Shown here: one piece after another, positions 1 through 64,000 of the stretch
How the letters are laid out: every line of letters begins with the position of its first letter
How positions within the stretch are numbered: position 1 is the stretch's first letter
The notes under the pieces: model-generated
What the model was told of the DNA's origin: nothing
What the model saw: only the letters and a program-made list of their open reading frames with translations
Database searches by the model: none
Program-made: the position numbers and the translations under genes
Source: Lewinella sp. IMCC34183
GTDB lineage: Bacteria > Bacteroidota > Bacteroidia > Chitinophagales > Saprospiraceae
Direction of reading: 5' to 3'
Assembly: GCF_003390915.1 (NCBI RefSeq)
Contig: NZ_QMEM01000002.1
Location: forward strand, 124,001 to 188,000
Length of the DNA stretch: 64,000 bases

Positions 1-915
1 GCGTTTATCGATCCGGTGATCGATCCGGCTACCCGGACCGCAGCGGTGCGGGCGGAGGTAGTGAACCGGCGGGGGCGCCTCAAGCCGGAGATGTTCGTCA
101 CCGGGCAACTGGAGACCTCCGCCCGGGGCGGATCGCCGACCGCGGACGCGGAGCTCACCGTGCCCCGCACCGCCGTGCTCTGGACGGGCGAGCGCTCGGT
201 GGTGTACGTGGAGGTGGCCGACACGGAGGTGCCGACCTACGAATTCCGCGAGGTGGAGCTCGGCGATGCGGTGGGCGACGGGTACCGGGTCGTCTCCGGC
301 CTCAGTCCCGGGGAACGGGTCGTCACCAACGGTGCCTTCAGCGTGGATGCCGCGGCCCAGCTCCGCAACCAGCTAAGCATGATGAACCGCGACGTGGTGG
401 TGCAGGGGGCAGCCAGAGCCGCCGCACCGGGAGCCGGAGGTCCGACCCCCGCCTACCGGGAAGGTACTCCGGAAGCCTTCCGCGATCAGCTGACCGCCGT
501 GGCCGATGCCTACCTGTCGCTCAAGGATCGCATGGTCGCTTCCGAGACCGCCGGTGCCGCGGTACTAAACCCCCTGCGCGAGGCGATCGGGGCCGTGGAT
601 ATGGCGCTGCTGCGGGGCGACGCCCACGGCTACTGGATGGACCAACTGAGTGCGATGAACGAGCACCTCGAACAGCTGGCCGCCGCCGTCGACGTCGACG
701 GACAACGCCGACAATTTGGCTATTTCTCGCGGGCACTGATCAACGCGCTGACCGCCTTCGGCTCGGGGGAGCAGCTGTACCTACAGCACTGCCCGATGGC
801 CTACGACAACCAGGGGGGAGACTGGATTAGCCAAACGGCCGAGATCCGCAACCCCTTCTTCGGAGATGCCATGCTGACGTGCGGGTCGACTACGGACACT
901 CTTGCGCCCCGGTAA
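1..915 (+). CDS. RND efflux membrane-fusion protein with C-terminal DUF3347 (5' end outside window)
   Basis: The reading frame is open from base 1, so this is the C-terminal 304 codons of a longer gene. The first part (AVRAEVVNRRGRLKPEMF, then the VVSGLSPGERVVTNGAF segment) is typical of the membrane-proximal beta domain of HlyD/CusB periplasmic adaptors. A Pro/Gly/Ala-rich linker follows. The last ~150 residues form a DUF3347 domain ending in the HCPMA...W...NPFFG...ML.CG pattern, whose His, Met and Cys residues suggest soft-metal (copper) binding. The family role is to bridge an RND pump and an outer-membrane channel. The adaptor's pump should lie upstream, outside the window. The stop is 10 bp before the HMA-AraC gene, which suggests one transcript. 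The copper assignment is inference from the domain and the neighbours. Confidence 0.9.
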   Translation, partial: AFIDPVIDPATRTAAVRAEVVNRRGRLKPEMFVTGQLETSARGGSPTADAELTVPRTAVLWTGERSVVYVEVADTEVPTYEFREVELGDAVGDGYRVVSGLSPGERVVTNGAFSVDAAAQLRNQLSMMNRDVVVQGAARAAAPGAGGPTPAYREGTPEAFRDQLTAVADAYLSLKDRMVASETAGAAVLNPLREAIGAVDMALLRGDAHGYWMDQLSAMNEHLEQLAAAVDVDGQRRQFGYFSRALINALTAFGSGEQLYLQHCPMAYDNQGGDWISQTAEIRNPFFGDAMLTCGSTTDTLAPR

Positions 916-925
916 ACAAGAAATT

Positions 926-1495
926 ATGCCTAATTTAACTACGTTCTACATTGATAATATGGTCTGCGACCGCTGCAAGCACGCGGTCCGCCAAACCGCG
1001 GCTCACCTCGGATGGCGGATCAAGCGCCTCGAGTTGGGGGAAATGACCGCATGGCCGCCCAACGGGGAGCGGGACCACCCACGCCTCAGGGGGCAACTCG
1101 AAGGCCTGGGCTTTCGCGTGCGGACGGACGCGGGGGGCGTGGTAGCGCGGATCAAGGGGCTGATCGTCGATTATGTGTATGACGACCTGGCCAAGTCGGA
1201 GACTACCCTGTCGCAGCTCATCATCGCCGATATCGGGCAGAGCTACCCCCACCTCAGTCGCTTGTTCCGGCGCGAGGAGGGGCGGACCATCGCCGACTAC
1301 TACCTGGCCCAGCGTATGGAGCGCGCCCGCAAGCTGCTGGCCACGACCGACGAGCGGGTGTCGACCATCGCCTATCGCCTGCACTACGGAACCGCCGGGC
1401 GGTTTGCCGCCGTGTTCCGCGAGATCATGGGCTGCTCGCCGACCGAATACCGGCAACACGGCACGTATACGCCGCGCCCCCTGGACAGCCTGTGA
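926..1495 (+). CDS. HMA-like metal-binding domain fused to AraC-type HTH regulator
   Basis: 189 residues. The first ~75 resemble a ferredoxin-like HMA domain with Cys14 and Cys17 in MVCDRC, close to the GMTCxxC site of copper chaperones. Residues ~85-180 are a two-HTH AraC DNA-binding domain (QSYPHLSRLFRREEG, then the second helix pair around VSTIAYRLHYG). No usual AraC sugar-binding domain is present, so the protein could sense metal directly through the Cys pair. The ATG at 926 was chosen over a TTG at 902 because 902 lies inside the preceding gene and adds only non-family residues. It sits between two DUF3347 genes at the head of the copper cluster and is a candidate regulator of it. DNA targets are not visible. 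Confidence 0.88.
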   Translation: MPNLTTFYIDNMVCDRCKHAVRQTAAHLGWRIKRLELGEMTAWPPNGERDHPRLRGQLEGLGFRVRTDAGGVVARIKGLIVDYVYDDLAKSETTLSQLIIADIGQSYPHLSRLFRREEGRTIADYYLAQRMERARKLLATTDERVSTIAYRLHYGTAGRFAAVFREIMGCSPTEYRQHGTYTPRPLDSL

Positions 1496-1576
1496 CCGCA
1501 AAATGTGAACAGGCATAGCAAAAAGTGAGTAAGCCAGATGCCGGGTTTACCGGTTATTACGGTACAACTACCGCAT

Positions 1577-2128
1577 ATGAAGCCGCTAACCTTTGCTACG
1601 CTACTGACGCTGTCCCTCGCAACCCTCTCCTGTGGGAGCGGCGACGCCACCGAAAATGCGACCGAGGTCGGGATAGAAACCCCGGCACAGCACCGGGAGT
1701 CCGAGGCCGCTGCCATTGACATCGCCGACGCCGAATTCACCGATCCGCTGGTGGACAAGGTGTTTCAGAACTACCTCAACCTGCGCAGCGCCCTCGTCAA
1801 CTCCGACAGCGGCGAGGCGGCTACCGCTGCCGGCAACCTGGCCGAAACCTTCGGGAGCGACCGCCGGGAACTGAAGCAACTGGCCCGGCAAATCGCCGAC
1901 ACCGACGACCTGGCCCGGCAGCGGGAGCACTTCAGTGCGCTGACCGGACAACTGGGAGACCTGATCAGGGAGCAGTTGAGTGCTGGTACCATCTACCGTA
2001 TGCACTGCCCGATGGCCTTTGACGGGGAAGGGGCCGACTGGTACTCCGAGGTGAGCGAAATCCGCAACCCCTACTTCGGAGATAAAATGCTGACCTGCGG
2101 CAAGGTGGAGGAGGAGATCGGCGGCTGA
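1577..2128 (+). CDS. DUF3347 lipoprotein, putative periplasmic copper-binding
   Basis: 183 residues. A lipoprotein signal ends at Cys19 (LATLSC), then a ~35-residue linker leads to a DUF3347 domain: YLNLRSALVNSDSGEA near the start and MHCPMAF, DWYSE, NPYFGDKML and CGK at the end. The same conserved His/Met/Cys pattern ends the adaptor at 1-915, so this looks like a stand-alone version of that metal-binding tail. Likely membrane-anchored on the periplasmic side, passing or sequestering Cu. The ATG at 1577 is preferred over 1538 because it gives a clean lipoprotein signal. It lies 81 bp after the HMA-AraC gene and 64 bp before the DUF305 gene, on the same strand. Confidence 0.9.
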   Translation: MKPLTFATLLTLSLATLSCGSGDATENATEVGIETPAQHRESEAAAIDIADAEFTDPLVDKVFQNYLNLRSALVNSDSGEAATAAGNLAETFGSDRRELKQLARQIADTDDLARQREHFSALTGQLGDLIREQLSAGTIYRMHCPMAFDGEGADWYSEVSEIRNPYFGDKMLTCGKVEEEIGG

Positions 2129-2192
2129 GCCAGGTCCGCCTTCGTTTACGGATCTGCCCGGCACCCGCGGCCGCGCCAAACTGAATCGCACT

Positions 2193-2645
2193 ATGAACCC
2201 CTACCTGAAATTCGGCCTGATGATGGCCAGCTCCTTCGTCATCATGTACGCCGTCATGTTCCTCAACGTCGACGTGTTCGACCACGTGATGCTGAGCCCC
2301 ACCCGCACCTACATGACCTTCCTGATGATCGCGCCGATGGCCATCGTCATGATGGGCTTCATGTGGCATATGTACAAGAACAAAGCTTATAACTACGCGA
2401 TCCTGGGCGTGGCGGTAGTAACCTTCGTGCTTTGCTACGTCGGATTGCGGCAGCAGATCCTGGTGAGCGACGTGCAGTGGATGAAGGCCATGATCCCGCA
2501 CCACTCCTCCGCGATCATGGTCAGCCAGAAGGCGCACCTGAAAGATCCCGAAGCCATCAAGCTGGCCGAAGAAATCATCGAAGCCCAGGAAAAGGAGATC
2601 GCCGAAATGAAGCGCATGATCTACCGCCTGGAAAACCAAGAGTGA
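2193..2645 (+). CDS. DUF305 membrane protein, copper cluster
   Basis: 150 residues. Three hydrophobic stretches (about residues 5-25, 40-58 and 65-85) are followed by a DUF305 segment with MIPHHSSAIMVS and two amphipathic helices ending in EAQEKEIAEMKRMIYRL. The HH and repeated Met residues are the DUF305 hallmark. The family is common beside copper genes, but its function is not established; metal binding is inferred. The gene is followed by five copies of a heptamer repeat and then by the Cys-rich protein gene, 53 bp downstream. Confidence 0.9.
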   Translation: MNPYLKFGLMMASSFVIMYAVMFLNVDVFDHVMLSPTRTYMTFLMIAPMAIVMMGFMWHMYKNKAYNYAILGVAVVTFVLCYVGLRQQILVSDVQWMKAMIPHHSSAIMVSQKAHLKDPEAIKLAEEIIEAQEKEIAEMKRMIYRLENQE

Positions 2646-2647
2646 CT

Positions 2648-2682
2648 CGCAACCCGCAACCCGCAACCCGCAACCCGCAACC
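2648..2682 (+). repeat. Tandem heptamer (CGCAACC)x5
   Basis: Five perfect head-to-tail copies of CGCAACC fill most of the 53-bp gap between the DUF305 and Csp-like genes. They begin 2 bp after the stop codon. This is a slippage-prone microsatellite placed just upstream of a start codon (ATG at 2699), so copy number could alter the spacing of the leader. Confidence 0.95.
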
Positions 2683-2698
2683 TAAAAAGACAACAACC

Positions 2699-3028
2699 AT
2701 GAGTGCCCCCCTTAACGTAAACTACCTAGACTGCATCCAGGCCTGCCAGAAGTGCCTCCTCGACTGCAAAGTGTGCCTGACCAAGATGGCCGGCATGGAA
2801 AGCATGAACGACTGCCCCTGGTGCTGCATCCAGTGCATCGAGGTGCTGGAAGCCAGCATCGGACTGATGGCCGCCGACAGCAAATTCGCCGCCGAGCACT
2901 GCGCGCTGTGCGCCAAGGTGTGCGACTACTGTGCTGAACAGTGCGCCGAGCACGACCACGACCACTGCCAGCGCTGCGCCGAGAGCTGCCGTGAGTGCGC
3001 CGAGGAGTGCCGCAAGATGGCCGCCTGA
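2699..3028 (+). CDS. Cys-rich four-helix-bundle copper storage protein (Csp/DUF326-like)
   Basis: 109 residues with 19 Cys, mostly in CxxxC and CxxC spacing along predicted helices (DCIQACQKC, CIQCIEV, CALCAKVC, CQRCAESC) plus an EHDHDHC patch. This matches the Csp/DUF326 family, in which Cys residues line the core of a four-helix bundle and hold many Cu(I) ions. There is no signal peptide, as in the cytosolic Csp3 type, so storage in the cytoplasm is inferred. It lies between the DUF305 and multicopper oxidase genes, on the same strand. Confidence 0.92.
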   Translation: MSAPLNVNYLDCIQACQKCLLDCKVCLTKMAGMESMNDCPWCCIQCIEVLEASIGLMAADSKFAAEHCALCAKVCDYCAEQCAEHDHDHCQRCAESCRECAEECRKMAA

Positions 3029-3060
3029 TCCCCACCCCGTTAACCTAACCCAATCGCCCC

Positions 3061-5613
3061 GTGGGAATCTTCCCCCGCCAACTTCTCGGATTGGCCCTGT
3101 CGCTGCTGTCGCTCACCCTCGTGGCACAGTCCCGCAAGGGTACCCTGGACCTGATACCCGGACAAACGATCCCGGGCTTCGACGGGCAGGTCGTGAGCTA
3201 CTACCTGTCGGTGGCCGATACGGTGGTCAACTTCACGGGCAAACCCACGCGCGCACTGGCTACCAACGGGCAGATTCCCGCCCCGGTACTACGCTTCACG
3301 GAGGGCGATTCCGCGCGGCTTTACGTGACCAACCGCACCGAAGGAACCGTATCCTTCCACTGGCACGGCCTGCTTTTGCCTAACAAGTACGACGGGGTAC
3401 CGCTACTGAATACCACGCTGATCGAGCCGGGGGACACCTACGTGGCTTCCTTCCCCATCGTGCAGCACGGAACGTACTGGTACCACTCGCACACGGAGCT
3501 GCAGGAGCAGAAGGGGCTGTACGGCCCCATCGTGATCCAACCCCGTAGCGGGGCGGTGGCGGATAAGGAGAAGGTGGTGGTGCTCTCGGACTTTACCGAG
3601 CAACGGCCCCACGAGGTGCTGCGGCAGATCAAGCGGCACACCGACTGGTTCGCCATCAAGCGGGATGCCCTGCAGAGCTACGCAAGGGCGTTGGCGTCGG
3701 GCAACCTGGGTAAGCAACTCTGGCTCGAGTGGAACCGGATGCCGGGCATGGACCTCGCCGACGTCTACTACGATGCCTTCCTGGCCAACGGTCGGCTGGC
3801 CGACGACTATGCCGACTTGGCCGCCGGGGAAACCCTGCGGCTGCGGGTCGTAAACGGCTCGGCCAGCTCGCACTTCTGGCTGCAGTTCGCCGGTGGGAAG
3901 ATGAAGATCGTGGGCGCGGACGGACTCGAAGTAGTACCCACCGAAGTGGATAAGCTGCTCATCGCCACCGCGGAAACCTACGACATCGAGGTCACCCTGC
4001 CCGCCGACGGCCGCTACGAATTCCGCGCCACCTCGTGGGACCGCTACAAGCACACCTCGGTGTGGCTGGGCAGCGGTACCGAGCACCCGGCTCCCGAACT
4101 GCCGCCGGTAGACTACTACGCCCTCACCCAGGAAATGCAGGACATGATGGACGGCATGCCGGGCATGCAGATGGGCAAGGCCCCGTCGAACGTGCCGGAG
4201 GCCGAGCTGTACCCCGCCGGGCAGGCGCCCACCAACGCGGCCATTCAGATGCAGTCTATGATGGACATGGGCATGTCCATGGAAGGCATGAACCACGACG
4301 GGATGGACCACGGGGCAATGAAGCAGGAAACTATGGACCACGAAGCCATGAAGCAGGGAAATATGGACCACGAGGGGATGGACCACGAGGGGATGGACCA
4401 CGAGGGCATGGACCATTCCGGTATGGACCACGAAGCCATGGGGCACGATATGCCGGGTATGCAGTCGGACACCGCCACGGACGGTAAGACCTACCGGGCC
4501 GCCGAGGAGGACGGCAAGCAGATGGATACGGCAGCGATGCCCGGCATGGGTACGGAGCAGCCGATGGGCGTGATGATGACCGGCTACTACGAGCTGCAGC
4601 AGGAGTACCCGCAGGAGACCATCTTCGACTACAATATGCTGCGGTCGCCAGTAGCCACCGAGCTGCCCGACGACCGGCCGGTGCGCGTGGTGCACCTCTA
4701 CCTGGGTGGTAATATGCTGCGCTACGTGTGGATGATCAACAACAAGCCGCTCTCGGCGGCGGACAAGATCATGGTGGAGCGCGGAGAGAACGTGCGCTTC
4801 GTCTTTCACAACACGACGATGATGAGCCACCCGATGCACCTGCACGGCCACTTCTTTCGCGTGATCAACGCGGCGGGCGCCTACGCCCCGCTCAAGCACA
4901 CGGTGAACGTGGCGCCCATGGAGACCACCATCATCGAGTTCGCCGCCACGGAGGACAAGGACTGGTTCTTCCACTGCCACCTGCTGTACCACATGATGTC
5001 GGGCATGGCCCGGATCATCGGTTACGGAGGCAGCTCGGACCTGCTCATCGCCGACCGGGCGGACTACGACAAGTTCGCCATGGACGACCGGCAGTACTTC
5101 GGTACTGCGACCCTCTCGGCCATGAGCAACGCATCCTGGGCCGACTTCGCCTGGTTCAACCTGAACAAGGAGTTCAGCCTGGAGGGGGGGGCGGACTACT
5201 CCGGCAACTTTGAGGTAGAGGGCAAGGCGATGCGCTACCTGGATCCGCGGCAGTACTGGTCGGCCTACGTAGGCGCCGAACTGGACGGCGAACGGGAGAT
5301 GGATGCCGAGACCGGCCGGGAACAACTGCAAACCGAAGCGGTGGCCCTGGCCGGCGTACGGTACTTCCTACCAATGATGGTGTGGTCGGACCTGCGGGTG
5401 GATCACCGTGGCCGTATCGAGCTGCAGCTCGAGCGGGAAGATATACCCCTGACCAGCCGGTGGCGCGCTTCGGCCGGCGGCCGGTACAACTTCATGAATC
5501 AGCAGCTGGAGTACACCTTCGGCACCAGCTACATCCTGGGGCAGTACTGGGGCGTGGCGGCGCGATACGACAGCGACTACGGGCTGGGGGCCGGCCTGCA
5601 GATCGTTTGGTAA
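3061..5613 (+). CDS. Multicopper oxidase (CopA/PcoA-like) with Met/His linker and C-terminal CopB-like barrel
   Basis: 850 residues with a GTG start; the signal peptide ends near LVAQ (residues 1-23). Copper ligands are all visible: HWH at 100-102, HSH at 142-144, HPMHLHGH from 590, and HCH at 638-640 with H644 and axial Met649. Residues ~410-467 are a repetitive Met/His segment (GMDHE units), like the Met-rich loops of CopA/CueO that bind Cu. After the oxidase, residues ~680-850 look like a CopB/PcoB outer-membrane beta-barrel (alternating strands, GVRYFLP, ending in an aromatic residue). Expected activity: oxidation of Cu(I) in the periplasm. It is longer than a usual CopA because of the fused tail. 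The start is 32 bp after the Csp-like gene, with no better in-frame ATG. Confidence 0.93.
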   Translation: MGIFPRQLLGLALSLLSLTLVAQSRKGTLDLIPGQTIPGFDGQVVSYYLSVADTVVNFTGKPTRALATNGQIPAPVLRFTEGDSARLYVTNRTEGTVSFHWHGLLLPNKYDGVPLLNTTLIEPGDTYVASFPIVQHGTYWYHSHTELQEQKGLYGPIVIQPRSGAVADKEKVVVLSDFTEQRPHEVLRQIKRHTDWFAIKRDALQSYARALASGNLGKQLWLEWNRMPGMDLADVYYDAFLANGRLADDYADLAAGETLRLRVVNGSASSHFWLQFAGGKMKIVGADGLEVVPTEVDKLLIATAETYDIEVTLPADGRYEFRATSWDRYKHTSVWLGSGTEHPAPELPPVDYYALTQEMQDMMDGMPGMQMGKAPSNVPEAELYPAGQAPTNAAIQMQSMMDMGMSMEGMNHDGMDHGAMKQETMDHEAMKQGNMDHEGMDHEGMDHEGMDHSGMDHEAMGHDMPGMQSDTATDGKTYRAAEEDGKQMDTAAMPGMGTEQPMGVMMTGYYELQQEYPQETIFDYNMLRSPVATELPDDRPVRVVHLYLGGNMLRYVWMINNKPLSAADKIMVERGENVRFVFHNTTMMSHPMHLHGHFFRVINAAGAYAPLKHTVNVAPMETTIIEFAATEDKDWFFHCHLLYHMMSGMARIIGYGGSSDLLIADRADYDKFAMDDRQYFGTATLSAMSNASWADFAWFNLNKEFSLEGGADYSGNFEVEGKAMRYLDPRQYWSAYVGAELDGEREMDAETGREQLQTEAVALAGVRYFLPMMVWSDLRVDHRGRIELQLEREDIPLTSRWRASAGGRYNFMNQQLEYTFGTSYILGQYWGVAARYDSDYGLGAGLQIVW
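4288..4461 (+). repeat. Met/His-rich coding repeat in multicopper oxidase
   Basis: Codes for roughly eleven imperfect 5-residue units of the type GMDHE or AMKQE. The DNA repeats are nearly identical 15-mers around 4369-4410, so the tract can expand or contract in frame. The Met and His side chains are plausible Cu(I)/Cu(II) ligands. Confidence 0.85.
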
Positions 5614-5640
5614 CTTGTTCAACCCCTCAAAGACGACGCT

Positions 5641-6195
5641 ATGAGACGCCTCCTCTTCTCCGGTATACTCGCCAGCTTGTTTCCCCTGGTGGCCGTCGGC
5701 CAGCAGTTGCAGGAATCCTCGGTGGTGAGCCCCTCGCTTTCGGAACTTCCTAACCTGCACCCCCTGGTGGTGCACGTACCGATCATGATGCTGGTACTGG
5801 CTGTGGTCACGCAGCTAGCCTCCTTCTTCGTGTGGAAGAAGCAACTCGACTGGGTGACCTTCCTCATGCTGGCGGGCGGGGTCGTAGGGGCCTTCCTTGC
5901 GGGCGAGGTCTTCCACCCCCACACCAAGGGCCTCACCGATGCAGCCCAGCAAACCATGAAGCTCCACGATACCTGGGCCGACTATACCATCTGGAGCAGC
6001 GTCGTCGCGTTGGTGCTGAAGGGGCTCAGCCTTTTCGTCCTTGCGGGTAAGCGCTGGCTGGAGATCGTGACCACGCTGGTCCTCGCCTTCTCGGCCGTGG
6101 CCGTGTCGATCACCGGCCACTACGGCGGCACCCTGGTCTACATCCACGGGGTGGGCGTGCAGGGGAATTACGTCGAAGCCGAACACCAAAAATGA
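5641..6195 (+). CDS. DUF2231-like membrane protein
   Basis: 184 residues. An N-terminal signal-like segment (cleavage near AVGQ) is followed by four hydrophobic helices (~55-75, 80-100, 117-138, 142-160). The LHPLVVHVPIMML motif is the hallmark of DUF2231-type proteins, where conserved His residues may bind heme or metal; further His occur in FHPHTKG, KLHDTW and TGHYGG. The function is not established. It starts 27 bp after the multicopper oxidase, and its stop overlaps the next small gene by an ATGA junction, so it is in the same operon. Confidence 0.85.
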   Translation: MRRLLFSGILASLFPLVAVGQQLQESSVVSPSLSELPNLHPLVVHVPIMMLVLAVVTQLASFFVWKKQLDWVTFLMLAGGVVGAFLAGEVFHPHTKGLTDAAQQTMKLHDTWADYTIWSSVVALVLKGLSLFVLAGKRWLEIVTTLVLAFSAVAVSITGHYGGTLVYIHGVGVQGNYVEAEHQK

Positions 6196-6320
6196 CCACT
6201 ATGAAAGACTGCTGCCGACCCGACCAAAAGCCCGGCCCCGTTAAGCGGGTACTCAACAAGCTCACCACGATCATCCTTGCCGCGCTGGCGATAGCGGCGC
6301 TGCTGGCGGTCCTGTTCTAA
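6192..6320 (+). CDS. Small membrane peptide with N-terminal Cys pair
   Basis: 42 residues from an ATG that overlaps the stop of the previous gene (ATGA at 6192-6195); an in-frame ATG at 6201 would give 39. The peptide starts MTTMKDCCRPDQKPGP and continues into one hydrophobic helix of ~18 residues (IILAALAIAALLAVLF) running to the C-terminus. The Cys pair before a single transmembrane helix could bind soft metal on the cytoplasmic face. Translational coupling and its place between DUF2231 and HMA genes support a real gene. No family is recognised. Confidence 0.7.
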   Translation: MTTMKDCCRPDQKPGPVKRVLNKLTTIILAALAIAALLAVLF

Positions 6321-6330
6321 CCAACCTATT

Positions 6331-6552
6331 ATGAAAACCTACCTCTTCAAGACCAACATCAACTGCGGCAACTGCCTGCGCAGCGTGACCCCCTTCCTGA
6401 ACGAGAACGAGCACATCAAGAGCTGGCAGGTCGACCTGGATAGCGACGACCGTATCCTAAGCGTAGAGGGCGACGACAAACTGACGGCCCACGACGTGAC
6501 GGTAAGCGTGGACGAAGCTGGATTTGACGCCCGGGAGATCGAGCGGGCCTGA
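6331..6552 (+). CDS. HMA-domain metallochaperone (CopZ-like)
   Basis: 73 residues forming one heavy-metal-associated domain. The metal site is NCGNC (Cys12, Cys15) in place of the usual MxCxxC, followed by the beta-alpha-beta pattern SWQVDLD, ILSVEG and a final VDEAGFDARE helix/strand. There is no signal peptide, so it likely ferries Cu(I) in the cytoplasm, perhaps to the Csp store or the regulator. It lies 10 bp after the small membrane peptide gene and is followed by a pair of 13-bp palindromes. Confidence 0.88.
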   Translation: MKTYLFKTNINCGNCLRSVTPFLNENEHIKSWQVDLDSDDRILSVEGDDKLTAHDVTVSVDEAGFDAREIERA

Positions 6553-6560
6553 ACCTGACG

Positions 6561-6589
6561 CACATCCGATGTGTGGCACATCCGATGTG
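6561..6589. repeat. 13-bp palindromic element, two units (16-bp step)
   Basis: Two copies of CACATCCGATGTG (6561-6573, 6577-6589) separated by TGG. Both have the CCG centre. They start 8 bp after the HMA gene stop and end 19 bp before the permease ATG. Confidence 0.95.
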
Positions 6590-6608
6590 CGTCTGCAAAC
6601 CCTAACGC

Positions 6609-7835
6609 ATGAATACGTTTCTTTCCCAGTGGGGCGAAGCCGCCTACACCTCCGTCGGTTTTTTTTGGATGGCCCTGTGGGCCTTTGCCTTCGGTTACCT
6701 CGTCAGTAGTATGATCCAGGTGCTGGTGACGCAGGAGCGTATGCAGCGGGCCATGGGTGGAGAGGGTGCCCGGCAGGTCGGGCTGGCCGCCTTATTCGGC
6801 TTCATCAGTTCCTCCTGCAGCTTCGCGGCGCTGGCCACGACCAAGTCCCTGTTCAAGAAAGGCGCCGGCTTCGTACCCTCCATTGCCTTCCTCCTGGCGA
6901 GCACCAACCTGGTGATCGAGCTGGGGGTGGTGATCGCGGTCTTCCTCACCTGGCAATTCGTGGTGGGTGAGTACGTCGGTGGCCTGTTGCTGATCGGCTC
7001 GGCGTGGTTGTTCATCCGACTTACCCGGCCTAAAGCACTGATTGAGGAAGCCCGCGACCGCCTCGGCGGCCAGGACGAAGATACCGACAAGGACCTCCCC
7101 AACTGGAAGGAGCGGCTGGTCGAGTACGACGCCTGGAAAAAGATCGGCAAGCGCTACCGCATGGAGTGGGGGATGGTGTGGAAGGACGTCACCGTAGGCT
7201 TCACGATCGCCGGTATCGTGGCGGTGTTCATCCCCACCGGCTTTTACGAAACGCTGTTCATCGGCACCGGCGGGGACGGCGGCTACACCTTCCTACAGAT
7301 CCTGGAGCACACCCTCGTCGGGCCGGTGATGGCCTTCATCACCTTCATCGGCAGTATGGGCAACATTCCGCTGGCGGCGGTCCTGTTCGACAACGGCGTG
7401 AGCTTTGCCGGCGTGATGGCCTTCATCTTCAGCGACCTGGTCGTTTTTCCCGTGCTGCGCATTAATGCGAAGTACTACGGGTGGAAAATGGCCCTGTATA
7501 TCCTGCTGACGCTCTTCGTTTCGCTGGTGGCCACTACCCTGGCCCTCCACTACGGCTTTTCGCTGGCGGGTCTGCTGCCGCAAGGGGCCGGCCAGGGCGG
7601 CGGCATCACCGACCAGCAGTTCTTCAAGCTCGACTACTCCTTCTGGCTCAACGTGGCCTTCGTGGTCGGTTCCGGCGTCCTTTACTGGCTCAGCACGAAA
7701 AAGATCAGCGACGACAGCCTGAAAGGCATGCACGAAATGCCCGACAAGGGTTGGGTAGAAACGGTGCTCTTCTGGCTGGCCATGGTCAGCTACGCCTGGT
7801 TGCTGGGGGGGCTGGCGATCAAGTTTTTCGGGTAG
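6609..7835 (+). CDS. ArsP-type permease (PF03773-like)
   Basis: 408 residues with about ten membrane helices in two similar halves. Hallmarks are the SSSCSFAALA motif with a Cys in the first half, the following FVPSIAFLLASTNL helix, and the matching GSMGNIPLAAVLFDNGVSF segment in the second half. The halves are joined by a charged loop around residues 145-185. The family includes arsenical and metalloid permeases and many members of unknown substrate. Its position at the end of the copper cluster makes metal or metalloid export likely, but the substrate is inferred. The upstream gap to the HMA gene is 56 bp and holds a pair of 13-bp palindromes. Confidence 0.88.
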   Translation: MNTFLSQWGEAAYTSVGFFWMALWAFAFGYLVSSMIQVLVTQERMQRAMGGEGARQVGLAALFGFISSSCSFAALATTKSLFKKGAGFVPSIAFLLASTNLVIELGVVIAVFLTWQFVVGEYVGGLLLIGSAWLFIRLTRPKALIEEARDRLGGQDEDTDKDLPNWKERLVEYDAWKKIGKRYRMEWGMVWKDVTVGFTIAGIVAVFIPTGFYETLFIGTGGDGGYTFLQILEHTLVGPVMAFITFIGSMGNIPLAAVLFDNGVSFAGVMAFIFSDLVVFPVLRINAKYYGWKMALYILLTLFVSLVATTLALHYGFSLAGLLPQGAGQGGGITDQQFFKLDYSFWLNVAFVVGSGVLYWLSTKKISDDSLKGMHEMPDKGWVETVLFWLAMVSYAWLLGGLAIKFFG

Positions 7836-7858
7836 CCCTGGCCTACGCCAGCCCCCCG

Positions 7859-7887
7859 CACATCCGATGTGCACCACATCCGATGTC
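7859..7887. repeat. 13-bp palindromic element, two units (16-bp step)
   Basis: CACATCCGATGTG at 7859 and CACATCCGATGTC at 7875, separated by CAC. It lies in the gap between the convergent permease and PAP2 genes, 23 bp after the permease stop. Confidence 0.95.
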
Positions 7888-7945
7888 GGGGGCGACGGCG
7901 CGCGGGTGCCGGGATTTCCCAGCAATTCGGTCGTTTTCCGGCTAC

Positions 7946-7958
7946 CACATCGGATGTG
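7946..7958. repeat. 13-bp palindromic element, single unit
   Basis: One CACATCGGATGTG in the middle of the same convergent gap; the only isolated intergenic unit. Confidence 0.92.
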
Positions 7959-7997
7959 CGCCGGCGGATCAGGCGGTTTTTAGGCCAGCGTCCTTGC

Positions 7998-8026
7998 CAC
8001 ATCGGATGTGCAGCACATCCGATGTA
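7998..8026. repeat. 13-bp palindromic element, two units (inverted pair)
   Basis: CACATCGGATGTG (7998) and CACATCCGATGTA (8014) with spacer CAG. CGG and CCG centres make the pair a nearly perfect hairpin with a 3-nt loop. It ends 20 bp downstream of the PAP2 stop. Confidence 0.95.
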
Positions 8027-8046
8027 CACACGCAATCGGCGGCAGC

Positions 8047-8742
8047 CTACACCCTAATCGTGTTATCTACCGGACCCGACCGCCACGTATCGCTCAGGTA
8101 CACCCGGATCAGCACCATCAGGCAGACCAGCCCCACGAAGAAGCCCGCCAGCACGTCCGTAAACCAGTGCGCCCCGAGGTATACCCGCGAAAACGGTACC
8201 GCCAGCAAAAGGGCAAGACTGAACAGCCCTATCGTCCACCGCAGGGCGTCGGCCTTCCAGTTCATGCGGGCCATCAAAAAGACCAGGAAGCCAAAGAAGG
8301 TCACGTAAAAGGTAACGTGGCCGCTCGGAAAGCTCTGAAACTTGGCATTCGTCACTACCTCGACCAGGTCCGCGGTGGGGCGGGGCCGGTTGACGGCGAT
8401 CTTCAGGCCGTAGACCACTATTCCGGACAGTAACGTCAGCAAGGTGAAGCCCGCCTCCCGCCGCGCGTGGATCAGGTACAGGATAAAAGCCGCTCCACCG
8501 ACCGCGATCCCCGGCATATAGCCGTCTCCGAACCAGCTGGTGGCCTTCATCAGGGCGTTGAGGATCGGGTTACGGTGCTCCTGCAATTCCTCGGAGAAGT
8601 GGACGTCAACGTACGTCACCCCCATCAGCTGTACGAAAATGGTCAGCAACAGGAATCCGACCAGCAGTCCGGCGATGACGTAAAACGCCAGACGCTTGTC
8701 GCGATTGAGGTAGGTATACAGCCGGCGTAGGTAATCGATCAT
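8047..8742 (-). CDS. PAP2-family membrane phosphatase
   Basis: 231 residues with about six membrane helices. The three PAP2 signature blocks are present: KIAVNRPRP, SFPSGHVTF (PSGH) and SRVYLGAHWFTDV. This fits a phosphatidic-acid or undecaprenyl-pyrophosphate phosphatase acting at the outer face of the inner membrane; the exact lipid cannot be told from sequence. The ATG at 8742 overlaps the stop of the MFS gene (ATGA), giving a coupled two-gene operon; a longer reading to 9033 would run through the MFS gene and is rejected. Confidence 0.93.
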   Translation of the reverse strand: MIDYLRRLYTYLNRDKRLAFYVIAGLLVGFLLLTIFVQLMGVTYVDVHFSEELQEHRNPILNALMKATSWFGDGYMPGIAVGGAAFILYLIHARREAGFTLLTLLSGIVVYGLKIAVNRPRPTADLVEVVTNAKFQSFPSGHVTFYVTFFGFLVFLMARMNWKADALRWTIGLFSLALLLAVPFSRVYLGAHWFTDVLAGFFVGLVCLMVLIRVYLSDTWRSGPVDNTIRV

Positions 8743-9926
8743 CCCGGAAAGTACGTTTTGCCGGCGTCGCGAATCCGGTTGACGTACAGGGCTACCGCCA
8801 GCGCCAGTACCGCCGTCCCGGTGAACACCGCTACCGGACCCAGAAAGACCCAGGCCAGCCCCGCGGCCGAACTGGCGACCAGACTGGCAACGCTCTCGCC
8901 GGCACTCACCGTACCGATGGCCGTGCCCGTCTCGCGCTGGGGTACCAGATGGCTGATCCAGGCCTTGGCCACCCCCTCGGTGGCCGCCGCGTAGAGTCCG
9001 TAGGCGGCAAACAGCACCCCGAAGTGCCACCACGTCGCCGCGTAGGCCAGACCGAAGTACACCGCGGCAAAGACGAGCAGCCCACCGACGTAGACCTTGC
9101 GGGGACCGAAGCGGTCCGCCAGTCCGCCGAACGGATAGGCCAGCACGGCGTAGACCAGGTTGTAGAATACGTACCAGCCGATCAGCGCCGTATCGCTCAG
9201 GCCCGCCTCCTTGAGCATGAGCAGCAAAAACAGGTCGGAACTATTGATAAGGGCTAAGGCGATGAGCCCCCAGAAGAGGCGGCGGTAGGCGGCACCGGCG
9301 GTGCGGATGTAGCGCACGAACTCCAGCAATCCGGGGCGCCCGCCCGACTGTGGCGTGGTAGCCTGTTCCTTCAGCAGCATCGTAGCCGCCACCGCGAGTA
9401 AGCCCGGCACCGCCGAGACAATGAACAGCCAGCGGTACTCGCCCGGATATGCATAGAGGAAGGCCAGCGCGATCAGGGGACCCAGCGCCGCACCGGTGGT
9501 GTCCATGGCGCGGTGGAAGCCGAATACCCGCGCCTTCGTCTCCGGGCGGGCGGCTCCGGCCAACAGGGCGTCGCGCCCGCCCGTACGCACGCCCTTGCCC
9601 AGGCGCTCGCCGGTCCGCGCAAGGAATACCCACCAAGGAGCGGTAAAGACGGCCATGAGGGGCTTGGCGATGGCGCTGATACCGTAGCCGATCTGTACGA
9701 AAGGGAGCCGGCGCCCGGTGCGGTCCGACCACTGCCCGAAGTAGCCCTTGCTCAGTCCGGCGGTAGCCGAGGCCACCCCCTCCAGTACACCGATGCCGGC
9801 GATGGAGAAGCCGATGCTTTCCAGGTACAGCGGCATCACGGGGTACAGCATCTCGCTGGCCACGTCGGTGAGCAGGCTCACCGCGCCGAGCAGGACGACC
9901 GTCCGGGTGATGATCTTTTCGCGCAT
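8739..9926 (-). CDS. MFS transporter
   Basis: 395 residues with about twelve membrane helices and MFS loop motifs (GQWSDRTGRRLPF between helices 2 and 3, GGLADRFGPRKVYV in the second half). The type resembles multidrug or unknown-substrate MFS exporters. The ATG at 9926 is chosen: the longer reading to 9965 starts inside a palindromic repeat and adds residues encoded by that repeat. It overlaps the PAP2 gene by 4 bp and diverges from the DUF3347 lipoprotein at 10061. Substrate unknown. Confidence 0.9.
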   Translation of the reverse strand: MREKIITRTVVLLGAVSLLTDVASEMLYPVMPLYLESIGFSIAGIGVLEGVASATAGLSKGYFGQWSDRTGRRLPFVQIGYGISAIAKPLMAVFTAPWWVFLARTGERLGKGVRTGGRDALLAGAARPETKARVFGFHRAMDTTGAALGPLIALAFLYAYPGEYRWLFIVSAVPGLLAVAATMLLKEQATTPQSGGRPGLLEFVRYIRTAGAAYRRLFWGLIALALINSSDLFLLLMLKEAGLSDTALIGWYVFYNLVYAVLAYPFGGLADRFGPRKVYVGGLLVFAAVYFGLAYAATWWHFGVLFAAYGLYAAATEGVAKAWISHLVPQRETGTAIGTVSAGESVASLVASSAAGLAWVFLGPVAVFTGTAVLALAVALYVNRIRDAGKTYFPG

Positions 9927-9944
9927 GCGCAAACAACGTTTCCG

Positions 9945-9973
9945 CACATCGGATGTGCGGGACATCCGATGTG
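9945..9973. repeat. 13-bp palindromic element, two units (inverted pair)
   Basis: CACATCGGATGTG at 9945 and GACATCCGATGTG at 9961, separated by CGG. It sits in a divergent intergenic region, 18 bp upstream of the MFS start codon, so a terminator role is unlikely here. Confidence 0.95.
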
Positions 9974-10060
9974 CGGCGGGGACGCAAAATATCCGTCCGG
10001 CAAAGCGGTGACCGCCCCGCCGCCCTCCGTCAGAATATCAATCTACCAACTGCCTACATC

Positions 10061-10564
10061 ATGACCACTACGTTCCTTCGCTCGCTCATTCTGCTGTCCC
10101 TGTTCGCATTGACGACCTGTCAGGAAGCCTCTCCCACCGCCCCGGGCCAGGAGACTCCGGTACAGTTCGGCGACGCACAGGTGGATAGCATCTACCACAA
10201 TTACCTCGATCTCCAGCAGGCACTGGCCAACTCCGACCCCGAACAGGCCGCCGCAGCCGCCGCCCAGCTGAATGCCGGATTCAGCGCCAGCCAGGCGGAA
10301 CTGCGGTACCTGGCCCGCCACATCGCGGCCAGCAACGACCTGGAGGTCCAGCGCCGGTACTTCTTCCCGATGACCGATCAGCTCGAACCCGTATTCAGCA
10401 GCCGCATGACTCAGGGCACCATCTACCGTATGCACTGCCCGGCGGCCAATAACGGGGTCGGCGCCGACTGGTACTCCGCCGTCACCCAGGTTCAAAACCC
10501 TTACCTGGGCACCGCCGCACCCGCCTGCGGCAAAGTCGTTTCCCACCTCAGGGGCCGGGGATAA
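10061..10564 (+). CDS. DUF3347-like lipoprotein with altered metal motif
   Basis: 167 residues with a lipoprotein-like signal ending at Cys20 (LTTC) and a region clearly related to the lipoprotein at 1577 (YHNYLDLQQALANSD, GTIYRMHCP, GADWYSAV). The end differs: CPMA has become CPAA and the NPYFG...ML.CG block has become NPYLG...PACG, so two Met that are constant in the other two copies are lost. It may have lost or changed metal specificity. The ATG at 10061 is chosen for the clean signal peptide; a reading from 9953 would start inside a palindromic repeat. Convergent with the GNAT gene. Confidence 0.85.
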   Translation: MTTTFLRSLILLSLFALTTCQEASPTAPGQETPVQFGDAQVDSIYHNYLDLQQALANSDPEQAAAAAAQLNAGFSASQAELRYLARHIAASNDLEVQRRYFFPMTDQLEPVFSSRMTQGTIYRMHCPAANNGVGADWYSAVTQVQNPYLGTAAPACGKVVSHLRGRG

Positions 10565-10596
10565 CCGTCCGGCAGGCGATCCCACCCAGCCGTCCG

Positions 10597-11127
10597 CTAC
10601 AGCTCCTTACCCATCCGCCACATACCCCGGTACGCGGGGAGCATACGCGGCATCTCGAGGGTAAAAGGTGCCAGGCGGGCAAAGCCCAGCCGCTCGTAAA
10701 AGGCAAGTGCGTCGGCGGCGGAGTCCATGGCTTCGAGCCACAGGAGCTTGTCGCCCCGCTTCCGGCACTGCGCCTCCACGAATTCCAGGGCGCGGGAGCC
10801 GATGCCCCGCCCCGCTACCGCCGGGTCGAGGTAAAGGCGGTGCAATTTTGTCGCGTTCAGGGTAAGTCGGTCGGGTGCGGGTCGGCCGGCGACGCTGCGG
10901 ACGATCCCTACGGGCTCGTCGTTTAACTGAATGAAGCGGTAGTCGGCATCGGGTTCGGCCAGTTCGCGGTGCACGTTTTCCGGGCTGTACTGGGCGTCGA
11001 CGTACCACGCGCCACCGTCGGGCCAGAGGTAAGCGTACACCGGGGGGTAGATGCGGCGCATGAGCGCGTAGAGCGTGGGCTGCTGATCCGGCCGGACCGG
11101 CACGAAAGAGAGAGTTGAACTATCCAT
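10597..11127 (-). CDS. GNAT family N-acetyltransferase
   Basis: 176 residues with the GNAT fold: N-terminal strand and helices, YRFIQLNDEPVGIV as the central strands, LHRLYLDPAVAGRGIGSRAL as the acetyl-CoA-binding motif A (RGIG), and LLWLEAMDSAADALAFYERLGF as motif B. It should transfer an acetyl group from acetyl-CoA to an amine, but the acceptor is unknown. It follows the small gene at 11141-11350 with a 13-bp gap, so they may be co-transcribed. Confidence 0.92.
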   Translation of the reverse strand: MDSSTLSFVPVRPDQQPTLYALMRRIYPPVYAYLWPDGGAWYVDAQYSPENVHRELAEPDADYRFIQLNDEPVGIVRSVAGRPAPDRLTLNATKLHRLYLDPAVAGRGIGSRALEFVEAQCRKRGDKLLWLEAMDSAADALAFYERLGFARLAPFTLEMPRMLPAYRGMWRMGKEL

Positions 11128-11140
11128 CGAAAGAGCTTGA

Positions 11141-11350
11141 CTAACCGGCCCGGTCCATCCACCACATCTTGGCCTGCCACAGGGCCTTGCGGAGGAGGCT
11201 TTCCCGGTCCTCCCCGGGCTGCTCTTCGCGTAGGCGATTGGCGATTTCGACGGCCATTTCCTGTAATTCCGGCTCGCGGTCGTTGAGCTCGTCGCCGAAG
11301 TCCGCGCGGGTGATCGGCCGGGTGGAGGGATTGTCGTTCAAGGCTGGCAC
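11141..11350 (-). CDS. Small acidic hypothetical protein
   Basis: About 69 residues from a GTG at 11350 (a TTG at 11341 is also possible). The longer reading to 11410 runs into the palindromic repeats and is rejected. The protein is charged and helical, with a C-terminal LLRKALWQAKMWWMDR amphipathic segment. No family is recognised. The start codon is uncertain because no in-frame ATG lies outside the repeat, so a non-coding status cannot be excluded. It precedes the GNAT gene by 13 bp. Confidence 0.5.
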   Translation of the reverse strand: MPALNDNPSTRPITRADFGDELNDREPELQEMAVEIANRLREEQPGEDRESLLRKALWQAKMWWMDRAG

Positions 11351-11373
11351 TGTGGGTGGGCAGCAAAGGTACG

Positions 11374-11418
11374 CACATCGGATGTCCCCCACATCGGATG
11401 TGCGGGACATCCGATGTG
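11374..11418. repeat. 13-bp palindromic element, three units (16-bp step)
   Basis: Units at 11374 (CGG centre), 11390 (CGG) and 11406 (CCG), with spacers CCC and CGG. The only triple array in the window. It lies 7 bp downstream of the CusB stop and 23 bp upstream of the next start codon on the same strand. Confidence 0.96.
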
Positions 11419-11425
11419 CGGTGCC

Positions 11426-12655
11426 TCAGTGTTCGTGCCCGAGCTCGCCCGCCATGCCCTGCGCCTGTACGTAGTAGGCGTTCTCGGTCACCAGCCGCAG
11501 GCCGGCCGGCAGGGGATCCACGAAGCGTACGGCGGTGTAGCCGTCCTCGGTCGCCCCGGGCGTGACGCGCAGGGGCGTGAAGGCGACTTCATCTCCCCCC
11601 GCGGACGGGTCGGCGGCGTAGACGTAGCTGAATTCCCCCTCCCGCACCACGGCCCCCTCGGGCAGGGCGGTAGCCGTAGCGTTGTCGAGCCAGATGCGGG
11701 CGTTGGCGAAGCGGTCCCGGATGAAGGGCGGCTCCTCCCCCACCAGGTGGGCGTGTACGCGGACGGTCTTGTTCTCGGGATTGAATTCCTTGCCGATCAC
11801 GTGGACCTCGGCTTCGTAGACCTTATTGTTCAGCGAGGGAATGCGGTAGGTGACCCGCTGCCCTTCCTCTACCCGGCCGATGTCGCGCTCGAAGACGTCC
11901 AATTCCAGGTGCAGGTGCTCTTCATCGATGAGCTCCATCAGCTGCGTGCTCGGCTCCACGTACATCCCCGCGTGCAGGGCGATGGTGGTGATGTAGCCCG
12001 TCCGCGGCGCAAAGAGCGTGATCCGTTGGGTGATGCTTTCCGGCGTCAGGTCGGCCGTGCGGATGCCGAGGTACTCCAGGCGTTCCCGCAGTCCGGCCAG
12101 GGTGGCGGTGCGGGCGGCTACGCTTGATTCCAGGCGCTGGACGGTGTTGAGCACGCCGGCGGAGTCAGCGTACAGCTGTTGCTGCCGTGCCAGGTCCTGC
12201 CGCAGGTAGGTGAGTTCGGCCTGCGCCTCCAGGTACCGTTGCTGCAGGTCGATGAAGTCGGGATTCTCCAGGTAGCCCAGTACGGCACCCCGCTTAACGT
12301 AGTCGCCCTCCACGTAGTTGGCCACGTCGCGCACGAAGCCGGAGGCACGGGCGCTCACGGCGGCGTAGGCATTGGGGGGCAGGCCCAGGCTGCCGGTGGC
12401 GGTGAGGTAATCGTTGAGTTTGAGCTGCTGGGTGTCGCCGAAGGCGATGTCCATGGCGGCGATCTGCTCGGTCGACAGGTGGATGCCGCCCCCGTCGTGG
12501 TGGTCCTCGTCGACGTGCCCGTCGGCCGGGGCCGCCGCGGAGGCGTCGGGTTCGGGCGGCGCGGCGCAGGTGCCAAGGAAAGCCAGGAACAGGAGCAACA
12601 GCAGGTTCCGGCTTCCGGGCCCCGCGGGGAAATGGTTAGGCGTGGGGTTATTCAT
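11426..12655 (-). CDS. CusB-type periplasmic adaptor of heavy-metal RND pump
   Basis: 409 residues. A lipoprotein signal ends at Cys30 (LGTC) and is followed by an acidic/His patch (DEDHHDGGGIH). Next come the barrel-sandwich half (SARASGFVRDV, VEGDYVKRGAVLGYL), a coiled-coil hairpin (~residues 140-200), the second lipoyl half (FAPRTGYITTIALHAGMYV) and beta-barrel plus membrane-proximal domains. This is the HlyD/CusB adaptor layout. The N-terminal His patch could bind metal. It overlaps the CusA gene by 8 bp, so the two are translated together and form one efflux complex. Confidence 0.95.
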   Translation of the reverse strand: MNNPTPNHFPAGPGSRNLLLLLFLAFLGTCAAPPEPDASAAAPADGHVDEDHHDGGGIHLSTEQIAAMDIAFGDTQQLKLNDYLTATGSLGLPPNAYAAVSARASGFVRDVANYVEGDYVKRGAVLGYLENPDFIDLQQRYLEAQAELTYLRQDLARQQQLYADSAGVLNTVQRLESSVAARTATLAGLRERLEYLGIRTADLTPESITQRITLFAPRTGYITTIALHAGMYVEPSTQLMELIDEEHLHLELDVFERDIGRVEEGQRVTYRIPSLNNKVYEAEVHVIGKEFNPENKTVRVHAHLVGEEPPFIRDRFANARIWLDNATATALPEGAVVREGEFSYVYAADPSAGGDEVAFTPLRVTPGATEDGYTAVRFVDPLPAGLRLVTENAYYVQAQGMAGELGHEH

Positions 12656-15600
12656 TGCGCAAGTATTGGAGCCGGAAGACGGCCAGGTTGTGGGTCAGGG
12701 TTTCGGAGAGAAGCGACTGCCGGTTTTCGGCCAGTGTACGGAGGGCATCAAGCACCTCGAGGTAGCTCAGTTCGCCGGCGCGGTAGCTCAGCCGCGCGAC
12801 GCGGGCCACTTCGGCTACGGTGCCGTCACCCCGGTCGCGGTAGAAGGCGATGTTGTCCGCCGCCGCCCGGATCTCGGCGGCTAGGCCCGCCCGGTCACGA
12901 GAGTAGGCCAGCCGGGTATTTTCAAGTCGGGCTTCGGCTGCTTCCACCTCGATGCGGCGCGCCTCCACGCGCCGGCGGTTCGGGCCGGTGAAGAGCTGCA
13001 GGCTCATGCCAGCCTCGAGCCCGCTCAGGTAGCCGCCCTGGTCAAACCGCTGGGCGGAGTACCCGAGGCGGAAGGCGGGCAGGGTCTGGGCGGCGGTCAC
13101 GTCAACGGCAGCCTGGCTCTCGGCCACCCGCTGGCGGGCTAGGGCAACGGCGGGGTTTCGCTCCGCGTCCGTATCGGGCAGCGGGAACGCGGTCACCGGG
13201 ATAAGGGTGTCGGCGGGCAGGATTACGCTGCCCGTGAGGAGGCCCAGTTGCTCCTGCAGGCCGTCGCGCAAGATCTGGTTAGCATCGTCTTGCTGGCGTA
13301 CCACCTCGCGTTCGGCCGCGATGCGCAGGGGCTCCAGGCGGCTGCCGGCACCCGCTTCGGCCCGGGAGGCGGCGATGCGGTAGTACTCCTGGTACGTGTC
13401 GAGCAACCGGAGATAATGACGGTGGAGGGCCTCGCGGTACTGCAGGCGCGCGTACAGGGTACGCAGCGACAGCCGCAGCTCGGCCGCGGTCAACTCCCGC
13501 TCGGCGAGGCTGCCGGCGACTACGGCATCCTGCACGGCGTTGGCGGCGCGGAGCGCCTCGGGGTGGTCGAAGCGCTGCACCAGGCTGAGCTGGTTGACCC
13601 GCTGGTTGTTGGCGCGGAAGAGCCCGTCGCCGTTGTAGCTGAGGTCGGTGGTTCCGGGGGCGTAGGGCAGGTCCTGTAGCGTACGTCCGCTCGCGGTGAG
13701 GCGGTCGGCGGCCCGCAGACCGGGATTGGCGGCCGAGCCTGCCTGCACCGCCTCTTCCAGGGAAAGCCGTTGCACCTGCGCCGTGGCGCCCGCGGCACAG
13801 AAGAGCAGGGGCAGCAGGACCACCAGTCCACGGGCGGTGCCCCGCCGGCGCTGCCAGCCCTCCAGCCAGCTGTAGCCGATGGGCAGGATGACCAGCGTGA
13901 GGAAGGTAGCGGTGATGAGGCCGCCGATCACCACCGTGGCCAGGGGACGCTGTACCTCTGCGCCGCCCGAATTGGACAGGGCCATCGGCAGGAGGCCGAG
14001 GGAGGCCACCGCCGCCGTCATGATGACGGGCCGCAGCCGCACGCGCGTGCCCTCGACGATGCGGGCGCGCACGTCGTCCCAGCCCTCGGCCTTGAGCTGG
14101 TTGAAGTAGCCCACCAGCACGATGCCGTTGAGTACCGCCACGCCGAAGAGGGCGATGAAGCCGATACCCGCCGAGATGCTGAAGGGCATATCGCGCAGCA
14201 CCAGCGCCCATACGCCGCCGATGGCCGACAGCGGAATGGCCACGAAGATCAGCAGCGCCTGCGGGAAGCTGCCGAAGGTGAAGTAGAGCAGAATGAAGAT
14301 CAGCGCCAGCGCCACGGGCACCGCCACCGCCAGGCGGGCGGAGGCGGCCTGCAGGTTCTCGAACTGCCCGCCGTAGGTGAGGTAGTAGCCGGCCGGAAGG
14401 TCCAGGTTGGCGTCGAGGGTACGCTGGATGTCTTCGACCAGGGTTTCCACGTCGGTATCGCCGACGTTGACGCCGATGACGGTGCGCCGGTTGGTGTTCT
14501 CGCGGCTGATCTGCATGGGGGCGTCCTTCAGCTGTACGGAGGCTACTTCGCGCAGGGGTACCTGCCCACCGCCGGGCAGCGGGATGTAGAGGTTGGCAAC
14601 GTCGTCGATGCCGGTACGCTCGTCGGTGCCCAGGCGCACGGTGAGGTCGAAGCGCCGCTCGTTCTCGTAGATGGTGCCCGCCGACGCCCCGGCAAAGGCC
14701 GCCCCCACGACGCGGTTGACGTCGCGGACCTGCAGGCCGTACTGGGCGAGCTTACCGTAGTCGAAGTCGACCACGATCTGCGGCATGCCGGTCGTCTGCT
14801 CCACCGTGACGGTGCTGGCGCCGGGCAGGGCGGAAATGAGGGCCTGGGCGTCGCGTGCCTTGCGGTAGGCGAGGTCGAGGTCGGGGCCGTAGAGCTTGAC
14901 GGCGATGTCGGCCTTGGTGCCGGTCATCAGCTCGTTGAAGCGCAGCTGGATGGGCTGGGAAAACTCCAGTCCCAGGCCGGGGAAGATCCGCAGCGCCTCC
15001 TCGATCGCCTCGAACATCCCCTGACGGTCGCTGGCGGTCTCCCATTCGTCGCGCGGCTGCATCACGAAGGTGTAATCGCCGGTCTCCACGGGCATCGGGT
15101 CGGTAGGGATCTCAGCCGAGCCGATGGAGGTGACCACGTCCATCACTTCGGGAATCTTTTCCAGGATACGACGCTGCACCTTCTCGGTCATGTCGACGCT
15201 CTCGGCCAGGGACGTGCCCGGCGGCATGATCTGCTGCATGGCCAGGTCGCCCTCCTCGAGGGTGGGGATGAACTCGCCGCCCAGGCGAGTGAATTGCCAC
15301 CAGCTGAGCAGAAAGAGCGCGGCGGTGGCCACCACGAAAACGGCCTTGAAGCGCAGGGCTGTCCGCAGCAGCGGCGCGTAGCCCCGCTGGAAGAAGCCGA
15401 TGATGCGGTCGGCGACGGTCCGCTTGCTGACCACCCGCTTACTGAGGAAGAGGGCGGAAACGGCCGGCACGTAGGTCAGGGAGAGGATGAGCGCCCCGGT
15501 GATGGCCAGCATGACGGTCTGCGCCATGGGCCGGAACATCTTTCCTTCGATACCGACCAGCGCCAGGATGGGCAGGTAGACCAGCAGGATGATGATCTCC

Positions 15601-16949
15601 CCGAAGGCCGCCGAACTGCGGATCTGGATGGAGGCGGTCTCGACCTCGGCGTCCATCTCCGCCGTCGTGAGGGTCTGCCCGGCCCGGCGCACGCCGAGGC
15701 GGTGGACGATGGCCTCGACGATGATCACGGCCCCGTCGACGATCAGGCCGAAGTCGATCGCGCCCAGGCTCATCAGGTTGGCGGAGATGCCGAGCACGTT
15801 CATCATGGAAATGGCGAAGAGCATCGCCAGCGGGATGACGGAGGCGACGATCAGTCCCGCCCGCCAGTTGCCCAGCAGCAGGACGAGGATGAAGATCACG
15901 ATCAGGCCGCCTTCGATGAGGTTGGTCGCCACCGTGCGTACGGCGGTGGAGACCAGCTTGTCGCGCACCAGGTAGGGCTCGACGGTGACGCCTTCGGGCA
16001 GCGACTTTTGCACCTGGGCGACGCGCTCGCGCACCCGCTCGGTGACGGCGGCGGAGTTGGCGCCGCGCAGCATCATCACGCGACCACCGACGGCCTCGTG
16101 ACCGTTGCGCACCAGGGCCCCGTAGCGGGGGGCGGCCCCGAAGCCCACGGTAGCGACGTCGCGCACCAGGATGGGGCGGCTGCCGCGCACGGCCACGACG
16201 ATGCTGCGGACGTCTTCGAGGGTGCCGGCGATGCCGTTGGTGCGGATGTAATAGGTGCGGGGGTTCTTCTCGATGTAGGCCCCGCCGGTATTTTCGTTGC
16301 TGTTCTCGAGGGCCGCGAAGACCTCGGGGATGGTCACGTTCATGGCCTTGAGCTGAACCGGGTCAACGGCTACCTCGTACTGCTTGAGGAGGCCGCCCAG
16401 GGTATTGACCTCTACCACGCCCTCGATGCCGGAGAGCTGGCGGCTCACGATCCAGTCCTGGAGGGTACGGAGTTCCGTATCGCTGTATTCGTCCTCGTAG
16501 CCTTCTTCGACCTGCAGTACGTACTGGTAAATCTCGCCGAGGCCGGTGGAGATGGGGGCCATCTCGGGGGTGCCGAGGCCGGGGGGGATGTTCGCCTCGG
16601 CCTCGCGCAGGTGCTCGCTCACGAGCTGGCGGGCGAGGTATATGTCGGTGTCCTCCTCGAATACGACCGTCACGACCGACAGGCCGAAGCGGGAGATGGA
16701 GCGGATCTCGACCAGGTCCTGCAGGTTCTGTAGGGCCAGCTCCACGGGGGTGGTGATGAACTGCTCGACCTCCTGGGTGGCGAGGGTCGGCGAGGTCGTG
16801 ATGACCTGCACCTGGTTGTTGGTGATGTCGGGGACGGCATCGATGGGGATCTGCCGGAGCGAGTAAATGCCCCAGACGATGAGGCCGAGGACGCACAGGC
16901 CGACGAGGAGCTTATTCCGAATGGAATAGCGAATAATTGCATCAAACAT
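12648..16949 (-). CDS. CusA/CzcA-type heavy-metal RND pump fused to TolC-like outer-membrane factor
   Basis: 1433 residues. Residues 1-~1030 are a full HME-RND pump: N-terminal helix, two porter repeats, twelve membrane helices, and the proton-relay block MSLGAIDFGLIVDGAVIIVE with paired Asp. Then comes a hydrophobic, signal-like stretch (residues ~1038-1055, GLVVLLPLLFCAAGATAQ) and a TolC/OEP-type domain of ~375 residues rich in long helices. CusA-OEP fusions are known in Bacteroidota. The extra hydrophobic segment would carry the OEP part across the inner membrane. It exports Cu/Ag or Co/Zn/Cd by proton antiport; the metal cannot be fixed, but the copper genes nearby favour Cu. Confidence 0.95.
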   Translation of the reverse strand: MFDAIIRYSIRNKLLVGLCVLGLIVWGIYSLRQIPIDAVPDITNNQVQVITTSPTLATQEVEQFITTPVELALQNLQDLVEIRSISRFGLSVVTVVFEEDTDIYLARQLVSEHLREAEANIPPGLGTPEMAPISTGLGEIYQYVLQVEEGYEDEYSDTELRTLQDWIVSRQLSGIEGVVEVNTLGGLLKQYEVAVDPVQLKAMNVTIPEVFAALENSNENTGGAYIEKNPRTYYIRTNGIAGTLEDVRSIVVAVRGSRPILVRDVATVGFGAAPRYGALVRNGHEAVGGRVMMLRGANSAAVTERVRERVAQVQKSLPEGVTVEPYLVRDKLVSTAVRTVATNLIEGGLIVIFILVLLLGNWRAGLIVASVIPLAMLFAISMMNVLGISANLMSLGAIDFGLIVDGAVIIVEAIVHRLGVRRAGQTLTTAEMDAEVETASIQIRSSAAFGEIIILLVYLPILALVGIEGKMFRPMAQTVMLAITGALILSLTYVPAVSALFLSKRVVSKRTVADRIIGFFQRGYAPLLRTALRFKAVFVVATAALFLLSWWQFTRLGGEFIPTLEEGDLAMQQIMPPGTSLAESVDMTEKVQRRILEKIPEVMDVVTSIGSAEIPTDPMPVETGDYTFVMQPRDEWETASDRQGMFEAIEEALRIFPGLGLEFSQPIQLRFNELMTGTKADIAVKLYGPDLDLAYRKARDAQALISALPGASTVTVEQTTGMPQIVVDFDYGKLAQYGLQVRDVNRVVGAAFAGASAGTIYENERRFDLTVRLGTDERTGIDDVANLYIPLPGGGQVPLREVASVQLKDAPMQISRENTNRRTVIGVNVGDTDVETLVEDIQRTLDANLDLPAGYYLTYGGQFENLQAASARLAVAVPVALALIFILLYFTFGSFPQALLIFVAIPLSAIGGVWALVLRDMPFSISAGIGFIALFGVAVLNGIVLVGYFNQLKAEGWDDVRARIVEGTRVRLRPVIMTAAVASLGLLPMALSNSGGAEVQRPLATVVIGGLITATFLTLVILPIGYSWLEGWQRRRGTARGLVVLLPLLFCAAGATAQVQRLSLEEAVQAGSAANPGLRAADRLTASGRTLQDLPYAPGTTDLSYNGDGLFRANNQRVNQLSLVQRFDHPEALRAANAVQDAVVAGSLAERELTAAELRLSLRTLYARLQYREALHRHYLRLLDTYQEYYRIAASRAEAGAGSRLEPLRIAAEREVVRQQDDANQILRDGLQEQLGLLTGSVILPADTLIPVTAFPLPDTDAERNPAVALARQRVAESQAAVDVTAAQTLPAFRLGYSAQRFDQGGYLSGLEAGMSLQLFTGPNRRRVEARRIEVEAAEARLENTRLAYSRDRAGLAAEIRAAADNIAFYRDRGDGTVAEVARVARLSYRAGELSYLEVLDALRTLAENRQSLLSETLTHNLAVFRLQYLRNE

Positions 16950-17009
16950 AGGGAAAAGCTAAGTCTAAAACCGAGTAAAGTGGACAGGGGTATCCCGTGG
17001 TTTCGCAGA

Positions 17010-17324
17010 CTAGCTTCGGGGGGGTTGGATGTCGGACGCCGCGGCCAGGAGGGGGGTCCAGATTGGCGTACAGTCGGGGCGGGTTTGCCCGGCGGGGGGC
17101 AGCGGGAGCACGACGGGGGCGACCGGGGCGGAACCGAAAACAGTCACGACGGTACCGCAGCAGGCGCAACTACAGAGGGGGGTGCAGTCGTCGTGGTCCG
17201 CGGGGGCGTCGTTCTCGTGGTGGGCGTCACTGCCCGTCACCACGTCGTTGGCGGCCAGGTCCTGGCACGGGAACAGCGACAGAACGACAAGCAACAGGGC
17301 CATAAAAAGGGCGGGCAGGCGCAT
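17010..17324 (-). CDS. DUF6660-like Cys/His-rich exported protein
   Basis: 104 residues. An N-terminal hydrophobic segment (residues 3-18) is followed by a FPCQD motif, a His/Asp patch (DAHHENDAPADHDD) and CTPLCSCACCG. This layout fits a short Bacteroidota family found beside CusA-type pumps (DUF6660); the match is from memory. Probably a periplasmic or membrane-attached metal-binding accessory, feeding metal to the pump. It lies 60 bp upstream of the CusA gene on the same strand. The ATG at 17324 is used because upstream codons encode non-family sequence that runs into the palindromic repeats. Confidence 0.75.
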   Translation of the reverse strand: MRLPALFMALLLVVLSLFPCQDLAANDVVTGSDAHHENDAPADHDDCTPLCSCACCGTVVTVFGSAPVAPVVLPLPPAGQTRPDCTPIWTPLLAAASDIQPPRS

Positions 17325-17370
17325 ACGCAGGGAATACGCCCGGGCGGGGGGATTGGTTGAGCGGGGGATG

Positions 17371-17399
17371 CACATCGGATGTGCAGCACATCCGATGTC
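17371..17399. repeat. 13-bp palindromic element, two units (inverted pair)
   Basis: CACATCGGATGTG at 17371 and CACATCCGATGTC at 17387, separated by CAG. Located in the divergent gap between the DUF6660-like and DUF6503-like genes, 46 and 60 bp from their start codons. Confidence 0.95.
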
Positions 17400-17459
17400 G
17401 ACTCCGCGCAGCCGCGAACCTACTCCCCTACCCCGCTGTCTCCCTGAAAACCCCCGCCC

Positions 17460-18335
17460 ATGCGTTACCTGCCCCTGCTCGCGCTGCTGTTTTGCCTTGC
17501 CTGTACGTCGGAACCGAAATCGAGCGCCCCATCTGACGACGGCACCGCCCAGGAAGCCGGTTCCCCCTACGCCGACCGGATCGAAGCGGCCTACGAACGC
17601 CTGGAAGCCGACACCGCCGGCCGGCGGGTGCTGCTCGCCATCGAGGCCCACGGTGGATTGGAAGCGTGGTACGGAAACGGCCCACTCTACTACCACTTCA
17701 ATTATCAGCCCCTCGACGACGGCTCCCCCCGCAATACCCTGGCCTACAACGACTACGTGAACAGCCGTGCCGTGCACCTGCTGGCTACCGATACGACGCA
17801 GCGGTTCGGTTTTGACGGTACGGAAGCTTGGTCCACCACGGGCGAGCGGATCGACGGCATGAGCCCCCGGTTCTGGTCGCTTACGCCCTACTACTTCGTA
17901 GGCCTGCCCTTCGTACTGGCGGACGCCGGCATCATCCTGGATACCCTGTCCCCCGCCTCCCTCGATGGCACGACGTACGACATGGTCCGCGTGACCTACG
18001 AAAGCGGTACCGGCGACGCCGACGGCGATTACTACGTGCTCTACCTCAACCCGGATACCGGACAGCTGGATGCCCTACGGTACGTAGTATCCTACCCCGG
18101 CTACTTCCCAAACGGCGGCCATACGCCGGAAAAACTGATGCAACTCACCGGCAAGACCAAGGTCGACGGCGTCACCCTGCCCACCGGCTACGCCACTAAC
18201 TACTGGAACGACGGCGACCCCGGTGAGCGCGTGACCGATATTCAAGTCACCGACTACGCCTTCCGGCCGGAGCTCGGCGGTGACTTCTTCGCGATGCCCG
18301 ATTCCGCGCGTACCTTCAACGACTTGCCGCAGTAG
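17460..18335 (+). CDS. DUF6503-like lipoprotein
   Basis: 291 residues. A lipoprotein signal ends at Cys15 (CLAC). The mature part begins with a low-complexity linker and an AYERLEADTAG helix, followed by LLAIEAHGGLEAWYGNGPLYYHF and many beta strands with aromatic residues. This resembles the LolA-like/DUF6503 outer-membrane lipoproteins of Bacteroidota, whose function is unknown. It is divergent from the metal pump genes and lies upstream of the CPA1 antiporter, separated by a palindrome pair. Confidence 0.75.
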   Translation: MRYLPLLALLFCLACTSEPKSSAPSDDGTAQEAGSPYADRIEAAYERLEADTAGRRVLLAIEAHGGLEAWYGNGPLYYHFNYQPLDDGSPRNTLAYNDYVNSRAVHLLATDTTQRFGFDGTEAWSTTGERIDGMSPRFWSLTPYYFVGLPFVLADAGIILDTLSPASLDGTTYDMVRVTYESGTGDADGDYYVLYLNPDTGQLDALRYVVSYPGYFPNGGHTPEKLMQLTGKTKVDGVTLPTGYATNYWNDGDPGERVTDIQVTDYAFRPELGGDFFAMPDSARTFNDLPQ

Positions 18336-18341
18336 CCTTTG

Positions 18342-18370
18342 CACATCGGATGTCCTGGACATCCGATGTG
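18342..18370. repeat. 13-bp palindromic element, two units (inverted pair)
   Basis: CACATCGGATGTC at 18342 and GACATCCGATGTG at 18358, separated by CTG. It fills nearly all of the 56-bp gap between two same-strand genes, 6 bp after the first stop and 21 bp before the antiporter ATG. Confidence 0.95.
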
Positions 18371-18391
18371 CGTGTTCCCAAAACGCCCCGT

Positions 18392-19666
18392 ATGGATATT
18401 TTTCACCTGTTCGCCATCCTCGTCGTCTTCACGGCCGTATTTAGCTACCTGAATACCCGCTTTCTTCAGATCCCGGCTACCATCGGGCTGTTCGTGGCCG
18501 GGACCCTTTTTTCCGTGGTCGTCCTGATCGTCGGGCATTTTTACCCGGAGGTAATTGCGTACGACCGCCAGGTCTTGGAACAGATCGACTTTTCGGAATT
18601 CCTGCTCGAGGGCATCCTGAGCTTTCTGTTGTTTGCCGGCGCCATCAACCTGGATCCCGAGGAGCTAAAGGCCCAACGCGGCCCCATTCTCCTTTCCGCC
18701 TTCGGCGCCACGCTGCTGTCGGCCACGCTGGTGGGCGGGCTCACCTACTACGTGCTGCAGCTGTTGGGTACGCCGATACCCTTCCTGCACGCCCTGATCT
18801 TCGGAGCGCTTATCTCTCCGACGGACCCGGTGGCTACCCTCGGCATACTGGAGCACACCTCTATATCCGAGTCGCTCAAGACCAAGATCGCCGGCGAGAG
18901 CCTCTTCAACGACGGACTGGGCTACGTGGCCTTCCTGATCCTGACCCGGATTGCCGTGCCGGTCCCCGGGGCGGAGGAAATTACTGCCTGGTCTGTCGGT
19001 TTAATCTTCGTGCAGGAAGTGTTCGGGGCGGTGGTGCTCGGGTACCTGCTGGGGAAAATGGTGTCCTTCGCCCTTTCCACCATCGACAATTACCAGACGG
19101 AGGTGCTCATCACCCTCGCGATGGTACTCGGGGGCTACACGCTGGCTAATTCGTTGCACATCTCCGGCCCGCTGACCGTCGTGATCGGCGGCATTGCCCT
19201 CGTCCGGGGGGTCGACGACCGGCAGGCCGTTTCCGATACGACGCAGGATTACCTCGTCAAGTTCTGGGAACTCGTTGACGAGCTGCTGAACGCGGTGCTG
19301 TTCCTCCTGATCGGGCTATTCATCCTGCAGGTAGAATTCCACTGGTTCATTTTCGTAGCCGGTATCATCGCGATCCCGATCGTGGTGCTTTCCCGCTTCG
19401 TATCCCTCAAACTGCTGATCGAGTCCGTCAAGCGGCGCTTCCCCTTCGAGCGCCACGCGGCCACCATCATGACCTGGGGCGGCCTGCGCGGCGGTATCTC
19501 CATCGCGCTGGCGCTGAGCCTGGCACCGGAGATCAGCAAGGACCTGATCCTCGGCATCACCTACATCGTGGTGCTCTTCTCGATCGTGGTGCAGGGACTG
19601 ACCCTGCAGGGCTTGGTGAAGAAACTGGAAGACGAAACCCACGAGACACCGGCAACCGGCGCATAA
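18392..19666 (+). CDS. CPA1-family sodium/proton antiporter
   Basis: 424 residues with about twelve membrane helices. CPA1 (NhaP/NHE) marks are FGALISPTDPVATLGIL, GESLFNDGLGYVAF with the paired Asn-Asp ion site, and MTWGGLRGGISIALAL near the C-terminus. It exchanges Na+ or K+ for H+ at the inner membrane, which fits a marine organism. The ATG at 18392 is used because the longer reading from 18350 begins inside the palindromic repeat. It ends convergently, 32 bp from the esterase stop. Confidence 0.94.
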   Translation: MDIFHLFAILVVFTAVFSYLNTRFLQIPATIGLFVAGTLFSVVVLIVGHFYPEVIAYDRQVLEQIDFSEFLLEGILSFLLFAGAINLDPEELKAQRGPILLSAFGATLLSATLVGGLTYYVLQLLGTPIPFLHALIFGALISPTDPVATLGILEHTSISESLKTKIAGESLFNDGLGYVAFLILTRIAVPVPGAEEITAWSVGLIFVQEVFGAVVLGYLLGKMVSFALSTIDNYQTEVLITLAMVLGGYTLANSLHISGPLTVVIGGIALVRGVDDRQAVSDTTQDYLVKFWELVDELLNAVLFLLIGLFILQVEFHWFIFVAGIIAIPIVVLSRFVSLKLLIESVKRRFPFERHAATIMTWGGLRGGISIALALSLAPEISKDLILGITYIVVLFSIVVQGLTLQGLVKKLEDETHETPATGA

Positions 19667-19698
19667 GTGGGGTAGATCGTCACGGCTGCCCGGTAATG

Positions 19699-20580
19699 TC
19701 AGTTGCGCGGACGCAACGAGCCGTTCGTCTCCAGCACCTTGCGGAAGAACAGTACGTGATAGGGCAGGGAGTTGCTCCAGTAGGGCCAGGAATGTCCGCC
19801 CGGGCGCTCCGAGTAGTCGTGTGGCGTGCCGTTGAATACCAGCCGCCGGTGGAGCTCGCGGTTGGGCTCGATCAGAAAATCATCCACTCCGCAGTCGAAG
19901 ATCAGGGCCACGTCGTTGGCCTGCATGCTATCGGCGTAGGAGAGCACGTTCGCTTCCCGGTAGACCTCCCGGCCGCCCTCCTTCGGACCCAGTATGCGTG
20001 CGAAGGAGCGGCCCACATCCTCGGTAGCCTGCGGGGGCAAGTTCCAGCCCGCCATATCCGGATTCAGGGCACCACTCATGCTGCCGGCCGCGCAGAACAG
20101 GTCGGGGTGCCGGGCCGAGAGGTAGAGGGAGCCGTAACCGCCCATGGAGAGCCCCGTAACCACCCGGCCCTCCCGCCTCGCGATCGTCTTGTACCGCCGG
20201 TCGATGGTGCCGATCACTTCCTGGGTGATGTAGGTCTCGAACTGGCTGTCTTCCAGCACCGGGCTGTCCAGGTAGTAGCTGAACCACTCCCCTTCCGGCA
20301 TCACGATGATGAGGTGATTTTCGTCAGCGAGCCGGGTCAGCATAGCCGGCTCCGGCAACTTGAGGATCCAGTCGTCGAAGTGCCCGAGCCCTCCGTGCAA
20401 CAGGTAAAGGACCGGATGCGCTCCCCCCTCCGTTTTGTAGGAGTCGGGCAGGATAACGACGGCTTTGTAGTCCTTGCCCATGACGGTGCTGGGAACCTGA
20501 ATGGTGTCGACCGTCGCGGCGGTAGCGGTAGCCCCAAACAGCAAAAGACAGAATAGCAAACTCGGGATACGGGGGATCAT
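19699..20580 (-). CDS. Secreted esterase, alpha/beta-hydrolase (esterase D type)
   Basis: 293 residues with a signal peptide (about residues 1-22). The layout fits putative esterases of the EstD/FrmB type: YLLHGGLGHFDDW as the oxyanion loop, nucleophile Ser145 in GLSMGGYGS, an acid in FDCGVDDFL, and the His in RPGGHSWPYW. Similar proteins are feruloyl or acetyl esterases in polysaccharide breakdown, but the substrate cannot be told. It lies downstream of the GH2 gene, on the same strand with a 74-bp gap that contains an 8-bp-stem hairpin. Confidence 0.92.
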   Translation of the reverse strand: MIPRIPSLLFCLLLFGATATAATVDTIQVPSTVMGKDYKAVVILPDSYKTEGGAHPVLYLLHGGLGHFDDWILKLPEPAMLTRLADENHLIIVMPEGEWFSYYLDSPVLEDSQFETYITQEVIGTIDRRYKTIARREGRVVTGLSMGGYGSLYLSARHPDLFCAAGSMSGALNPDMAGWNLPPQATEDVGRSFARILGPKEGGREVYREANVLSYADSMQANDVALIFDCGVDDFLIEPNRELHRRLVFNGTPHDYSERPGGHSWPYWSNSLPYHVLFFRKVLETNGSLRPRN

Positions 20581-20606
20581 AACATCAGTTTGCAGTAAGG
20601 TATAAC

Positions 20607-20627
20607 ATTGTCTCGAAAAGAGACAAT
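20607..20627 (-). terminator. Hairpin between GH2 and esterase genes
   Basis: Perfect 8-bp arms ATTGTCTC/GAGACAAT around a 5-nt loop, 28 bp after the GH2 stop and 26 bp before the esterase start. It lacks a long T-run, so it may be a weak terminator, an mRNA-stability element or an operator. Confidence 0.4.
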
Positions 20628-20654
20628 ACGGATTCCCGGCCGCTCCGCTCCGCC

Positions 20655-22946
20655 CTATTCCGTGCCGAATAACCCCAGGTCGAAGGATAGATTTCTACGA
20701 TCCTCTACCCCCTTCACCCGTACCGTGATGGTGTTCTCGCCCTTTTCCAGCTGCCCCAGCGCGTCGTCGATGCGCCGGACGGTATAGTGTCCGAAACCAC
20801 CGCCGCCCACGGGCACGTCCAGCACTTCCTTTCCGTTGAGGAATACGGTGAAGTCCACGCTGCCGTTGACGTATTCGGCGTAGAGGTGGGTGGGGGTCCG
20901 GTCCGCGCGAAAGGTCCGGGTGAGGTAAAGCGTCCGTTCGGGATTCCAGCCGTTGCCCCGGGGCTGGAAGAAGTCGGCGTAGGTAGCAAAGGGACCGTTT
21001 ACGGTGCGCAGGTTGGCGGTCTGCGGCAGCGTACCGCCGGTCAGTAACTGCCCATCTTCCGAGGTGGTCATTTGCCAGCGTTGCGGCGCGTGTTCCGACT
21101 TGTCCAGTAGCGACAGGCGGCGGGGCGCGGGTGCGTAGAGTTCCTCGAACAGCCTGGGAGCGGTGACGGTATCCAGCTTCAGCACCTCGCGGTCGTAGGT
21201 CATCAGGCCGTTCACTTCCCCTTCCACGTCGGTAGTCTGGGTATAGACGGCCGCGGAAAGCCCTTCGGCACGCAGCCCGGCCAGGCCCTCAATCAGGGTT
21301 TTGAACCCCCCATTGAGCTCCTCCTGGTTGGTGAAGCTCTGGTAGCCCCAGTTGCGCTTGTTCCACCAGAGGTGATCCTCGACAACCAGTCCCAATCCGC
21401 CGAACTCGCCCAGTACCGAGGCGCGGTCTTCTTCCGGAGCTTCCATGCCGGGTCCCGGATACAGGTGGGCATCGTACATATCGCCGGCGCCGCGGTCGGT
21501 CCAGCCGCTCGGGGCATCGACCAGGCGCGTGGGGTCGTAGCTCCTGGTCCAGTCGGCGATCCGCTCCGTATCGTACTGCCCCCACCCCTCGTTGAAGGGG
21601 ACCCACACGACGATGCTGGGGAAATTATAGTAGGCATCGATCATCTCGCGGTACTCCCGCTCGAAGTGTATGCGGTCGGCGAAGGGCTGTTGGGCGTCGG
21701 TGGCGGCTTCGGGCGATACACCCGTCCGGTCGTTGATGTAGCCGCTGGGCATATCCTGCCACACCAGCACGCCCAGGGTATCGCAGGCGTGGTAGAAGGT
21801 AGCGGGCTCGGTCTTTACGTGCTTGCGCAGCATGTTGAAGCCCCACTTTTTGGTCATCTTGATGTCAAAGACCATCGCTTCCGGCGTCGGGGCGGTGTAC
21901 AGGCCGTCCGGCCACCACCCCTGATCGAGGGGACCGAACTGGAAATAGGGCTGATCGTTGAGCAGCATGACGGTGTGGCCGTTGGCGTCCTTGCCCAGCG
22001 AAATCTTCCGCATCCCCGTGTAGCTGCCTACCGCATCTAGGGCAGTAGCCCCGTCCAGCAGCCGCACCGAGACCCCGTAGCGGTAGGGGTCTTCCGGCGA
22101 CCACAGGTGTACGTCTGGCAAGGTTACCCGGCCGGCACCCAGCCGACTCCCGGCGGGGAGGTCGATATCCGTAGTTGCCACTTCGCGACCCGTGGCGTCC
22201 GTGATGGTCACCCTTGCGCTGCGGTCCGCGGTGAGCCCGGAAGTGTGGACCACTACGTCCACGGCGGAAGCATCGACATTCGGGGTGATTTTCAGATCGG
22301 TGAGGTGTTCCCGGGGAACTACCTCCGTCCAAACCGTCTGCCAGATGCCGGTGACGGGCGTGTAGAAGATGCCCCCCGGCGCGTTGACCTGTTTGCCGCG
22401 GGGTTGCAGGCCAGCGTCCGTTGGGTCCCAGACGCGCAGGCTCAGCACCTGCGTCCCCCGCCCCGTTAGAAAGGGAGTGACATCGAAACTAAAGGGTACA
22501 TAGCCGCCCTCGTGCCCCCCCACCACTTCGCCGTTGAGGTAGACCGTGGCGCGGAAATCCACCGCGCCGAAGTGCAGCAGCAGCCGATCGCCGTTACCGA
22601 GGCGTGGCGCGGGAAACTCCCGGCGATACCAGAGGTACTGCTCTTCGCCGACCAGCTTTTTGACGCCGCTCAGACTAGACTCCACGGCGAACGGGACCAG
22701 TATCGTACCGTCGTAACGCCGGGGGGGAGTAGATTGGGAGAGGGGGGTGATGGCGTATTCCCATTCCCCGTTCAGGTTGGTCCACTCGCCGCGGGTCATC
22801 TGGGGGCGGGGGTACACGTCCCAGGGCTGGTCGCGGTCGACGCGGTCGGTCCAGGGGGTGGAGAGTTCGAAATCCAGTACGTCCGGCTCCTGGGCACACA
22901 GCGCGAGGGAGAACAGGACAAGGAACAGGCTAAGGGAGGTACGCAT
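20655..22946 (-). CDS. Glycoside hydrolase family 2 protein
   Basis: 763 residues with a signal peptide ending near LCAQ. Domain order is a sugar-binding jelly-roll (YLNGEVVGGHEGGYVPFSFD), an Ig-like GH2 domain, a TIM barrel and a C-terminal jelly-roll (YVNGSVDFTVFLNGKEV). The acid/base is Glu453 in PFNEGWGQYD, and the nucleophile is probably Glu514 in LGEFGG. Family activities include beta-galactosidase, beta-mannosidase and beta-glucuronidase; the specificity is not clear. The ATG at 22946 is chosen because it starts the signal peptide. It is likely periplasmic and may form a catabolic unit with the esterase downstream. Confidence 0.94.
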   Translation of the reverse strand: MRTSLSLFLVLFSLALCAQEPDVLDFELSTPWTDRVDRDQPWDVYPRPQMTRGEWTNLNGEWEYAITPLSQSTPPRRYDGTILVPFAVESSLSGVKKLVGEEQYLWYRREFPAPRLGNGDRLLLHFGAVDFRATVYLNGEVVGGHEGGYVPFSFDVTPFLTGRGTQVLSLRVWDPTDAGLQPRGKQVNAPGGIFYTPVTGIWQTVWTEVVPREHLTDLKITPNVDASAVDVVVHTSGLTADRSARVTITDATGREVATTDIDLPAGSRLGAGRVTLPDVHLWSPEDPYRYGVSVRLLDGATALDAVGSYTGMRKISLGKDANGHTVMLLNDQPYFQFGPLDQGWWPDGLYTAPTPEAMVFDIKMTKKWGFNMLRKHVKTEPATFYHACDTLGVLVWQDMPSGYINDRTGVSPEAATDAQQPFADRIHFEREYREMIDAYYNFPSIVVWVPFNEGWGQYDTERIADWTRSYDPTRLVDAPSGWTDRGAGDMYDAHLYPGPGMEAPEEDRASVLGEFGGLGLVVEDHLWWNKRNWGYQSFTNQEELNGGFKTLIEGLAGLRAEGLSAAVYTQTTDVEGEVNGLMTYDREVLKLDTVTAPRLFEELYAPAPRRLSLLDKSEHAPQRWQMTTSEDGQLLTGGTLPQTANLRTVNGPFATYADFFQPRGNGWNPERTLYLTRTFRADRTPTHLYAEYVNGSVDFTVFLNGKEVLDVPVGGGGFGHYTVRRIDDALGQLEKGENTITVRVKGVEDRRNLSFDLGLFGTE

Positions 22947-22961
22947 GATTAGTGGGTCGAC

Positions 22962-22980
22962 TTGGTGTACCACCAATATA
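22962..22980 (-). promoter_or_regulatory. Candidate operator/promoter upstream of GH2 gene
   Basis: TTGGTG-TAC-CACCAA inverted repeat (22962-22976) lies 15 bp upstream of the GH2 start. On the minus strand it runs into TATATTGG, one mismatch from the Bacteroidota -7 consensus TAnnTTTG. No good -33 element was found. Suggests a repressor site over the promoter; inference only. Confidence 0.3.
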
Positions 22981-23006
22981 GGTACCCGCCCGTCGGGGAT
23001 GCCTCC

Positions 23007-23645
23007 CTAGTCGCAGCCCAGGGAGCGGGTACCCTGCTGGGGGCTGAATCCGTCCTGGTCGTAGATCACCCGGCCTTCGCCCTCTTCGATCCAGGTGCCG
23101 TTGGGGTTGCCGTTGTTGTCCAGCATGAAGTTGGCAAAGTGCAGGTTGTTGATGCCTCCTTCGGTCAGCTCTCCGGAGATCACGTGCACGAGGGTCGCCT
23201 CTGTCCCGAAGTATTCACTGTCCACTTCGACAAACACCGAGAAGGAGCAGTCGTCGCCGACGATGAAACTGCCGAGGCCGCTACCCGTTTCACCGCCGTT
23301 GCGGTAGTCGACCTTGAGGGTCAGTTCCTCGCTGTCCTGGTCGGAGAAAGTGACGTAATAGTCACTGAAGTTCATACCGGGTGTATCGCCCGGGCGGTTG
23401 CTTTCCAGCAGTATGAATGCGCTGGCGAGGTAGGTTTCCTCGATGTCCGGCGGGTTGGTGCCGCCGTTGATCGGCATCCCGAGCGTCTCCATCTCATCCA
23501 GGATGCTCTGGGGTACGAGGTCGGTGATGTCGCGGGTGAGTCCGTCCTCGTTGGTCGTGGGGCCGAACTTGTCCTTTTTGCAGCCGGGCAGGGCCAGCAG
23601 TCCGATGCAAACGAAGAGGAGTGAGGGGAAATAGCGTGTAGTCAT
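23007..23645 (-). CDS. Hypothetical lipoprotein
   Basis: 212 residues. A lipoprotein signal ends at Cys22 (LPGC), followed by KKDKFGPTTNEDGLTRDITDLVP and a beta-rich domain with two further Cys (DDCSFSVF and the C-terminal SLGCD) that could form a disulfide. Probably outer-membrane anchored. No family is recognised. It lies 61 bp upstream of the GH2 gene, on the same strand, and may be expressed with it. Confidence 0.8.
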   Translation of the reverse strand: MTTRYFPSLLFVCIGLLALPGCKKDKFGPTTNEDGLTRDITDLVPQSILDEMETLGMPINGGTNPPDIEETYLASAFILLESNRPGDTPGMNFSDYYVTFSDQDSEELTLKVDYRNGGETGSGLGSFIVGDDCSFSVFVEVDSEYFGTEATLVHVISGELTEGGINNLHFANFMLDNNGNPNGTWIEEGEGRVIYDQDGFSPQQGTRSLGCD

Positions 23646-23743
23646 AGTGGGAGTTGTTTACTGCGACCGCTGCGGGAGCGGCGTTACCCATTTATCACTT
23701 ACCCCGGTTTGGTAACCGCCGGTTTGAGGTTTTTTGTCCAGAC

Positions 23744-23772
23744 CACATCGGATGTCCGGGACATCCGATGTC
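23744..23772. repeat. 13-bp palindromic element, two units (inverted pair)
   Basis: CACATCGGATGTC at 23744 and GACATCCGATGTC at 23760, separated by CGG. Located 10 bp downstream of the NUDIX gene stop and 98 bp upstream of the lipoprotein gene. It is the last intergenic copy in the window. Confidence 0.95.
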
Positions 23773-23782
23773 GTCGGGAGCA

Positions 23783-24352
23783 TCACCGCAGGAAGAGCTG
23801 CTGCAGCAATACGATCGTCTTGGCATCACGTACCTCGCCCCGCTCCAGCATATTGCGGGCCCGGTCGTACGTGACCTCAAGGACCTCGATCTCTTCCTGC
23901 TCCTCGGCGAGACCGCCGCCCCGGGCCACCCGGTCCTCCGGCCGGTACCGGGCGAGAAAGAAGTGCAGTACCTCGGCGACGGAGCCGGGGGAGGTGTAGG
24001 CTTCGTATATCTTCTCCATCTCGCCTACCCGGTAGCCGGTTTCTTCCAGTACCTCCTTGCGGATGCAGGTTTCCGGGTCCAGCTCATCCAGGATACCCGC
24101 GCAGGCCTCGACCACGAACCCATCTGGATTACCGTTCACGAAGGTCGGCAGGCGGAACTGCCGGGTCAGGATCACCGTCCTGCGCTCCGGATCGTACAGA
24201 AGGATGGCGGCACCGTTGCCTCGGTCGTAGGCTTCCCGTTCCTGGCGTTCCCACTTGCCGTCGCGACGCAGGTAGTCAAAGGTGTACTTCTTCAGGGTGT
24301 ACCAGTTGTCGGATAGCAGTTTCCAACTGACGTTGCGAATGCGGTCATGCAT
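23783..24352 (-). CDS. NUDIX hydrolase, NudK / ADP-ribose pyrophosphatase type
   Basis: 189 residues. The Nudix box spans residues ~84-107 (GILDELDPE, then KEVLEETGY). The layout (WKLLSDNWYTLKKYTFDY at the N-terminus, SPGSVAEVLHFFLA after the box, and the final helix DAKTIVLLQQL) fits the NudK/ADP-ribose pyrophosphatase subfamily, which hydrolyses nucleoside-diphosphate sugars such as GDP-mannose. Its start overlaps the DUF4406-like gene by 8 bp, so the two are co-translated. Confidence 0.92.
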   Translation of the reverse strand: MHDRIRNVSWKLLSDNWYTLKKYTFDYLRRDGKWERQEREAYDRGNGAAILLYDPERRTVILTRQFRLPTFVNGNPDGFVVEACAGILDELDPETCIRKEVLEETGYRVGEMEKIYEAYTSPGSVAEVLHFFLARYRPEDRVARGGGLAEEQEEIEVLEVTYDRARNMLERGEVRDAKTIVLLQQLFLR

Positions 24353-24701
24353 CGGCCGGGGGGATTTCGTCGAGCGAAAAGTAGACCGGCAGGCCCAGGC
24401 TACGGGCGACCTCCACGTCCTGGTCCGCTCCCCGCGAATCTCCGGGTATGCGCAGGACCGCTCCGCAACTCCGCAGCAGGCGGTGGGCTACCGGGTAGGA
24501 TTCGTCGTAGACGGCGTCGCCCACTCGTTCCAACCCCGCGAGCTTCATCAGCGGCAGGGCTACCCACTCGCCGATGATGGGCACGTGACCCCGCCGGTAT
24601 ACGGGAAGGGCGTAGGACTGCAGGCGGTCGAGGTTCTGCCGGATCAGGCCGGGATCGTCGCTGGTCCCGCCGCGGTAGGGTCCGGATATCATGATCATCA
24701 T
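24345..24701 (-). CDS. DUF4406-like nucleoside deoxyribosyltransferase-fold protein
   Basis: 118 residues. MISGPYRGG at the start, then NLDRLQSYALPVYRRGHVPIIGEWV and a C-terminal GADQDVEVARSLGLPVYFSLDEI, which is the pattern of DUF4406/nucleoside 2-deoxyribosyltransferase-like folds. The SRGADQD segment carries the likely catalytic acid. The function is unclear, but the overlap with the NUDIX gene suggests nucleotide-sugar or nucleoside clean-up. Two ATGs in a row (24701, 24698) leave the start open by one codon. Confidence 0.8.
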   Translation of the reverse strand: MMIMISGPYRGGTSDDPGLIRQNLDRLQSYALPVYRRGHVPIIGEWVALPLMKLAGLERVGDAVYDESYPVAHRLLRSCGAVLRIPGDSRGADQDVEVARSLGLPVYFSLDEIPPADA

Positions 24702-24758
24702 GGTCGTATCGTTTGGACCAAAGGTCAGTCCCGCCGATTGGAAAACCCTTAATCTACC

Positions 24759-25340
24759 TTAAGGATTCTGCCCCGCGGCTTCCCGCCGCAGCGTGCTCAG
24801 AACTTTCGGGCTGATGCCCAGATAAGAAGCGATGTGCTTCTGGGAGACCTTCTGGTCCAGGTCGGGATACCGCTCCGTCAGGCGGCGGTACCGCTCGGCG
24901 GCCGGCAGGGAAATCGCCTCCTGCACCCGTACCTGCTCCCGGATATAGCCCCCTTGCATAAGGAGCCGGAAGTACCGTTCGAACTTTGGCATAACCTCAA
25001 ACAAGCGGTCGTAGTCCGTCCGGCTGATCATCCAATACTCCGTATCCTCCAGCGCCTCGATGGTCGTTTGGGACGGCAAGTTGTTGATGAAGCAGTTCAT
25101 GTCGGTCAGCCACCAGTCGGCAAAGGCGAACATCACCGTCAGCCGCTTCCCGCTGTCGGTAGTGTAGTAGCAGCCCAGGGAGCCGCGTTGAATGAACCAT
25201 AGCGTAGCACAGCGATCGCCCGCGCGCAGGAGTACTTCCCGGCGCCGTACGCTACCGGACCGCAGGAAACCGGCCAATGTGGTCGTTTCCCTGCGGTCCA
25301 GCGTCACGTGACGCCCGATGTTGGCGAGTAGCAGCTCCAT
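24759..25340 (-). CDS. Crp/Fnr-family transcriptional regulator
   Basis: 193 residues. The N-terminal ~115 residues form a cyclic-nucleotide-binding-like beta-barrel (LLRAGDRCATLWFIQRGSLGCYY), and the C-terminus has a short helix-turn-helix with QKHIASYLGISPKVLSTLRR. The usual arginine/glutamate phosphate-binding set of CRP is not evident, so the effector is unknown. Bacteroidota have many such Crp-like proteins. It lies just downstream of the first giant gene, with an 8-bp-stem hairpin between. Confidence 0.93.
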   Translation of the reverse strand: MELLLANIGRHVTLDRRETTTLAGFLRSGSVRRREVLLRAGDRCATLWFIQRGSLGCYYTTDSGKRLTVMFAFADWWLTDMNCFINNLPSQTTIEALEDTEYWMISRTDYDRLFEVMPKFERYFRLLMQGGYIREQVRVQEAISLPAAERYRRLTERYPDLDQKVSQKHIASYLGISPKVLSTLRREAAGQNP

Positions 25341-25347
25341 GGATAGG

Positions 25348-25368
25348 TTGTCCGGTTTACCCGGACAA
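25348..25368 (-). terminator. Hairpin between giant gene 1 and the Crp/Fnr gene
   Basis: Perfect 8-bp arms TTGTCCGG/CCGGACAA around a 5-nt loop. It starts 5 bp after the giant-gene stop and ends 7 bp before the regulator's start codon. No T-run follows; it could be a terminator or an autoregulatory operator. Confidence 0.45.
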
Positions 25369-25373
25369 GGTAC

Positions 25374-28300
25374 CTACCGCAGGAGGGTGATGTAGCCCGA
25401 TTTGGCGATCACGCCCCGCTCGTTCGGCATGCCGGTCCAGTTACGGCCGTTACGGAAGTGAGCGCGGTGTACGCGCCAGACGTAGGTACCGGGCTTGGCG
25501 GGCCGCCCCTGGTAGGTGCCGTCCCAGGCCTCGGTAGGTGAGCCTTCCGCGTCGAGGGCGTCGGATTCCCAGACGAGCTGGCCCGTACGGGAGTAAACGC
25601 CAATGTAGAAGTCATCCAGGCCGATGCCCTTGGGCTTGAAGATGGACTGCTCGGCTACGGTGTTGTCGTCCGGGGTAAAGATGTTGTGGATAAACAGGCC
25701 CACAAGCTGGTCGAGCTCCACCGGTTTGGTGACGGTATCCTGGCAACCGTAGGCATTCTCTACCCAGTGCCAGACGGTCTTGTCAAAACTTGACATGTAC
25801 CGGTGGACCGGATCGCGTGCCTCGCTGCCGTGTCCGTCGCCGAAGTCCCACCCGAAGCGCACGGCGTCACTGGTCGACCGGTCGGTAAACTGGAGGGTGT
25901 TCATCGGCTCGTTCGGGGCATTGTCGAAGTAAAAGTCGGCAAAGGGCCGTGGGTAGATCTCGACGAAGTTGCGCGCCACCAGGGTATCCGCGCAACCGCT
26001 GCCGTTGCCCACGATGACGGTCACGTCGTAGCTGCCCGGGTCGTCGAAGCGGCGCGAGAAATTGGCCTCCTCGCTGGAGTAACCGTCGGAGAAGCTCCAG
26101 TGAATGTATTCCGTGTGGGAGCTGACGCTGGTAAAGGGCATCTCCCCGGCGGTACAGCCCGCCGTGTCCGGAATGCTGAACTCCGCTACCGGCTCGCCGT
26201 AGATCGCCAGCGGGGCCGAGGTTTCGGCGGTACAGCCGAAGGCACTGGTAGCCGTCAGGTTGACGTTGTAGGTGCCCGCTTCGGTGTAGGTCACGCAGGG
26301 GGTGTTGATGCCCGTCGTCTCTCCGTTACCGAAGTTCCAGGCGTAGCCCACCGCCCCGCTGCTGCGGTTGGTGAAGCACACCTGCTGCGGCAACCCGCAG
26401 GCCTTGTCAGCCTCCGCCGTAAAGGCTACGCTGGGCAGGGCGTGGACCGTCACCGGAGCGAAGACGGTATCCTGCGCACAGCCAAATTCGTCACGCACCG
26501 TCAGGCGGATCCGGTATTCGCCGGGTACGGTGTAGGTGTGGGTGGCCGGTTGTTCACCCACGGCGGTGTTCCCGTCGCCGAAGTCCCACAGGTGGGTACC
26601 GGCTCCGGTAGACTGGCTGCTGGGCCGTACCTCCAGCGGCGCGCAACCGCTCGCGCGGTCCAAGACGAAGGAGGCCGCGGGAAGGTCACGCACGGTGACG
26701 GTGCGGGTGAACGTACCGGGACAATCCACCCCGGGGGCCGTTGCGGTCAGGGTAACGGTGTACGTGCCGGGGCCGGGATAGACGTGGCGCGGCGCGGCCG
26801 GCCCCTTCTCGGTGTGACCGTCGCCGAAGTCCCAGCGCAGGCCGGTGACGTTCCCCGAGGTACTGCGGAAGGCTACCGCCTCCCCGGCACATACCGTTTC
26901 GGCGGCCGTAAAGGATACCTGCGGCGCAGGGTGGACGGTCACCAGCAGGGTGTACTGCTCCCGGGCGCAGCCGTTATCGGCCGTCAGGGTAACGGTGTAG
27001 GTACGTACCTGCCCGGTAGTATTCGTAAAGGTGTGGAGGGGGTGCTCCGCCTCGGAAACCGAGCCGTCGCCGAAGTCCCAGGTGTAGGAGGTCCCGCTAC
27101 CCGGGCGCGTCAGGTTGCGGAAATTTACCGTGAGCGGCGCGCAACCGTCTTCCGCATCGGCGGTAAATCGGACGGAAAGGTCGCTGGGCTGTACCCGTAC
27201 GGTACGCGAGAGGCTATCCGCACCACAGCTGTTGGTGACGACGAGCTTGACCTCGTACTCGGTGATTTCCGACCCGCGTGCGACGAAGGTGCGGACGGGC
27301 GGACGTACTGCGGTGGAGAAGCGCTGGCCGTCAATGTACCAGGCATACCGCAGACCGGAACCCCCTGATTGATTGTCGAATGCCACCTCCAGGTCGGAAC
27401 AGCCATCCGCGGCGGAAAGAGTAAAGGCGGCCACGGGGGCGCTCGGAACGAACACCGGCAGGGAGTACGTGTCGGTACCGCAGGCGTTGCTGACCCGCAG
27501 GGTCACCTGGTAGGTGGTGTCGGTTTCCAGCGCGGGGAAGCGGACCGGTTCCGGATGCTCCAAGTTGCTGGTAGTTCCGTTTCCGAAGTCCCAGAAGTAG
27601 GTAGCCTCCGGACTGTTTGCGGCACTTCGGTTAGCAAAGCCATAGGGTTCATCGGCGCAGGCCGGACTGCCTTCGGCGACGAAGGAGGCCTCCGGAGCGG
27701 TGGAAATGCGGATTTGCTTGATTACCGTGAAGGAACAGCCGGCCTGGTCGGTCGCCGTCAGTCGGATGGCATGAATACCGGGAGTGGAGAAGGTGAGTTC
27801 CACGTTGCGTTGGCGGACGGGGGGACTGTCGTCGGTACGCCAGAGCAGATCGGCACCCGACGCGCCACTGGCGGAGAAGAAAACCGGCTCGCCGAGGCAG
27901 GCCGCATCGGGGCCTACGATCCCCACCACCGGACGGGGCCGGACCTGGACGGTAAAGTCGGCCGAGTTCGAGCAGGTCATTCCGGACGGTCGGTAGTAAT
28001 AGGTCAGGGTATAGGTGCCAGCGCCCAGGCTGCTGGGGTCCATCACGCCCGCCGGATCGGTAACCCCCGGTCCTCCGTACCAGCCACCGGTCGGGCGGCC
28101 GTTGTCCAGGACGAAGTGCGTTTCGGTCTCACAGACCTCGAGAACCTGGCTGGTCAGCCGTATTTCGGGCCGTTCGATCACTACCACTTCACGGTAGCCG
28201 GTCACCGAACAGGCTCCGGAAGCGTAAGTATAGGCGAGTACCGTGGTGCCCGGCCCCGCCGCTACGGGGTCCAAAAGTCCGTCTTCGGTAACAATGCCCG

Positions 28301-31300
28301 GGCGCCCGCGGGCGTCCGACCAGGTACCACCGGCCGGTTGGGGAGCGGATAGCGCGAAGGCGCCATCCAGAATGCAGACCGTATCGCGGCCGCCCATCGT
28401 CAACTCCGGCATGGGGTCGATGACGAAGGTTTCGGATACCGTATCGCGGGCACACCGTCCGAAGCCGATCAGCGTAACGGTATAGGTACCCGGTGTACGG
28501 TAGCGGATACCGCTCGGGCGGCGGTCCGTGGACGTTTGGGTGTCCGCGCCGGGAAAGTACCAGCGCAGGGAATCGTACTCGGCGGCATGGGTAAAGACGG
28601 CGCGGGGCGTAAGGGTGGCCTCGGCACACTGGTCGGCCAGCGGATCGAGCTGCAGAGCAGGTTGGGGACGTACCCGCACCGTGTCGGTCCAGGCGACCGA
28701 TGCACAGTAGCCCTTGTCCAGCTCCGCCCGCAGAACGTAGGTACCCGCGGCAGCGAACGAAAAGGTCGGCGTGGCAGACCGGTCGTCGTCGATCGTGGCG
28801 GTCGTAGCGGGCTGCACCGACCAGCGGAAGGCCACGTCGCCGGGGGTGCCATTGCGTACGGTCACGGTGGCGGGGCCCGTCAGGCAGAGCTCATGCTGTA
28901 CTAGCTCGATGTCCGCCACCGGGGGGGCGGTAAGCATGAAGGTGTCGCGAGCTACGGCCGTACCACAGGGTCCGGTTGCCGTAACCGTCACGTGGTACCG
29001 GCCCGGCCCGAAGGTGGCGGGATCGGGGGTTAGCTCTGTACTGGTGAAGACTGCTTGACCGAGTTCGTCGGTCACTACCCAGCGCACATCGGATGTGCGG
29101 GAGTAGTCGGCGGTAAACCGTACGGCCGCCGGTGCGCAGGCATCGGGTACCGGCTGCAGGCGTACGGTGGGTGCCCGTCCGACCGTGATGATGGTGTCGC
29201 GGGTACCGATGCCGCAGGCTCCGTTGTCGACCTCGAGGCGAAGGGTGTACGCTCCGGGAGCCTGGTTATCGACCAGCTCGAAGGTCACGGGACTGCCGCG
29301 CCGGGTAGCCAGGTGGCTGCCGTCGGGACGAAACAGGTGGAAGGTGACGCTACCGGGGGCATTGCCGCCGGCATCCCGTGCCGTGATAGTTTCCCCGGGA
29401 CAAAGGTCCGCACCGTCCAGACTCAGGTCCGGACGCGGGGGCTCGTTTACGGTAAAGGTGTCCCGCACGCTGATGCCCTGCGGGGCACAGTGACTGTAGG
29501 CCGTGGCCATAAACAGGTAGGCAGCGGGGCCGGTCAGGTCAATCGGCTCCGCACGGTGGCCGCCCGAGTAAATGATTGCACCTGCGTCCGCGCCCGAAAG
29601 AACGGTGAGCGTCCAGCGGATGGAGTCCAGCCGAGAGGTATCGGCCCCGTAGCTGATGTCGGGAAGTACTTCGGTGATGTCACAGCCGTCGGGAAGACTG
29701 GCGATGGTGACCACCGGCGCGGCATCTACCATGACGGTCCACTCCCGGGTTTCGTTGGTACAAGCGCCATCCGACACGGTTGCCGTAATGGTATAGGCTC
29801 CTGCGGGTCCGGCCAGACTGATTTCCGGGGCCGCGGCCGTCGCATCGCTGATGGTCACCCCGTCCATGGGGGCAACGCTCCAGGCGTAGGTGAGACCCGG
29901 GCCGGTCGAACCGTTGGTTACGCTGACGGTCGCGCCGGTACACGCTACCGAATCGCTCAGCGACAGGTCGATCCGGGGAGGAGCGGGCCGGTCGAAGGTG
30001 ACGGTATCCGTCACCTCGCCGCAAATCCCGTAGACGCTCAGGAGTACGGTGAGGTCGTCGCCGTAGCCGGAAAGGGTCACGCGACCGGGGTCGCGGTCCG
30101 TGGAGAAGGCCGGGGAGCTGCCCGCAGGGAAGGCCCAGCGTACGGAATCGATGCCCTCGCTACCGGACATATAGTCGGCTGTAGGGTCGAAGCCGTCTTC
30201 GTCACAGGCTACCGCGATCGGCGCGATCTCCACCCTCGGCGGAGCCGTGAGCGTGACGAGGGTGTCCCAGGTAATCACTCCACAGGCGGGGGTCTGTACC
30301 TGGGCGGTAATCGTATAAGTGCCCGGGGCGATAGACTGTCCCAGGGTGAATACCGGGCTGGTCTTGCGGGTGCGGGTAAGCACGGCTCCCGTGGCGTCGG
30401 TCACCTTCCACTGGTAGCTGCCCGCCGCTCCACTACTGCGGTTGATGATGGCGATTTCCGTATCTCCGTCGTGGCAGTAGTCCGTCGTGGCCACCGAAAG
30501 GTCGATAGCGTGGCTATCGTGTACCGTAAAGGTGCGGGTCGCGGTAGTGGTGCCACAGTTGTTGGTGGCAATCAGGGAGAGCGTATACGTGCCGGGACGA
30601 TCCACGGACAGGGTGCCCGGATCGGAAGTGGTAGCCACCACGGTAGTGGTGCTCCCGTCGCTTAGTTCCCAGCGTACGTCGCTGAGGGGGGCGGTGCCGA
30701 GGTCGTAATCCGGCATGACGTCGATCCGGTCACAGGCATCCGCGATGCGGTCCAGGCGTACTTCCGGACGGTCCTGCACGACCACGGAGAACTCCGTTTC
30801 GTCCGGCGCGCAGACGGGGCTGGTGGCCCGCAACGCCAGGCGGTAGGTACCCGCCGGCACTCCGGCGAAGGAAATCTCCGGGCGCTGGGCGCCGGCATCG
30901 CTGAAGGTGATGCCGGGGTGGGAAGCGGTCCAGCGCAGGTCCAGGTTGTCACCCGTGACCCCGCCGGTTACGGAGAGGACATCACCCGAACAGACGGTAT
31001 CCCTTGGCAGGTTAACGGCGATGGCCGGCGGGCGGGACACGACGAACGTCTCGGTGACGGTCGTAGCGCCACAGGCGGTGAAGGCTGTCAGGCTGACCGT
31101 GTGGCTGCCGCCTTCGTAGCGTACCGGGGGGGGCGTGGCCCCCGTAAAGGTGGACGGTGGCGTAGCCGTGGCAAAGCTCCAGACGTAGGTGGTCACCGGG
31201 GAACTACAATCAGCCCGGCTGGCGGTGAAGTTGATGGCCTGCGCCCCGCAGAGGGTGTCGACCGGAGTAATAGTCAGCTCGGGGGTGCCGAGTACCATGA

Positions 31301-34088
31301 CGCGTTCGCTGTGCATGCTGCTGCTACTGGTACCGCAGCTGCTGATGATTTCGAGGGTCACGGTGTAGGCGTCGGCCCGGGTGAGCTCGATGACCGGCTC
31401 ACGGCTGCTGGCAGAGGTCCCCTCGATGAAGGCGTATCCGCCGGGCCCGCAGTCCGGGGCGTCCGGGGTAACAATCCAGCGTACCTCGGCGGGCGAGCAG
31501 CCATCCAGGCCGGTACTCAGGTTGTCGGGACGCAGGATCAGGCCCGTGGACGCACAGGCATCCGTGGGGTCTACGGTGAAGTCGGCTACTGGTGCTTCGC
31601 GGACGCATACGGTGGTCTGGTCGCTATCGGAGCAACCCGAGTCGGTGGTGTAGGTGTAGGTTACGGTATAGGTGCCCGGGGTATCGGCCCGGAAGGTGCC
31701 GTCGGGGGCAACGAAGTCGCCCGACCACCGGCCGCGGTCATACCGGTCGAAGGGCTGGCCACTGAGCTGGATCTCCTGATCGACGCAGGCCTCCCGCGAC
31801 CGCCCGGCGTCGGCTATGGGTTGTGCCTTGACCTTTACACTGATGGTGTCGGCCGCATCGCAGCGTCCGGCGGGATCGGTTCCCTGTACTATTACGGTAT
31901 AGCGACCGGGGCGGTGGTGACTGAAGGTCACTTCCGGCCCGGTAGTCCCGGACAGGTGGTCGCCGGTCCAGGTATAGGTGGCACCCCCCGTGGCCGTAAG
32001 CGTCACCGATTCACCGGCACACACTATCGCGTCGCCGGCTACCACCTCCACGGGCGCCTGCTCCTCCACCACGACCGGGTAGGTAGCGGAAACGGAACAG
32101 CCCAGGGCGTTGGTAGCCGTAACGGTATAATCGCCACTCATGGCCGGAGTGGCATGGGGGCGTACCCAGGAGGCGGTGGTGGCTACGAATCCATCCGGAC
32201 CCGTCCACAGGAAGGTCATACCGTTGCCCCCGCCCTCGAGGCTGGCGGCGATACTGGTGGAGGCACAGGTTTCGCGGGTAACGGCGATGGTGGGCAGGAT
32301 GGCCGCGCCGAAGATCTCGAAGGTTTCCGTGGTCGTAGCCGTACCGCAGCTGTTGGTCACCGCGACCGAAACCGTGTAGGTGCCGGGGCGGTCGAAGGTG
32401 ACCGGGCCCGGCACGCGGGCGTGGGGGTCACCGCCGGTACCGCCGCCGAAATCCCAGGCGTAAGTGGGCGGGTCGGAACAGTCGTCATTCATGGTCAGGA
32501 ACGGCTCCACGGTGATGGGACCGGGCATACAGGTGTCGGGAATTTCCCGGATCGCCAGTATGGGGCCTTCGGCCACGGTGAAGCTCTGGTAACTCGTGTC
32601 ACTGCCGCACTCATTGGTCGCTACGAGTCCCAGCCGGTACTGTCCGCTGGAGTCGAACCGGATGCGGATGTCGCGGTCGGTCAGGGAGGGGGTTGCCGAG
32701 CTGCCCCCGCCCAGGAGCGTATAGCCCGCCTCCTGCGAACCGCAGTCCGCGGGCAGGTAATCGACTAACCAGGTGTATTTCATATCTCCACTGCAGTCCA
32801 CCGCGGTACCGGAGGTGTTGGTGGTCCGGACGGTCATCGGGGTACAGATCTCCGGATCCTCGTTGACGGCGGTAAAGCTGCTCTCCGGAGGACCGAGGAC
32901 GCAGATGTCCTTGCTCAGGGGTGGGGAACTACAGGCGTTGGAGGACCGTGGATTGTAGTAAAGGGTGACGGTGTACTCGCCGGGTTCCAGGAAGCGAATG
33001 TCCAGCCCCTCCTCGTCGGTGACCGAACCGGAAACGATCTCGTACTTCGATTCGTCGGCGGAGATCACCCACCGAGTCATCATGTCGAAGCTACAGCCGT
33101 CCCCCACGGCGTACAGCGCGGGCTCAGACTCATTGCGCACGCTCACTACGCCGTTCACGCAGGTGGTTTCTTCGGCCGTAAAGTCCATCTTGGGTACCTT
33201 ATTGGCGCGGATGATCGTGCCCCCCGACTGGGTAAAGCACGGGTTGGTGGCCTCAAAGTGAATGTCGAAATAGTTGTTGCTCGTCTCCGCGCTCTCGCAG
33301 GGGCTCTTCGTGAGGTGGTAGACGAATTCGCTCGGCGGCGGGTGGTTGAAGTAGGTAGTATCCCCTATCCCGTCGTTGACCCATATCTTGTAGGTGGTCC
33401 CCGGGGGATTGGATTCGGTACCGGAAATGGTGAAGCGGACATCCTCCGGTACGCAGGCGATCTGGTTACTCACCGGTACGATGTTACCGCCCGGGTTACT
33501 GCCGTAGAAGAAGGGGAAGGTATCCTGCGCCCAGCAGCCGCTGGCGCCGCGCACCGACAGGACGATGTCGTAAAGCCCTACCTGGGTGTAGGTATGGGTG
33601 GTGCCGTCGGGCAAATCGGCATCGGCGTAGAGGGCGCTGCCGTCGCCCCAGTCGATCGTGTAGAAGGTGTTGTCGGATTGGGTGGAGGAGGTATTGTCGA
33701 TGACGATATCGTAACTGGGATCGTCGGTCGGCGCGCAGTTCACGAAATTGAAGATGCCGATGCTCTCGATGGAGGGGTCCGGCAGCACGTCGGGGCTGAC
33801 GGTGATCAGCTGGGTCGTGGTGTCCGGCACACAGCTTCCTCCCGTGATCAGGGTCACCGGGAAGGTGTAGGAACCGGGGGCTTCCGCATCGAAGATGTGG
33901 GTAGGATTGCGCTCCGTTGAGGTCTGCCCGTCGCCGAAAGTCCACTGGTAGCTTCCCGCCGTAGGGAAGGTGGGTACGAACCGGATTTCGTTACACGAGG
34001 TGGTCACGTAAGTAAAATCGGCCGGACAGCGCTGGCCGGCGAGGCCGGCGGCGATCAGGGTAGAGAGGATAAAGAGCAGGGTCCGCAT
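25374..34088 (-). CDS. Giant PKD/Ig-repeat surface protein 1 with T9SS type-B (CHU_C) sorting domain
   Basis: 2904 residues. The signal peptide ends near GLAGQ. The N-terminal third has PKD domains (YQWTFGDGQTS, YAWDFGGG), the middle consists of degenerate ~90-residue Ig/PKD-like units with paired Cys (CG in most units), and the C-terminal part is a run of clear PKD domains with WDFGDG (SYTWDFGDG, LRWDFGDG, HLWDFGDG, FGWDFGDG). The last ~85 residues (FIHNIFTPDDNTVAEQ, QLVWES, WDGTYQGRPAKPGTYVWRV) are the gliding-motility-associated C-terminal domain used by type-9 secretion. It starts 41 bp after the PorP/SprF gene, which suggests that that protein helps secrete or anchor it. Role: probable adhesin or surface filament; inference. 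Confidence 0.95.
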   Translation of the reverse strand: MRTLLFILSTLIAAGLAGQRCPADFTYVTTSCNEIRFVPTFPTAGSYQWTFGDGQTSTERNPTHIFDAEAPGSYTFPVTLITGGSCVPDTTTQLITVSPDVLPDPSIESIGIFNFVNCAPTDDPSYDIVIDNTSSTQSDNTFYTIDWGDGSALYADADLPDGTTHTYTQVGLYDIVLSVRGASGCWAQDTFPFFYGSNPGGNIVPVSNQIACVPEDVRFTISGTESNPPGTTYKIWVNDGIGDTTYFNHPPPSEFVYHLTKSPCESAETSNNYFDIHFEATNPCFTQSGGTIIRANKVPKMDFTAEETTCVNGVVSVRNESEPALYAVGDGCSFDMMTRWVISADESKYEIVSGSVTDEEGLDIRFLEPGEYTVTLYYNPRSSNACSSPPLSKDICVLGPPESSFTAVNEDPEICTPMTVRTTNTSGTAVDCSGDMKYTWLVDYLPADCGSQEAGYTLLGGGSSATPSLTDRDIRIRFDSSGQYRLGLVATNECGSDTSYQSFTVAEGPILAIREIPDTCMPGPITVEPFLTMNDDCSDPPTYAWDFGGGTGGDPHARVPGPVTFDRPGTYTVSVAVTNSCGTATTTETFEIFGAAILPTIAVTRETCASTSIAASLEGGGNGMTFLWTGPDGFVATTASWVRPHATPAMSGDYTVTATNALGCSVSATYPVVVEEQAPVEVVAGDAIVCAGESVTLTATGGATYTWTGDHLSGTTGPEVTFSHHRPGRYTVIVQGTDPAGRCDAADTISVKVKAQPIADAGRSREACVDQEIQLSGQPFDRYDRGRWSGDFVAPDGTFRADTPGTYTVTYTYTTDSGCSDSDQTTVCVREAPVADFTVDPTDACASTGLILRPDNLSTGLDGCSPAEVRWIVTPDAPDCGPGGYAFIEGTSASSREPVIELTRADAYTVTLEIISSCGTSSSSMHSERVMVLGTPELTITPVDTLCGAQAINFTASRADCSSPVTTYVWSFATATPPSTFTGATPPPVRYEGGSHTVSLTAFTACGATTVTETFVVSRPPAIAVNLPRDTVCSGDVLSVTGGVTGDNLDLRWTASHPGITFSDAGAQRPEISFAGVPAGTYRLALRATSPVCAPDETEFSVVVQDRPEVRLDRIADACDRIDVMPDYDLGTAPLSDVRWELSDGSTTTVVATTSDPGTLSVDRPGTYTLSLIATNNCGTTTATRTFTVHDSHAIDLSVATTDYCHDGDTEIAIINRSSGAAGSYQWKVTDATGAVLTRTRKTSPVFTLGQSIAPGTYTITAQVQTPACGVITWDTLVTLTAPPRVEIAPIAVACDEDGFDPTADYMSGSEGIDSVRWAFPAGSSPAFSTDRDPGRVTLSGYGDDLTVLLSVYGICGEVTDTVTFDRPAPPRIDLSLSDSVACTGATVSVTNGSTGPGLTYAWSVAPMDGVTISDATAAAPEISLAGPAGAYTITATVSDGACTNETREWTVMVDAAPVVTIASLPDGCDITEVLPDISYGADTSRLDSIRWTLTVLSGADAGAIIYSGGHRAEPIDLTGPAAYLFMATAYSHCAPQGISVRDTFTVNEPPRPDLSLDGADLCPGETITARDAGGNAPGSVTFHLFRPDGSHLATRRGSPVTFELVDNQAPGAYTLRLEVDNGACGIGTRDTIITVGRAPTVRLQPVPDACAPAAVRFTADYSRTSDVRWVVTDELGQAVFTSTELTPDPATFGPGRYHVTVTATGPCGTAVARDTFMLTAPPVADIELVQHELCLTGPATVTVRNGTPGDVAFRWSVQPATTATIDDDRSATPTFSFAAAGTYVLRAELDKGYCASVAWTDTVRVRPQPALQLDPLADQCAEATLTPRAVFTHAAEYDSLRWYFPGADTQTSTDRRPSGIRYRTPGTYTVTLIGFGRCARDTVSETFVIDPMPELTMGGRDTVCILDGAFALSAPQPAGGTWSDARGRPGIVTEDGLLDPVAAGPGTTVLAYTYASGACSVTGYREVVVIERPEIRLTSQVLEVCETETHFVLDNGRPTGGWYGGPGVTDPAGVMDPSSLGAGTYTLTYYYRPSGMTCSNSADFTVQVRPRPVVGIVGPDAACLGEPVFFSASGASGADLLWRTDDSPPVRQRNVELTFSTPGIHAIRLTATDQAGCSFTVIKQIRISTAPEASFVAEGSPACADEPYGFANRSAANSPEATYFWDFGNGTTSNLEHPEPVRFPALETDTTYQVTLRVSNACGTDTYSLPVFVPSAPVAAFTLSAADGCSDLEVAFDNQSGGSGLRYAWYIDGQRFSTAVRPPVRTFVARGSEITEYEVKLVVTNSCGADSLSRTVRVQPSDLSVRFTADAEDGCAPLTVNFRNLTRPGSGTSYTWDFGDGSVSEAEHPLHTFTNTTGQVRTYTVTLTADNGCAREQYTLLVTVHPAPQVSFTAAETVCAGEAVAFRSTSGNVTGLRWDFGDGHTEKGPAAPRHVYPGPGTYTVTLTATAPGVDCPGTFTRTVTVRDLPAASFVLDRASGCAPLEVRPSSQSTGAGTHLWDFGDGNTAVGEQPATHTYTVPGEYRIRLTVRDEFGCAQDTVFAPVTVHALPSVAFTAEADKACGLPQQVCFTNRSSGAVGYAWNFGNGETTGINTPCVTYTEAGTYNVNLTATSAFGCTAETSAPLAIYGEPVAEFSIPDTAGCTAGEMPFTSVSSHTEYIHWSFSDGYSSEEANFSRRFDDPGSYDVTVIVGNGSGCADTLVARNFVEIYPRPFADFYFDNAPNEPMNTLQFTDRSTSDAVRFGWDFGDGHGSEARDPVHRYMSSFDKTVWHWVENAYGCQDTVTKPVELDQLVGLFIHNIFTPDDNTVAEQSIFKPKGIGLDDFYIGVYSRTGQLVWESDALDAEGSPTEAWDGTYQGRPAKPGTYVWRVHRAHFRNGRNWTGMPNERGVIAKSGYITLLR
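29085..29097. repeat. 13-bp palindromic element inside giant gene 1
   Basis: One CACATCGGATGTG in coding sequence, giving Thr-Ser-Asp-Val in the context SRTSDVRW. Identical to intergenic copies. Confidence 0.9.
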
Positions 34089-34129
34089 AGTCAGTCGTTG
34101 GCTGGTCCAGAAATGGGGTGGCGGTCAGG

Positions 34130-35332
34130 TCAGAAGCTGACGGGGCATTTTGCCCCCGGATAGAGTTCGTTCTTATTGATCATGCGGCACCGCGACTTCA
34201 GGTCGGCGAGCATGATGCGGCAGTTGACCTCGACCGTTCCCAGGGAGGCCGTGGCGTTCACTCCGCTGAGGGGTACGTCGTAGGACAGGCCTACGATCCA
34301 CCCGGTTTCGCGGTCCTTCCAGCGCCGGCCGACGTCGAGGAGGGTGCGGGCGTCCAGGCCCCAGGACAGGATGAGGGCGTTGGAATTCCGGCCGCCGATG
34401 ACGCTACCGTCGTTGGTGGCCGGGCGGCGGGGCGTGTTGAACTGATAGAAGGCTCCGGTGTAGAAACCCTTCCCAAATAGGTAGGAACCCACCGTAAAGA
34501 GGTTCATCTTGCCGTCGTGCTGTGTGTCCCAGCGAAACTGGGGTGCCACGGAAGTAGGCGTATAGTGTTTCGTCCCGCGCATGGAGCTGATGCTCCGCGT
34601 AAAGCCCATATGCAGGGTGGTCCGGCGGGGCAGAAACGACTCGGTCGACTCGGGGTCGAAGGCGATGTCCGGCTCGTTGACGTTCGAGAGGCTGGCGCCG
34701 AGGGTGAAGATGGTGTAGTCGTGGACGCCGTGCTTCCAGGCGCCGCGCACCATGGTGCCGATGTTCACATTGGTATAGGGGCCGGTACCGACATTGACGA
34801 TCTGCGGGGGGCTGATCACGCCCGCCACTGGATCCACCTGGTAGGCGAAGAAGTAGTGCCCGCTCACCAGCGTGCTCTGCATCAGACTGAGCTGGGAGCC
34901 GAGGCGCACGTCGAGCCGGCTGAGGCCATGCGAGGTGCGCCGGTCGGGATCGAGTACCGAGTACTCGAAGGCCACGGCCAGGCCGCCACCGGTCGTCTTG
35001 AGCGGGGCAACGCCCGTCTCGTCCTGAAACAGTGATCCGGCCACGCCGAAAGTGGCCCGCTCCATATCGCCGATACACGGCAAACGTTGGTTGAGGGTCA
35101 CGTTGTAGGTCCGGAATCCGCCCTGAAAGGGCATGCTGCTGGCGTCGGGCAGGCCGAACCACTGGTCGCGGTAGTTAAGGATCAGCTGGGTGCCAGCCTC
35201 CAGACCGGCGTAGGCCGGGTTCAGGTAGACGCGGTTGGCGTAGAACTGGGAGAAGAATGGATCCTGGGCCAACGCGGGCAGGCCGAAGAACAGTAGAGCG
35301 CCAAAAAACAGATTGCGTAGCGGTAGATTCAT
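34130..35332 (-). CDS. PorP/SprF-family outer-membrane protein 1
   Basis: 400 residues. The signal peptide ends at ALAQ, followed by the family opening DPFFSQFYANRVYLNPAYAGL. The rest is a beta-barrel with many YxF strands and closing NRDW-like repeats (DRETGWIVGLSYDVPLSG). A C-terminal extension has Cys residues (VNCRIML, SRC, KCPVSF). SprF-type proteins are needed to secrete or attach SprB-like T9SS type-B cargo, and this gene precedes such a cargo gene by 41 bp. The ATG at 35332 gives a clean signal; the longer reading to 35395 adds nothing. It has the same length as the paralogue at 58653-59855. Confidence 0.95.
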   Translation of the reverse strand: MNLPLRNLFFGALLFFGLPALAQDPFFSQFYANRVYLNPAYAGLEAGTQLILNYRDQWFGLPDASSMPFQGGFRTYNVTLNQRLPCIGDMERATFGVAGSLFQDETGVAPLKTTGGGLAVAFEYSVLDPDRRTSHGLSRLDVRLGSQLSLMQSTLVSGHYFFAYQVDPVAGVISPPQIVNVGTGPYTNVNIGTMVRGAWKHGVHDYTIFTLGASLSNVNEPDIAFDPESTESFLPRRTTLHMGFTRSISSMRGTKHYTPTSVAPQFRWDTQHDGKMNLFTVGSYLFGKGFYTGAFYQFNTPRRPATNDGSVIGGRNSNALILSWGLDARTLLDVGRRWKDRETGWIVGLSYDVPLSGVNATASLGTVEVNCRIMLADLKSRCRMINKNELYPGAKCPVSF

Positions 35333-35756
35333 AAGCAAACAATTGCTCCGAACCCACTCCCCGCCGGCCCAACCATCGCAATGGCACGCGGGCACCGGGG
35401 CACCTCCACGTCAGGCGGAGGTACGTACGTTCAGATTCTAGGTGTTTGTTTACGGGTGATAACCCAGCCTCAAAGCGACTGCGGCAGCCCGGCACATACC
35501 GGTTCACTGCCTAATCCGACGCTCTGTTATACCGGGTTGTCCCCCGTGTACAGCGGTTAGAACGTCGGATTTTCCGCCCAGATTGCCACCTTAACGAATC
35601 GTTTTGCCCCAGCCGCGGGCTTACGAGAATGCTACGTCGGCGTCACGTACGCACACAACATCCTTCCGCCACGGAAGGCGGATACGGAATTTTACACCGA
35701 CAACGTGTTTTGACCTACTTAAGTGCCCCCATCGGTAACCGGGGGGGCAGGCGGCG
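35333..35756. other. 424-bp intergenic region, PorP/SprF 1 leader
   Basis: No gene is seen. It holds an inverted repeat ACCTCC/GGAGGT (35402-35422), a larger structured block at 35513-35571 and a G/C-run hairpin-like stretch near 35723-35750 after the aldose epimerase stop. It must contain the promoter of the PorP/SprF gene, but no convincing -33/-7 pair was found. Confidence 0.6.
35513..35571. other. Structured inverted-repeat block
   Basis: Perfect 9-bp arms AATCCGACG (35513-35521) and CGTCGGATT (35563-35571) enclose a second stem CTGT/ACAG and an inner stem CGGG/CCCG. On the plus strand the outer right arm runs on into TTTT. Could be a terminator of the epimerase operon, a leader RNA or a small RNA; transcription is unknown. 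Confidence 0.4.
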
Positions 35757-36914
35757 CTAGCGGGTACCGAAGGTGTAGACCGTCGTGCTCTCGTAGATAT
35801 CGCCCGGCTCCAGGATGGTAGAGGGGAAGTCCTCGCTGTCCTGGTTCGGCGAATCGGGGAAGTGCTGGGTTTCCAGGCAGAAGCCGGTCCGGTAGGCGAT
35901 CGGCTGATCGCCCTTGCCGGTCAGGGTACCGTCGAGGAAGTTGCCGCTGTAAAACTGGATTCCGGGCTCGGTGGTCTTCACGTCTAGGGTCCGTCCGCTG
36001 CCGGGCTCGTAGACGAAGGCCGCCTCGTGCAGGCCGGAGCCGCTGGCGTCGAGTACGTAGTTGTGGTCGTAGCCCTTGCCCAGGGTCAGCTGCTCGTTGT
36101 CCTGGTCGATGCGGTCCCCGATGGGGGTGGCCGACTGGAAGTCGAAGGGCGTACCCTCCACGTCGCGCAGTTCCCCGATGGGGATGAGCGTCTCGTCGAC
36201 GGGGGTAAACTCGGCGGCGTTGATCGTCAGCTCGTGGCCGAGGATGTCTCCGCTGCCGGCCAGGTTGAAGTAGGCGTGGTTAGTCAGGTTGACGGGGGTC
36301 GCCTGGTCGGTGGTAGCCTCGTACTCCAGCGTCAGGGCGTTGTCGTTGTCGAGCCAGTAGCGTACCGTCACGTCCAGCTTGCCGGGGTAGCCCATCTCGC
36401 CATCGGGGCTGGTGCCGGTCAGCTCTACGCCCACACGGTCACTTTCCTCGAGGGCCCGCATCTGCCAGAGCTTGCGGTTGAAGCCCATATTGCCGCCGTG
36501 TAGGCTGTTGGGGCCGTCGTTGGTAGGCAATTGGTAGGTTTCCCCGTTGAGGGTGAATTGCCCCTTGGCGATGCGGTTGCCGTAGCGGCCGATGAGGGCA
36601 CCGAAGTAGGGGTTGTCGCCGGTGTAGCCGCTCAGGCTGTCGAAGCCCACCAGTACGTCCGCCAGTTGGCCGTCGCGGTCGGGCGCGTAGATGTGGGTGA
36701 TGATTCCGCCGTAGTTGATGACGCTGACGCGCATGCCATTCTCGTTCTCCAGGGTATACTGGGTCACCTCCCCTTCGTCGGTGCTGCCGAAGGCCGTCTC
36801 GGAGACGCTGAGGCCGGGCCCCTCGCTATCTCCGGTAGAACCGGTATCGGCGGTGTCGGCCGGGCCGCAGGCAAACAGGAGACAGAGGACCAAAAGGAAA
36901 AGACTGAATTTCAT
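35757..36914 (-). CDS. galM: Aldose 1-epimerase, lipoprotein form
   Basis: 385 residues. A lipoprotein signal ends at Cys16 (LLFAC), followed by a Ser/Asp/Gly linker and the galactose mutarotase fold. Key residues are His139 (NSLHGG), His213 (TNHAYFNL), and the catalytic Glu in GFCLETQHFPDSPNQ near residue 340. It interconverts alpha and beta anomers of aldoses; here it is exported and membrane-anchored, as in several Bacteroidota. The ATG at 36914 is chosen for the clean signal. It is the last gene of the carbohydrate block, 124 bp after the sulfatase. Confidence 0.94.
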   Translation of the reverse strand: MKFSLFLLVLCLLFACGPADTADTGSTGDSEGPGLSVSETAFGSTDEGEVTQYTLENENGMRVSVINYGGIITHIYAPDRDGQLADVLVGFDSLSGYTGDNPYFGALIGRYGNRIAKGQFTLNGETYQLPTNDGPNSLHGGNMGFNRKLWQMRALEESDRVGVELTGTSPDGEMGYPGKLDVTVRYWLDNDNALTLEYEATTDQATPVNLTNHAYFNLAGSGDILGHELTINAAEFTPVDETLIPIGELRDVEGTPFDFQSATPIGDRIDQDNEQLTLGKGYDHNYVLDASGSGLHEAAFVYEPGSGRTLDVKTTEPGIQFYSGNFLDGTLTGKGDQPIAYRTGFCLETQHFPDSPNQDSEDFPSTILEPGDIYESTTVYTFGTR

Positions 36915-37038
36915 GGCATGATGTTTTGACGGCGGCCGCGACCGCGGCTCAATAATAGTCATTTTTACAATTTTCAGGAATGCCAGCGTGCATTCGTGGC
37001 CAGCCGGACCCTCCCAAGCCGGGGGGACGGTTGCCGCC

Positions 37039-38739
37039 TCACTCCGACATGGATCTCCCGCCCAGGTCCACGTAGCCCACCGCCTCGGCCTTCTCCTGCC
37101 ACCGGGCCCTCAGCTCTTCCACTTTCTCCGGATATTCGGCGGCTAGGTCGTTGGTTTCGGTGAGGTCCTTCGAGAGATCGTAAAGCTCCCAGGGCTGGTC
37201 GGCCCAGCGTACCAGCTTCCAGTCGCCTACGCGGACGGCCTTCCCCCTGTCGTGTTGCCAGAACAGCACTTCGTGCGGCTCGCGGCGTTGCCCCTTGATG
37301 AGGGGCAGCAGGCTCTTGCCCTCCAGGGCGGGAATGTCGCGGTCGGCGTAGTCCATGGGGTACTCCGTGCCGGCGAGGTCGAGAAAGGTCGGCATCAGGT
37401 CGATGACGTGACCGGGAGCCCTGACCAGCGATCCCGCTTCGGCTTCCAGGCCGGCCGACCAGTGGACGATCATCGGGGTGGCGTTGCCGCCGTGGTACGA
37501 CCAGGCCTTCCAGAACCGGAAGGGGGTATTGGCCGCGCCGGCCCACGCCTGTCCGATACCGGCCATGGTGGTCTCCGGTCCGGGGTGTTCGTAGTGGTCA
37601 TCGGTGTATTCGATCGGCGTTCCGTCGTGGGTGAAGGCCGGCCGGTCGTAGCCCGGGTCGTACATCCGCTCGGGACTGGCACCGTTGTCGGCTAGGAAGA
37701 TGATGACGGTATTCTCGTACTCCCCGGTCGCCTTCAGCTTATCGATGAGGCGGCCCACCCCGGCGTCCAGGTGGTCCACCATGGCTGCGTGGACCTCCAT
37801 GTGTTCGCTCTCCCAGTTCTGGTCTTCCACATCGGGCCACTGCCGGTCGGATTCGTTGCCGCCGTCCGGACTTACGGAGGAGTCTATCAGCCCCATCTCC
37901 ACCATGCGGGCGTAGCGCTCCTCGCGCAGGGCGCCCCAGCCGGCGTCGTAGCGGCCTTTATACTTGGCGATATCCTCGGGCAGGGCGTGCAGCGGCCAGT
38001 GCGGTGCGGTGTGGGCCACGTAAAGGAAGAAGGGCTCCTCCTTTTCGGAAAACTGGTCGATAAGCAATTCCGCCTTGTCCGTGATGAAGTCGGTCATGTA
38101 GAAGTCCTCCCCGATCGAGTCGCGCAGCGGGGCGTCGTTGTGTACCAGACTGAAGGGGTTGAAGTAGTTCACCACTCCCCAGACGATGCCGTAGAATTCG
38201 TCGAAGCCCCGGTGATTGGGGTAGGTTTCCAGGTCGCCATAGACTTCCGGTCCGTTCTGGTTGGCCAGCCACTGCAGGTGTTCCTGGGGATCGGGCAGCG
38301 GCTCGGCGTGGGTCAGGTGCCACTTTCCGGACATGCCGGTCTGGTAGCCATCGGCTTCCAGGGCCTCCGCGGCCGTGACGCAGTTGAAGTTCATGCTGGG
38401 TCCGTTGGTCTGCAGTCCCACCTGGTGGGCGTAGAGTCCCGTGAGGAGGGACGCGCGGGTCGGGCAGCAGCGCGCGTTGTTGTAGAACTGCGTCATCCGG
38501 ATACCGTCGGCGGCCAGGGCGTCGATGTTCGGCGTATTGATCTCGCCGCCGTAACAGCCGATATCCGAGTAGCCGAGGTCGTCGGCCATGATGACCACGA
38601 TGTTGGGGCGGTCGTCCGGGGCCGGTGTCCCGTCGGCCGTCACACCGGTTCCGGGCGAGCGGCCACAACCGGCCAGTAGCAGCAGGGACAGAAAACAGGC
38701 CAGCGAAACGCCCGCGGAAGGTGTTGGGTAAGGTTGCAT
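37039..38739 (-). CDS. Sulfatase (formylglycine-dependent), lipoprotein
   Basis: 566 residues with a lipoprotein signal ending at Cys25 (LLAGC). The metal-site start MADDLGYSDI (Asp53, Asp54) and the C-x-P-x-R motif with Cys91 (CCPTRASLLTG) mark a type-I sulfatase, whose Cys is converted to formylglycine. Other blocks include GKWHL and DNGASPE. It removes sulfate esters from polysaccharides or small substrates; the family cannot be resolved further. A maturation enzyme is not in the window. In a marine saprophyte it may act on algal sulfated glycans, together with the GH2, epimerase and isomerase-like genes. Confidence 0.94.
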   Translation of the reverse strand: MQPYPTPSAGVSLACFLSLLLLAGCGRSPGTGVTADGTPAPDDRPNIVVIMADDLGYSDIGCYGGEINTPNIDALAADGIRMTQFYNNARCCPTRASLLTGLYAHQVGLQTNGPSMNFNCVTAAEALEADGYQTGMSGKWHLTHAEPLPDPQEHLQWLANQNGPEVYGDLETYPNHRGFDEFYGIVWGVVNYFNPFSLVHNDAPLRDSIGEDFYMTDFITDKAELLIDQFSEKEEPFFLYVAHTAPHWPLHALPEDIAKYKGRYDAGWGALREERYARMVEMGLIDSSVSPDGGNESDRQWPDVEDQNWESEHMEVHAAMVDHLDAGVGRLIDKLKATGEYENTVIIFLADNGASPERMYDPGYDRPAFTHDGTPIEYTDDHYEHPGPETTMAGIGQAWAGAANTPFRFWKAWSYHGGNATPMIVHWSAGLEAEAGSLVRAPGHVIDLMPTFLDLAGTEYPMDYADRDIPALEGKSLLPLIKGQRREPHEVLFWQHDRGKAVRVGDWKLVRWADQPWELYDLSKDLTETNDLAAEYPEKVEELRARWQEKAEAVGYVDLGGRSMSE

Positions 38740-38949
38740 CGGGTATAAATATACTAAATCGATTAAGCAAACCTACGGCGGAAGTCATACGCGTTTATCC
38801 GAGCGGCGGCGCGCGGGTGCGGTGTGGCTACCGGGGGCGGCTGCCACCGGTTCCTTCCGGCAGGCTACGGAGAGCTGCCGTATCAACTTCAGCGGGTAAC
38901 GCTCGATTGGCAGGGAGCCAGCTACCGGCACCCGGGGACTGGGAGCAGC

Positions 38950-39993
38950 TTACCTGGCCTGCGCCAGCGCCTCGCGACAGAACTCCAGGCAGCGGGCAAC
39001 CTCCTGTACGGCATCGGACCCCTCGGGTACCTCGTACTCCAGCTCCACGGTGGCTGGGAAGTTGTACTTGCCGCGCCGCATCAGGTCGAGCATTTCCGCG
39101 ATGGGGGTATCGCCCTCACCCCACGGCAGGTTCTGCTGCCCGTGGGCGGGGGTGGTCCGGTCCTTGGTGTGCATGCTGGCGATACTGGCGTGTTTACTGC
39201 GCATGAGTTCGAGCGGATCGTAGCCGGCGGCCACGTAGTGGCCGGCATCGAAGTTCAGGGCATTGGCGGCACTCTGCCGCAGTGCCGTGTCCCAGAAGTC
39301 AGGCGTCTGCTGGGTGTGGCCGTGGTAGGCAACGCGCACGCCGTGCTTGCGGGCCATCTCACCCAGCTTGGCGGTCCAGGCGTCGTCGCCCGGGTGCTCC
39401 AGGGTCACGTGGCTGGCGCCGAGCGTTTTGGCGGCGCGCAGGCCGTAGTCGATCTCGGCGTCGGAGTTATTCTTCCCGAATGCACTGGGCTTGAACCCAT
39501 AGATGCTTACGCCGGCGTCGGCGTACATCCGCCGCAGCTGGCGGAATTTCTTCATGTCCGCGCCGGCCCGCCACACGGCCACCGCCCGCTGGTGGTCTTC
39601 CAGCGCGGCGCGCATTTCTTCCAGCTCGGCCTTTTCCGTATCGGAGAGCTCGCCGTCGCGCTGCTTGCGCATCATTCCGTACATCTTGCCGCGGTCCACG
39701 GAACTCTCGGGGGCCCCGGCGAAGGATTCGGCCGGTTCGCCCATTAGCTCGATGGCACTGATGCCGGCGTCGGTGACGTACCCCAGGGTAGCCTCGGCGC
39801 TCTGGTCAGGCATACTGCGGAAGGAGTAGGTGATCGTGCCGATCTGTACGCCGTTGATCACCGAGTTCGGCTTGTTGTAGTAGCGCAGGATGGCCGGCGC
39901 GGCGTGTACGGCCGGCGTGGCGATGAGGAGTCCGCCGGCGACGGCCGAGGTAGTGCGGAGAAACTGGCGGCGGGTGGTTGCTTTCGTTTGCAT
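38950..39993 (-). CDS. Sugar phosphate isomerase/epimerase-like TIM-barrel protein with Tat signal
   Basis: 347 residues. The start carries a Tat-type signal (TTRRQFLRTTSAVAGG) ending near VHAA. The rest is an AP-endonuclease-2/xylose isomerase-like TIM barrel: GISAIELMG, VSIYGFKPS, HVTLEHPGDD, VAYHGHTQQT and FDAGHYVAAG contain the metal-binding Glu, Asp and His pattern. Such proteins are common in sugar-degrading loci of Bacteroidota, but the substrate is unknown. It is 31 bp after the PQQ-dehydrogenase gene and most likely in the same operon. Confidence 0.93.
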   Translation of the reverse strand: MQTKATTRRQFLRTTSAVAGGLLIATPAVHAAPAILRYYNKPNSVINGVQIGTITYSFRSMPDQSAEATLGYVTDAGISAIELMGEPAESFAGAPESSVDRGKMYGMMRKQRDGELSDTEKAELEEMRAALEDHQRAVAVWRAGADMKKFRQLRRMYADAGVSIYGFKPSAFGKNNSDAEIDYGLRAAKTLGASHVTLEHPGDDAWTAKLGEMARKHGVRVAYHGHTQQTPDFWDTALRQSAANALNFDAGHYVAAGYDPLELMRSKHASIASMHTKDRTTPAHGQQNLPWGEGDTPIAEMLDLMRRGKYNFPATVELEYEVPEGSDAVQEVARCLEFCREALAQAR

Positions 39994-40024
39994 GATCGTG
40001 TATTGGTACGTGCCGGGCGGTAGC

Positions 40025-42895
40025 CTACCGCGACAGTTGGTTGGTATTCATAAATTCGATCCCCTGCAGTTCTACGAGGATCTGCCCCTGCTTGGCCTCG
40101 GGGTTCCGCACCACGAAGTATACGTCGTGCATTCCCGTGGCCCCGTCCACCGGCACGGTGAACGTAGGACGGAACTGGTCGCGGATGCTCCAGATGTTGG
40201 GTTCGGGGCCTTTCTTGCCACCCGCCTCCCAGGCCGCGAGAATCTTCGTCAGTTCGGCCCGCAGATCCACCTCCTGGTGGGCCACCCGCTCGGTGGTGCC
40301 GAGCAGGTCGCCGTCGGGGGAATCCAGGCGCACCTCGATCGTACCGCCGGCCGCACCGCTGCGGTTATTCGCCTCCGCGCCGATCACGATCGCGCTGATG
40401 CCCGTCAGGTCCAGATTCTGGTAGGCGACGTAGCCGCCATCCTCGACCACGTTGAAGGAGCGGCCGGGCGTGGTCAGCAACTGGGTGCCCTGTTGCTCGT
40501 CGGGGGCTTCCACGTTAAGTTTCGGATTGCGGAGGGGGATGATCTTCTCGGCCGTCAGCGGCGACAGGCTACCCGTACCGCGGTCGGTATAGGCGGCGCG
40601 CAGCAGGTAGCTTCCCTTGCCGTTCTCCCGCTCCGGTACCCGGGTGACGTAAGTGCCCGAAAGGGGAACGCGCTGCTGATCGGGGCCCGGGCCGGTCAGG
40701 CTCAGGATGTAGTCGACCATCTTGCCAGCATCGCGCTCGGACAGGTCCGGGTGGGCGCTCATAGCGTGATCGCCCCACAGGCCGACGCTGCCTTCGATAA
40801 TGCGCTTTACGATCACCGGCTTCTGGCCGGGGTCACCGGCGTACTTTTCGGCTACGGCCTGGTAGCTGGGCCCCACGGAGGACACATCCACACGGTGGCA
40901 GGAAAGGCAGTCGCTCTCATTGATCAGGCTCTTGCCCTGGGCGAAAATGGCCCACTCGTCGCTGCTCACGTGGTTCTGTGCGATCGCGATGGGATCGTAG
41001 CCCTCGGGAGCGTAGTCGAAGTTTACGGCCACCGCCTCGGCGGGAATGGATCCGTCGGCTACCGAGCCGTCCTCGGGGTCGGCCACCTGGATGTCGTACC
41101 GGAGCTCGCTGCCGGGAAAGAAGAAGGACCGGTTGCCCTCCGCGATGGCGATGTCCACTTCCGGGGGCGCATTGCCGGCCAGGATCGTAAAGGACTGTTG
41201 ATTGGTATTGCCGGCGGCATCGGTGACGGTCAGGTCGGCGGTATAGGTACCCTCCTCGTCAAGGGTTACGCTCGGGTTGGCGTCGTCAAAGGTTTCGGAG
41301 TAGCCGTTGTCGGAGGTGACCGTCCAGCGGTACTCCAGATCGTCCTTATCGTAGTCCTCGGTGCCCTCGGAGGACAGCTGTACGGTCAGCGGTAGGGCAC
41401 CGGCGGTCCGGTCGGCACTCGCCGCCACCACGGGGGCCCGGTTGCCGCCGTTGTATTCGATACGCTTTATCTGGGCGTTCTCGTTGCCCCGGAACCAGGC
41501 CGAGCCGTACTCGAGTACGTAGAGGCGTCCGTCGGGGCTGAACTGCATATCGATAGCGCTGGAGAAGTTTTCGCCGGGCAGGAAGGGCTCCATACCGACG
41601 TAGTCTCCGTTCTCATCCATCTCCACTGCCATGATCCAGCCGCGCATGAATTCCACGGCCAGCCACTTGCCTTCGTAGTAGCTGGGAAAGCGGTATTCGG
41701 AATCGGCGAAGTCGGCCTGCCGGTACACCGGTCCTCCCGTAGCGCTGCGGCCCGAACTACCCATCAGGGGGAAGTCCTCGGAGTAGGAGTACGGATACCA
41801 GATGAAGGCGGGTACGGGCTTGGGGAGCTCGGTCAGGCCGTCGTTGTTGGGGGAGGTATTGACGACATTGTTGACGTCGAAGGGTCCGCTGACCGAGTCG
41901 GTAGCGTAGTCGTAGTCCGTGTACGGAATATTGTCGCCGATAAAGTAGGGCCACCCGTGGAAGCTCGCTTCCTTGGCCTGGTTGAACTCGTCGTAGCCCC
42001 GCGGACCGTAGCGGCTGTCCTCGCTGGCGTCGGGGCCTACCTCGCCCCAGTAGATGTAGCCGGTTTCACTGTCGACGCTCACGCGCCAGGGGTTCCGGTG
42101 CCCCATGGTATAGATCTCTGGGCGGGTGCCCTCGGTGCCCTCCGGGAAGAGATTGCCTTCCGGTATGGTGTAGCTGCCATCGTCTTCGGGGTGGATGCGC
42201 AGGATCTTGCCGCGCAGGTCGTTGGTGTTGCCGGCGGTGCGCTGGTCGTCGGAGTTTTCGTGACCGGGCCGCTCGTCCAGGTTGGACGTACCGATCGGCG
42301 GGTTGGCGGTGTTGTTGCCCACGGTCAGGTACAGGTTACCGCTAGCATCGAAGGTGATCCCGCCGCCCGTATGGCAGCAGACCTCGCGCTGGGCCGCGTA
42401 CTCCAGTACGACCTTCTCGCTGTCCAGCTGCAGCGCGTCGCCGTCGAAGGTGAAGCGCGACAGCACGTGCTTCGGCTCGTCGGGGTCGGCGTATAGCATG
42501 TATACCCAGTGGTTCTCCGCGTAGTCGGGGTCGGCCGCGACGCCCATCAGGCCTTCCTCAGCGGGCCGGGTAGCCCCCTCCTTGTTGGTGTATATGGTAT
42601 TTACGGGGATCGTTCCCACGGTCCGCATTTCCCGCTGCGCCGCGTTAAAGGTCTTTACCCCGCCCTTGCGCTCCACGATCATCATCTCATCTGGGGTGAG
42701 GAAGGTGAAGGCCATCGGCTCGTCCAGGCTACCGGGCTCGCTCAGGACCGTCGTAGTGAAGCGGTTCTCCTCGGGCAGGGTACCGTCATCGACGCCTGCC
42801 TGTGGGTCCGACTGACAGGATGTGATGATCCCCAACGTACCGATACACAGGAGTAGCCGGAGGGAAGTTAGACGAAGGAGGGGTGTGGGGGTCAT
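40025..42895 (-). CDS. PQQ-dependent sugar dehydrogenase-like lipoprotein with PKD, cytochrome c and C-terminal carbohydrate-binding-like domains
   Basis: 956 residues. A lipoprotein signal ends at Cys27 (ITSC). Residues ~45-480 form the six-blade GSDH propeller (FTFLTPDEMMIVERKGG, EEGLMGVAADPDY, GRDNPWR-like HRNPWRVSVD). A PKD domain follows at ~500-575, then a cytochrome c with CLSCH at Cys663-His667 and a C-terminal beta-rich domain (about residues 790-950, with DLTGISAIVIGAEANN) like a carbohydrate-binding module. Likely an electron-transfer chain in one protein: sugar or alcohol oxidation passed to heme. The PQQ site and substrate are not proven. Head gene of the carbohydrate operon. Confidence 0.93.
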   Translation of the reverse strand: MTPTPLLRLTSLRLLLCIGTLGIITSCQSDPQAGVDDGTLPEENRFTTTVLSEPGSLDEPMAFTFLTPDEMMIVERKGGVKTFNAAQREMRTVGTIPVNTIYTNKEGATRPAEEGLMGVAADPDYAENHWVYMLYADPDEPKHVLSRFTFDGDALQLDSEKVVLEYAAQREVCCHTGGGITFDASGNLYLTVGNNTANPPIGTSNLDERPGHENSDDQRTAGNTNDLRGKILRIHPEDDGSYTIPEGNLFPEGTEGTRPEIYTMGHRNPWRVSVDSETGYIYWGEVGPDASEDSRYGPRGYDEFNQAKEASFHGWPYFIGDNIPYTDYDYATDSVSGPFDVNNVVNTSPNNDGLTELPKPVPAFIWYPYSYSEDFPLMGSSGRSATGGPVYRQADFADSEYRFPSYYEGKWLAVEFMRGWIMAVEMDENGDYVGMEPFLPGENFSSAIDMQFSPDGRLYVLEYGSAWFRGNENAQIKRIEYNGGNRAPVVAASADRTAGALPLTVQLSSEGTEDYDKDDLEYRWTVTSDNGYSETFDDANPSVTLDEEGTYTADLTVTDAAGNTNQQSFTILAGNAPPEVDIAIAEGNRSFFFPGSELRYDIQVADPEDGSVADGSIPAEAVAVNFDYAPEGYDPIAIAQNHVSSDEWAIFAQGKSLINESDCLSCHRVDVSSVGPSYQAVAEKYAGDPGQKPVIVKRIIEGSVGLWGDHAMSAHPDLSERDAGKMVDYILSLTGPGPDQQRVPLSGTYVTRVPERENGKGSYLLRAAYTDRGTGSLSPLTAEKIIPLRNPKLNVEAPDEQQGTQLLTTPGRSFNVVEDGGYVAYQNLDLTGISAIVIGAEANNRSGAAGGTIEVRLDSPDGDLLGTTERVAHQEVDLRAELTKILAAWEAGGKKGPEPNIWSIRDQFRPTFTVPVDGATGMHDVYFVVRNPEAKQGQILVELQGIEFMNTNQLSR

Positions 42896-43023
42896 GCTTG
42901 CTTGATCGAGGTTAGTCGTATCCGGTAAATTGTGACCGGCTACGGCGGACCAAGATAACTAAGTTCCCCCGCTGTGCAATTACCCGGTTACACCCGGAGG
43001 TCGCCGGGGAGTACCCAAACACG

Positions 43024-43064
43024 GAGGCTCCGGGAGCGCCCTGTGGCGGTCATCCCGAAGCCTC
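43024..43064 (-). terminator. Long-stem hairpin after giant gene 2
   Basis: Read on the minus strand the stem is GAGGCT-T-CGGGA against TCCCG-G-AGCCTC: 11 Watson-Crick pairs plus one G-U around a 17-nt loop. It starts 37 bp after the giant-gene stop and is followed by GTGTTTGG, a short T-run. A good terminator candidate for the 15.5-kb gene. Confidence 0.55.
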
Positions 43065-43101
43065 TGCGTTACGGCCTGCCGCCGCACCTGCGTGTACCGC
43101 C

Positions 43102-46100
43102 CTACCGTACGAGCGTGAGGTAGCCGGTGTGCGACATCCGTCCGTTCGCGTTGCGCATCCCGATCCAGGGCTTGCCGCCCCGGAACTCCGCCCGGTGGAC
43201 GCGCCAGACGTAGGTGCCGGCCATCATCGGCTTGCCCTGGTAGGTTCCGTCCCAGTGCTCGGTGGGACTGCCGCGCTCGTCGAGTTCCATCGACTCCCAG
43301 ACCAGCTGCCCGGTACGGGTGTAGATCGCGATGTAGTAGTCGGTAAGGTTCAGTCCCTTCGGCTTGAAGATGTCCTGCTCCGCGATGGTGTTGTCCACGG
43401 GGGTCAGGATGTTCGGGATGTACAGGCCGCCGTACTCGTCCAGGTCGAGCGGAAGCGCCAGGGAATCAACACAGCCGAACTCGTTTTCGACCCAGTGCTT
43501 GACCGTGGTGCCCTCCGGCGACTCGAAGTCGTGGGTGGGGTTGCGCAGGTCGCTGAACTGGCCGTCGCCGAAGTCCCATCCGAACACGACCGCATCCTCG
43601 CTGGCCAGGCTCTCGAAGGTCAGCCGCGACGTGCCGCCGACCTGGTCCTCGACGTAGTCGAAGTCCGCCGTCGGGGTGGGCAGAACCGTCACGATGTTCT
43701 CCACCGTCAGGGTATCCGTACAGCCGATGGCGTTACCGGCCACGAGTTGTACGCTGTAGTTGCCGCTGCGGGAGAAGGAACGCTCCAGCTCGGCGACGTC
43801 GGCAGTATAGCCGTCCGAGAATTCCCAGTCGAAGTAGTCCGACCATGAGCTCCCGTTGACGAAGGGCAGCGTCAGGGGGCCGCAGACCACCGTATCCAGG
43901 ACGTCCAGGGCCGCGACCGGCGGCTCGTAGACCGTGAATTCCAGGGCCTCGGTGGTCGAGCAGCCGTAGTCGCTGGTCGCCGTCAGGTTTACGGAGTAGG
44001 TGCCGCGCTCGTCGTACAGTACGGCTACTTCTTCCAGGTCGGAGGTCTGCCCGTTACCGAAGTCCCAGCTGTAGTCCACGGCCCCGCGGGAGTCATTGTT
44101 GAAATATACTTCCTGGGGTATGGCACAGGCATCAAAGGGCTCGGCCACGAAGGCGGCTTCGGGTACGCCGTGGACCCGGATGGGCACCGTGACGACGCCC
44201 GTACCGCAGCCGGCACGGCCCTCGGTGCGCAGGGTCACCGTGTAGTCACCCGGCGTGTCGTACACGTGGGTACCGGGCTGGACCTCCGTCGAGGTGGTGC
44301 CGTCGCCGAAGTCCCAGAAGTAGGGACCGTCACCCGTGGAGGTGTTGGTAAGTTCAACCGGCAGCGGGGCACAACCCTCGTAGGTGTCGGCGGTGAAGGA
44401 GGCGGTAGGACCACCACCCACCGTAAGTTCGGTGGTATAGGTGGCGGGACAGTCACCGGCTACCGACGTGCCCGTCAGGGTGACCGTATAGGTACCCGGG
44501 GCGGGGAAGGTATGCGAAGGATTCTCCTCACCGGCCGCGGTAGTACCATCGCCGAAATCCCACCGTAGGTCCGTCATGCGGTTGGCCTGTGCCGTGAAGG
44601 TCACGGTTTCGCTGACGCATTCCCCCCCGTCGGTGGTGAAGGAGAGCTCCGGCTCCGGATATACGAACACCGGCATGCGGGAGGTACTGCTGCCACAGGC
44701 GTTGGTGGCGGTCAGGACAACGAAGTACTTCCGGACGGTGGCGTCGGGATTCGCGAAGGCGTGGCGCGGGGAGTCCTCCAGGGAGGTGGTGCCGTCGCCG
44801 AAGTCCCACCGGTAGGTGGTCGCATCGCGGGCGTCGGTCATGTTGGTGAAGGTGATTTCCTCACCCGGACAAGCCTTATCCATGTCCGCCATGAAACGGG
44901 TGAAGGGCGCCGGTGTCACGTTGACCTCGCGGATCACGGTCGTGGTGCAGCCCTGGTCCGAAGTAGTGGTCAGCGTCACCGTTCGCGTACCGGTAAAGGT
45001 GAAGGTCGGGTTTTCCTCCTCCGAGGTGCGCCCGTCGGAAAGCTCCCACAGGAAGCTTACCGCGTGGGCACCCCGGTGCGTAAGCTGGGTCGGTTGACCC
45101 TGGCAGATGGTCGCGGGCAGCTCGATGGCGGGGCGCGGCCGGGGCCACACGTGGACGGTGAACGTCCGCTCGGTGGTGCAGCTGCCCCCCGCTTCGCGGT
45201 AGTGGTAGGTGAGTTCGTGATCGCCCGGGCCGGCTAACTCGGCGCTGAAGACACCGGAGGTGTCGGTCACTCCGGTTCCGGTATACCAGCCTCCCGCGGG
45301 CGAGCCCACGGTAAGGGGGAAGGCGGTCTCGCTCTCACACATCTCCAGTTCGGTGGCGGTGAGGGTCACGTAGGAGAGGTCAATGACGTGAATCTCCCGG
45401 CGCGCCACCGTTTCACAGGCGCCCGAAGTGTATACGTACTCCACGGTCGTAGTGCCGGCTCCGGCTGCGGCGGGGTCAAAGGTGCCGTCGGCGGTAATCA
45501 CCCCGGCGCGGCCGAGGGCATCACGCCACTGGCCCCCGGCGGGGGTCGGCGTGGTCAGCGTGAAGGGACCGTCTTCCGTACAAACGGTGTCGCGCGGCCC
45601 CAGGTCGATGACCGGCATGGTATCGATCACGAAGCTGTCCTCCAAGCGGGTCTCCCCGCAGGCGGTGTAAATGTTCACGCCGTACCGGAAGGTGCCCGCA
45701 CCCCGGTAGCCCACATCGGCGGGGAACAGTTCCGTGGAGGTCGGCCGGTCGCTGCCGGGGAAGTCCCACCGGACGCTGTCGGCCACCGTACCGTCGTAGT
45801 CGATACCGGGCGTGATCAGCTGGTCGCCGCAGTACTCCGTAAGGTCCGCCAGCGTGGGCTGCGGAGTCGGACGGGCCGTGAGGGTGTCGCGCCACACGGA
45901 GATGCCGCAGGCCGGGCTAGAGGCCGTCAGAGTCACCACGTAGGTGCCCGCGGTCGTAAACTCGAAGTTCGGCTCCCGCGCCGTACGGTCGAAGGCGGTG
46001 ACGCCCGGTCCGGCCACGGTCCAGTCGAAGGTCAGGTCGTCGCCGGTGGTCCGGTTGGTCACCGGTACCGCGAAGGGCAGGGCACAGTTGAGACTGCTGT

Positions 46101-49100
46101 CCAGGGTCACGTCGAGGACCACGGACTCCAGAATCCGGAAGGTATCGCGGCTCCGGTCGGTCGCGCAGGCGTTGGCTACCGTGGCTTCCACGGCGTAGGT
46201 GCCGGGGCCCAGGGTCACCGGATCGGGCCGGAACCCTTCGTGGGTGAATACTGCGGTGCCCGCGGCATCGCGGATCGACCAGCCGATGGAGTCGATGGCC
46301 GCCGGGTCCGAGGTCACGGCGGACAACTGTACGTCACCGGTACCGCAGTAGTCGGGCTGGGCGTCCAGTACGATGGTCGGCGGGGTCACGAGCGTGATGA
46401 TCGTATCCCGCACGACGGAGCCGCAGGCGGGGTTGCCGGCTTCCAGACGGATCGTGTAGGTACCGTCCGGCAGGCTGCCGGCGAAGGCGAAGCGGGCCGG
46501 CGATTTGGTGCGGGTCATCACGGGCGTTCCGCTGGCGTCCAGGACCGAGATCGTGAAGTCGGTCACGTCACCGGCCGAAGCCTCCGTTACGGTCAGGCTG
46601 CGGTCGGCACAGACGAGCTCACCCGTCAGCTCCATCCGGGGCACCGGGGGGGCGTATACCCGGAAGGTGTCGCGGTCGACGTCCGTACCGCAGGCGTTGG
46701 CCACGCGGGCGTCCACGGCGTAGTGGCCGGGAGCGAGCGTGGTCGGCACCGGATCGGGCCCGGCGTGGGTGTACACTACCCCACCGTCGACGGTGCGGAT
46801 GGTCCAGATAAGCGAGTCGGTGAAGGTCGTGTCGGTCAGGGTGGCCGCGAGCAGCACCTCCGCCGTACCGCAGTAGTCCGGCTGCCGATCCAGGGCGATG
46901 GAGGGCGCGGCGGTGCGCCGCACGATCGTGTCACGCTGCAGGAAGCCGCAGACCGGATTGCCCGTAGTCAGGCGCAGGGTGTAGGTCCCCGCCGCGTGCT
47001 CCGGCCCGAAGGTGAAGGTAGCGGGTGAGGTGTTGCTGCTGAAGAGCGGCGTGCCGCTCGCGTCGAGCACTTCGAAGCGCGGGTCAGCCGTGTTACTGCT
47101 GGCCGTGAGGGTACCGTCGCCGCAGACCAGATCGGCATCCAGCGTGAAGTCGGGGATAGCGTCGTCGTAGATGCGGAAGGTGTCCCGGTCGACGGCAGTA
47201 CCGCAGGCGTTGGTCACCGTAGCCGCTACGGCGTAGGTGCCGGCGGGCAGGGTGACGGCGTCGGGACGGAAGGTGGTACTCGCGTACACCTCCGTACCAG
47301 TAGCGTCAACGATCCACCAGTCGATGCGGTCCATGGCCGCGGTGTCGGTCGTGGTGGCGGAGAGCTGGATCTCCGTGGTACCGCAGGCGTCAACTACGGG
47401 GTCCAGGGCAATAGCCGGAGCGGCGCTCAGGCGCACGGTGGTGTCGCGAGTAACGGTGCCGCAGACCGCGTTGCCCGCCGTCAGCCGTACGGTATAGTCG
47501 CCGTACGGGAGGTTGTCGGCGAAGGTGAAGGTCGTCGGCGAGTTAGTGCTCGACAGCACTTCGGTACCGTCGGCGGCGTGGACCGTGAACCGGAATTCGT
47601 CGGCATCGCCCGTCGAGCTATTGATGACGGTGAAGGAGCGGTCGCTGCACAGCAGGTCGGTGCTCAGGGCAAGACCGGCGGTGGGCGCGGTGAAGATCCG
47701 GAAGGTATCGCGGTCGGTGTGCACGCCGCAGGCATTAGCTACGGTGGCTGCTACGGCATAGGTGCCGGGGGTCAGGCGGGCGGACGCGGGTGCGGTGCCG
47801 GTGAAGGCGAAGCGTTCGGTGCCGGTTTCGTCGGTAATGACCCAGGTGACGGAGTCAGCTTCCGCGGCGTGGGTGAGCGTGGCGGCAAGCTGCACGTCGG
47901 TAGGGCCGCAGTGGTCCGGCTGGGGCTCCAGGGCAATGGTCGGAGCCGTGGTGTAGGTCACGGTGGTATCCGTCCGCACGGTTCCGCAGGCGGGGTTGGT
48001 GACGGCCAGTTCGACCGTGTAGTCACCGAATGCCTGGCTGCCGTCGAAGGTGAAGGTCGCCGGCGATACGTCGCTGCTGAAGACAGTCGCACCTGCCGCG
48101 TCGCGCACCGTGAAGGTGAAGGCCGTGGCGTCGCCCCCGGAGGTAGTCGTAGCGGTCAGGGTACCGGTACCGCAGAGCAGGTCCGTATCCAGCGTGAAGC
48201 TGGGCTCGGGTGTCTCGAAGAGCCGGAAGGTATCACGGCTCGTGTCGCTGCCGCAACTGTTCAGAACGGTAGCTTCGACAGCATAGGTACCGGCGGGCAG
48301 GTTGACGGGACCGGGGGTGAAGGTAGCATTGGTGAATACTACCGCACCGCTGGCGTCGGTGATACTCCAGCCGATGCTGTCGATGAAGGCCACATCGGAT
48401 GTGGTCGCGGAGAGCTGTACCGTTCCCGGTGCGCAGTCGTCGGCTACCGGATTCAGGACGATGGTCGGCGGGGCGCTCAGGCGCACGATCGTATCGCGCG
48501 TCAGGGTACCACACTGCGGGTTACTGACCGACATCCGGACGGTATAATCGCCGGGGGCCTGTCCTACGCTGAAGTTGAAGGTGGCCGGTGAGGCATCGGT
48601 GCGGTCGAGGACGGTACCCGAGGCGTCCAGCACTTCAAAGGTGAAGTCGGTAACGTCACCCAGGGAGGTATTCGTGAGCACGATCGACCCGCCCTGACAG
48701 ACCTGGGCTGCGTCGATGACGAAGCTGGGCGCGGGCGTCTCGAAGAGCTGGAAGGTATCGCGGCTCGTGTCGCTGCCGCAGCTGTTCAGGACCGTGGCCT
48801 CTACGGCGTAGGTACCGGCGGGCAGGTTGACCGCATTCGGGGTGAAGGTCGAGTTGGCGTAGACGATGGTGCCGGAAGCATCCGTGATCTGCCAGCCGAT
48901 GCTGTCGATGAAGTCCACATCCGATGTGGTCGCAGACAGCTGCACCGTACCCGGCGCACAATCGTCGGCTACCGGATCGAGCACGATGGTCGGCTCGGCG
49001 CTCAGACGGATCGTGGTATCGCGGGTCAGCGTGCCACACTGCGGGTTGCTGACCGACAGGCGTACCGTGTAGTCACCGATGGGCTGAGCACCGGTGAAGG

Positions 49101-52100
49101 TGAAACTGGCGGGCGAGGTGTTGCTCGTGAAGACGACGTTGTTGGCCGCATCGAGTACCTGGAAGGTGAAGTCGGTGACGTCACCCGCCGAAGTATTCGT
49201 AGCGGTGATGGTACCACCCTGACAAACCAGATCCGCATCCAGCGCGAGGCTGGGCTCCAGGGTCTCGAAGAGCTGGAAGGTATCGCGGCTCGTGTCGCTG
49301 CCGCAGCTGTTCAGTACCGTTGCTTCGACGGCGTAAATGCCGGCGGGCAGGTTGACCGAAGCAGGCGTGAAGGTCGAGTTGGTGTAGACCACTACCCCAC
49401 TGGCGTCGGTGATGATCCAACCGATTGAGTCGATAAAGGCCACATCCGATGTGGTCGCAGACAGTTGAACCGTTCCCGGCGAACAATCGTCGGCTACCGG
49501 ATCGAGTACGATAGTCGGCTCAGCACTCAGACGGATGGTCGTATCGCGGGTCAGCGTACCACACTGCGGGTTGCTGACCGACAGACGTACCGTGTAGTCA
49601 CCGATGGGCTGAGCACCCGTGAAGGTGAAGCTGGCGGGCGAGGCGTTGCTCGTAAAAATGGTAGCGCCACTTCCGTCTACTACGGTGAAGGTGAAGTCCG
49701 TTACGTCACCCGCGGAGGTATTCGTGGCGGTGATGGTACCACCCTGGCATACCAGATCCGTATCCAGCGCGAGGCTGGGCTCCGGCGTCTCGAAGAGCTG
49801 GAAGGTATCGCGGCTCGTGTCGCTGCCGCAGCTGTTCAGCACGGTCGCCTCTACGGCGTAGACGCCGGCGGGCAGGTTGACCGAAGCGGGCGTGAAGGTG
49901 GAGTTGGTGTAGACGATGGTGCCGGAAGCATCCGTGATTTGCCAGCCGATGCTGTCGATAAAGGCCACATCCGATGTGGTCGCGGACAGCTGTACCGTTC
50001 CCGGGGCACAATCGTCGGCTACCGGATCGAGTACAATGGTCGGCTCGGCGCTGAGACGGATGGTGGTGTCGCGGGTCAGCGTGCCACACTGCGGGTTGCT
50101 GACCGACAGACGTACCGTGTAGTCACCGATGGGCTGAGCACCGGTGAAGGTGAAGCTGGCGGGCGAGGCGTTGCTGGTGAAAACGACGTTGCTGGTCGCA
50201 TCGATTACCTGGAAGGTGAAGTCGGTGACGTCACCAGCCGAAGTATTCGTAGCGGTGATGGTACCACCCTGGCAAACCAGGTCCGTATCCAGCGCGAGGC
50301 TGGGCTCCGGGGTCTCGAAGAGCTGGAAGGTATCGCGGCTCGTGTCGCTGCCGCAGCTGTTCAGGACCGTTGCTTCGACGGCGTAAATGCCGGCGGGCAG
50401 GTTGACGGGGCCGGGCGTGAAGGTCGAGTTGGCGTAGACGATGGTGCCGGAAGCATCCGTGATCTGCCAGCCGATGCTGTCGATGAAGGCCACATCCGAT
50501 GTGGTTGCGGACAGCTGCACCGTACCCGGCGCACAATTGTCGGCTGCCGGATCAAGCACGATAGTCGGCTCGGCACTCAGACGGATCGTGGTATCGCGGG
50601 TCAGCGTACCACACTGCGGGTTGCTGACCGAGAGGCGTACGGTGTAGTCGCCGATGGGCTGAGCACCCGTGAAGGTGAAGCTGGCGGGCGAGACGTTGCT
50701 GGTGAAAACGACGTTGCTGGTCGCATCGATTACCTGGAACGTGAAGTCGGTGACGTCACCAGCCGAAATATTCGTAGCGGTGATCGTACCACCCTGGCAC
50801 ACCAGGTCCGTATCCAGCGCCAAACTGGGCTCCGGGGTCTCGAAGAGCTGGAAGGTATCGCGGCTCGTGTCGCTGCCGCAGCTGTTCAGCACGGTGGCCT
50901 CGACGGCGTAGGTGCCGGCGGGCAGGTTGACCGAAGCGGGCGTGAAGGTCGAGTTGGTGTAGACCACTACCCCACTGGCGTCGGTAATGCTCCAACCGAT
51001 CGAGTCGATAAAAGCCACATCCGATGTGGTTGCAGACAGCTGCACCGTACCCGGCGCACAATAGTCGGCTGCCGGATCAAGCACGATAGTCGGCTCGGCG
51101 CTCAGGCGGATGGTGGTGTCGCGGGTCAGCGTACCACACTGCGGGTTGCTGACCGACAGACGTACCGTGTAATCGCCGATCGGCTGGGCACCCGTGAAGG
51201 TGAGACTTGCGGGCGAGGCGTTGCTCGTGAAAACGACGTTGCTGGTCGCATCGATTACCTGGAAGGTGAAGTCGGTGACGTCACCAGCCGAAGTATTCGT
51301 AGCGGTGATGGTACCACCCTGACAAACCAGATCCGCATCCAGCGCGAGGCTGGGTTCGGGCGTCTCGAAGAGCTGGAAGGTATCGCGGCTCGTGTCGCTA
51401 CCGCAGCTGTTCAGGACCGTTGCTTCGACGGCGTAAATGCCGGCGGGCAGACTAACCGAAGCGGGCGTGAAGGTCGAGTTCGTGTAGACGATGGTGCCGG
51501 AAGCATCCGTGATTTGCCAGCCGATGCTGTCGATAAAGGCCACATCCGATGTGGTCGCGGACAGCTGTACCGTTCCCGGGGCACAATCGTCGGCTACGGG
51601 ATCGAGCACGATGGTAGGCTCGGCGCTCAGGCGGATGGTGGTGTCGCGGGTCAGCGTACCACACTGCGGATTGCTGACCGACAGACGTACCGTGTAGTCG
51701 CCGATGGGCTGGGCACCGGAGAAGGTGAAGCTGGCCGGCGAGGTGTTGCTCGTGAAAACGACGTTGCTGGTCGCATCGATTACCTGGAAGGTGAAGTCGG
51801 TGACGTCACCAGCCGAAGTATTCGTAGCGGTGATGGTACCACCCTGGCAAACCAGGTCCGTATCCAGCGCGAGGCTGGGCTCCGGCGTCTCGAAGAGCTG
51901 GAAGGTATCGCGGCTCGTGTCGCTGCCGCAGCTGTTCAGGACCGTTGCTTCGACGGCGTAAATGCCGGCGGGCAGGTTGACCGAAGCAGGCGTGAAGGTC
52001 GAGTTGGTGTAGACCACTACCCCACTGGCGTCGGTGATGATCCAACCGATTGAGTCGATAAAGGCCACATCCGATGTGGTCGCAGACAGTTGTACCGTTC

Positions 52101-55100
52101 CCGGCGAACAATCGTCGGCTACCGGATCGAGTACGATAGTCGGCTCGGCACTCAGGCGGATGGTCGTATCGCGGGTCAGCGTACCACACTGCGGGTTGCT
52201 GACCGAGAGGCGTACCGTGTAATCGCCGATCGGCTGGGCACCCGTGAAGGTGAAGCTGGCGGGCGAGGCGTTGCTCGTAAAAATGGTAGCGCCACTTCCG
52301 TCTACTACGGTGAAGGTAAAGTCCGTCACGTCACCAGCCGAAGTATTGGTAGCGGTGATGGTACCACCCTGGCACACCAGGTCCGTATCCAGCGCCAAAC
52401 TAGGCTCCGGCGTCTCGAAGAGCTGGAAGGTATCGCGGCTCGTGTCGCTACCACAGCTGTTCAGTACCGTTGCTTCGACGGCGTAAATGCCGGCGGGCAG
52501 GTTGACCGAAGCAGGCGTGAAGGTCGAGTTGGTGTAGACCACTACCCCACTGGCGTCGGTAATGCTCCAACCGATCGAGTCGATAAAGGCCACATCCGAT
52601 GTGGTTGCGGACAGCTGCACCGTACCCGGCGCACAATTGTCGGCTACCGGATCAAGCACGATAGTCGGCTCGGCACTCAGACGGATCGTGGTATCGCGGG
52701 TCAGCGTACCACACTGCGGGTTGCTGACCGAGAGGCGTACCGTGTAATCGCCGATCGGCTGGGCACCCGTGAAGGTGAGACTTGCGGGCGAGGCGTTGCT
52801 CGTGAAAACGACGTTGCTGGTCGCATCGATTACCTGGAAGGTGAAGTCGGTGACGTCACCAGCCGAAGTATTCGTAGCGGTGATGGTACCACCCTGGCAA
52901 ACCAGGTCCGTATCCAGCGCGAGGCTGGGCTCCGGCGTCTCGAAGAGCTGGAAGGTATCGCGGCTCGTGTCGCTACCGCAGCTGTTCAGGACCGTTGCTT
53001 CGACGGCGTAAATGCCGGCGGGCAGGTTGACGGGGCCGGGCGTGAAGGTCGAGTTGGCGTAGACAATGGTGCCGGAAGCATCCGTGATCTGCCAGCCGAT
53101 GCTGTCGATGAAGGCCACATCCGATGTGGTTGCAGACAGCTGCACCGTACCCGGCGCACAATTGTCGGCTGCCGGATCAAGCACGATAGTCGGCTCGGCA
53201 CTCAGACGGATCGTGGTATCGCGGGTCAGCGTACCACACTGCGGGTTGCTGACCGACAGACGTACCGTGTAGTCACCGATGGGCTGAGCACCCGTGAAGG
53301 TGAAGCTGGCCGGCGAGGCGTTGCTCGTGAAGACGACGATGTTGGTCGCATCAAGTACCTCGAAGGTGAAGTCGGTGATGTCACCCGCGGAGGTGTTCTC
53401 AGCCGTGATGGCACCACCAACACATACGAAAGCCGCATCGACCGTAAAGGCAGGCTCCGGCATTTCGTACAACCGGAAAGCAGTGCGGCTGGTATCGACG
53501 CCACAGGTGTTACGGACCGCAGCCTCCGCCCGGTACGTACCGACCGGTAGATTAACCGGACCGGGCATGAAGGTGGAATTGCGGTACACCACGGTGCCCG
53601 CTGCATCCATAATGCGCCAGTCAATGCCGTCGATAAAGGCCACATCCGATGTGCGGGCCGCCAACTGTACCGTCGTGCGGCCGCAGGCGTCGGCGATCGA
53701 ATCGAGAACGATCGTCGGCGGCGCGGAAAGGTGCACGATCGTGTCCGTCCGCTCCGTTCCACACTCGGGGTTGCCGACGAAAAGCTGCAGCGTATAGTCT
53801 CCGGGAATCCAGTCGTTTTCGAAGGTCAGCACGGCGGGGGAAGACCGCTCCCGCCGAACGATCACGCCGTTGGGGTCGACCAGCTGAAACACGCGGCCGG
53901 AAACATCGCCGCCACTGACATCGGTGGCCGTGATCGAGCCTCCCCGGCACACCGTGTCGGCGTTCAGCGCGATAAGGGGCTGGGGTGCCGCAAAGAGCTG
54001 AAAGGTGTCGAAGGCTTCGTCGCTACCGCAGCCGTTACGGACACCGGCGCGCACGTGGTAGGTGCCCGGCTCCAGACTGACCGGTGCCGGGTGGAAACTG
54101 TCGTGGTCGTACACCAGTACACCGGCGGCGTTGCGGATCTCCCAGCCGATCGAATCGATGAAGGCGGGGGCGGAGGTCTTGCCCGACAGGGTCACCGTGG
54201 TCCGCCCACAGGCATCGGCGATCGGGTCCAGCGTGATCGTCGGGGCAACCGTGATCCGGACGGTGGTGTCCCGGATAAGGGTACCACACTCGGGATTGCT
54301 CACCGTCATACGTAACGTATAGTCCCCCTCCGGCTGGCTGCCGTCAAACACAAAGGTCGCCGGGGAGACGGAGCGGGTGAATACCGTAGCCCCCGACGCG
54401 TCCAGTACATCGAAACTCAGGTCGGACACGTCACCTCCGGAGGTGTTGACCGCCGTGACCGAGCCGCTTTCGCAGACCAGGTCGGTGTCCAGCGTGAAGG
54501 CGGGCTCCGGGGTCTCCCACAGCCGGAAGGTGTCGCGGGCGGTGGTTGCTCCGCATTCGTTGGTCACGGTAGCCTCCACCGCGTAGCGGCCCGGCGCCAG
54601 GCTGACCGGAGCGGGGGAATAACTGTCGTGGGTGTACACTACCGTACCGGCGGCGTCGGTGATCTGCCAGCCGATCGAATCGATGAAGGCCGGAGCGGAG
54701 GTCGTCCCGGAAAGCGTCACCGTGGTCCGGCCACAGCCTTCAACCACCTGGTTAAGTATGATGGTTGGTGTCCGGTTGAAGCGGAGGGTCTGCTCCGTAG
54801 TGTCCATCCCGCAGGCAATATTGCCCGCCGCCAGCCGCACCGTATAGGTACCCGGCAATTGCGTCTCGGTAAAGGCAAAGCTGGCCGGGGAAGACGTACT
54901 AATGAAGGCTACGGCTCCACTCGGATCGATCACTTCGATCATCAGGCTGCTCACGTCGCCCGTGGAGGTGTTGGTCACCGTAAGTGGCTCCCCAGCGCAA
55001 AGCTCGGTAACGCTGAGCGCTACGTCCGCGAACGGTGGTTCAAAGAGTTGAAAGTTGTCGCGCTTGGTGTCCGTTCCGCAGTCGTTCGTGACGGTTACTT

Positions 55101-58100
55101 CCGCGGTATACCGGCCGGGCGGGAGGCTGACCGAAGCGGGCGAAAAGGTAGTGGCATGAAAGACCACCGTACCATCGGCTTGGGTGATCTGCCAGCCGAC
55201 TGAGTCAATATCCGATGGGTCGGAAAAGCTTGCCGACAGGGCTACCGAAGTGGTACCGCAGGCATCGGATACCGGGTCGAGGGTGACGGTGGGCGGGGCG
55301 CTCAACCAGACCACGGTGTCCTTTACGGTAGGTCCGCAAGCCGGGTTCGTAGCTTCCAGGCGAACGGTATAGGAGCCCGTAGCGTAGCTGTCGTCGAACC
55401 CGACGACCACCCGGGCATCGGAGCTGCTGAGCACCTGCGTCCCCGCGGGATCCAGCACCGTTACCGTGAAGGAGGTTACGTCACCGTCAGAGGTGTTCTG
55501 GATGATCAGTTCCTCGCCCCGGCAGAGCTGCAGGTCGTTGACGTCAAAATCGGCCCGGGCGGGCGTGTAGATGCGGAAGGTGCGGCGGGCCGTCCGCCCC
55601 GTGGGTGCACAGATATTGTAGGCCGTGGCCGTAAACTCGTACAGCCCCGGTGCATCGAGGCGGAAGGGAGCGGCGGTTTCCGGTCCGCGGTAAAGCTCCG
55701 CGGCCGGTGTAGCTCCGCCGATACGCGCCAGCGTCCACCGGACCGAATCGATCTCCGCCGCGGGTACGCCGTAGGTGACAGAGGGCAGCAGGTCCAGGTC
55801 CTCGCAGGCGTCGGGGATCGTGGCGATCTGCGGCTGGGGGGCCCGGGTGATCGTCACCGTATGGCTCACCTGCTCAAACCCGCAGGTAGCGTTGCCGACC
55901 TCCAGGATCAGTACATATGCAGTTGCCGTACCCCCGAAGGTGAAGCGCGGTTCGCGCACGGTGCTGTCGCTGATGGTCACGCCGTCGGGTGAAGCCGTCC
56001 ACCGGTAGGTAAGGTCCTCACCGGTACTGCTATTCACCGGAACGAGGTCGCCGCCGCGGCAGATGAGGGAATCGATACTGAATTCGGCTACCGGCGGCTC
56101 AAGAATGTCAAACCGTACGGTATCGCTGCTGCTGCCGCAGCCTCCGTACACGGTCAGGGTCACCGGCAGGCCGCGGCCGGTACGGTCGACGAATACTTCG
56201 CCTGGCTCCCGGTCGGTGGAAGTCGCGGGCGTACTGCCGGCCGGGAAGGTCCAGCGTACCGAATCGATAAAGGGGCCGAAGGTCCCGTAGTCGGCGCGGG
56301 GCGTGAAACGGTGATCGGCGCAGTTATTGTCAATGGCGGCGATGGTAGCCTTCGGCGTGGTGACTACCAGGACCGTCGTATCCCACGTGGGGGTATCTGG
56401 GCAGACGGGATTGGCTACGGTCACCGCCAAGGTGTAGTTACCCGGCGGGGTCGAAGGGGGGAACGTGAAGGTGGGCGATGCTTCCCCGGAGGTCAGCACT
56501 ACCTGGCCGGCGGAATTGGTGACCTCCCAGGCATAGGTGTCGATATCACCCCCCGAACGGTCGGTCAGGGTGATGCTGTTGGCGCCGTCGGTACAGACCG
56601 TATCCCGGCTCAGGTCGAAGGCGGGATCCGGGGTTTCCAGCACGCGGAACGAGCGACGGGCGGTTTTCCGTTCGCAACGATTGACGGCCGTAAACAGTAA
56701 GGTGTAAGTACCCGGCCGGTCGATGGAGACGGGCGGCGCATGCTCCGTGGTTGACAGCAGGGTGGTCGTGGTACCGTCGCTCAGTTCCCACCGGAAGGAG
56801 TCCACGCTTTCAAAGGGGATCCCGTAGGTACCCTCCGGCGTGAAACTGGCCGTCTCGCAAAAGGGGCCCGGGTTGCGGATGGAGGGACGCGGGGGAAGCT
56901 CGACGTACACATCGATCGTCTGCCGGCTGGTTCCGCAGGCCTCGTTGGTGAGTGTTGCGGTCAGGGTGTACCAGCCTTGGGCCAGGCTATTGGTAAAGGC
57001 GATTTGCGGGGTGGCGAGCGAGGAGTCGATGAAGTGGATGGCGGTGTCGGAAGCCTCCCAGAGGTAGGTCAGGTGGGTGCCTTCGCTGTTGTCGATCGGG
57101 ATGATCGTATCGCCCCGGCACACCGTGTCGGAGGGCAGCATATAATCAGCCACGGGGGGCTCCATCACCTCGAAGGTGTGGGTAAAATCACCGCCACCGC
57201 ACTTGTTGGAGGTTACGACGGTCATCGTGTGGGTGCCGGGCTCGAAATAGACGGGCGGGGCGTCCGCGCCTACGTAGGTGACCGGTGGCGAGGCGGTGGG
57301 GAATTCCCAGCGCGTCGTACTCATGGAGGAATGGCAGGGCAGCTTGCTGAACCCGAAGTCCAGAAACTGCGCACCGCAGTACATGTCTTCTACCTCAATC
57401 TCGGCGGCGGGTTTACTGAACACCAGCATCGTGTCGCGGTGCTCGGTACTGCCGCAATCGCTGCTGGCGATCAGGGAGATGATGTAACTGCCCGGTTTGG
57501 TGATACGGAATACGGGCTCGCGGCTGTTGCGGTCGGTCCCCGCGGTAAAGAAGGCCTGTCCCTTCCCGTTGTTGCAGTCGCCGCCGTCGTAGCCGACGAA
57601 CTCCCACAGGTAAGAAACGCCCGCACCACAGGCACCTTCCGCTGTCGTATTGATCGTGCGGAAGGTCTCGTCCTCCTGCTTACAGACGAAGCCCTGCTCG
57701 AATTCGAAGTCGGCGACGGGGGGATTATCCACGCACATCGTGGCCCGGTCCGAACTCCGGCAGCCGTACTCGTTCGTATAGGTGTAGGTAGCGGAGTAGG
57801 TGCCCGGCGCAGTGGCGGTGAAGCGGCCGTCGGGGGTGACGTTGCTACCGGACCACTGCCCGCTGCCCCCGTCCGAAGCGTCGGGACTGCCGGTAAGCTG
57901 CAATTCCAGGTTGGAACAGGCTACGTAGTCGTCACCGGCATTCACCTTCGGTGCCGGTTGCAGGGTCACCAGGATGGTTTCGGTACCCGTACACTCTCCG
58001 TTGAGTTCCTTACCGACGACGGTCACCGGGTATTGACCGGGAACGATGTGCCGGAAGATCACGGAGTCCTCCCCCGCCCGGCTCAGGTGGGGACCCGACC

Positions 58101-58605
58101 ATTCGTAGTCCCGCCCGCCCGTGGCGCGGAGTACCAGGTTCTGACCGAGACAGGCGATGGCGGGCTCGGGAGTAATTGCGATCTCCACCGGATCCTTTAC
58201 GGTGACGGTGAAGCGTTTGGACGCCGAACGGCCGCTGCGGTCGGTGACGGTGAGGGTGTAGGTGCCGGCCATGCTCGGGTCGGCGTTGAAGCGCGTCCAT
58301 TCCGCGGTGCGGCTGGACCAGCCCCGCGGTCCCCGCCACGAATAGGTGAGGTCACTGGGTGCATCCTCGGTGAAGCGCGCCATTATCTGCCCCCCGTAGC
58401 AGACGGGTAAGTTGGAGTTGATCTCTATATCAGGGATGATGGGCAGGGCCGCGGTTGCCGCCCGTTCGCCGCCTGCAACGTGACGCGGTCCGGCGTCGGC
58501 GATCGCGTAGGCGCCCCCGGACCAAACGGACGGCGTCGGTGCGGATGTTTGTCCGGACACCAACGTTCCCATAAGCAGCACAACGAGCAGGGTATAGATC
58601 CGCAT
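43102..58605 (-). CDS. Giant Ig/PKD-repeat surface protein 2 with T9SS type-B (CHU_C) sorting domain
   Basis: 5167 residues, more than 500 kDa (estimate). The signal peptide ends near LVSGQ. The N-terminus has Ig-like units (SYWRG-like YSWRGPRGW), and then about twenty 175-residue repeats, each of two ~88-residue beta units with paired Cys. The C-terminal ~900 residues hold PKD domains (YRWDFGDGTTS, LRWDFGDGTTA, YFWDFGDGTTS, YSWDFGNGQTS, FGWDFGDGQFS). The last ~85 residues (YIPNILTPVDNT, QLVWES, HWDGTYQGKPMMAGTYVWRV) are the gliding-motility-associated CTD for type-9 export. The N-terminal extension to 58887 is rejected because it overlaps the PorP/SprF gene. It is a paralogue of the first giant protein and starts 47 bp after its own PorP/SprF gene. 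Likely surface adhesin; role inferred. Confidence 0.96.
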   Translation of the reverse strand: MRIYTLLVVLLMGTLVSGQTSAPTPSVWSGGAYAIADAGPRHVAGGERAATAALPIIPDIEINSNLPVCYGGQIMARFTEDAPSDLTYSWRGPRGWSSRTAEWTRFNADPSMAGTYTLTVTDRSGRSASKRFTVTVKDPVEIAITPEPAIACLGQNLVLRATGGRDYEWSGPHLSRAGEDSVIFRHIVPGQYPVTVVGKELNGECTGTETILVTLQPAPKVNAGDDYVACSNLELQLTGSPDASDGGSGQWSGSNVTPDGRFTATAPGTYSATYTYTNEYGCRSSDRATMCVDNPPVADFEFEQGFVCKQEDETFRTINTTAEGACGAGVSYLWEFVGYDGGDCNNGKGQAFFTAGTDRNSREPVFRITKPGSYIISLIASSDCGSTEHRDTMLVFSKPAAEIEVEDMYCGAQFLDFGFSKLPCHSSMSTTRWEFPTASPPVTYVGADAPPVYFEPGTHTMTVVTSNKCGGGDFTHTFEVMEPPVADYMLPSDTVCRGDTIIPIDNSEGTHLTYLWEASDTAIHFIDSSLATPQIAFTNSLAQGWYTLTATLTNEACGTSRQTIDVYVELPPRPSIRNPGPFCETASFTPEGTYGIPFESVDSFRWELSDGTTTTLLSTTEHAPPVSIDRPGTYTLLFTAVNRCERKTARRSFRVLETPDPAFDLSRDTVCTDGANSITLTDRSGGDIDTYAWEVTNSAGQVVLTSGEASPTFTFPPSTPPGNYTLAVTVANPVCPDTPTWDTTVLVVTTPKATIAAIDNNCADHRFTPRADYGTFGPFIDSVRWTFPAGSTPATSTDREPGEVFVDRTGRGLPVTLTVYGGCGSSSDTVRFDILEPPVAEFSIDSLICRGGDLVPVNSSTGEDLTYRWTASPDGVTISDSTVREPRFTFGGTATAYVLILEVGNATCGFEQVSHTVTITRAPQPQIATIPDACEDLDLLPSVTYGVPAAEIDSVRWTLARIGGATPAAELYRGPETAAPFRLDAPGLYEFTATAYNICAPTGRTARRTFRIYTPARADFDVNDLQLCRGEELIIQNTSDGDVTSFTVTVLDPAGTQVLSSSDARVVVGFDDSYATGSYTVRLEATNPACGPTVKDTVVWLSAPPTVTLDPVSDACGTTSVALSASFSDPSDIDSVGWQITQADGTVVFHATTFSPASVSLPPGRYTAEVTVTNDCGTDTKRDNFQLFEPPFADVALSVTELCAGEPLTVTNTSTGDVSSLMIEVIDPSGAVAFISTSSPASFAFTETQLPGTYTVRLAAGNIACGMDTTEQTLRFNRTPTIILNQVVEGCGRTTVTLSGTTSAPAFIDSIGWQITDAAGTVVYTHDSYSPAPVSLAPGRYAVEATVTNECGATTARDTFRLWETPEPAFTLDTDLVCESGSVTAVNTSGGDVSDLSFDVLDASGATVFTRSVSPATFVFDGSQPEGDYTLRMTVSNPECGTLIRDTTVRITVAPTITLDPIADACGRTTVTLSGKTSAPAFIDSIGWEIRNAAGVLVYDHDSFHPAPVSLEPGTYHVRAGVRNGCGSDEAFDTFQLFAAPQPLIALNADTVCRGGSITATDVSGGDVSGRVFQLVDPNGVIVRRERSSPAVLTFENDWIPGDYTLQLFVGNPECGTERTDTIVHLSAPPTIVLDSIADACGRTTVQLAARTSDVAFIDGIDWRIMDAAGTVVYRNSTFMPGPVNLPVGTYRAEAAVRNTCGVDTSRTAFRLYEMPEPAFTVDAAFVCVGGAITAENTSAGDITDFTFEVLDATNIVVFTSNASPASFTFTGAQPIGDYTVRLSVSNPQCGTLTRDTTIRLSAEPTIVLDPAADNCAPGTVQLSATTSDVAFIDSIGWQITDASGTIVYANSTFTPGPVNLPAGIYAVEATVLNSCGSDTSRDTFQLFETPEPSLALDTDLVCQGGTITATNTSAGDVTDFTFQVIDATSNVVFTSNASPASLTFTGAQPIGDYTVRLSVSNPQCGTLTRDTTIRLSAEPTIVLDPVADNCAPGTVQLSATTSDVAFIDSIGWSITDASGVVVYTNSTFTPASVNLPAGIYAVEATVLNSCGSDTSRDTFQLFETPEPSLALDTDLVCQGGTITATNTSAGDVTDFTFTVVDGSGATIFTSNASPASFTFTGAQPIGDYTVRLSVSNPQCGTLTRDTTIRLSAEPTIVLDPVADDCSPGTVQLSATTSDVAFIDSIGWIITDASGVVVYTNSTFTPASVNLPAGIYAVEATVLNSCGSDTSRDTFQLFETPEPSLALDTDLVCQGGTITATNTSAGDVTDFTFQVIDATSNVVFTSNTSPASFTFSGAQPIGDYTVRLSVSNPQCGTLTRDTTIRLSAEPTIVLDPVADDCAPGTVQLSATTSDVAFIDSIGWQITDASGTIVYTNSTFTPASVSLPAGIYAVEATVLNSCGSDTSRDTFQLFETPEPSLALDADLVCQGGTITATNTSAGDVTDFTFQVIDATSNVVFTSNASPASLTFTGAQPIGDYTVRLSVSNPQCGTLTRDTTIRLSAEPTIVLDPAADYCAPGTVQLSATTSDVAFIDSIGWSITDASGVVVYTNSTFTPASVNLPAGTYAVEATVLNSCGSDTSRDTFQLFETPEPSLALDTDLVCQGGTITATNISAGDVTDFTFQVIDATSNVVFTSNVSPASFTFTGAQPIGDYTVRLSVSNPQCGTLTRDTTIRLSAEPTIVLDPAADNCAPGTVQLSATTSDVAFIDSIGWQITDASGTIVYANSTFTPGPVNLPAGIYAVEATVLNSCGSDTSRDTFQLFETPEPSLALDTDLVCQGGTITATNTSAGDVTDFTFQVIDATSNVVFTSNASPASFTFTGAQPIGDYTVRLSVSNPQCGTLTRDTTIRLSAEPTIVLDPVADDCAPGTVQLSATTSDVAFIDSIGWQITDASGTIVYTNSTFTPASVNLPAGVYAVEATVLNSCGSDTSRDTFQLFETPEPSLALDTDLVCQGGTITATNTSAGDVTDFTFTVVDGSGATIFTSNASPASFTFTGAQPIGDYTVRLSVSNPQCGTLTRDTTIRLSAEPTIVLDPVADDCSPGTVQLSATTSDVAFIDSIGWIITDASGVVVYTNSTFTPASVNLPAGIYAVEATVLNSCGSDTSRDTFQLFETLEPSLALDADLVCQGGTITATNTSAGDVTDFTFQVLDAANNVVFTSNTSPASFTFTGAQPIGDYTVRLSVSNPQCGTLTRDTTIRLSAEPTIVLDPVADDCAPGTVQLSATTSDVDFIDSIGWQITDASGTIVYANSTFTPNAVNLPAGTYAVEATVLNSCGSDTSRDTFQLFETPAPSFVIDAAQVCQGGSIVLTNTSLGDVTDFTFEVLDASGTVLDRTDASPATFNFSVGQAPGDYTVRMSVSNPQCGTLTRDTIVRLSAPPTIVLNPVADDCAPGTVQLSATTSDVAFIDSIGWSITDASGAVVFTNATFTPGPVNLPAGTYAVEATVLNSCGSDTSRDTFRLFETPEPSFTLDTDLLCGTGTLTATTTSGGDATAFTFTVRDAAGATVFSSDVSPATFTFDGSQAFGDYTVELAVTNPACGTVRTDTTVTYTTAPTIALEPQPDHCGPTDVQLAATLTHAAEADSVTWVITDETGTERFAFTGTAPASARLTPGTYAVAATVANACGVHTDRDTFRIFTAPTAGLALSTDLLCSDRSFTVINSSTGDADEFRFTVHAADGTEVLSSTNSPTTFTFADNLPYGDYTVRLTAGNAVCGTVTRDTTVRLSAAPAIALDPVVDACGTTEIQLSATTTDTAAMDRIDWWIVDATGTEVYASTTFRPDAVTLPAGTYAVAATVTNACGTAVDRDTFRIYDDAIPDFTLDADLVCGDGTLTASSNTADPRFEVLDASGTPLFSSNTSPATFTFGPEHAAGTYTLRLTTGNPVCGFLQRDTIVRRTAAPSIALDRQPDYCGTAEVLLAATLTDTTFTDSLIWTIRTVDGGVVYTHAGPDPVPTTLAPGHYAVDARVANACGTDVDRDTFRVYAPPVPRMELTGELVCADRSLTVTEASAGDVTDFTISVLDASGTPVMTRTKSPARFAFAGSLPDGTYTIRLEAGNPACGSVVRDTIITLVTPPTIVLDAQPDYCGTGDVQLSAVTSDPAAIDSIGWSIRDAAGTAVFTHEGFRPDPVTLGPGTYAVEATVANACATDRSRDTFRILESVVLDVTLDSSLNCALPFAVPVTNRTTGDDLTFDWTVAGPGVTAFDRTAREPNFEFTTAGTYVVTLTASSPACGISVWRDTLTARPTPQPTLADLTEYCGDQLITPGIDYDGTVADSVRWDFPGSDRPTSTELFPADVGYRGAGTFRYGVNIYTACGETRLEDSFVIDTMPVIDLGPRDTVCTEDGPFTLTTPTPAGGQWRDALGRAGVITADGTFDPAAAGAGTTTVEYVYTSGACETVARREIHVIDLSYVTLTATELEMCESETAFPLTVGSPAGGWYTGTGVTDTSGVFSAELAGPGDHELTYHYREAGGSCTTERTFTVHVWPRPRPAIELPATICQGQPTQLTHRGAHAVSFLWELSDGRTSEEENPTFTFTGTRTVTLTTTSDQGCTTTVIREVNVTPAPFTRFMADMDKACPGEEITFTNMTDARDATTYRWDFGDGTTSLEDSPRHAFANPDATVRKYFVVLTATNACGSSTSRMPVFVYPEPELSFTTDGGECVSETVTFTAQANRMTDLRWDFGDGTTAAGEENPSHTFPAPGTYTVTLTGTSVAGDCPATYTTELTVGGGPTASFTADTYEGCAPLPVELTNTSTGDGPYFWDFGDGTTSTEVQPGTHVYDTPGDYTVTLRTEGRAGCGTGVVTVPIRVHGVPEAAFVAEPFDACAIPQEVYFNNDSRGAVDYSWDFGNGQTSDLEEVAVLYDERGTYSVNLTATSDYGCSTTEALEFTVYEPPVAALDVLDTVVCGPLTLPFVNGSSWSDYFDWEFSDGYTADVAELERSFSRSGNYSVQLVAGNAIGCTDTLTVENIVTVLPTPTADFDYVEDQVGGTSRLTFESLASEDAVVFGWDFGDGQFSDLRNPTHDFESPEGTTVKHWVENEFGCVDSLALPLDLDEYGGLYIPNILTPVDNTIAEQDIFKPKGLNLTDYYIAIYTRTGQLVWESMELDERGSPTEHWDGTYQGKPMMAGTYVWRVHRAEFRGGKPWIGMRNANGRMSHTGYLTLVR
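48129..53903. repeat. Tandem 525-bp repeats, 11 units carrying the 13-mer, in giant gene 2
   Basis: Anchored on CACATCSGATGTG at 48391, 48916, 49441, 49966, 50491, 51016, 51541, 52066, 52591, 53116 and 53641: every step is exactly 525 bp (175 codons). The copies anchored from 49441 to 53116 (eight) are nearly identical; outer units diverge. The same 525-bp step goes on into more diverged units at 54166 and 54691 and at 47866, without the 13-mer. The outer edges given here are approximate. Confidence 0.93.
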
Positions 58606-58652
58606 AAACAGGGGTTTCGGGTAGGTAGTAGTTGAAAGCGGTGCGGTAGGTA

Positions 58653-59855
58653 TCAGAAATTCACCGGGCACTGGGCGCCCTTGTAGAGTTCGTTCTTGCG
58701 TACCCCGCTGCAGGAGCCGCCAAGCTCGGCCAGCAGGATGCGGCAGTTCATTTCCACGGTACCGAGGGAGGCGGCGGTATTCACGCCGCGGAGGGGGACG
58801 TCGTAGGAGAAGCCGAGGATCCAGCCCGTTTCCCGGTCGCGCCAGCGCCGCTTGGTGTCGAGTACCGAGCGTACGTCGATGCCCCACGACAGCACCAGGG
58901 CGGTGGAGTTGCGCCCCCCGATCGACGCCCCCGTGTTGGTGGCGGTCGGGTCAGTTCCATTGAATTGGTAAAAGACGCCCGTGTAGTGCCCCTTACCCAG
59001 TACGTAGCCCCCTATGGTGAAGAGGTTGAGGGTGCCGTCCAGCTGCCGGTCCCAGCGAAACTGCGGGGCCAAATAAATGGGCGAGTAGTGCTTGGTACCC
59101 TTCAGCGAACTCAGCCGGCGGGTCACGCCCAGGTGCAGCGTGGTGCGGCGCGGCAGGGTCACCTCGTCGTTATCGCTGTAGAATGAGATGGCCGGTTGGT
59201 TGAGGTTGGAAAGGCTGCCGCCGATGGTGAAGAGCGTATAGTCGTGGAGGCCGTGCTTGATGCTCCCGCGGACCATGGCCCCGGCATTCAGGTTGAAGTA
59301 GCGGCCGGCCCGCATGCTCAGGACGTGCGAGCCCCCGATCTGCCCGAGGGCGGGGTCCAGCTGGTAAGAGTAGATGAAGTCGCTCCCGATGATGGAGTTC
59401 TGCAGCAGGCTTCCCTGCACCCCCGCCCGCACGTCGAGGCGCGTCAGCCCGCTGTTGATACGCATGCGCGGATCGATCAGGGCGTACTCGAAGGAGCCGG
59501 CCAACCCCCCGCCGGCGGTGCGCATCGGGGCGGTACCGGTTTCGTCCTGAAAGAAGGAGGCCGCCGTTCCTAGCGTTACCCGCTCCAGCTTACGCAGACA
59601 GGGTATCCGCTGCTCGAGGGTCACGTTGGACGTACGGTAGCCTCCCTTGAGGGGGCCGCTGGAAGCGTCGGGAAGCCCGAACCACTGGTCGCGGTAGTTT
59701 ATCGTAAGCTGCGTGCCGGGCTCTAGCCCCGAGTAGGCGGGGTTGAGGTACACGCGGTTGGCATAGAACTGGGAAAAGAAGGGGTCCTGGCCCGATAGCT
59801 GTATACTTATAATAAGCAGTACGGCCAGCGGAAAACAACGGTAAAGTTTGGCCAT
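58653..59855 (-). CDS. PorP/SprF-family outer-membrane protein 2
   Basis: 400 residues, the same length as the paralogue at 34130. The signal peptide ends near LSGQ, followed by DPFFSQFYANRVYLNPAYSGL and a barrel with the same closing blocks (DRETGWILGFSYDVPLRG) and C-terminal Cys (MNCRILL, QCPVNF). It probably helps secrete or hold the giant protein encoded 47 bp downstream, as SprF does for SprB. The ATG at 59855 is used because it begins a clear signal peptide; the reading to 59903 adds unrelated residues. Confidence 0.95.
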   Translation of the reverse strand: MAKLYRCFPLAVLLIISIQLSGQDPFFSQFYANRVYLNPAYSGLEPGTQLTINYRDQWFGLPDASSGPLKGGYRTSNVTLEQRIPCLRKLERVTLGTAASFFQDETGTAPMRTAGGGLAGSFEYALIDPRMRINSGLTRLDVRAGVQGSLLQNSIIGSDFIYSYQLDPALGQIGGSHVLSMRAGRYFNLNAGAMVRGSIKHGLHDYTLFTIGGSLSNLNQPAISFYSDNDEVTLPRRTTLHLGVTRRLSSLKGTKHYSPIYLAPQFRWDRQLDGTLNLFTIGGYVLGKGHYTGVFYQFNGTDPTATNTGASIGGRNSTALVLSWGIDVRSVLDTKRRWRDRETGWILGFSYDVPLRGVNTAASLGTVEMNCRILLAELGGSCSGVRKNELYKGAQCPVNF

Positions 59856-59998
59856 AGAAGAAATACTGGTCGCCCCACGGACGAGCCCACGGCTCCATCG
59901 CACTGGCGACGGACATACGGTGGCACCCTCCTTGAAAACGATTGAGACACGGTGAAATGGTTAGTCGAAAATCAGCGGCAAAAGCGCGGATCCCGGTA

Positions 59999-60012
59999 GC
60001 GAAAAATTTCGC
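59999..60012. promoter_or_regulatory. Palindromic operator candidate upstream of PorP/SprF 2
   Basis: GCGAAA-AA-TTTCGC, a perfect inverted repeat with a 2-nt centre, 144 bp upstream of the PorP/SprF start. Its role is inferred from symmetry and place only. Confidence 0.25.
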
Positions 60013-60253
60013 CGTGCCCGCCCCTACGCCGTGTCGGCGCCGGTTGGGCCCGGGGGCACAAACCACCCATTTTCAGCAACTGAAACGACGTAGGTACCGA
60101 CAAATTGCGTGGTCATTCTGCGGAAATCAGCTGCCCCGGATCATTGAAGTTGTTCCCTGCAACCGGTTGTAACGTTCTGAATACACGCGCAGCCTGCCCG
60201 TCGGGCGCGGGCGCGGGTGCCGGGCCGATGGGTCGGAAAGGCGGCAATACGGG

Positions 60254-60285
60254 CTTGCGCGGGACCTCCTTTTCCGTTACTTTAG
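60254..60285 (+). promoter_or_regulatory. Bacteroidota-type promoter candidate
   Basis: CTTG (60254-60257) and TACTTTAG (60278-60285) with 20 bp between; the consensus is TTTG-N19-TAnnTTTG. It lies 63 bp upstream of the ATG at 60349. Confidence 0.4.
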
Positions 60286-60348
60286 TAGGGTTACCATAAG
60301 ACACCCAGCCCCAGGGTCGCCATTCCTTTCATCCTCAATACCTGAATT

Positions 60349-61029
60349 ATGGAATTGCGCTTCGTGCCCCTCCTGTGCTGTATACTCCTGTTCTCCTTCG
60401 CTCCCCTTTCCGCCCAGGCCGACCTGCCGCCCGGTACCGGTACCTCGCCCCGGCTGGAGTCGGGTGCGGTTCTTCGGTTTCGTTCCCTGCCGGACGGACA
60501 GACGGACGGTGGCGCAAGCACTACGTTACTGCGCGGCGAACGTGGCGATGAAGAAGGCCGCTCCATGGCGCTCTCCTTCGAGGAGCCGGATGCCGAGCCG
60601 GCCACCGACGATTCCCAGGCGGTCGACTACCTCGTCATCGACACCGGCGAACGGATCCGCCGCAACTGGCTCGAACCCGGCGTCATCTGGGGCGTCCACC
60701 ACCTGGCGCTCCGCGACAGCGTGGACCGCGGAGCCTTCGAAAGCTTCATTCACCGCTACTGGGCACCTACCCGCGCGGACGCCCTGCCCGACTCCAAGTT
60801 GATCTTTCTCAAGGCCCTCACCGGACCACGCGCGGGTGAGTTCAGCTACGTATGGCTGATCGACTCGGAGGAAACCCGCGACTACTACTTCCCCAAGTCC
60901 GAAGTCCCGTCGAAGATGTACACCGAATTCGAGAAGGGCTGGTCCTGGATCAACGGCGATGAGCACCTGGGTAAGTTCCTGGCCGCCCCGGAGGACGCCG
61001 AATTCACCGACTACGTAGTGATCAAGTAA
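60349..61029 (+). CDS. Hypothetical secreted protein
   Basis: 226 residues. The signal peptide ends near LSAQ. A low-complexity stretch (residues ~25-85) is followed by a compact domain beginning DYLVIDTGERIRRNWL, with GVHHLALRDSVDRGAFESFIHRYW and a C-terminal KGWSWINGDEHLG. The alpha/beta look of the last ~140 residues recalls dimeric ABM-type domains, but no family is recognised. Convergent with mfd, with a 22-bp gap. Confidence 0.75.
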   Translation: MELRFVPLLCCILLFSFAPLSAQADLPPGTGTSPRLESGAVLRFRSLPDGQTDGGASTTLLRGERGDEEGRSMALSFEEPDAEPATDDSQAVDYLVIDTGERIRRNWLEPGVIWGVHHLALRDSVDRGAFESFIHRYWAPTRADALPDSKLIFLKALTGPRAGEFSYVWLIDSEETRDYYFPKSEVPSKMYTEFEKGWSWINGDEHLGKFLAAPEDAEFTDYVVIK

Positions 61030-61051
61030 ACCGCTGCCCCCTGCAGCCAGT

Positions 61052-64000
61052 CTACTGCGCCTTCTCCAGTTCCTTCTCGTTCTTCACCTCGTCCACGCGG
61101 TCGGATAGGGCCCGCAGGGTATCCTGTGCCTGGGTCAGGTTAAACACCCGCTCTTTGATGAGGGAAAGCCGGCGGGGGGTCTGCTTGAGGCGCAGCCCCC
61201 GCAGCTTGCCCTCCTCGGCGATGATGCCGCTCAGGGCCTTGAAGATGTCTGAATCGTAGTACAGCGACTGGGCGTCCTCCACGAAGAAGCACATCAGCTT
61301 GTCGTTCTTCAGGACGACCCGGTCGAATCCGAGTTGCCGGCAGAGCCAGCGAAGCCGGAGCCCGTCGAACAGCTCGCTTACCTCTCCGGGTATGGGTCCG
61401 AAGCGGTCCTTCAGGCCGGCCGCGTAGGCCTCCAGCCGCTCCTCGTCCTCGATGTTGTCGAGGTCCTGGTAGAGCCGCAGGCGCTCCTGGGTACTCTCCA
61501 CGTAGTTGGTGGGGATGTGCATCTCGGTGTCCGTCTCGATGGTCACGTCACGGACGAAGTCACTTCCCTCCGTCATCGTATCGGCAAAGACGTCGCGGAA
61601 TTCGCCCTGCTTCAGCTCGCGCACCGCTTCCTCCAGGATGCGCTGGTAGGTTTCGTAGCCGATGTCGGCGATGAATCCCGATTGCTCGCCCCCGAGCAGG
61701 TTGCCCGCCCCGCGGATGTCGAGGTCCTTCATGGCGATATTGAAGCCGCTACCCAGTTCGCTGAATTCCTCCAGCGTCCGCAGCCGCTTGCGGGCGTCGG
61801 GGGTGAGTACGCTCAGTGCCGGTGCGATCAGGTAGCAGTATGCCTTCTTGTTGGACCGCCCTACCCTACCCCGCAACTGGTGCAGGTCGCTGAGGCCGAA
61901 CTGGTGGGCGTTGTTGATGATGATGGTGTTCGCGTTGGCGATGTCCAGCCCCGTTTCGATGATGTTGGTACATACCAGCACGTCGTACTTGCGGTCGATG
62001 AATTCGATCAGGGTCTGCTCGAGTTCCTTCGGGTCCATCTGTCCGTGGGCGACGGCGAACTGCACGTCCGGACTCAGCCGCCGCAGCATGGTGACCATAT
62101 CCGTGAGGTTCTTCACGCGGTTGTGCACGAAGAACACCTGACCGCCCCGGTACACCTCGTTCTCGATGGCTTCCTTGATGACCTCCTCGTTGAACTGCCG
62201 CACCTCCGTATGGATCGGTTGCCGGTTGGGCGGCGGGGTCCGGATGACCGAGAGGTCGCGGGCGTTCATGAGGCTGAATTGCATGGTGCGCGGGATGGGC
62301 GTCGCCGTCAGGGTCAGCGTATCCACGTTCACCTGCATGGCGCGGAGTTTCTCCTTGGCCTTCACGCCAAACTTTTGCTCCTCGTCAATGATGAGCAGGC
62401 CGAGGTCCTTGAACTCTACCTTTTTGCTGAGGATGGCGTGGGTGCCGATCAGCACGTCAAGCTTGCCCTCCTTGACTTTCTTGAAGATCTCGGTCTTCTG
62501 CTTGGCGGAGCGGAAGCGGTTGACGTAGTCCACCTCCACGCCGAACTCCTCGAGCCGCTCCTTGAAGGTGCGGTAGTGCTGCAGGGCCAGGATAGTGGTA
62601 GGTACGAGTACGGCCACCTGCTTGCCGTCGGCGGCGGCCTTGAAGGTGGCCCGCAGGGCGATCTCGGTCTTGCCGAAGCCTACGTCGCCGCAGATCAGGC
62701 GGTCCATCGGATGGGGCTTCATCATGTCCCCCTTCACGTCGTTGGTCGCCTTCAGCTGGTCGGGGGTATCCTCGTAAATGAAACTCGCCTCCAGTTCATT
62801 CTGCAGGTAGCCGTCCGGCGGGAATGCGTGGCCGGGGGTGGCCTGCCGCTTGGCGTAAAGCTTTATCAGCTCGCCCGCCATATCCTTCATCTTCTTCTTG
62901 GTGCGCGACTTCAGGTTCTTCCAGTGGTCGCCGCCGATCTTGTCGAGGCGGGGCAGTTGCCCGTCCTTCCCGCTGTACTTCGACAGCTTGTGGAGGGAGT
63001 TGATGCCCACGTAGAGGATGTCGTTGTTCTTGTACACCAGCCGTACCGATTCCTGCACCTTACCGTTGATCTCCAGCTTTTCCAAACCGGAGAAGCGCCC
63101 CACGCCGTGGTCGATGTGTACCACCAGGTCGCCGGCGGTCAGGTCGCGCAGCAGGCGGAGGTTGAGGGCCTGGTCGCGGGTGAATCCCCGCCGGAGCTTG
63201 TAGCGGTGGAAGCGCTCGAAGATCTGGTGGTCGGTATAGCAGGCGGACTCCAGTTCGCTGTCGATGAAGCCGGCGTGGATCGACACGGGGATCGGCTCGA
63301 AGCGGACGTCGGCGTTCAGGTCGTTGAAGATCGAGTAAAAACGCTCGATCTGTTTGGGGTTATCGGTAAATATGTAGTTCGTCAGCCCGGAAGAGGTGTT
63401 CTCCAGCAAGTTCCGGATGAGCAGCTCGAAGTTCTTGTTGAAGCTGGGTTGCGGCTTGGCGCGGCAGTCGATGGCCTCGTCAATACGGACCGGTTGCTTG
63501 TAGTCGCTGAAAAAGACAATGGGCTTATCCTCCACGTCCTGCATCACCTCCCCCGGCCGGATAAAGGCGCGGTCGTCGAAGAGCCGCTTGAGTTCGGCAT
63601 CGTCGATGAGGGTCAGGTTCTTCCCGAATTCTTCGGCCTTTCGGAAAGCTTCCTCGAGGCGGTCGAGCAGGAGCTGAAAATCCTTCAGCCAGATGGTCGT
63701 GTCTTCCGGCAGTACATTGAAGATGCTCGTCTTCTGGTCACGCTCGAACTTGGTGTTGATGTTCGGTACGATACTGACGTAGCTGACCGATTCCTTCGAG
63801 AGCTGGTGAAGCGGGTCGAAGGTGCGGATACTTTCCACCTCATCGTCGAAGAGCTCGATCCGGTACGGGTACTCGTTGCCGTAGCTGAAGATATCGATGA
63901 TGCCCCCCCGGATACTGAACTGCCCCGGCTCGTAGACGAATTCCTCCCGCTTGAAGCCGTACTCGACCAGCACCTCGATGATGGTATCCACGTCGATGTC
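61052..64000 (-). CDS. mfd: Transcription-repair coupling factor Mfd (N-terminus outside window)
   Basis: 983 codons in frame to the window edge; the first part of the gene lies beyond 64000. Visible domains are the UvrB-homology end (YEPGQFSIRGGIIDIFSYG), the CarD-like RNA-polymerase-interaction domain (GDLVVHIDHGVGRFSGLEKL), and the RecG-like translocase with Walker A (GDVGFGKTEIALR), DEEQ box (LLIIDEEQKFG), SF2 motifs such as TLTATPIPRTMQFS and QLRGRVGRSNKKAYCYL, and the C-terminal TRCF domain. It removes stalled RNA polymerase at DNA lesions and recruits UvrA. A core gene that marks the end of the accessory region. Confidence 0.97.
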   Translation of the reverse strand, partial: DIDVDTIIEVLVEYGFKREEFVYEPGQFSIRGGIIDIFSYGNEYPYRIELFDDEVESIRTFDPLHQLSKESVSYVSIVPNINTKFERDQKTSIFNVLPEDTTIWLKDFQLLLDRLEEAFRKAEEFGKNLTLIDDAELKRLFDDRAFIRPGEVMQDVEDKPIVFFSDYKQPVRIDEAIDCRAKPQPSFNKNFELLIRNLLENTSSGLTNYIFTDNPKQIERFYSIFNDLNADVRFEPIPVSIHAGFIDSELESACYTDHQIFERFHRYKLRRGFTRDQALNLRLLRDLTAGDLVVHIDHGVGRFSGLEKLEINGKVQESVRLVYKNNDILYVGINSLHKLSKYSGKDGQLPRLDKIGGDHWKNLKSRTKKKMKDMAGELIKLYAKRQATPGHAFPPDGYLQNELEASFIYEDTPDQLKATNDVKGDMMKPHPMDRLICGDVGFGKTEIALRATFKAAADGKQVAVLVPTTILALQHYRTFKERLEEFGVEVDYVNRFRSAKQKTEIFKKVKEGKLDVLIGTHAILSKKVEFKDLGLLIIDEEQKFGVKAKEKLRAMQVNVDTLTLTATPIPRTMQFSLMNARDLSVIRTPPPNRQPIHTEVRQFNEEVIKEAIENEVYRGGQVFFVHNRVKNLTDMVTMLRRLSPDVQFAVAHGQMDPKELEQTLIEFIDRKYDVLVCTNIIETGLDIANANTIIINNAHQFGLSDLHQLRGRVGRSNKKAYCYLIAPALSVLTPDARKRLRTLEEFSELGSGFNIAMKDLDIRGAGNLLGGEQSGFIADIGYETYQRILEEAVRELKQGEFRDVFADTMTEGSDFVRDVTIETDTEMHIPTNYVESTQERLRLYQDLDNIEDEERLEAYAAGLKDRFGPIPGEVSELFDGLRLRWLCRQLGFDRVVLKNDKLMCFFVEDAQSLYYDSDIFKALSGIIAEEGKLRGLRLKQTPRRLSLIKERVFNLTQAQDTLRALSDRVDEVKNEKELEKAQ

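Follow-up and report, generated by a model that had tools for sequence, protein, structure and literature searches.

Palindrome arrays in intergenic gaps of a Neolewinella-type clade: a REP/BIME-like family with two spellings that may be read by a co-evolving DNA-binding protein

Arrays of a short palindrome, ACATCSGATGT, occupy gaps between genes in a small clade of marine Neolewinella-type bacteria, and in one member of the clade the sites appear to have been respelled in place as ACGTCSGACGT. Broadly defined, the arrays form a REP/BIME-like family that lacks the tags characteristic of tagged REPs. We tentatively regard them as gene-boundary elements that provide sites for a putative co-evolving DNA-binding protein, a reading to which we give a little less than an even chance. 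The arrays, their steps, positions and polarity, the shared gaps and the dialect switch are legible in the DNA sequence itself, as are the clade restriction among the genomes searched and the helical spacing in two relatives.

The window, by which we mean the whole 64,000-nt stretch analysed, contains 30 cores compared to 0.01 expected from 100 shuffles (largest count in a shuffle, 1). The original prediction placed 18 units of a 13-bp palindrome, CACATCSGATGTG, in intergenic gaps, and every core was found in its place. All 18 are exact ACATCSGATGT 11-mers, whereas the full 13-mer is present in only 8. The predicted 16-bp spacing holds between array units, with the exception of the unit at 7947, which is solitary and lies 52 bp from the next. 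Five of the seven two-unit arrays have a CGG-centred followed by a CCG-centred unit as described, those at 6562 and 7860 being CCG/CCG. The features are as follows.

6562..6588, no strand assigned: two-unit array (CCG, CCG) with 16-bp step in a co-directional gap, stop codon 9 bp before
7860..7886, no strand assigned: left-hand array (CCG, CCG) in a convergent gap, adjoining the ArsP_1 permease gene
7947..7957, no strand assigned: single unit (CGG) within the convergent gap of the 7860 and 7999 arrays
7999..8025, no strand assigned: right array (CGG, CCG) of the same convergent gap as the 7860 array, adjoining the PAP2 gene
9946..9972, no strand assigned: two-unit array (CGG, CCG) in a divergent gap flanked by MFS and DUF3347 genes
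11375..11417, no strand assigned: three-unit array (CGG, CGG, CCG) in a co-directional gap, adjoining an HlyD-family gene
17372..17398, no strand assigned: two-unit array (CGG, CCG) in a divergent gap
18343..18369, no strand assigned: two-unit array (CGG, CCG), stop codon 7 bp before, followed by a Na/H exchanger gene
23745..23771, no strand assigned: two-unit array (CGG, CCG) in a co-directional gap, stop codon 11 bp away

The starts of the DUF3347 and Na/H exchanger genes, as called, fall within the arrays at 9946..9972 and 18343..18369, respectively. The gap of the 11375..11417 array has matching gaps with arrays in two relatives, G007 (L067) and G013 (L305). Twelve additional window cores lie inside open reading frames, one at 29086 and eleven in a repetitive gene, and these are taken as coding coincidences. 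The repetitive gene is a giant ORF (43102-58671, minus strand) with a 525-bp repeat, its eleven cores following one another at exact 525-bp steps between 48392 and 53642. Rfam models produced no match in the window at gathering score. Two other repeats were seen in the window: five perfect copies of the 7-bp CGCAACC (2648-2682) between two co-directional ORFs, where slippage could alter spacing or frame, and a 15-bp tandem repeat with consensus GAAGGCATGGACCAC identified by TRF at 4282-4448, within ORF 3061-5613.

The window's own genome (G000, 5.1 Mb in 57 contigs) contains 221 cores (97 + 124) and none of a reversed control pattern, in agreement with the expectation of a genome-wide excess. 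The 16-bp step extends beyond the window as predicted, accounting for 34 of the 39 steps of up to 60 bp (tallied from 100 listed core places, with the eleven coding-repeat ones omitted). Among 120 genomes, three others are rich in ACATCSGATGT: G017, probably Neolewinella marina (120 cores), G007, probably N. xylanilytica (74), and G001, probably Lewinella sp. IMCC34191 (40), all of the same genus as G000; the remainder have 0-9. The spelling ACGTCSGACGT, searched in 21 genus genomes only, occurs 96 times in G013, where ACATCSGATGT occurs five times; the corresponding counts for G017 are 0 and 120, and ACGTCSGACGT is found 0-6 times in each of the remaining 20 members of the genus. In a two-protein tree of 19 genomes, the five array-bearing genomes (G000, G001, G007, G013, G017) cluster with a support of 0.98, with G013 as the sister of G017. 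High counts are confined, among the relatives searched, to this one five-genome Neolewinella-type clade.

No stretch with a core pair was found in viral contigs, and a search of 200-kb samples from G009, G004, G018 and G014 for analogous palindromes of 9 or 11 bp returned other repeats and no comparable family. A distinct short dispersed motif, CGCAGGTGC, is present in 13 of 103 gaps in the 200-kb sample of G009 (L263-L270), while in G014 (L293-L302) the dispersed motif GCGGCAGCGCC occurs 15 times, in 14 of 96 gaps and amid longer repeats. Outside the genus, a contig scan, which gives a lower bound on the spread, found many core pairs in the metagenome-assembled genome MS-B_bin-24 among the matches listed, and at least a few in each of Patescibacteria, Kribbella and some other groups. 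The MS-B_bin-24 arrays have an 18-bp step (19 in one array) and a loop that is sometimes CTGGCAG, containing TGNCA; they are either homologous to the Neolewinella-type arrays or convergent. Mobile-looking repeats with P1 hairpins are seen in this genome (L112-L180), some consisting of two hairpins ~90 bp apart. In Kribbella (L133, L134, L147, L149), cores are 22 bp apart in an identical sequence context in four species, a pair like an ordinary operator.

The DNA uptake sequences of Neisseriaceae reportedly have dialects, a short genomic motif being spelled in a species-specific manner and matched by a cognate receptor. The array motif is likewise spelled species-specifically, and a DNA-uptake-like signal with such dialects, one of the roles originally suggested, would fit both a genome-wide dialect change and inverted pairs near gene ends. 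Unlike the Neisseriaceae sequences, the array cores are palindromic, arrayed at fixed steps, low in copy number (at most 221 per genome) and mostly in gaps (79 of the 89 non-repeat units examined in G000). The low copy number and strong gap preference argue against this role, which we consider very unlikely.

The two spellings meet at eight gaps orthologous between G013 and G017. Of the 30 G013 sites here, 28 are exact ACGTCSGACGT, one has a single mismatch and one is composed of half of each spelling, while the G017 sites are exact ACATCSGATGT in 22 of 24 cases and have one mismatch in two. None of the exact sites in the eight gap pairs has the opposite spelling. For 12 G017 sites in three gaps, the counterparts were obtained from a G013 region fetched by synteny and not by motif: nine are exact ACGTCSGACGT, two are half-and-half and one has one mismatch. 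In the 206-bp L309/L321 gap, the spacing of the four sites (33, 119, 33) is identical in G013 and G017, and the interior alignment score is 20 compared to maxima of 14 for shuffles and 17.5 for other loci. A second G013-G017 pair scored 6, with control maxima of 6 and 12, and two more listed pairs had no interior to compare. Orthologous gaps in two spellings, one pair with identical spacing and an alignable interior, thus suggest that the sites changed spelling in place. As each switch of a palindrome needs two matching changes, a common reader would be the simplest cause, and the near-complete joint respelling in G013 suggests that a matching protein reads the palindromes.

Orthologous array gaps, with both flanking genes orthologous, were first found among G000, G001, G007 and G017. 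Across all fetched loci, G000 has three such gaps in common with G001, five with G007, one with G013 and none with G017; G001 has four with G007, none with G013 and two with G017; G007 has three with G013 and five with G017. The G013-G017 pairs number eight, two of which result from the fetch design. A random draw from ~3000 gaps (an assumed number) would give less than one common gap per comparison. The surroundings of the arrays differ strongly between species, and a gap with a double array in one can have a compact single array in another. Ahead of the cytidine deaminase gene (L215/L216) there is a long intergenic repeat common to G013 and G017 that is nearly identical by eye; longer syntenic DNA of the two genomes elsewhere matches at only 74-80%.

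Array anatomy varies within the clade. Steps of 16 bp predominate in G000 and steps of 33 bp in G001 and G017, where TGNCA repeats lie between the cores; G013 has mostly 33 and 26 bp, and G007 is mixed (22-57 bp). The exact 16-bp step originally described is therefore valid for G000 but is not universal. Of 200 outermost units in the five genomes, 172 are CGG-centred when read from outside, so that array ends have polarity. Many gaps hold two inverted arrays around an interior of ~50-180 bp. Comparison of 44 such interiors revealed only three matches (17-24 bp), each between loci of the same genome, and a MITE-like interior common to loci was rejected on this ground. The units themselves are largely intact: 323 units in array gaps lie within one mismatch, 305 exact and 18 with one mismatch (either spelling taken as exact in G013), an integrity slightly overstated by the choice of loci with at least one exact unit. 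A different arrangement is seen at L314-L316 of G017, where CCG-centred cores, several ~122 bp apart, lie partly in small called ORFs.

Published accounts describe REP, BIME and REPIN elements as intergenic palindromes in inverted dimers with variable spacers near gene 3' ends, patchy among species and with termini giving TAG stops (PMC3733652, PMC6006769). REP dimers sometimes lie inside longer palindromes, and tagged REPs are GTAG- or CGTC-tagged (PMC3733652). The arrays are similar: they are short, multicopy, mostly intergenic palindromes, often in inverted pairs with variable spacers, patchy in distribution and close to gene 3' ends with co-directional and convergent gaps favoured. Some elements have a terminal TAG (15 of 48 in G007), and complementary arms around array pairs recall the REP dimers within longer palindromes (PMC3733652). 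The arrays differ in their odd, fully symmetric 11-bp unit, their 16/26/33-bp register, the TGNCA repeats and helical spacing of relatives, the gaps common across species and the in-place spelling switch, and in the loci examined they have neither a uniform tag nor a RAYT neighbour. GTAG precedes the outermost unit in 0 of 46 cases in G000, 3 of 48 in G017, 2 of 20 in G001, 6 of 48 in G007 and 1 of 38 in G013, and unpaired CGTC was found at none of the 200 outermost units of the five genomes. Literature searches gave no match for ACATCGGATGT and, among the matches listed, no title about bacterial repeats for ACATCCGATGT; they returned no palindrome work on Neolewinella, no palindromic intergenic repeats for Saprospiraceae, and nothing similar among the listed titles retrieved for helical phasing and for palindromic repeats of intergenic DNA.

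The suggestion of a REP-like mobile palindrome is supported by anatomy and distribution, but not by a uniform GTAG or CGTC tag. The arrays could descend from a selfish or formerly mobile REP/REPIN-like element, consisting of untagged palindrome dimers spread by a putative transposase, which we hold to be a serious possibility well short of an even chance. On this reading the element would be tolerated near gene 3' ends and now mostly inherited vertically, the dialect change reflecting a new master sequence. The REP-dimer-like inverted pairs, variable spacers, gene-end location, terminal TAG and pairs inside longer palindromes all favour this origin, as does the finding that 38 of 46 P1-core arrays in MS-B_bin-24 (L112-L180) have >60 bp in common with an array on another contig, as expected of mobile copies. 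However, no core of either spelling lies within ~1.5 kb of the 30 Y1 transposase matches examined of 70 listed for the genus (7 of 18 in the five array-bearing genomes, 1 of 2 in G000). Neither the near-absence of interior matches, nor the mostly exact copies, nor the in-place change at orthologous gaps, one with unchanged spacing, is readily accommodated by a selfish element.

The spacing of double arrays bears on a protein reader. Inner-unit distances cluster near 98, 109, 119 and so on, and a period scan over 6-20 bp, applied to the 58 double arrays found in G017, G013 and G001, gave a best period of 10.95 bp (R 0.58), with 0 of 5000 jittered sets as good. The 32 polarity-checked double arrays gave R 0.66 at a best period of 9.85 bp, again with 0 of 5000 jittered sets as good; the fitted period is thus loose, between 9.85 and 10.95 bp. 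When each distinct distance was used only once (31 values), 195 of 5000 jittered sets were as good. By genome, the number of jittered sets as good for all and for polarity-checked arrays was 1 and 0 of 5000 in G017, 15 and 33 of 5000 in G001, 94 (22 double arrays) and 657 (9 arrays) of 5000 in G013, and 851 of 5000 (16 double arrays) and 703 of 4000 (9 arrays) in G000. G017 and G001 thus show clear phasing, G013 weak phasing, and G000 none that is significant. Helical spacing points to proteins facing each other on double-stranded DNA, at least in some species.

Phased spacing and inverted arrays around an AT-richer interior (GC 0.435 in G017, compared to 0.532 in unit-free gaps and 0.615 overall) would also be compatible with short invertible promoters between inverted repeats. 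The presence of arrays in convergent gaps and the compact single arrays, which lack an interior, speak against such promoters, and the interiors are strongly diverged; we regard this explanation as extremely unlikely.

Symmetry extends beyond the core at some loci. The flanks of inverted pairs in G000 are complementary at 0.549 compared to 0.361, with 0 of 500 re-dealt sets as good; the corresponding numbers of re-dealt sets are 1 in G013, 31 in G007, 42 in G017 and 426 in G001 (three pairs only), and complementarity in G007, G017 and G001 is weak or none. Locus-specific complementary arms count against simple double-strand binding, which does not predict them.

Arrays start at a median of 11-21 bp from stop codons compared to 39-62 bp from start codons, and lie nearer gene 3' ends (n=112) than gene 5' ends (n=104; p 8e-9), with genes called by a custom script. 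Among gaps of at least 50 bp in the fetched loci, which were mostly picked because arrays are present, arrays are seen in 20 of the 33 convergent gaps, 66 of the 190 co-directional gaps and 16 of the 56 divergent gaps. Proximity to stop codons, the many convergent gaps with arrays and the long hairpins possible for many pairs would suit an element acting as RNA, either a transcription terminator or a 3'-UTR stabilising hairpin. A run of six T follows one of 18 long-armed pairs, but the 16-base tail of the other 17 contains no run of four T, and none of the 15 terminator-like sites in window positions 6000-24000 is located at an array, which upholds the doubt originally expressed about simple terminators. 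Long complementary arms are at least as common near gene starts (7 of 18 pairs) as near gene ends (11 of 39), which argues against a purely RNA role. Arrays also occur in divergent gaps, and RNA hairpins would need neither helical spacing nor one common core; an RNA-level element is improbable.

The genes adjoining arrays are functionally mixed: 71 flanking proteins of G000 and G007 matched 140 Pfam families, the commonest being found in 3 proteins. At the nicotinamidase gap of G000, G001 and G007, the element follows the stop codon and precedes a promoter-like TAYTTTG box (by eye, and not exact in every genome); in G013, G017 and G004 this gap is short and contains no element. Dyad-symmetric sites, in places just upstream of such a box, and a switch of dialect would both be in keeping with operators of a single transcription factor regulon. 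The mixed neighbours, the arrays in convergent gaps and the presence of two arrays per gap with common polarity do not fit an ordinary regulon, which is decidedly improbable. From the proposal of operators for one regulator, the sequence-specific binder is what remains consistent with the data. Pfam analysis of 20 genes near array clusters of G013 and G017 revealed no obvious candidate for the binder gene; it identified permeases, enzymes, a histidine kinase, a MoxR ATPase and an HhH-GPD repair protein, and three of the 20 have no Pfam family.

In the proposed model, the 11-bp unit ACATC-S-GATGT would be a double-stranded site for a dimeric, sequence-specific, host-encoded putative protein, with several dimers placed in fixed register at 16, 26 or 33 bp. 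Where a gap holds two arrays, the ~100 bp that separates them may be bridged by proteins bound to both. The nucleoprotein complex so formed would occupy the interval from the end of one transcription unit to the following promoter or gene end, and may act there as a boundary, either as a roadblock against antisense and read-through transcription or as a barrier to supercoiling. A shift of protein specificity in the G013 lineage would have been followed by the sites. With greater reserve, and as a proposition we think doubtful, this could amount to an insulator system in which a lineage-specific putative protein and tens of arrays form phased loops, the recognition code changing jointly, a change that would be preserved in the ACATCSGATGT and ACGTCSGACGT spellings of the two sister species at the same gaps. 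The enterobacterial BIME are repeated intergenic palindromes that serve as sites for gyrase or IHF, proteins of nucleoid organisation and topology; the arrays are also repeated intergenic palindromes, with a different sequence, spacing and taxon.

The model is supported by the dialect switch, the five-genome clade, the integrity of sites around unconserved interiors, the helical spacing, the polarity and the position. The many features in common with REP families (PMC3733652) count against it, as do the non-significant phasing in G000, its weakness in G013, the result with each distinct distance used once and the loose period. Furthermore, only 26 gaps carry arrays in the G000 loci (covering ~100 of the 221 units), and the arrays are therefore no general boundary device. 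We favour the protein-read boundary element while giving nearly equal weight to a selfish REP-like origin, and the two could represent earlier and later phases of a single history.

Whether bacterial repeated palindromes are selfish DNA or structural sites is a long-standing dispute. The occurrence of the same elements in the same gaps with two spellings in close species makes recognition, boundary function and co-evolution directly testable, with the same loci in both species serving as matched controls. Should a protein read the arrays, they would constitute a dispersed boundary system with a visible change of code; if none does, REP-like repeats would be able to switch sequence in place genome-wide, which is itself hard to explain.
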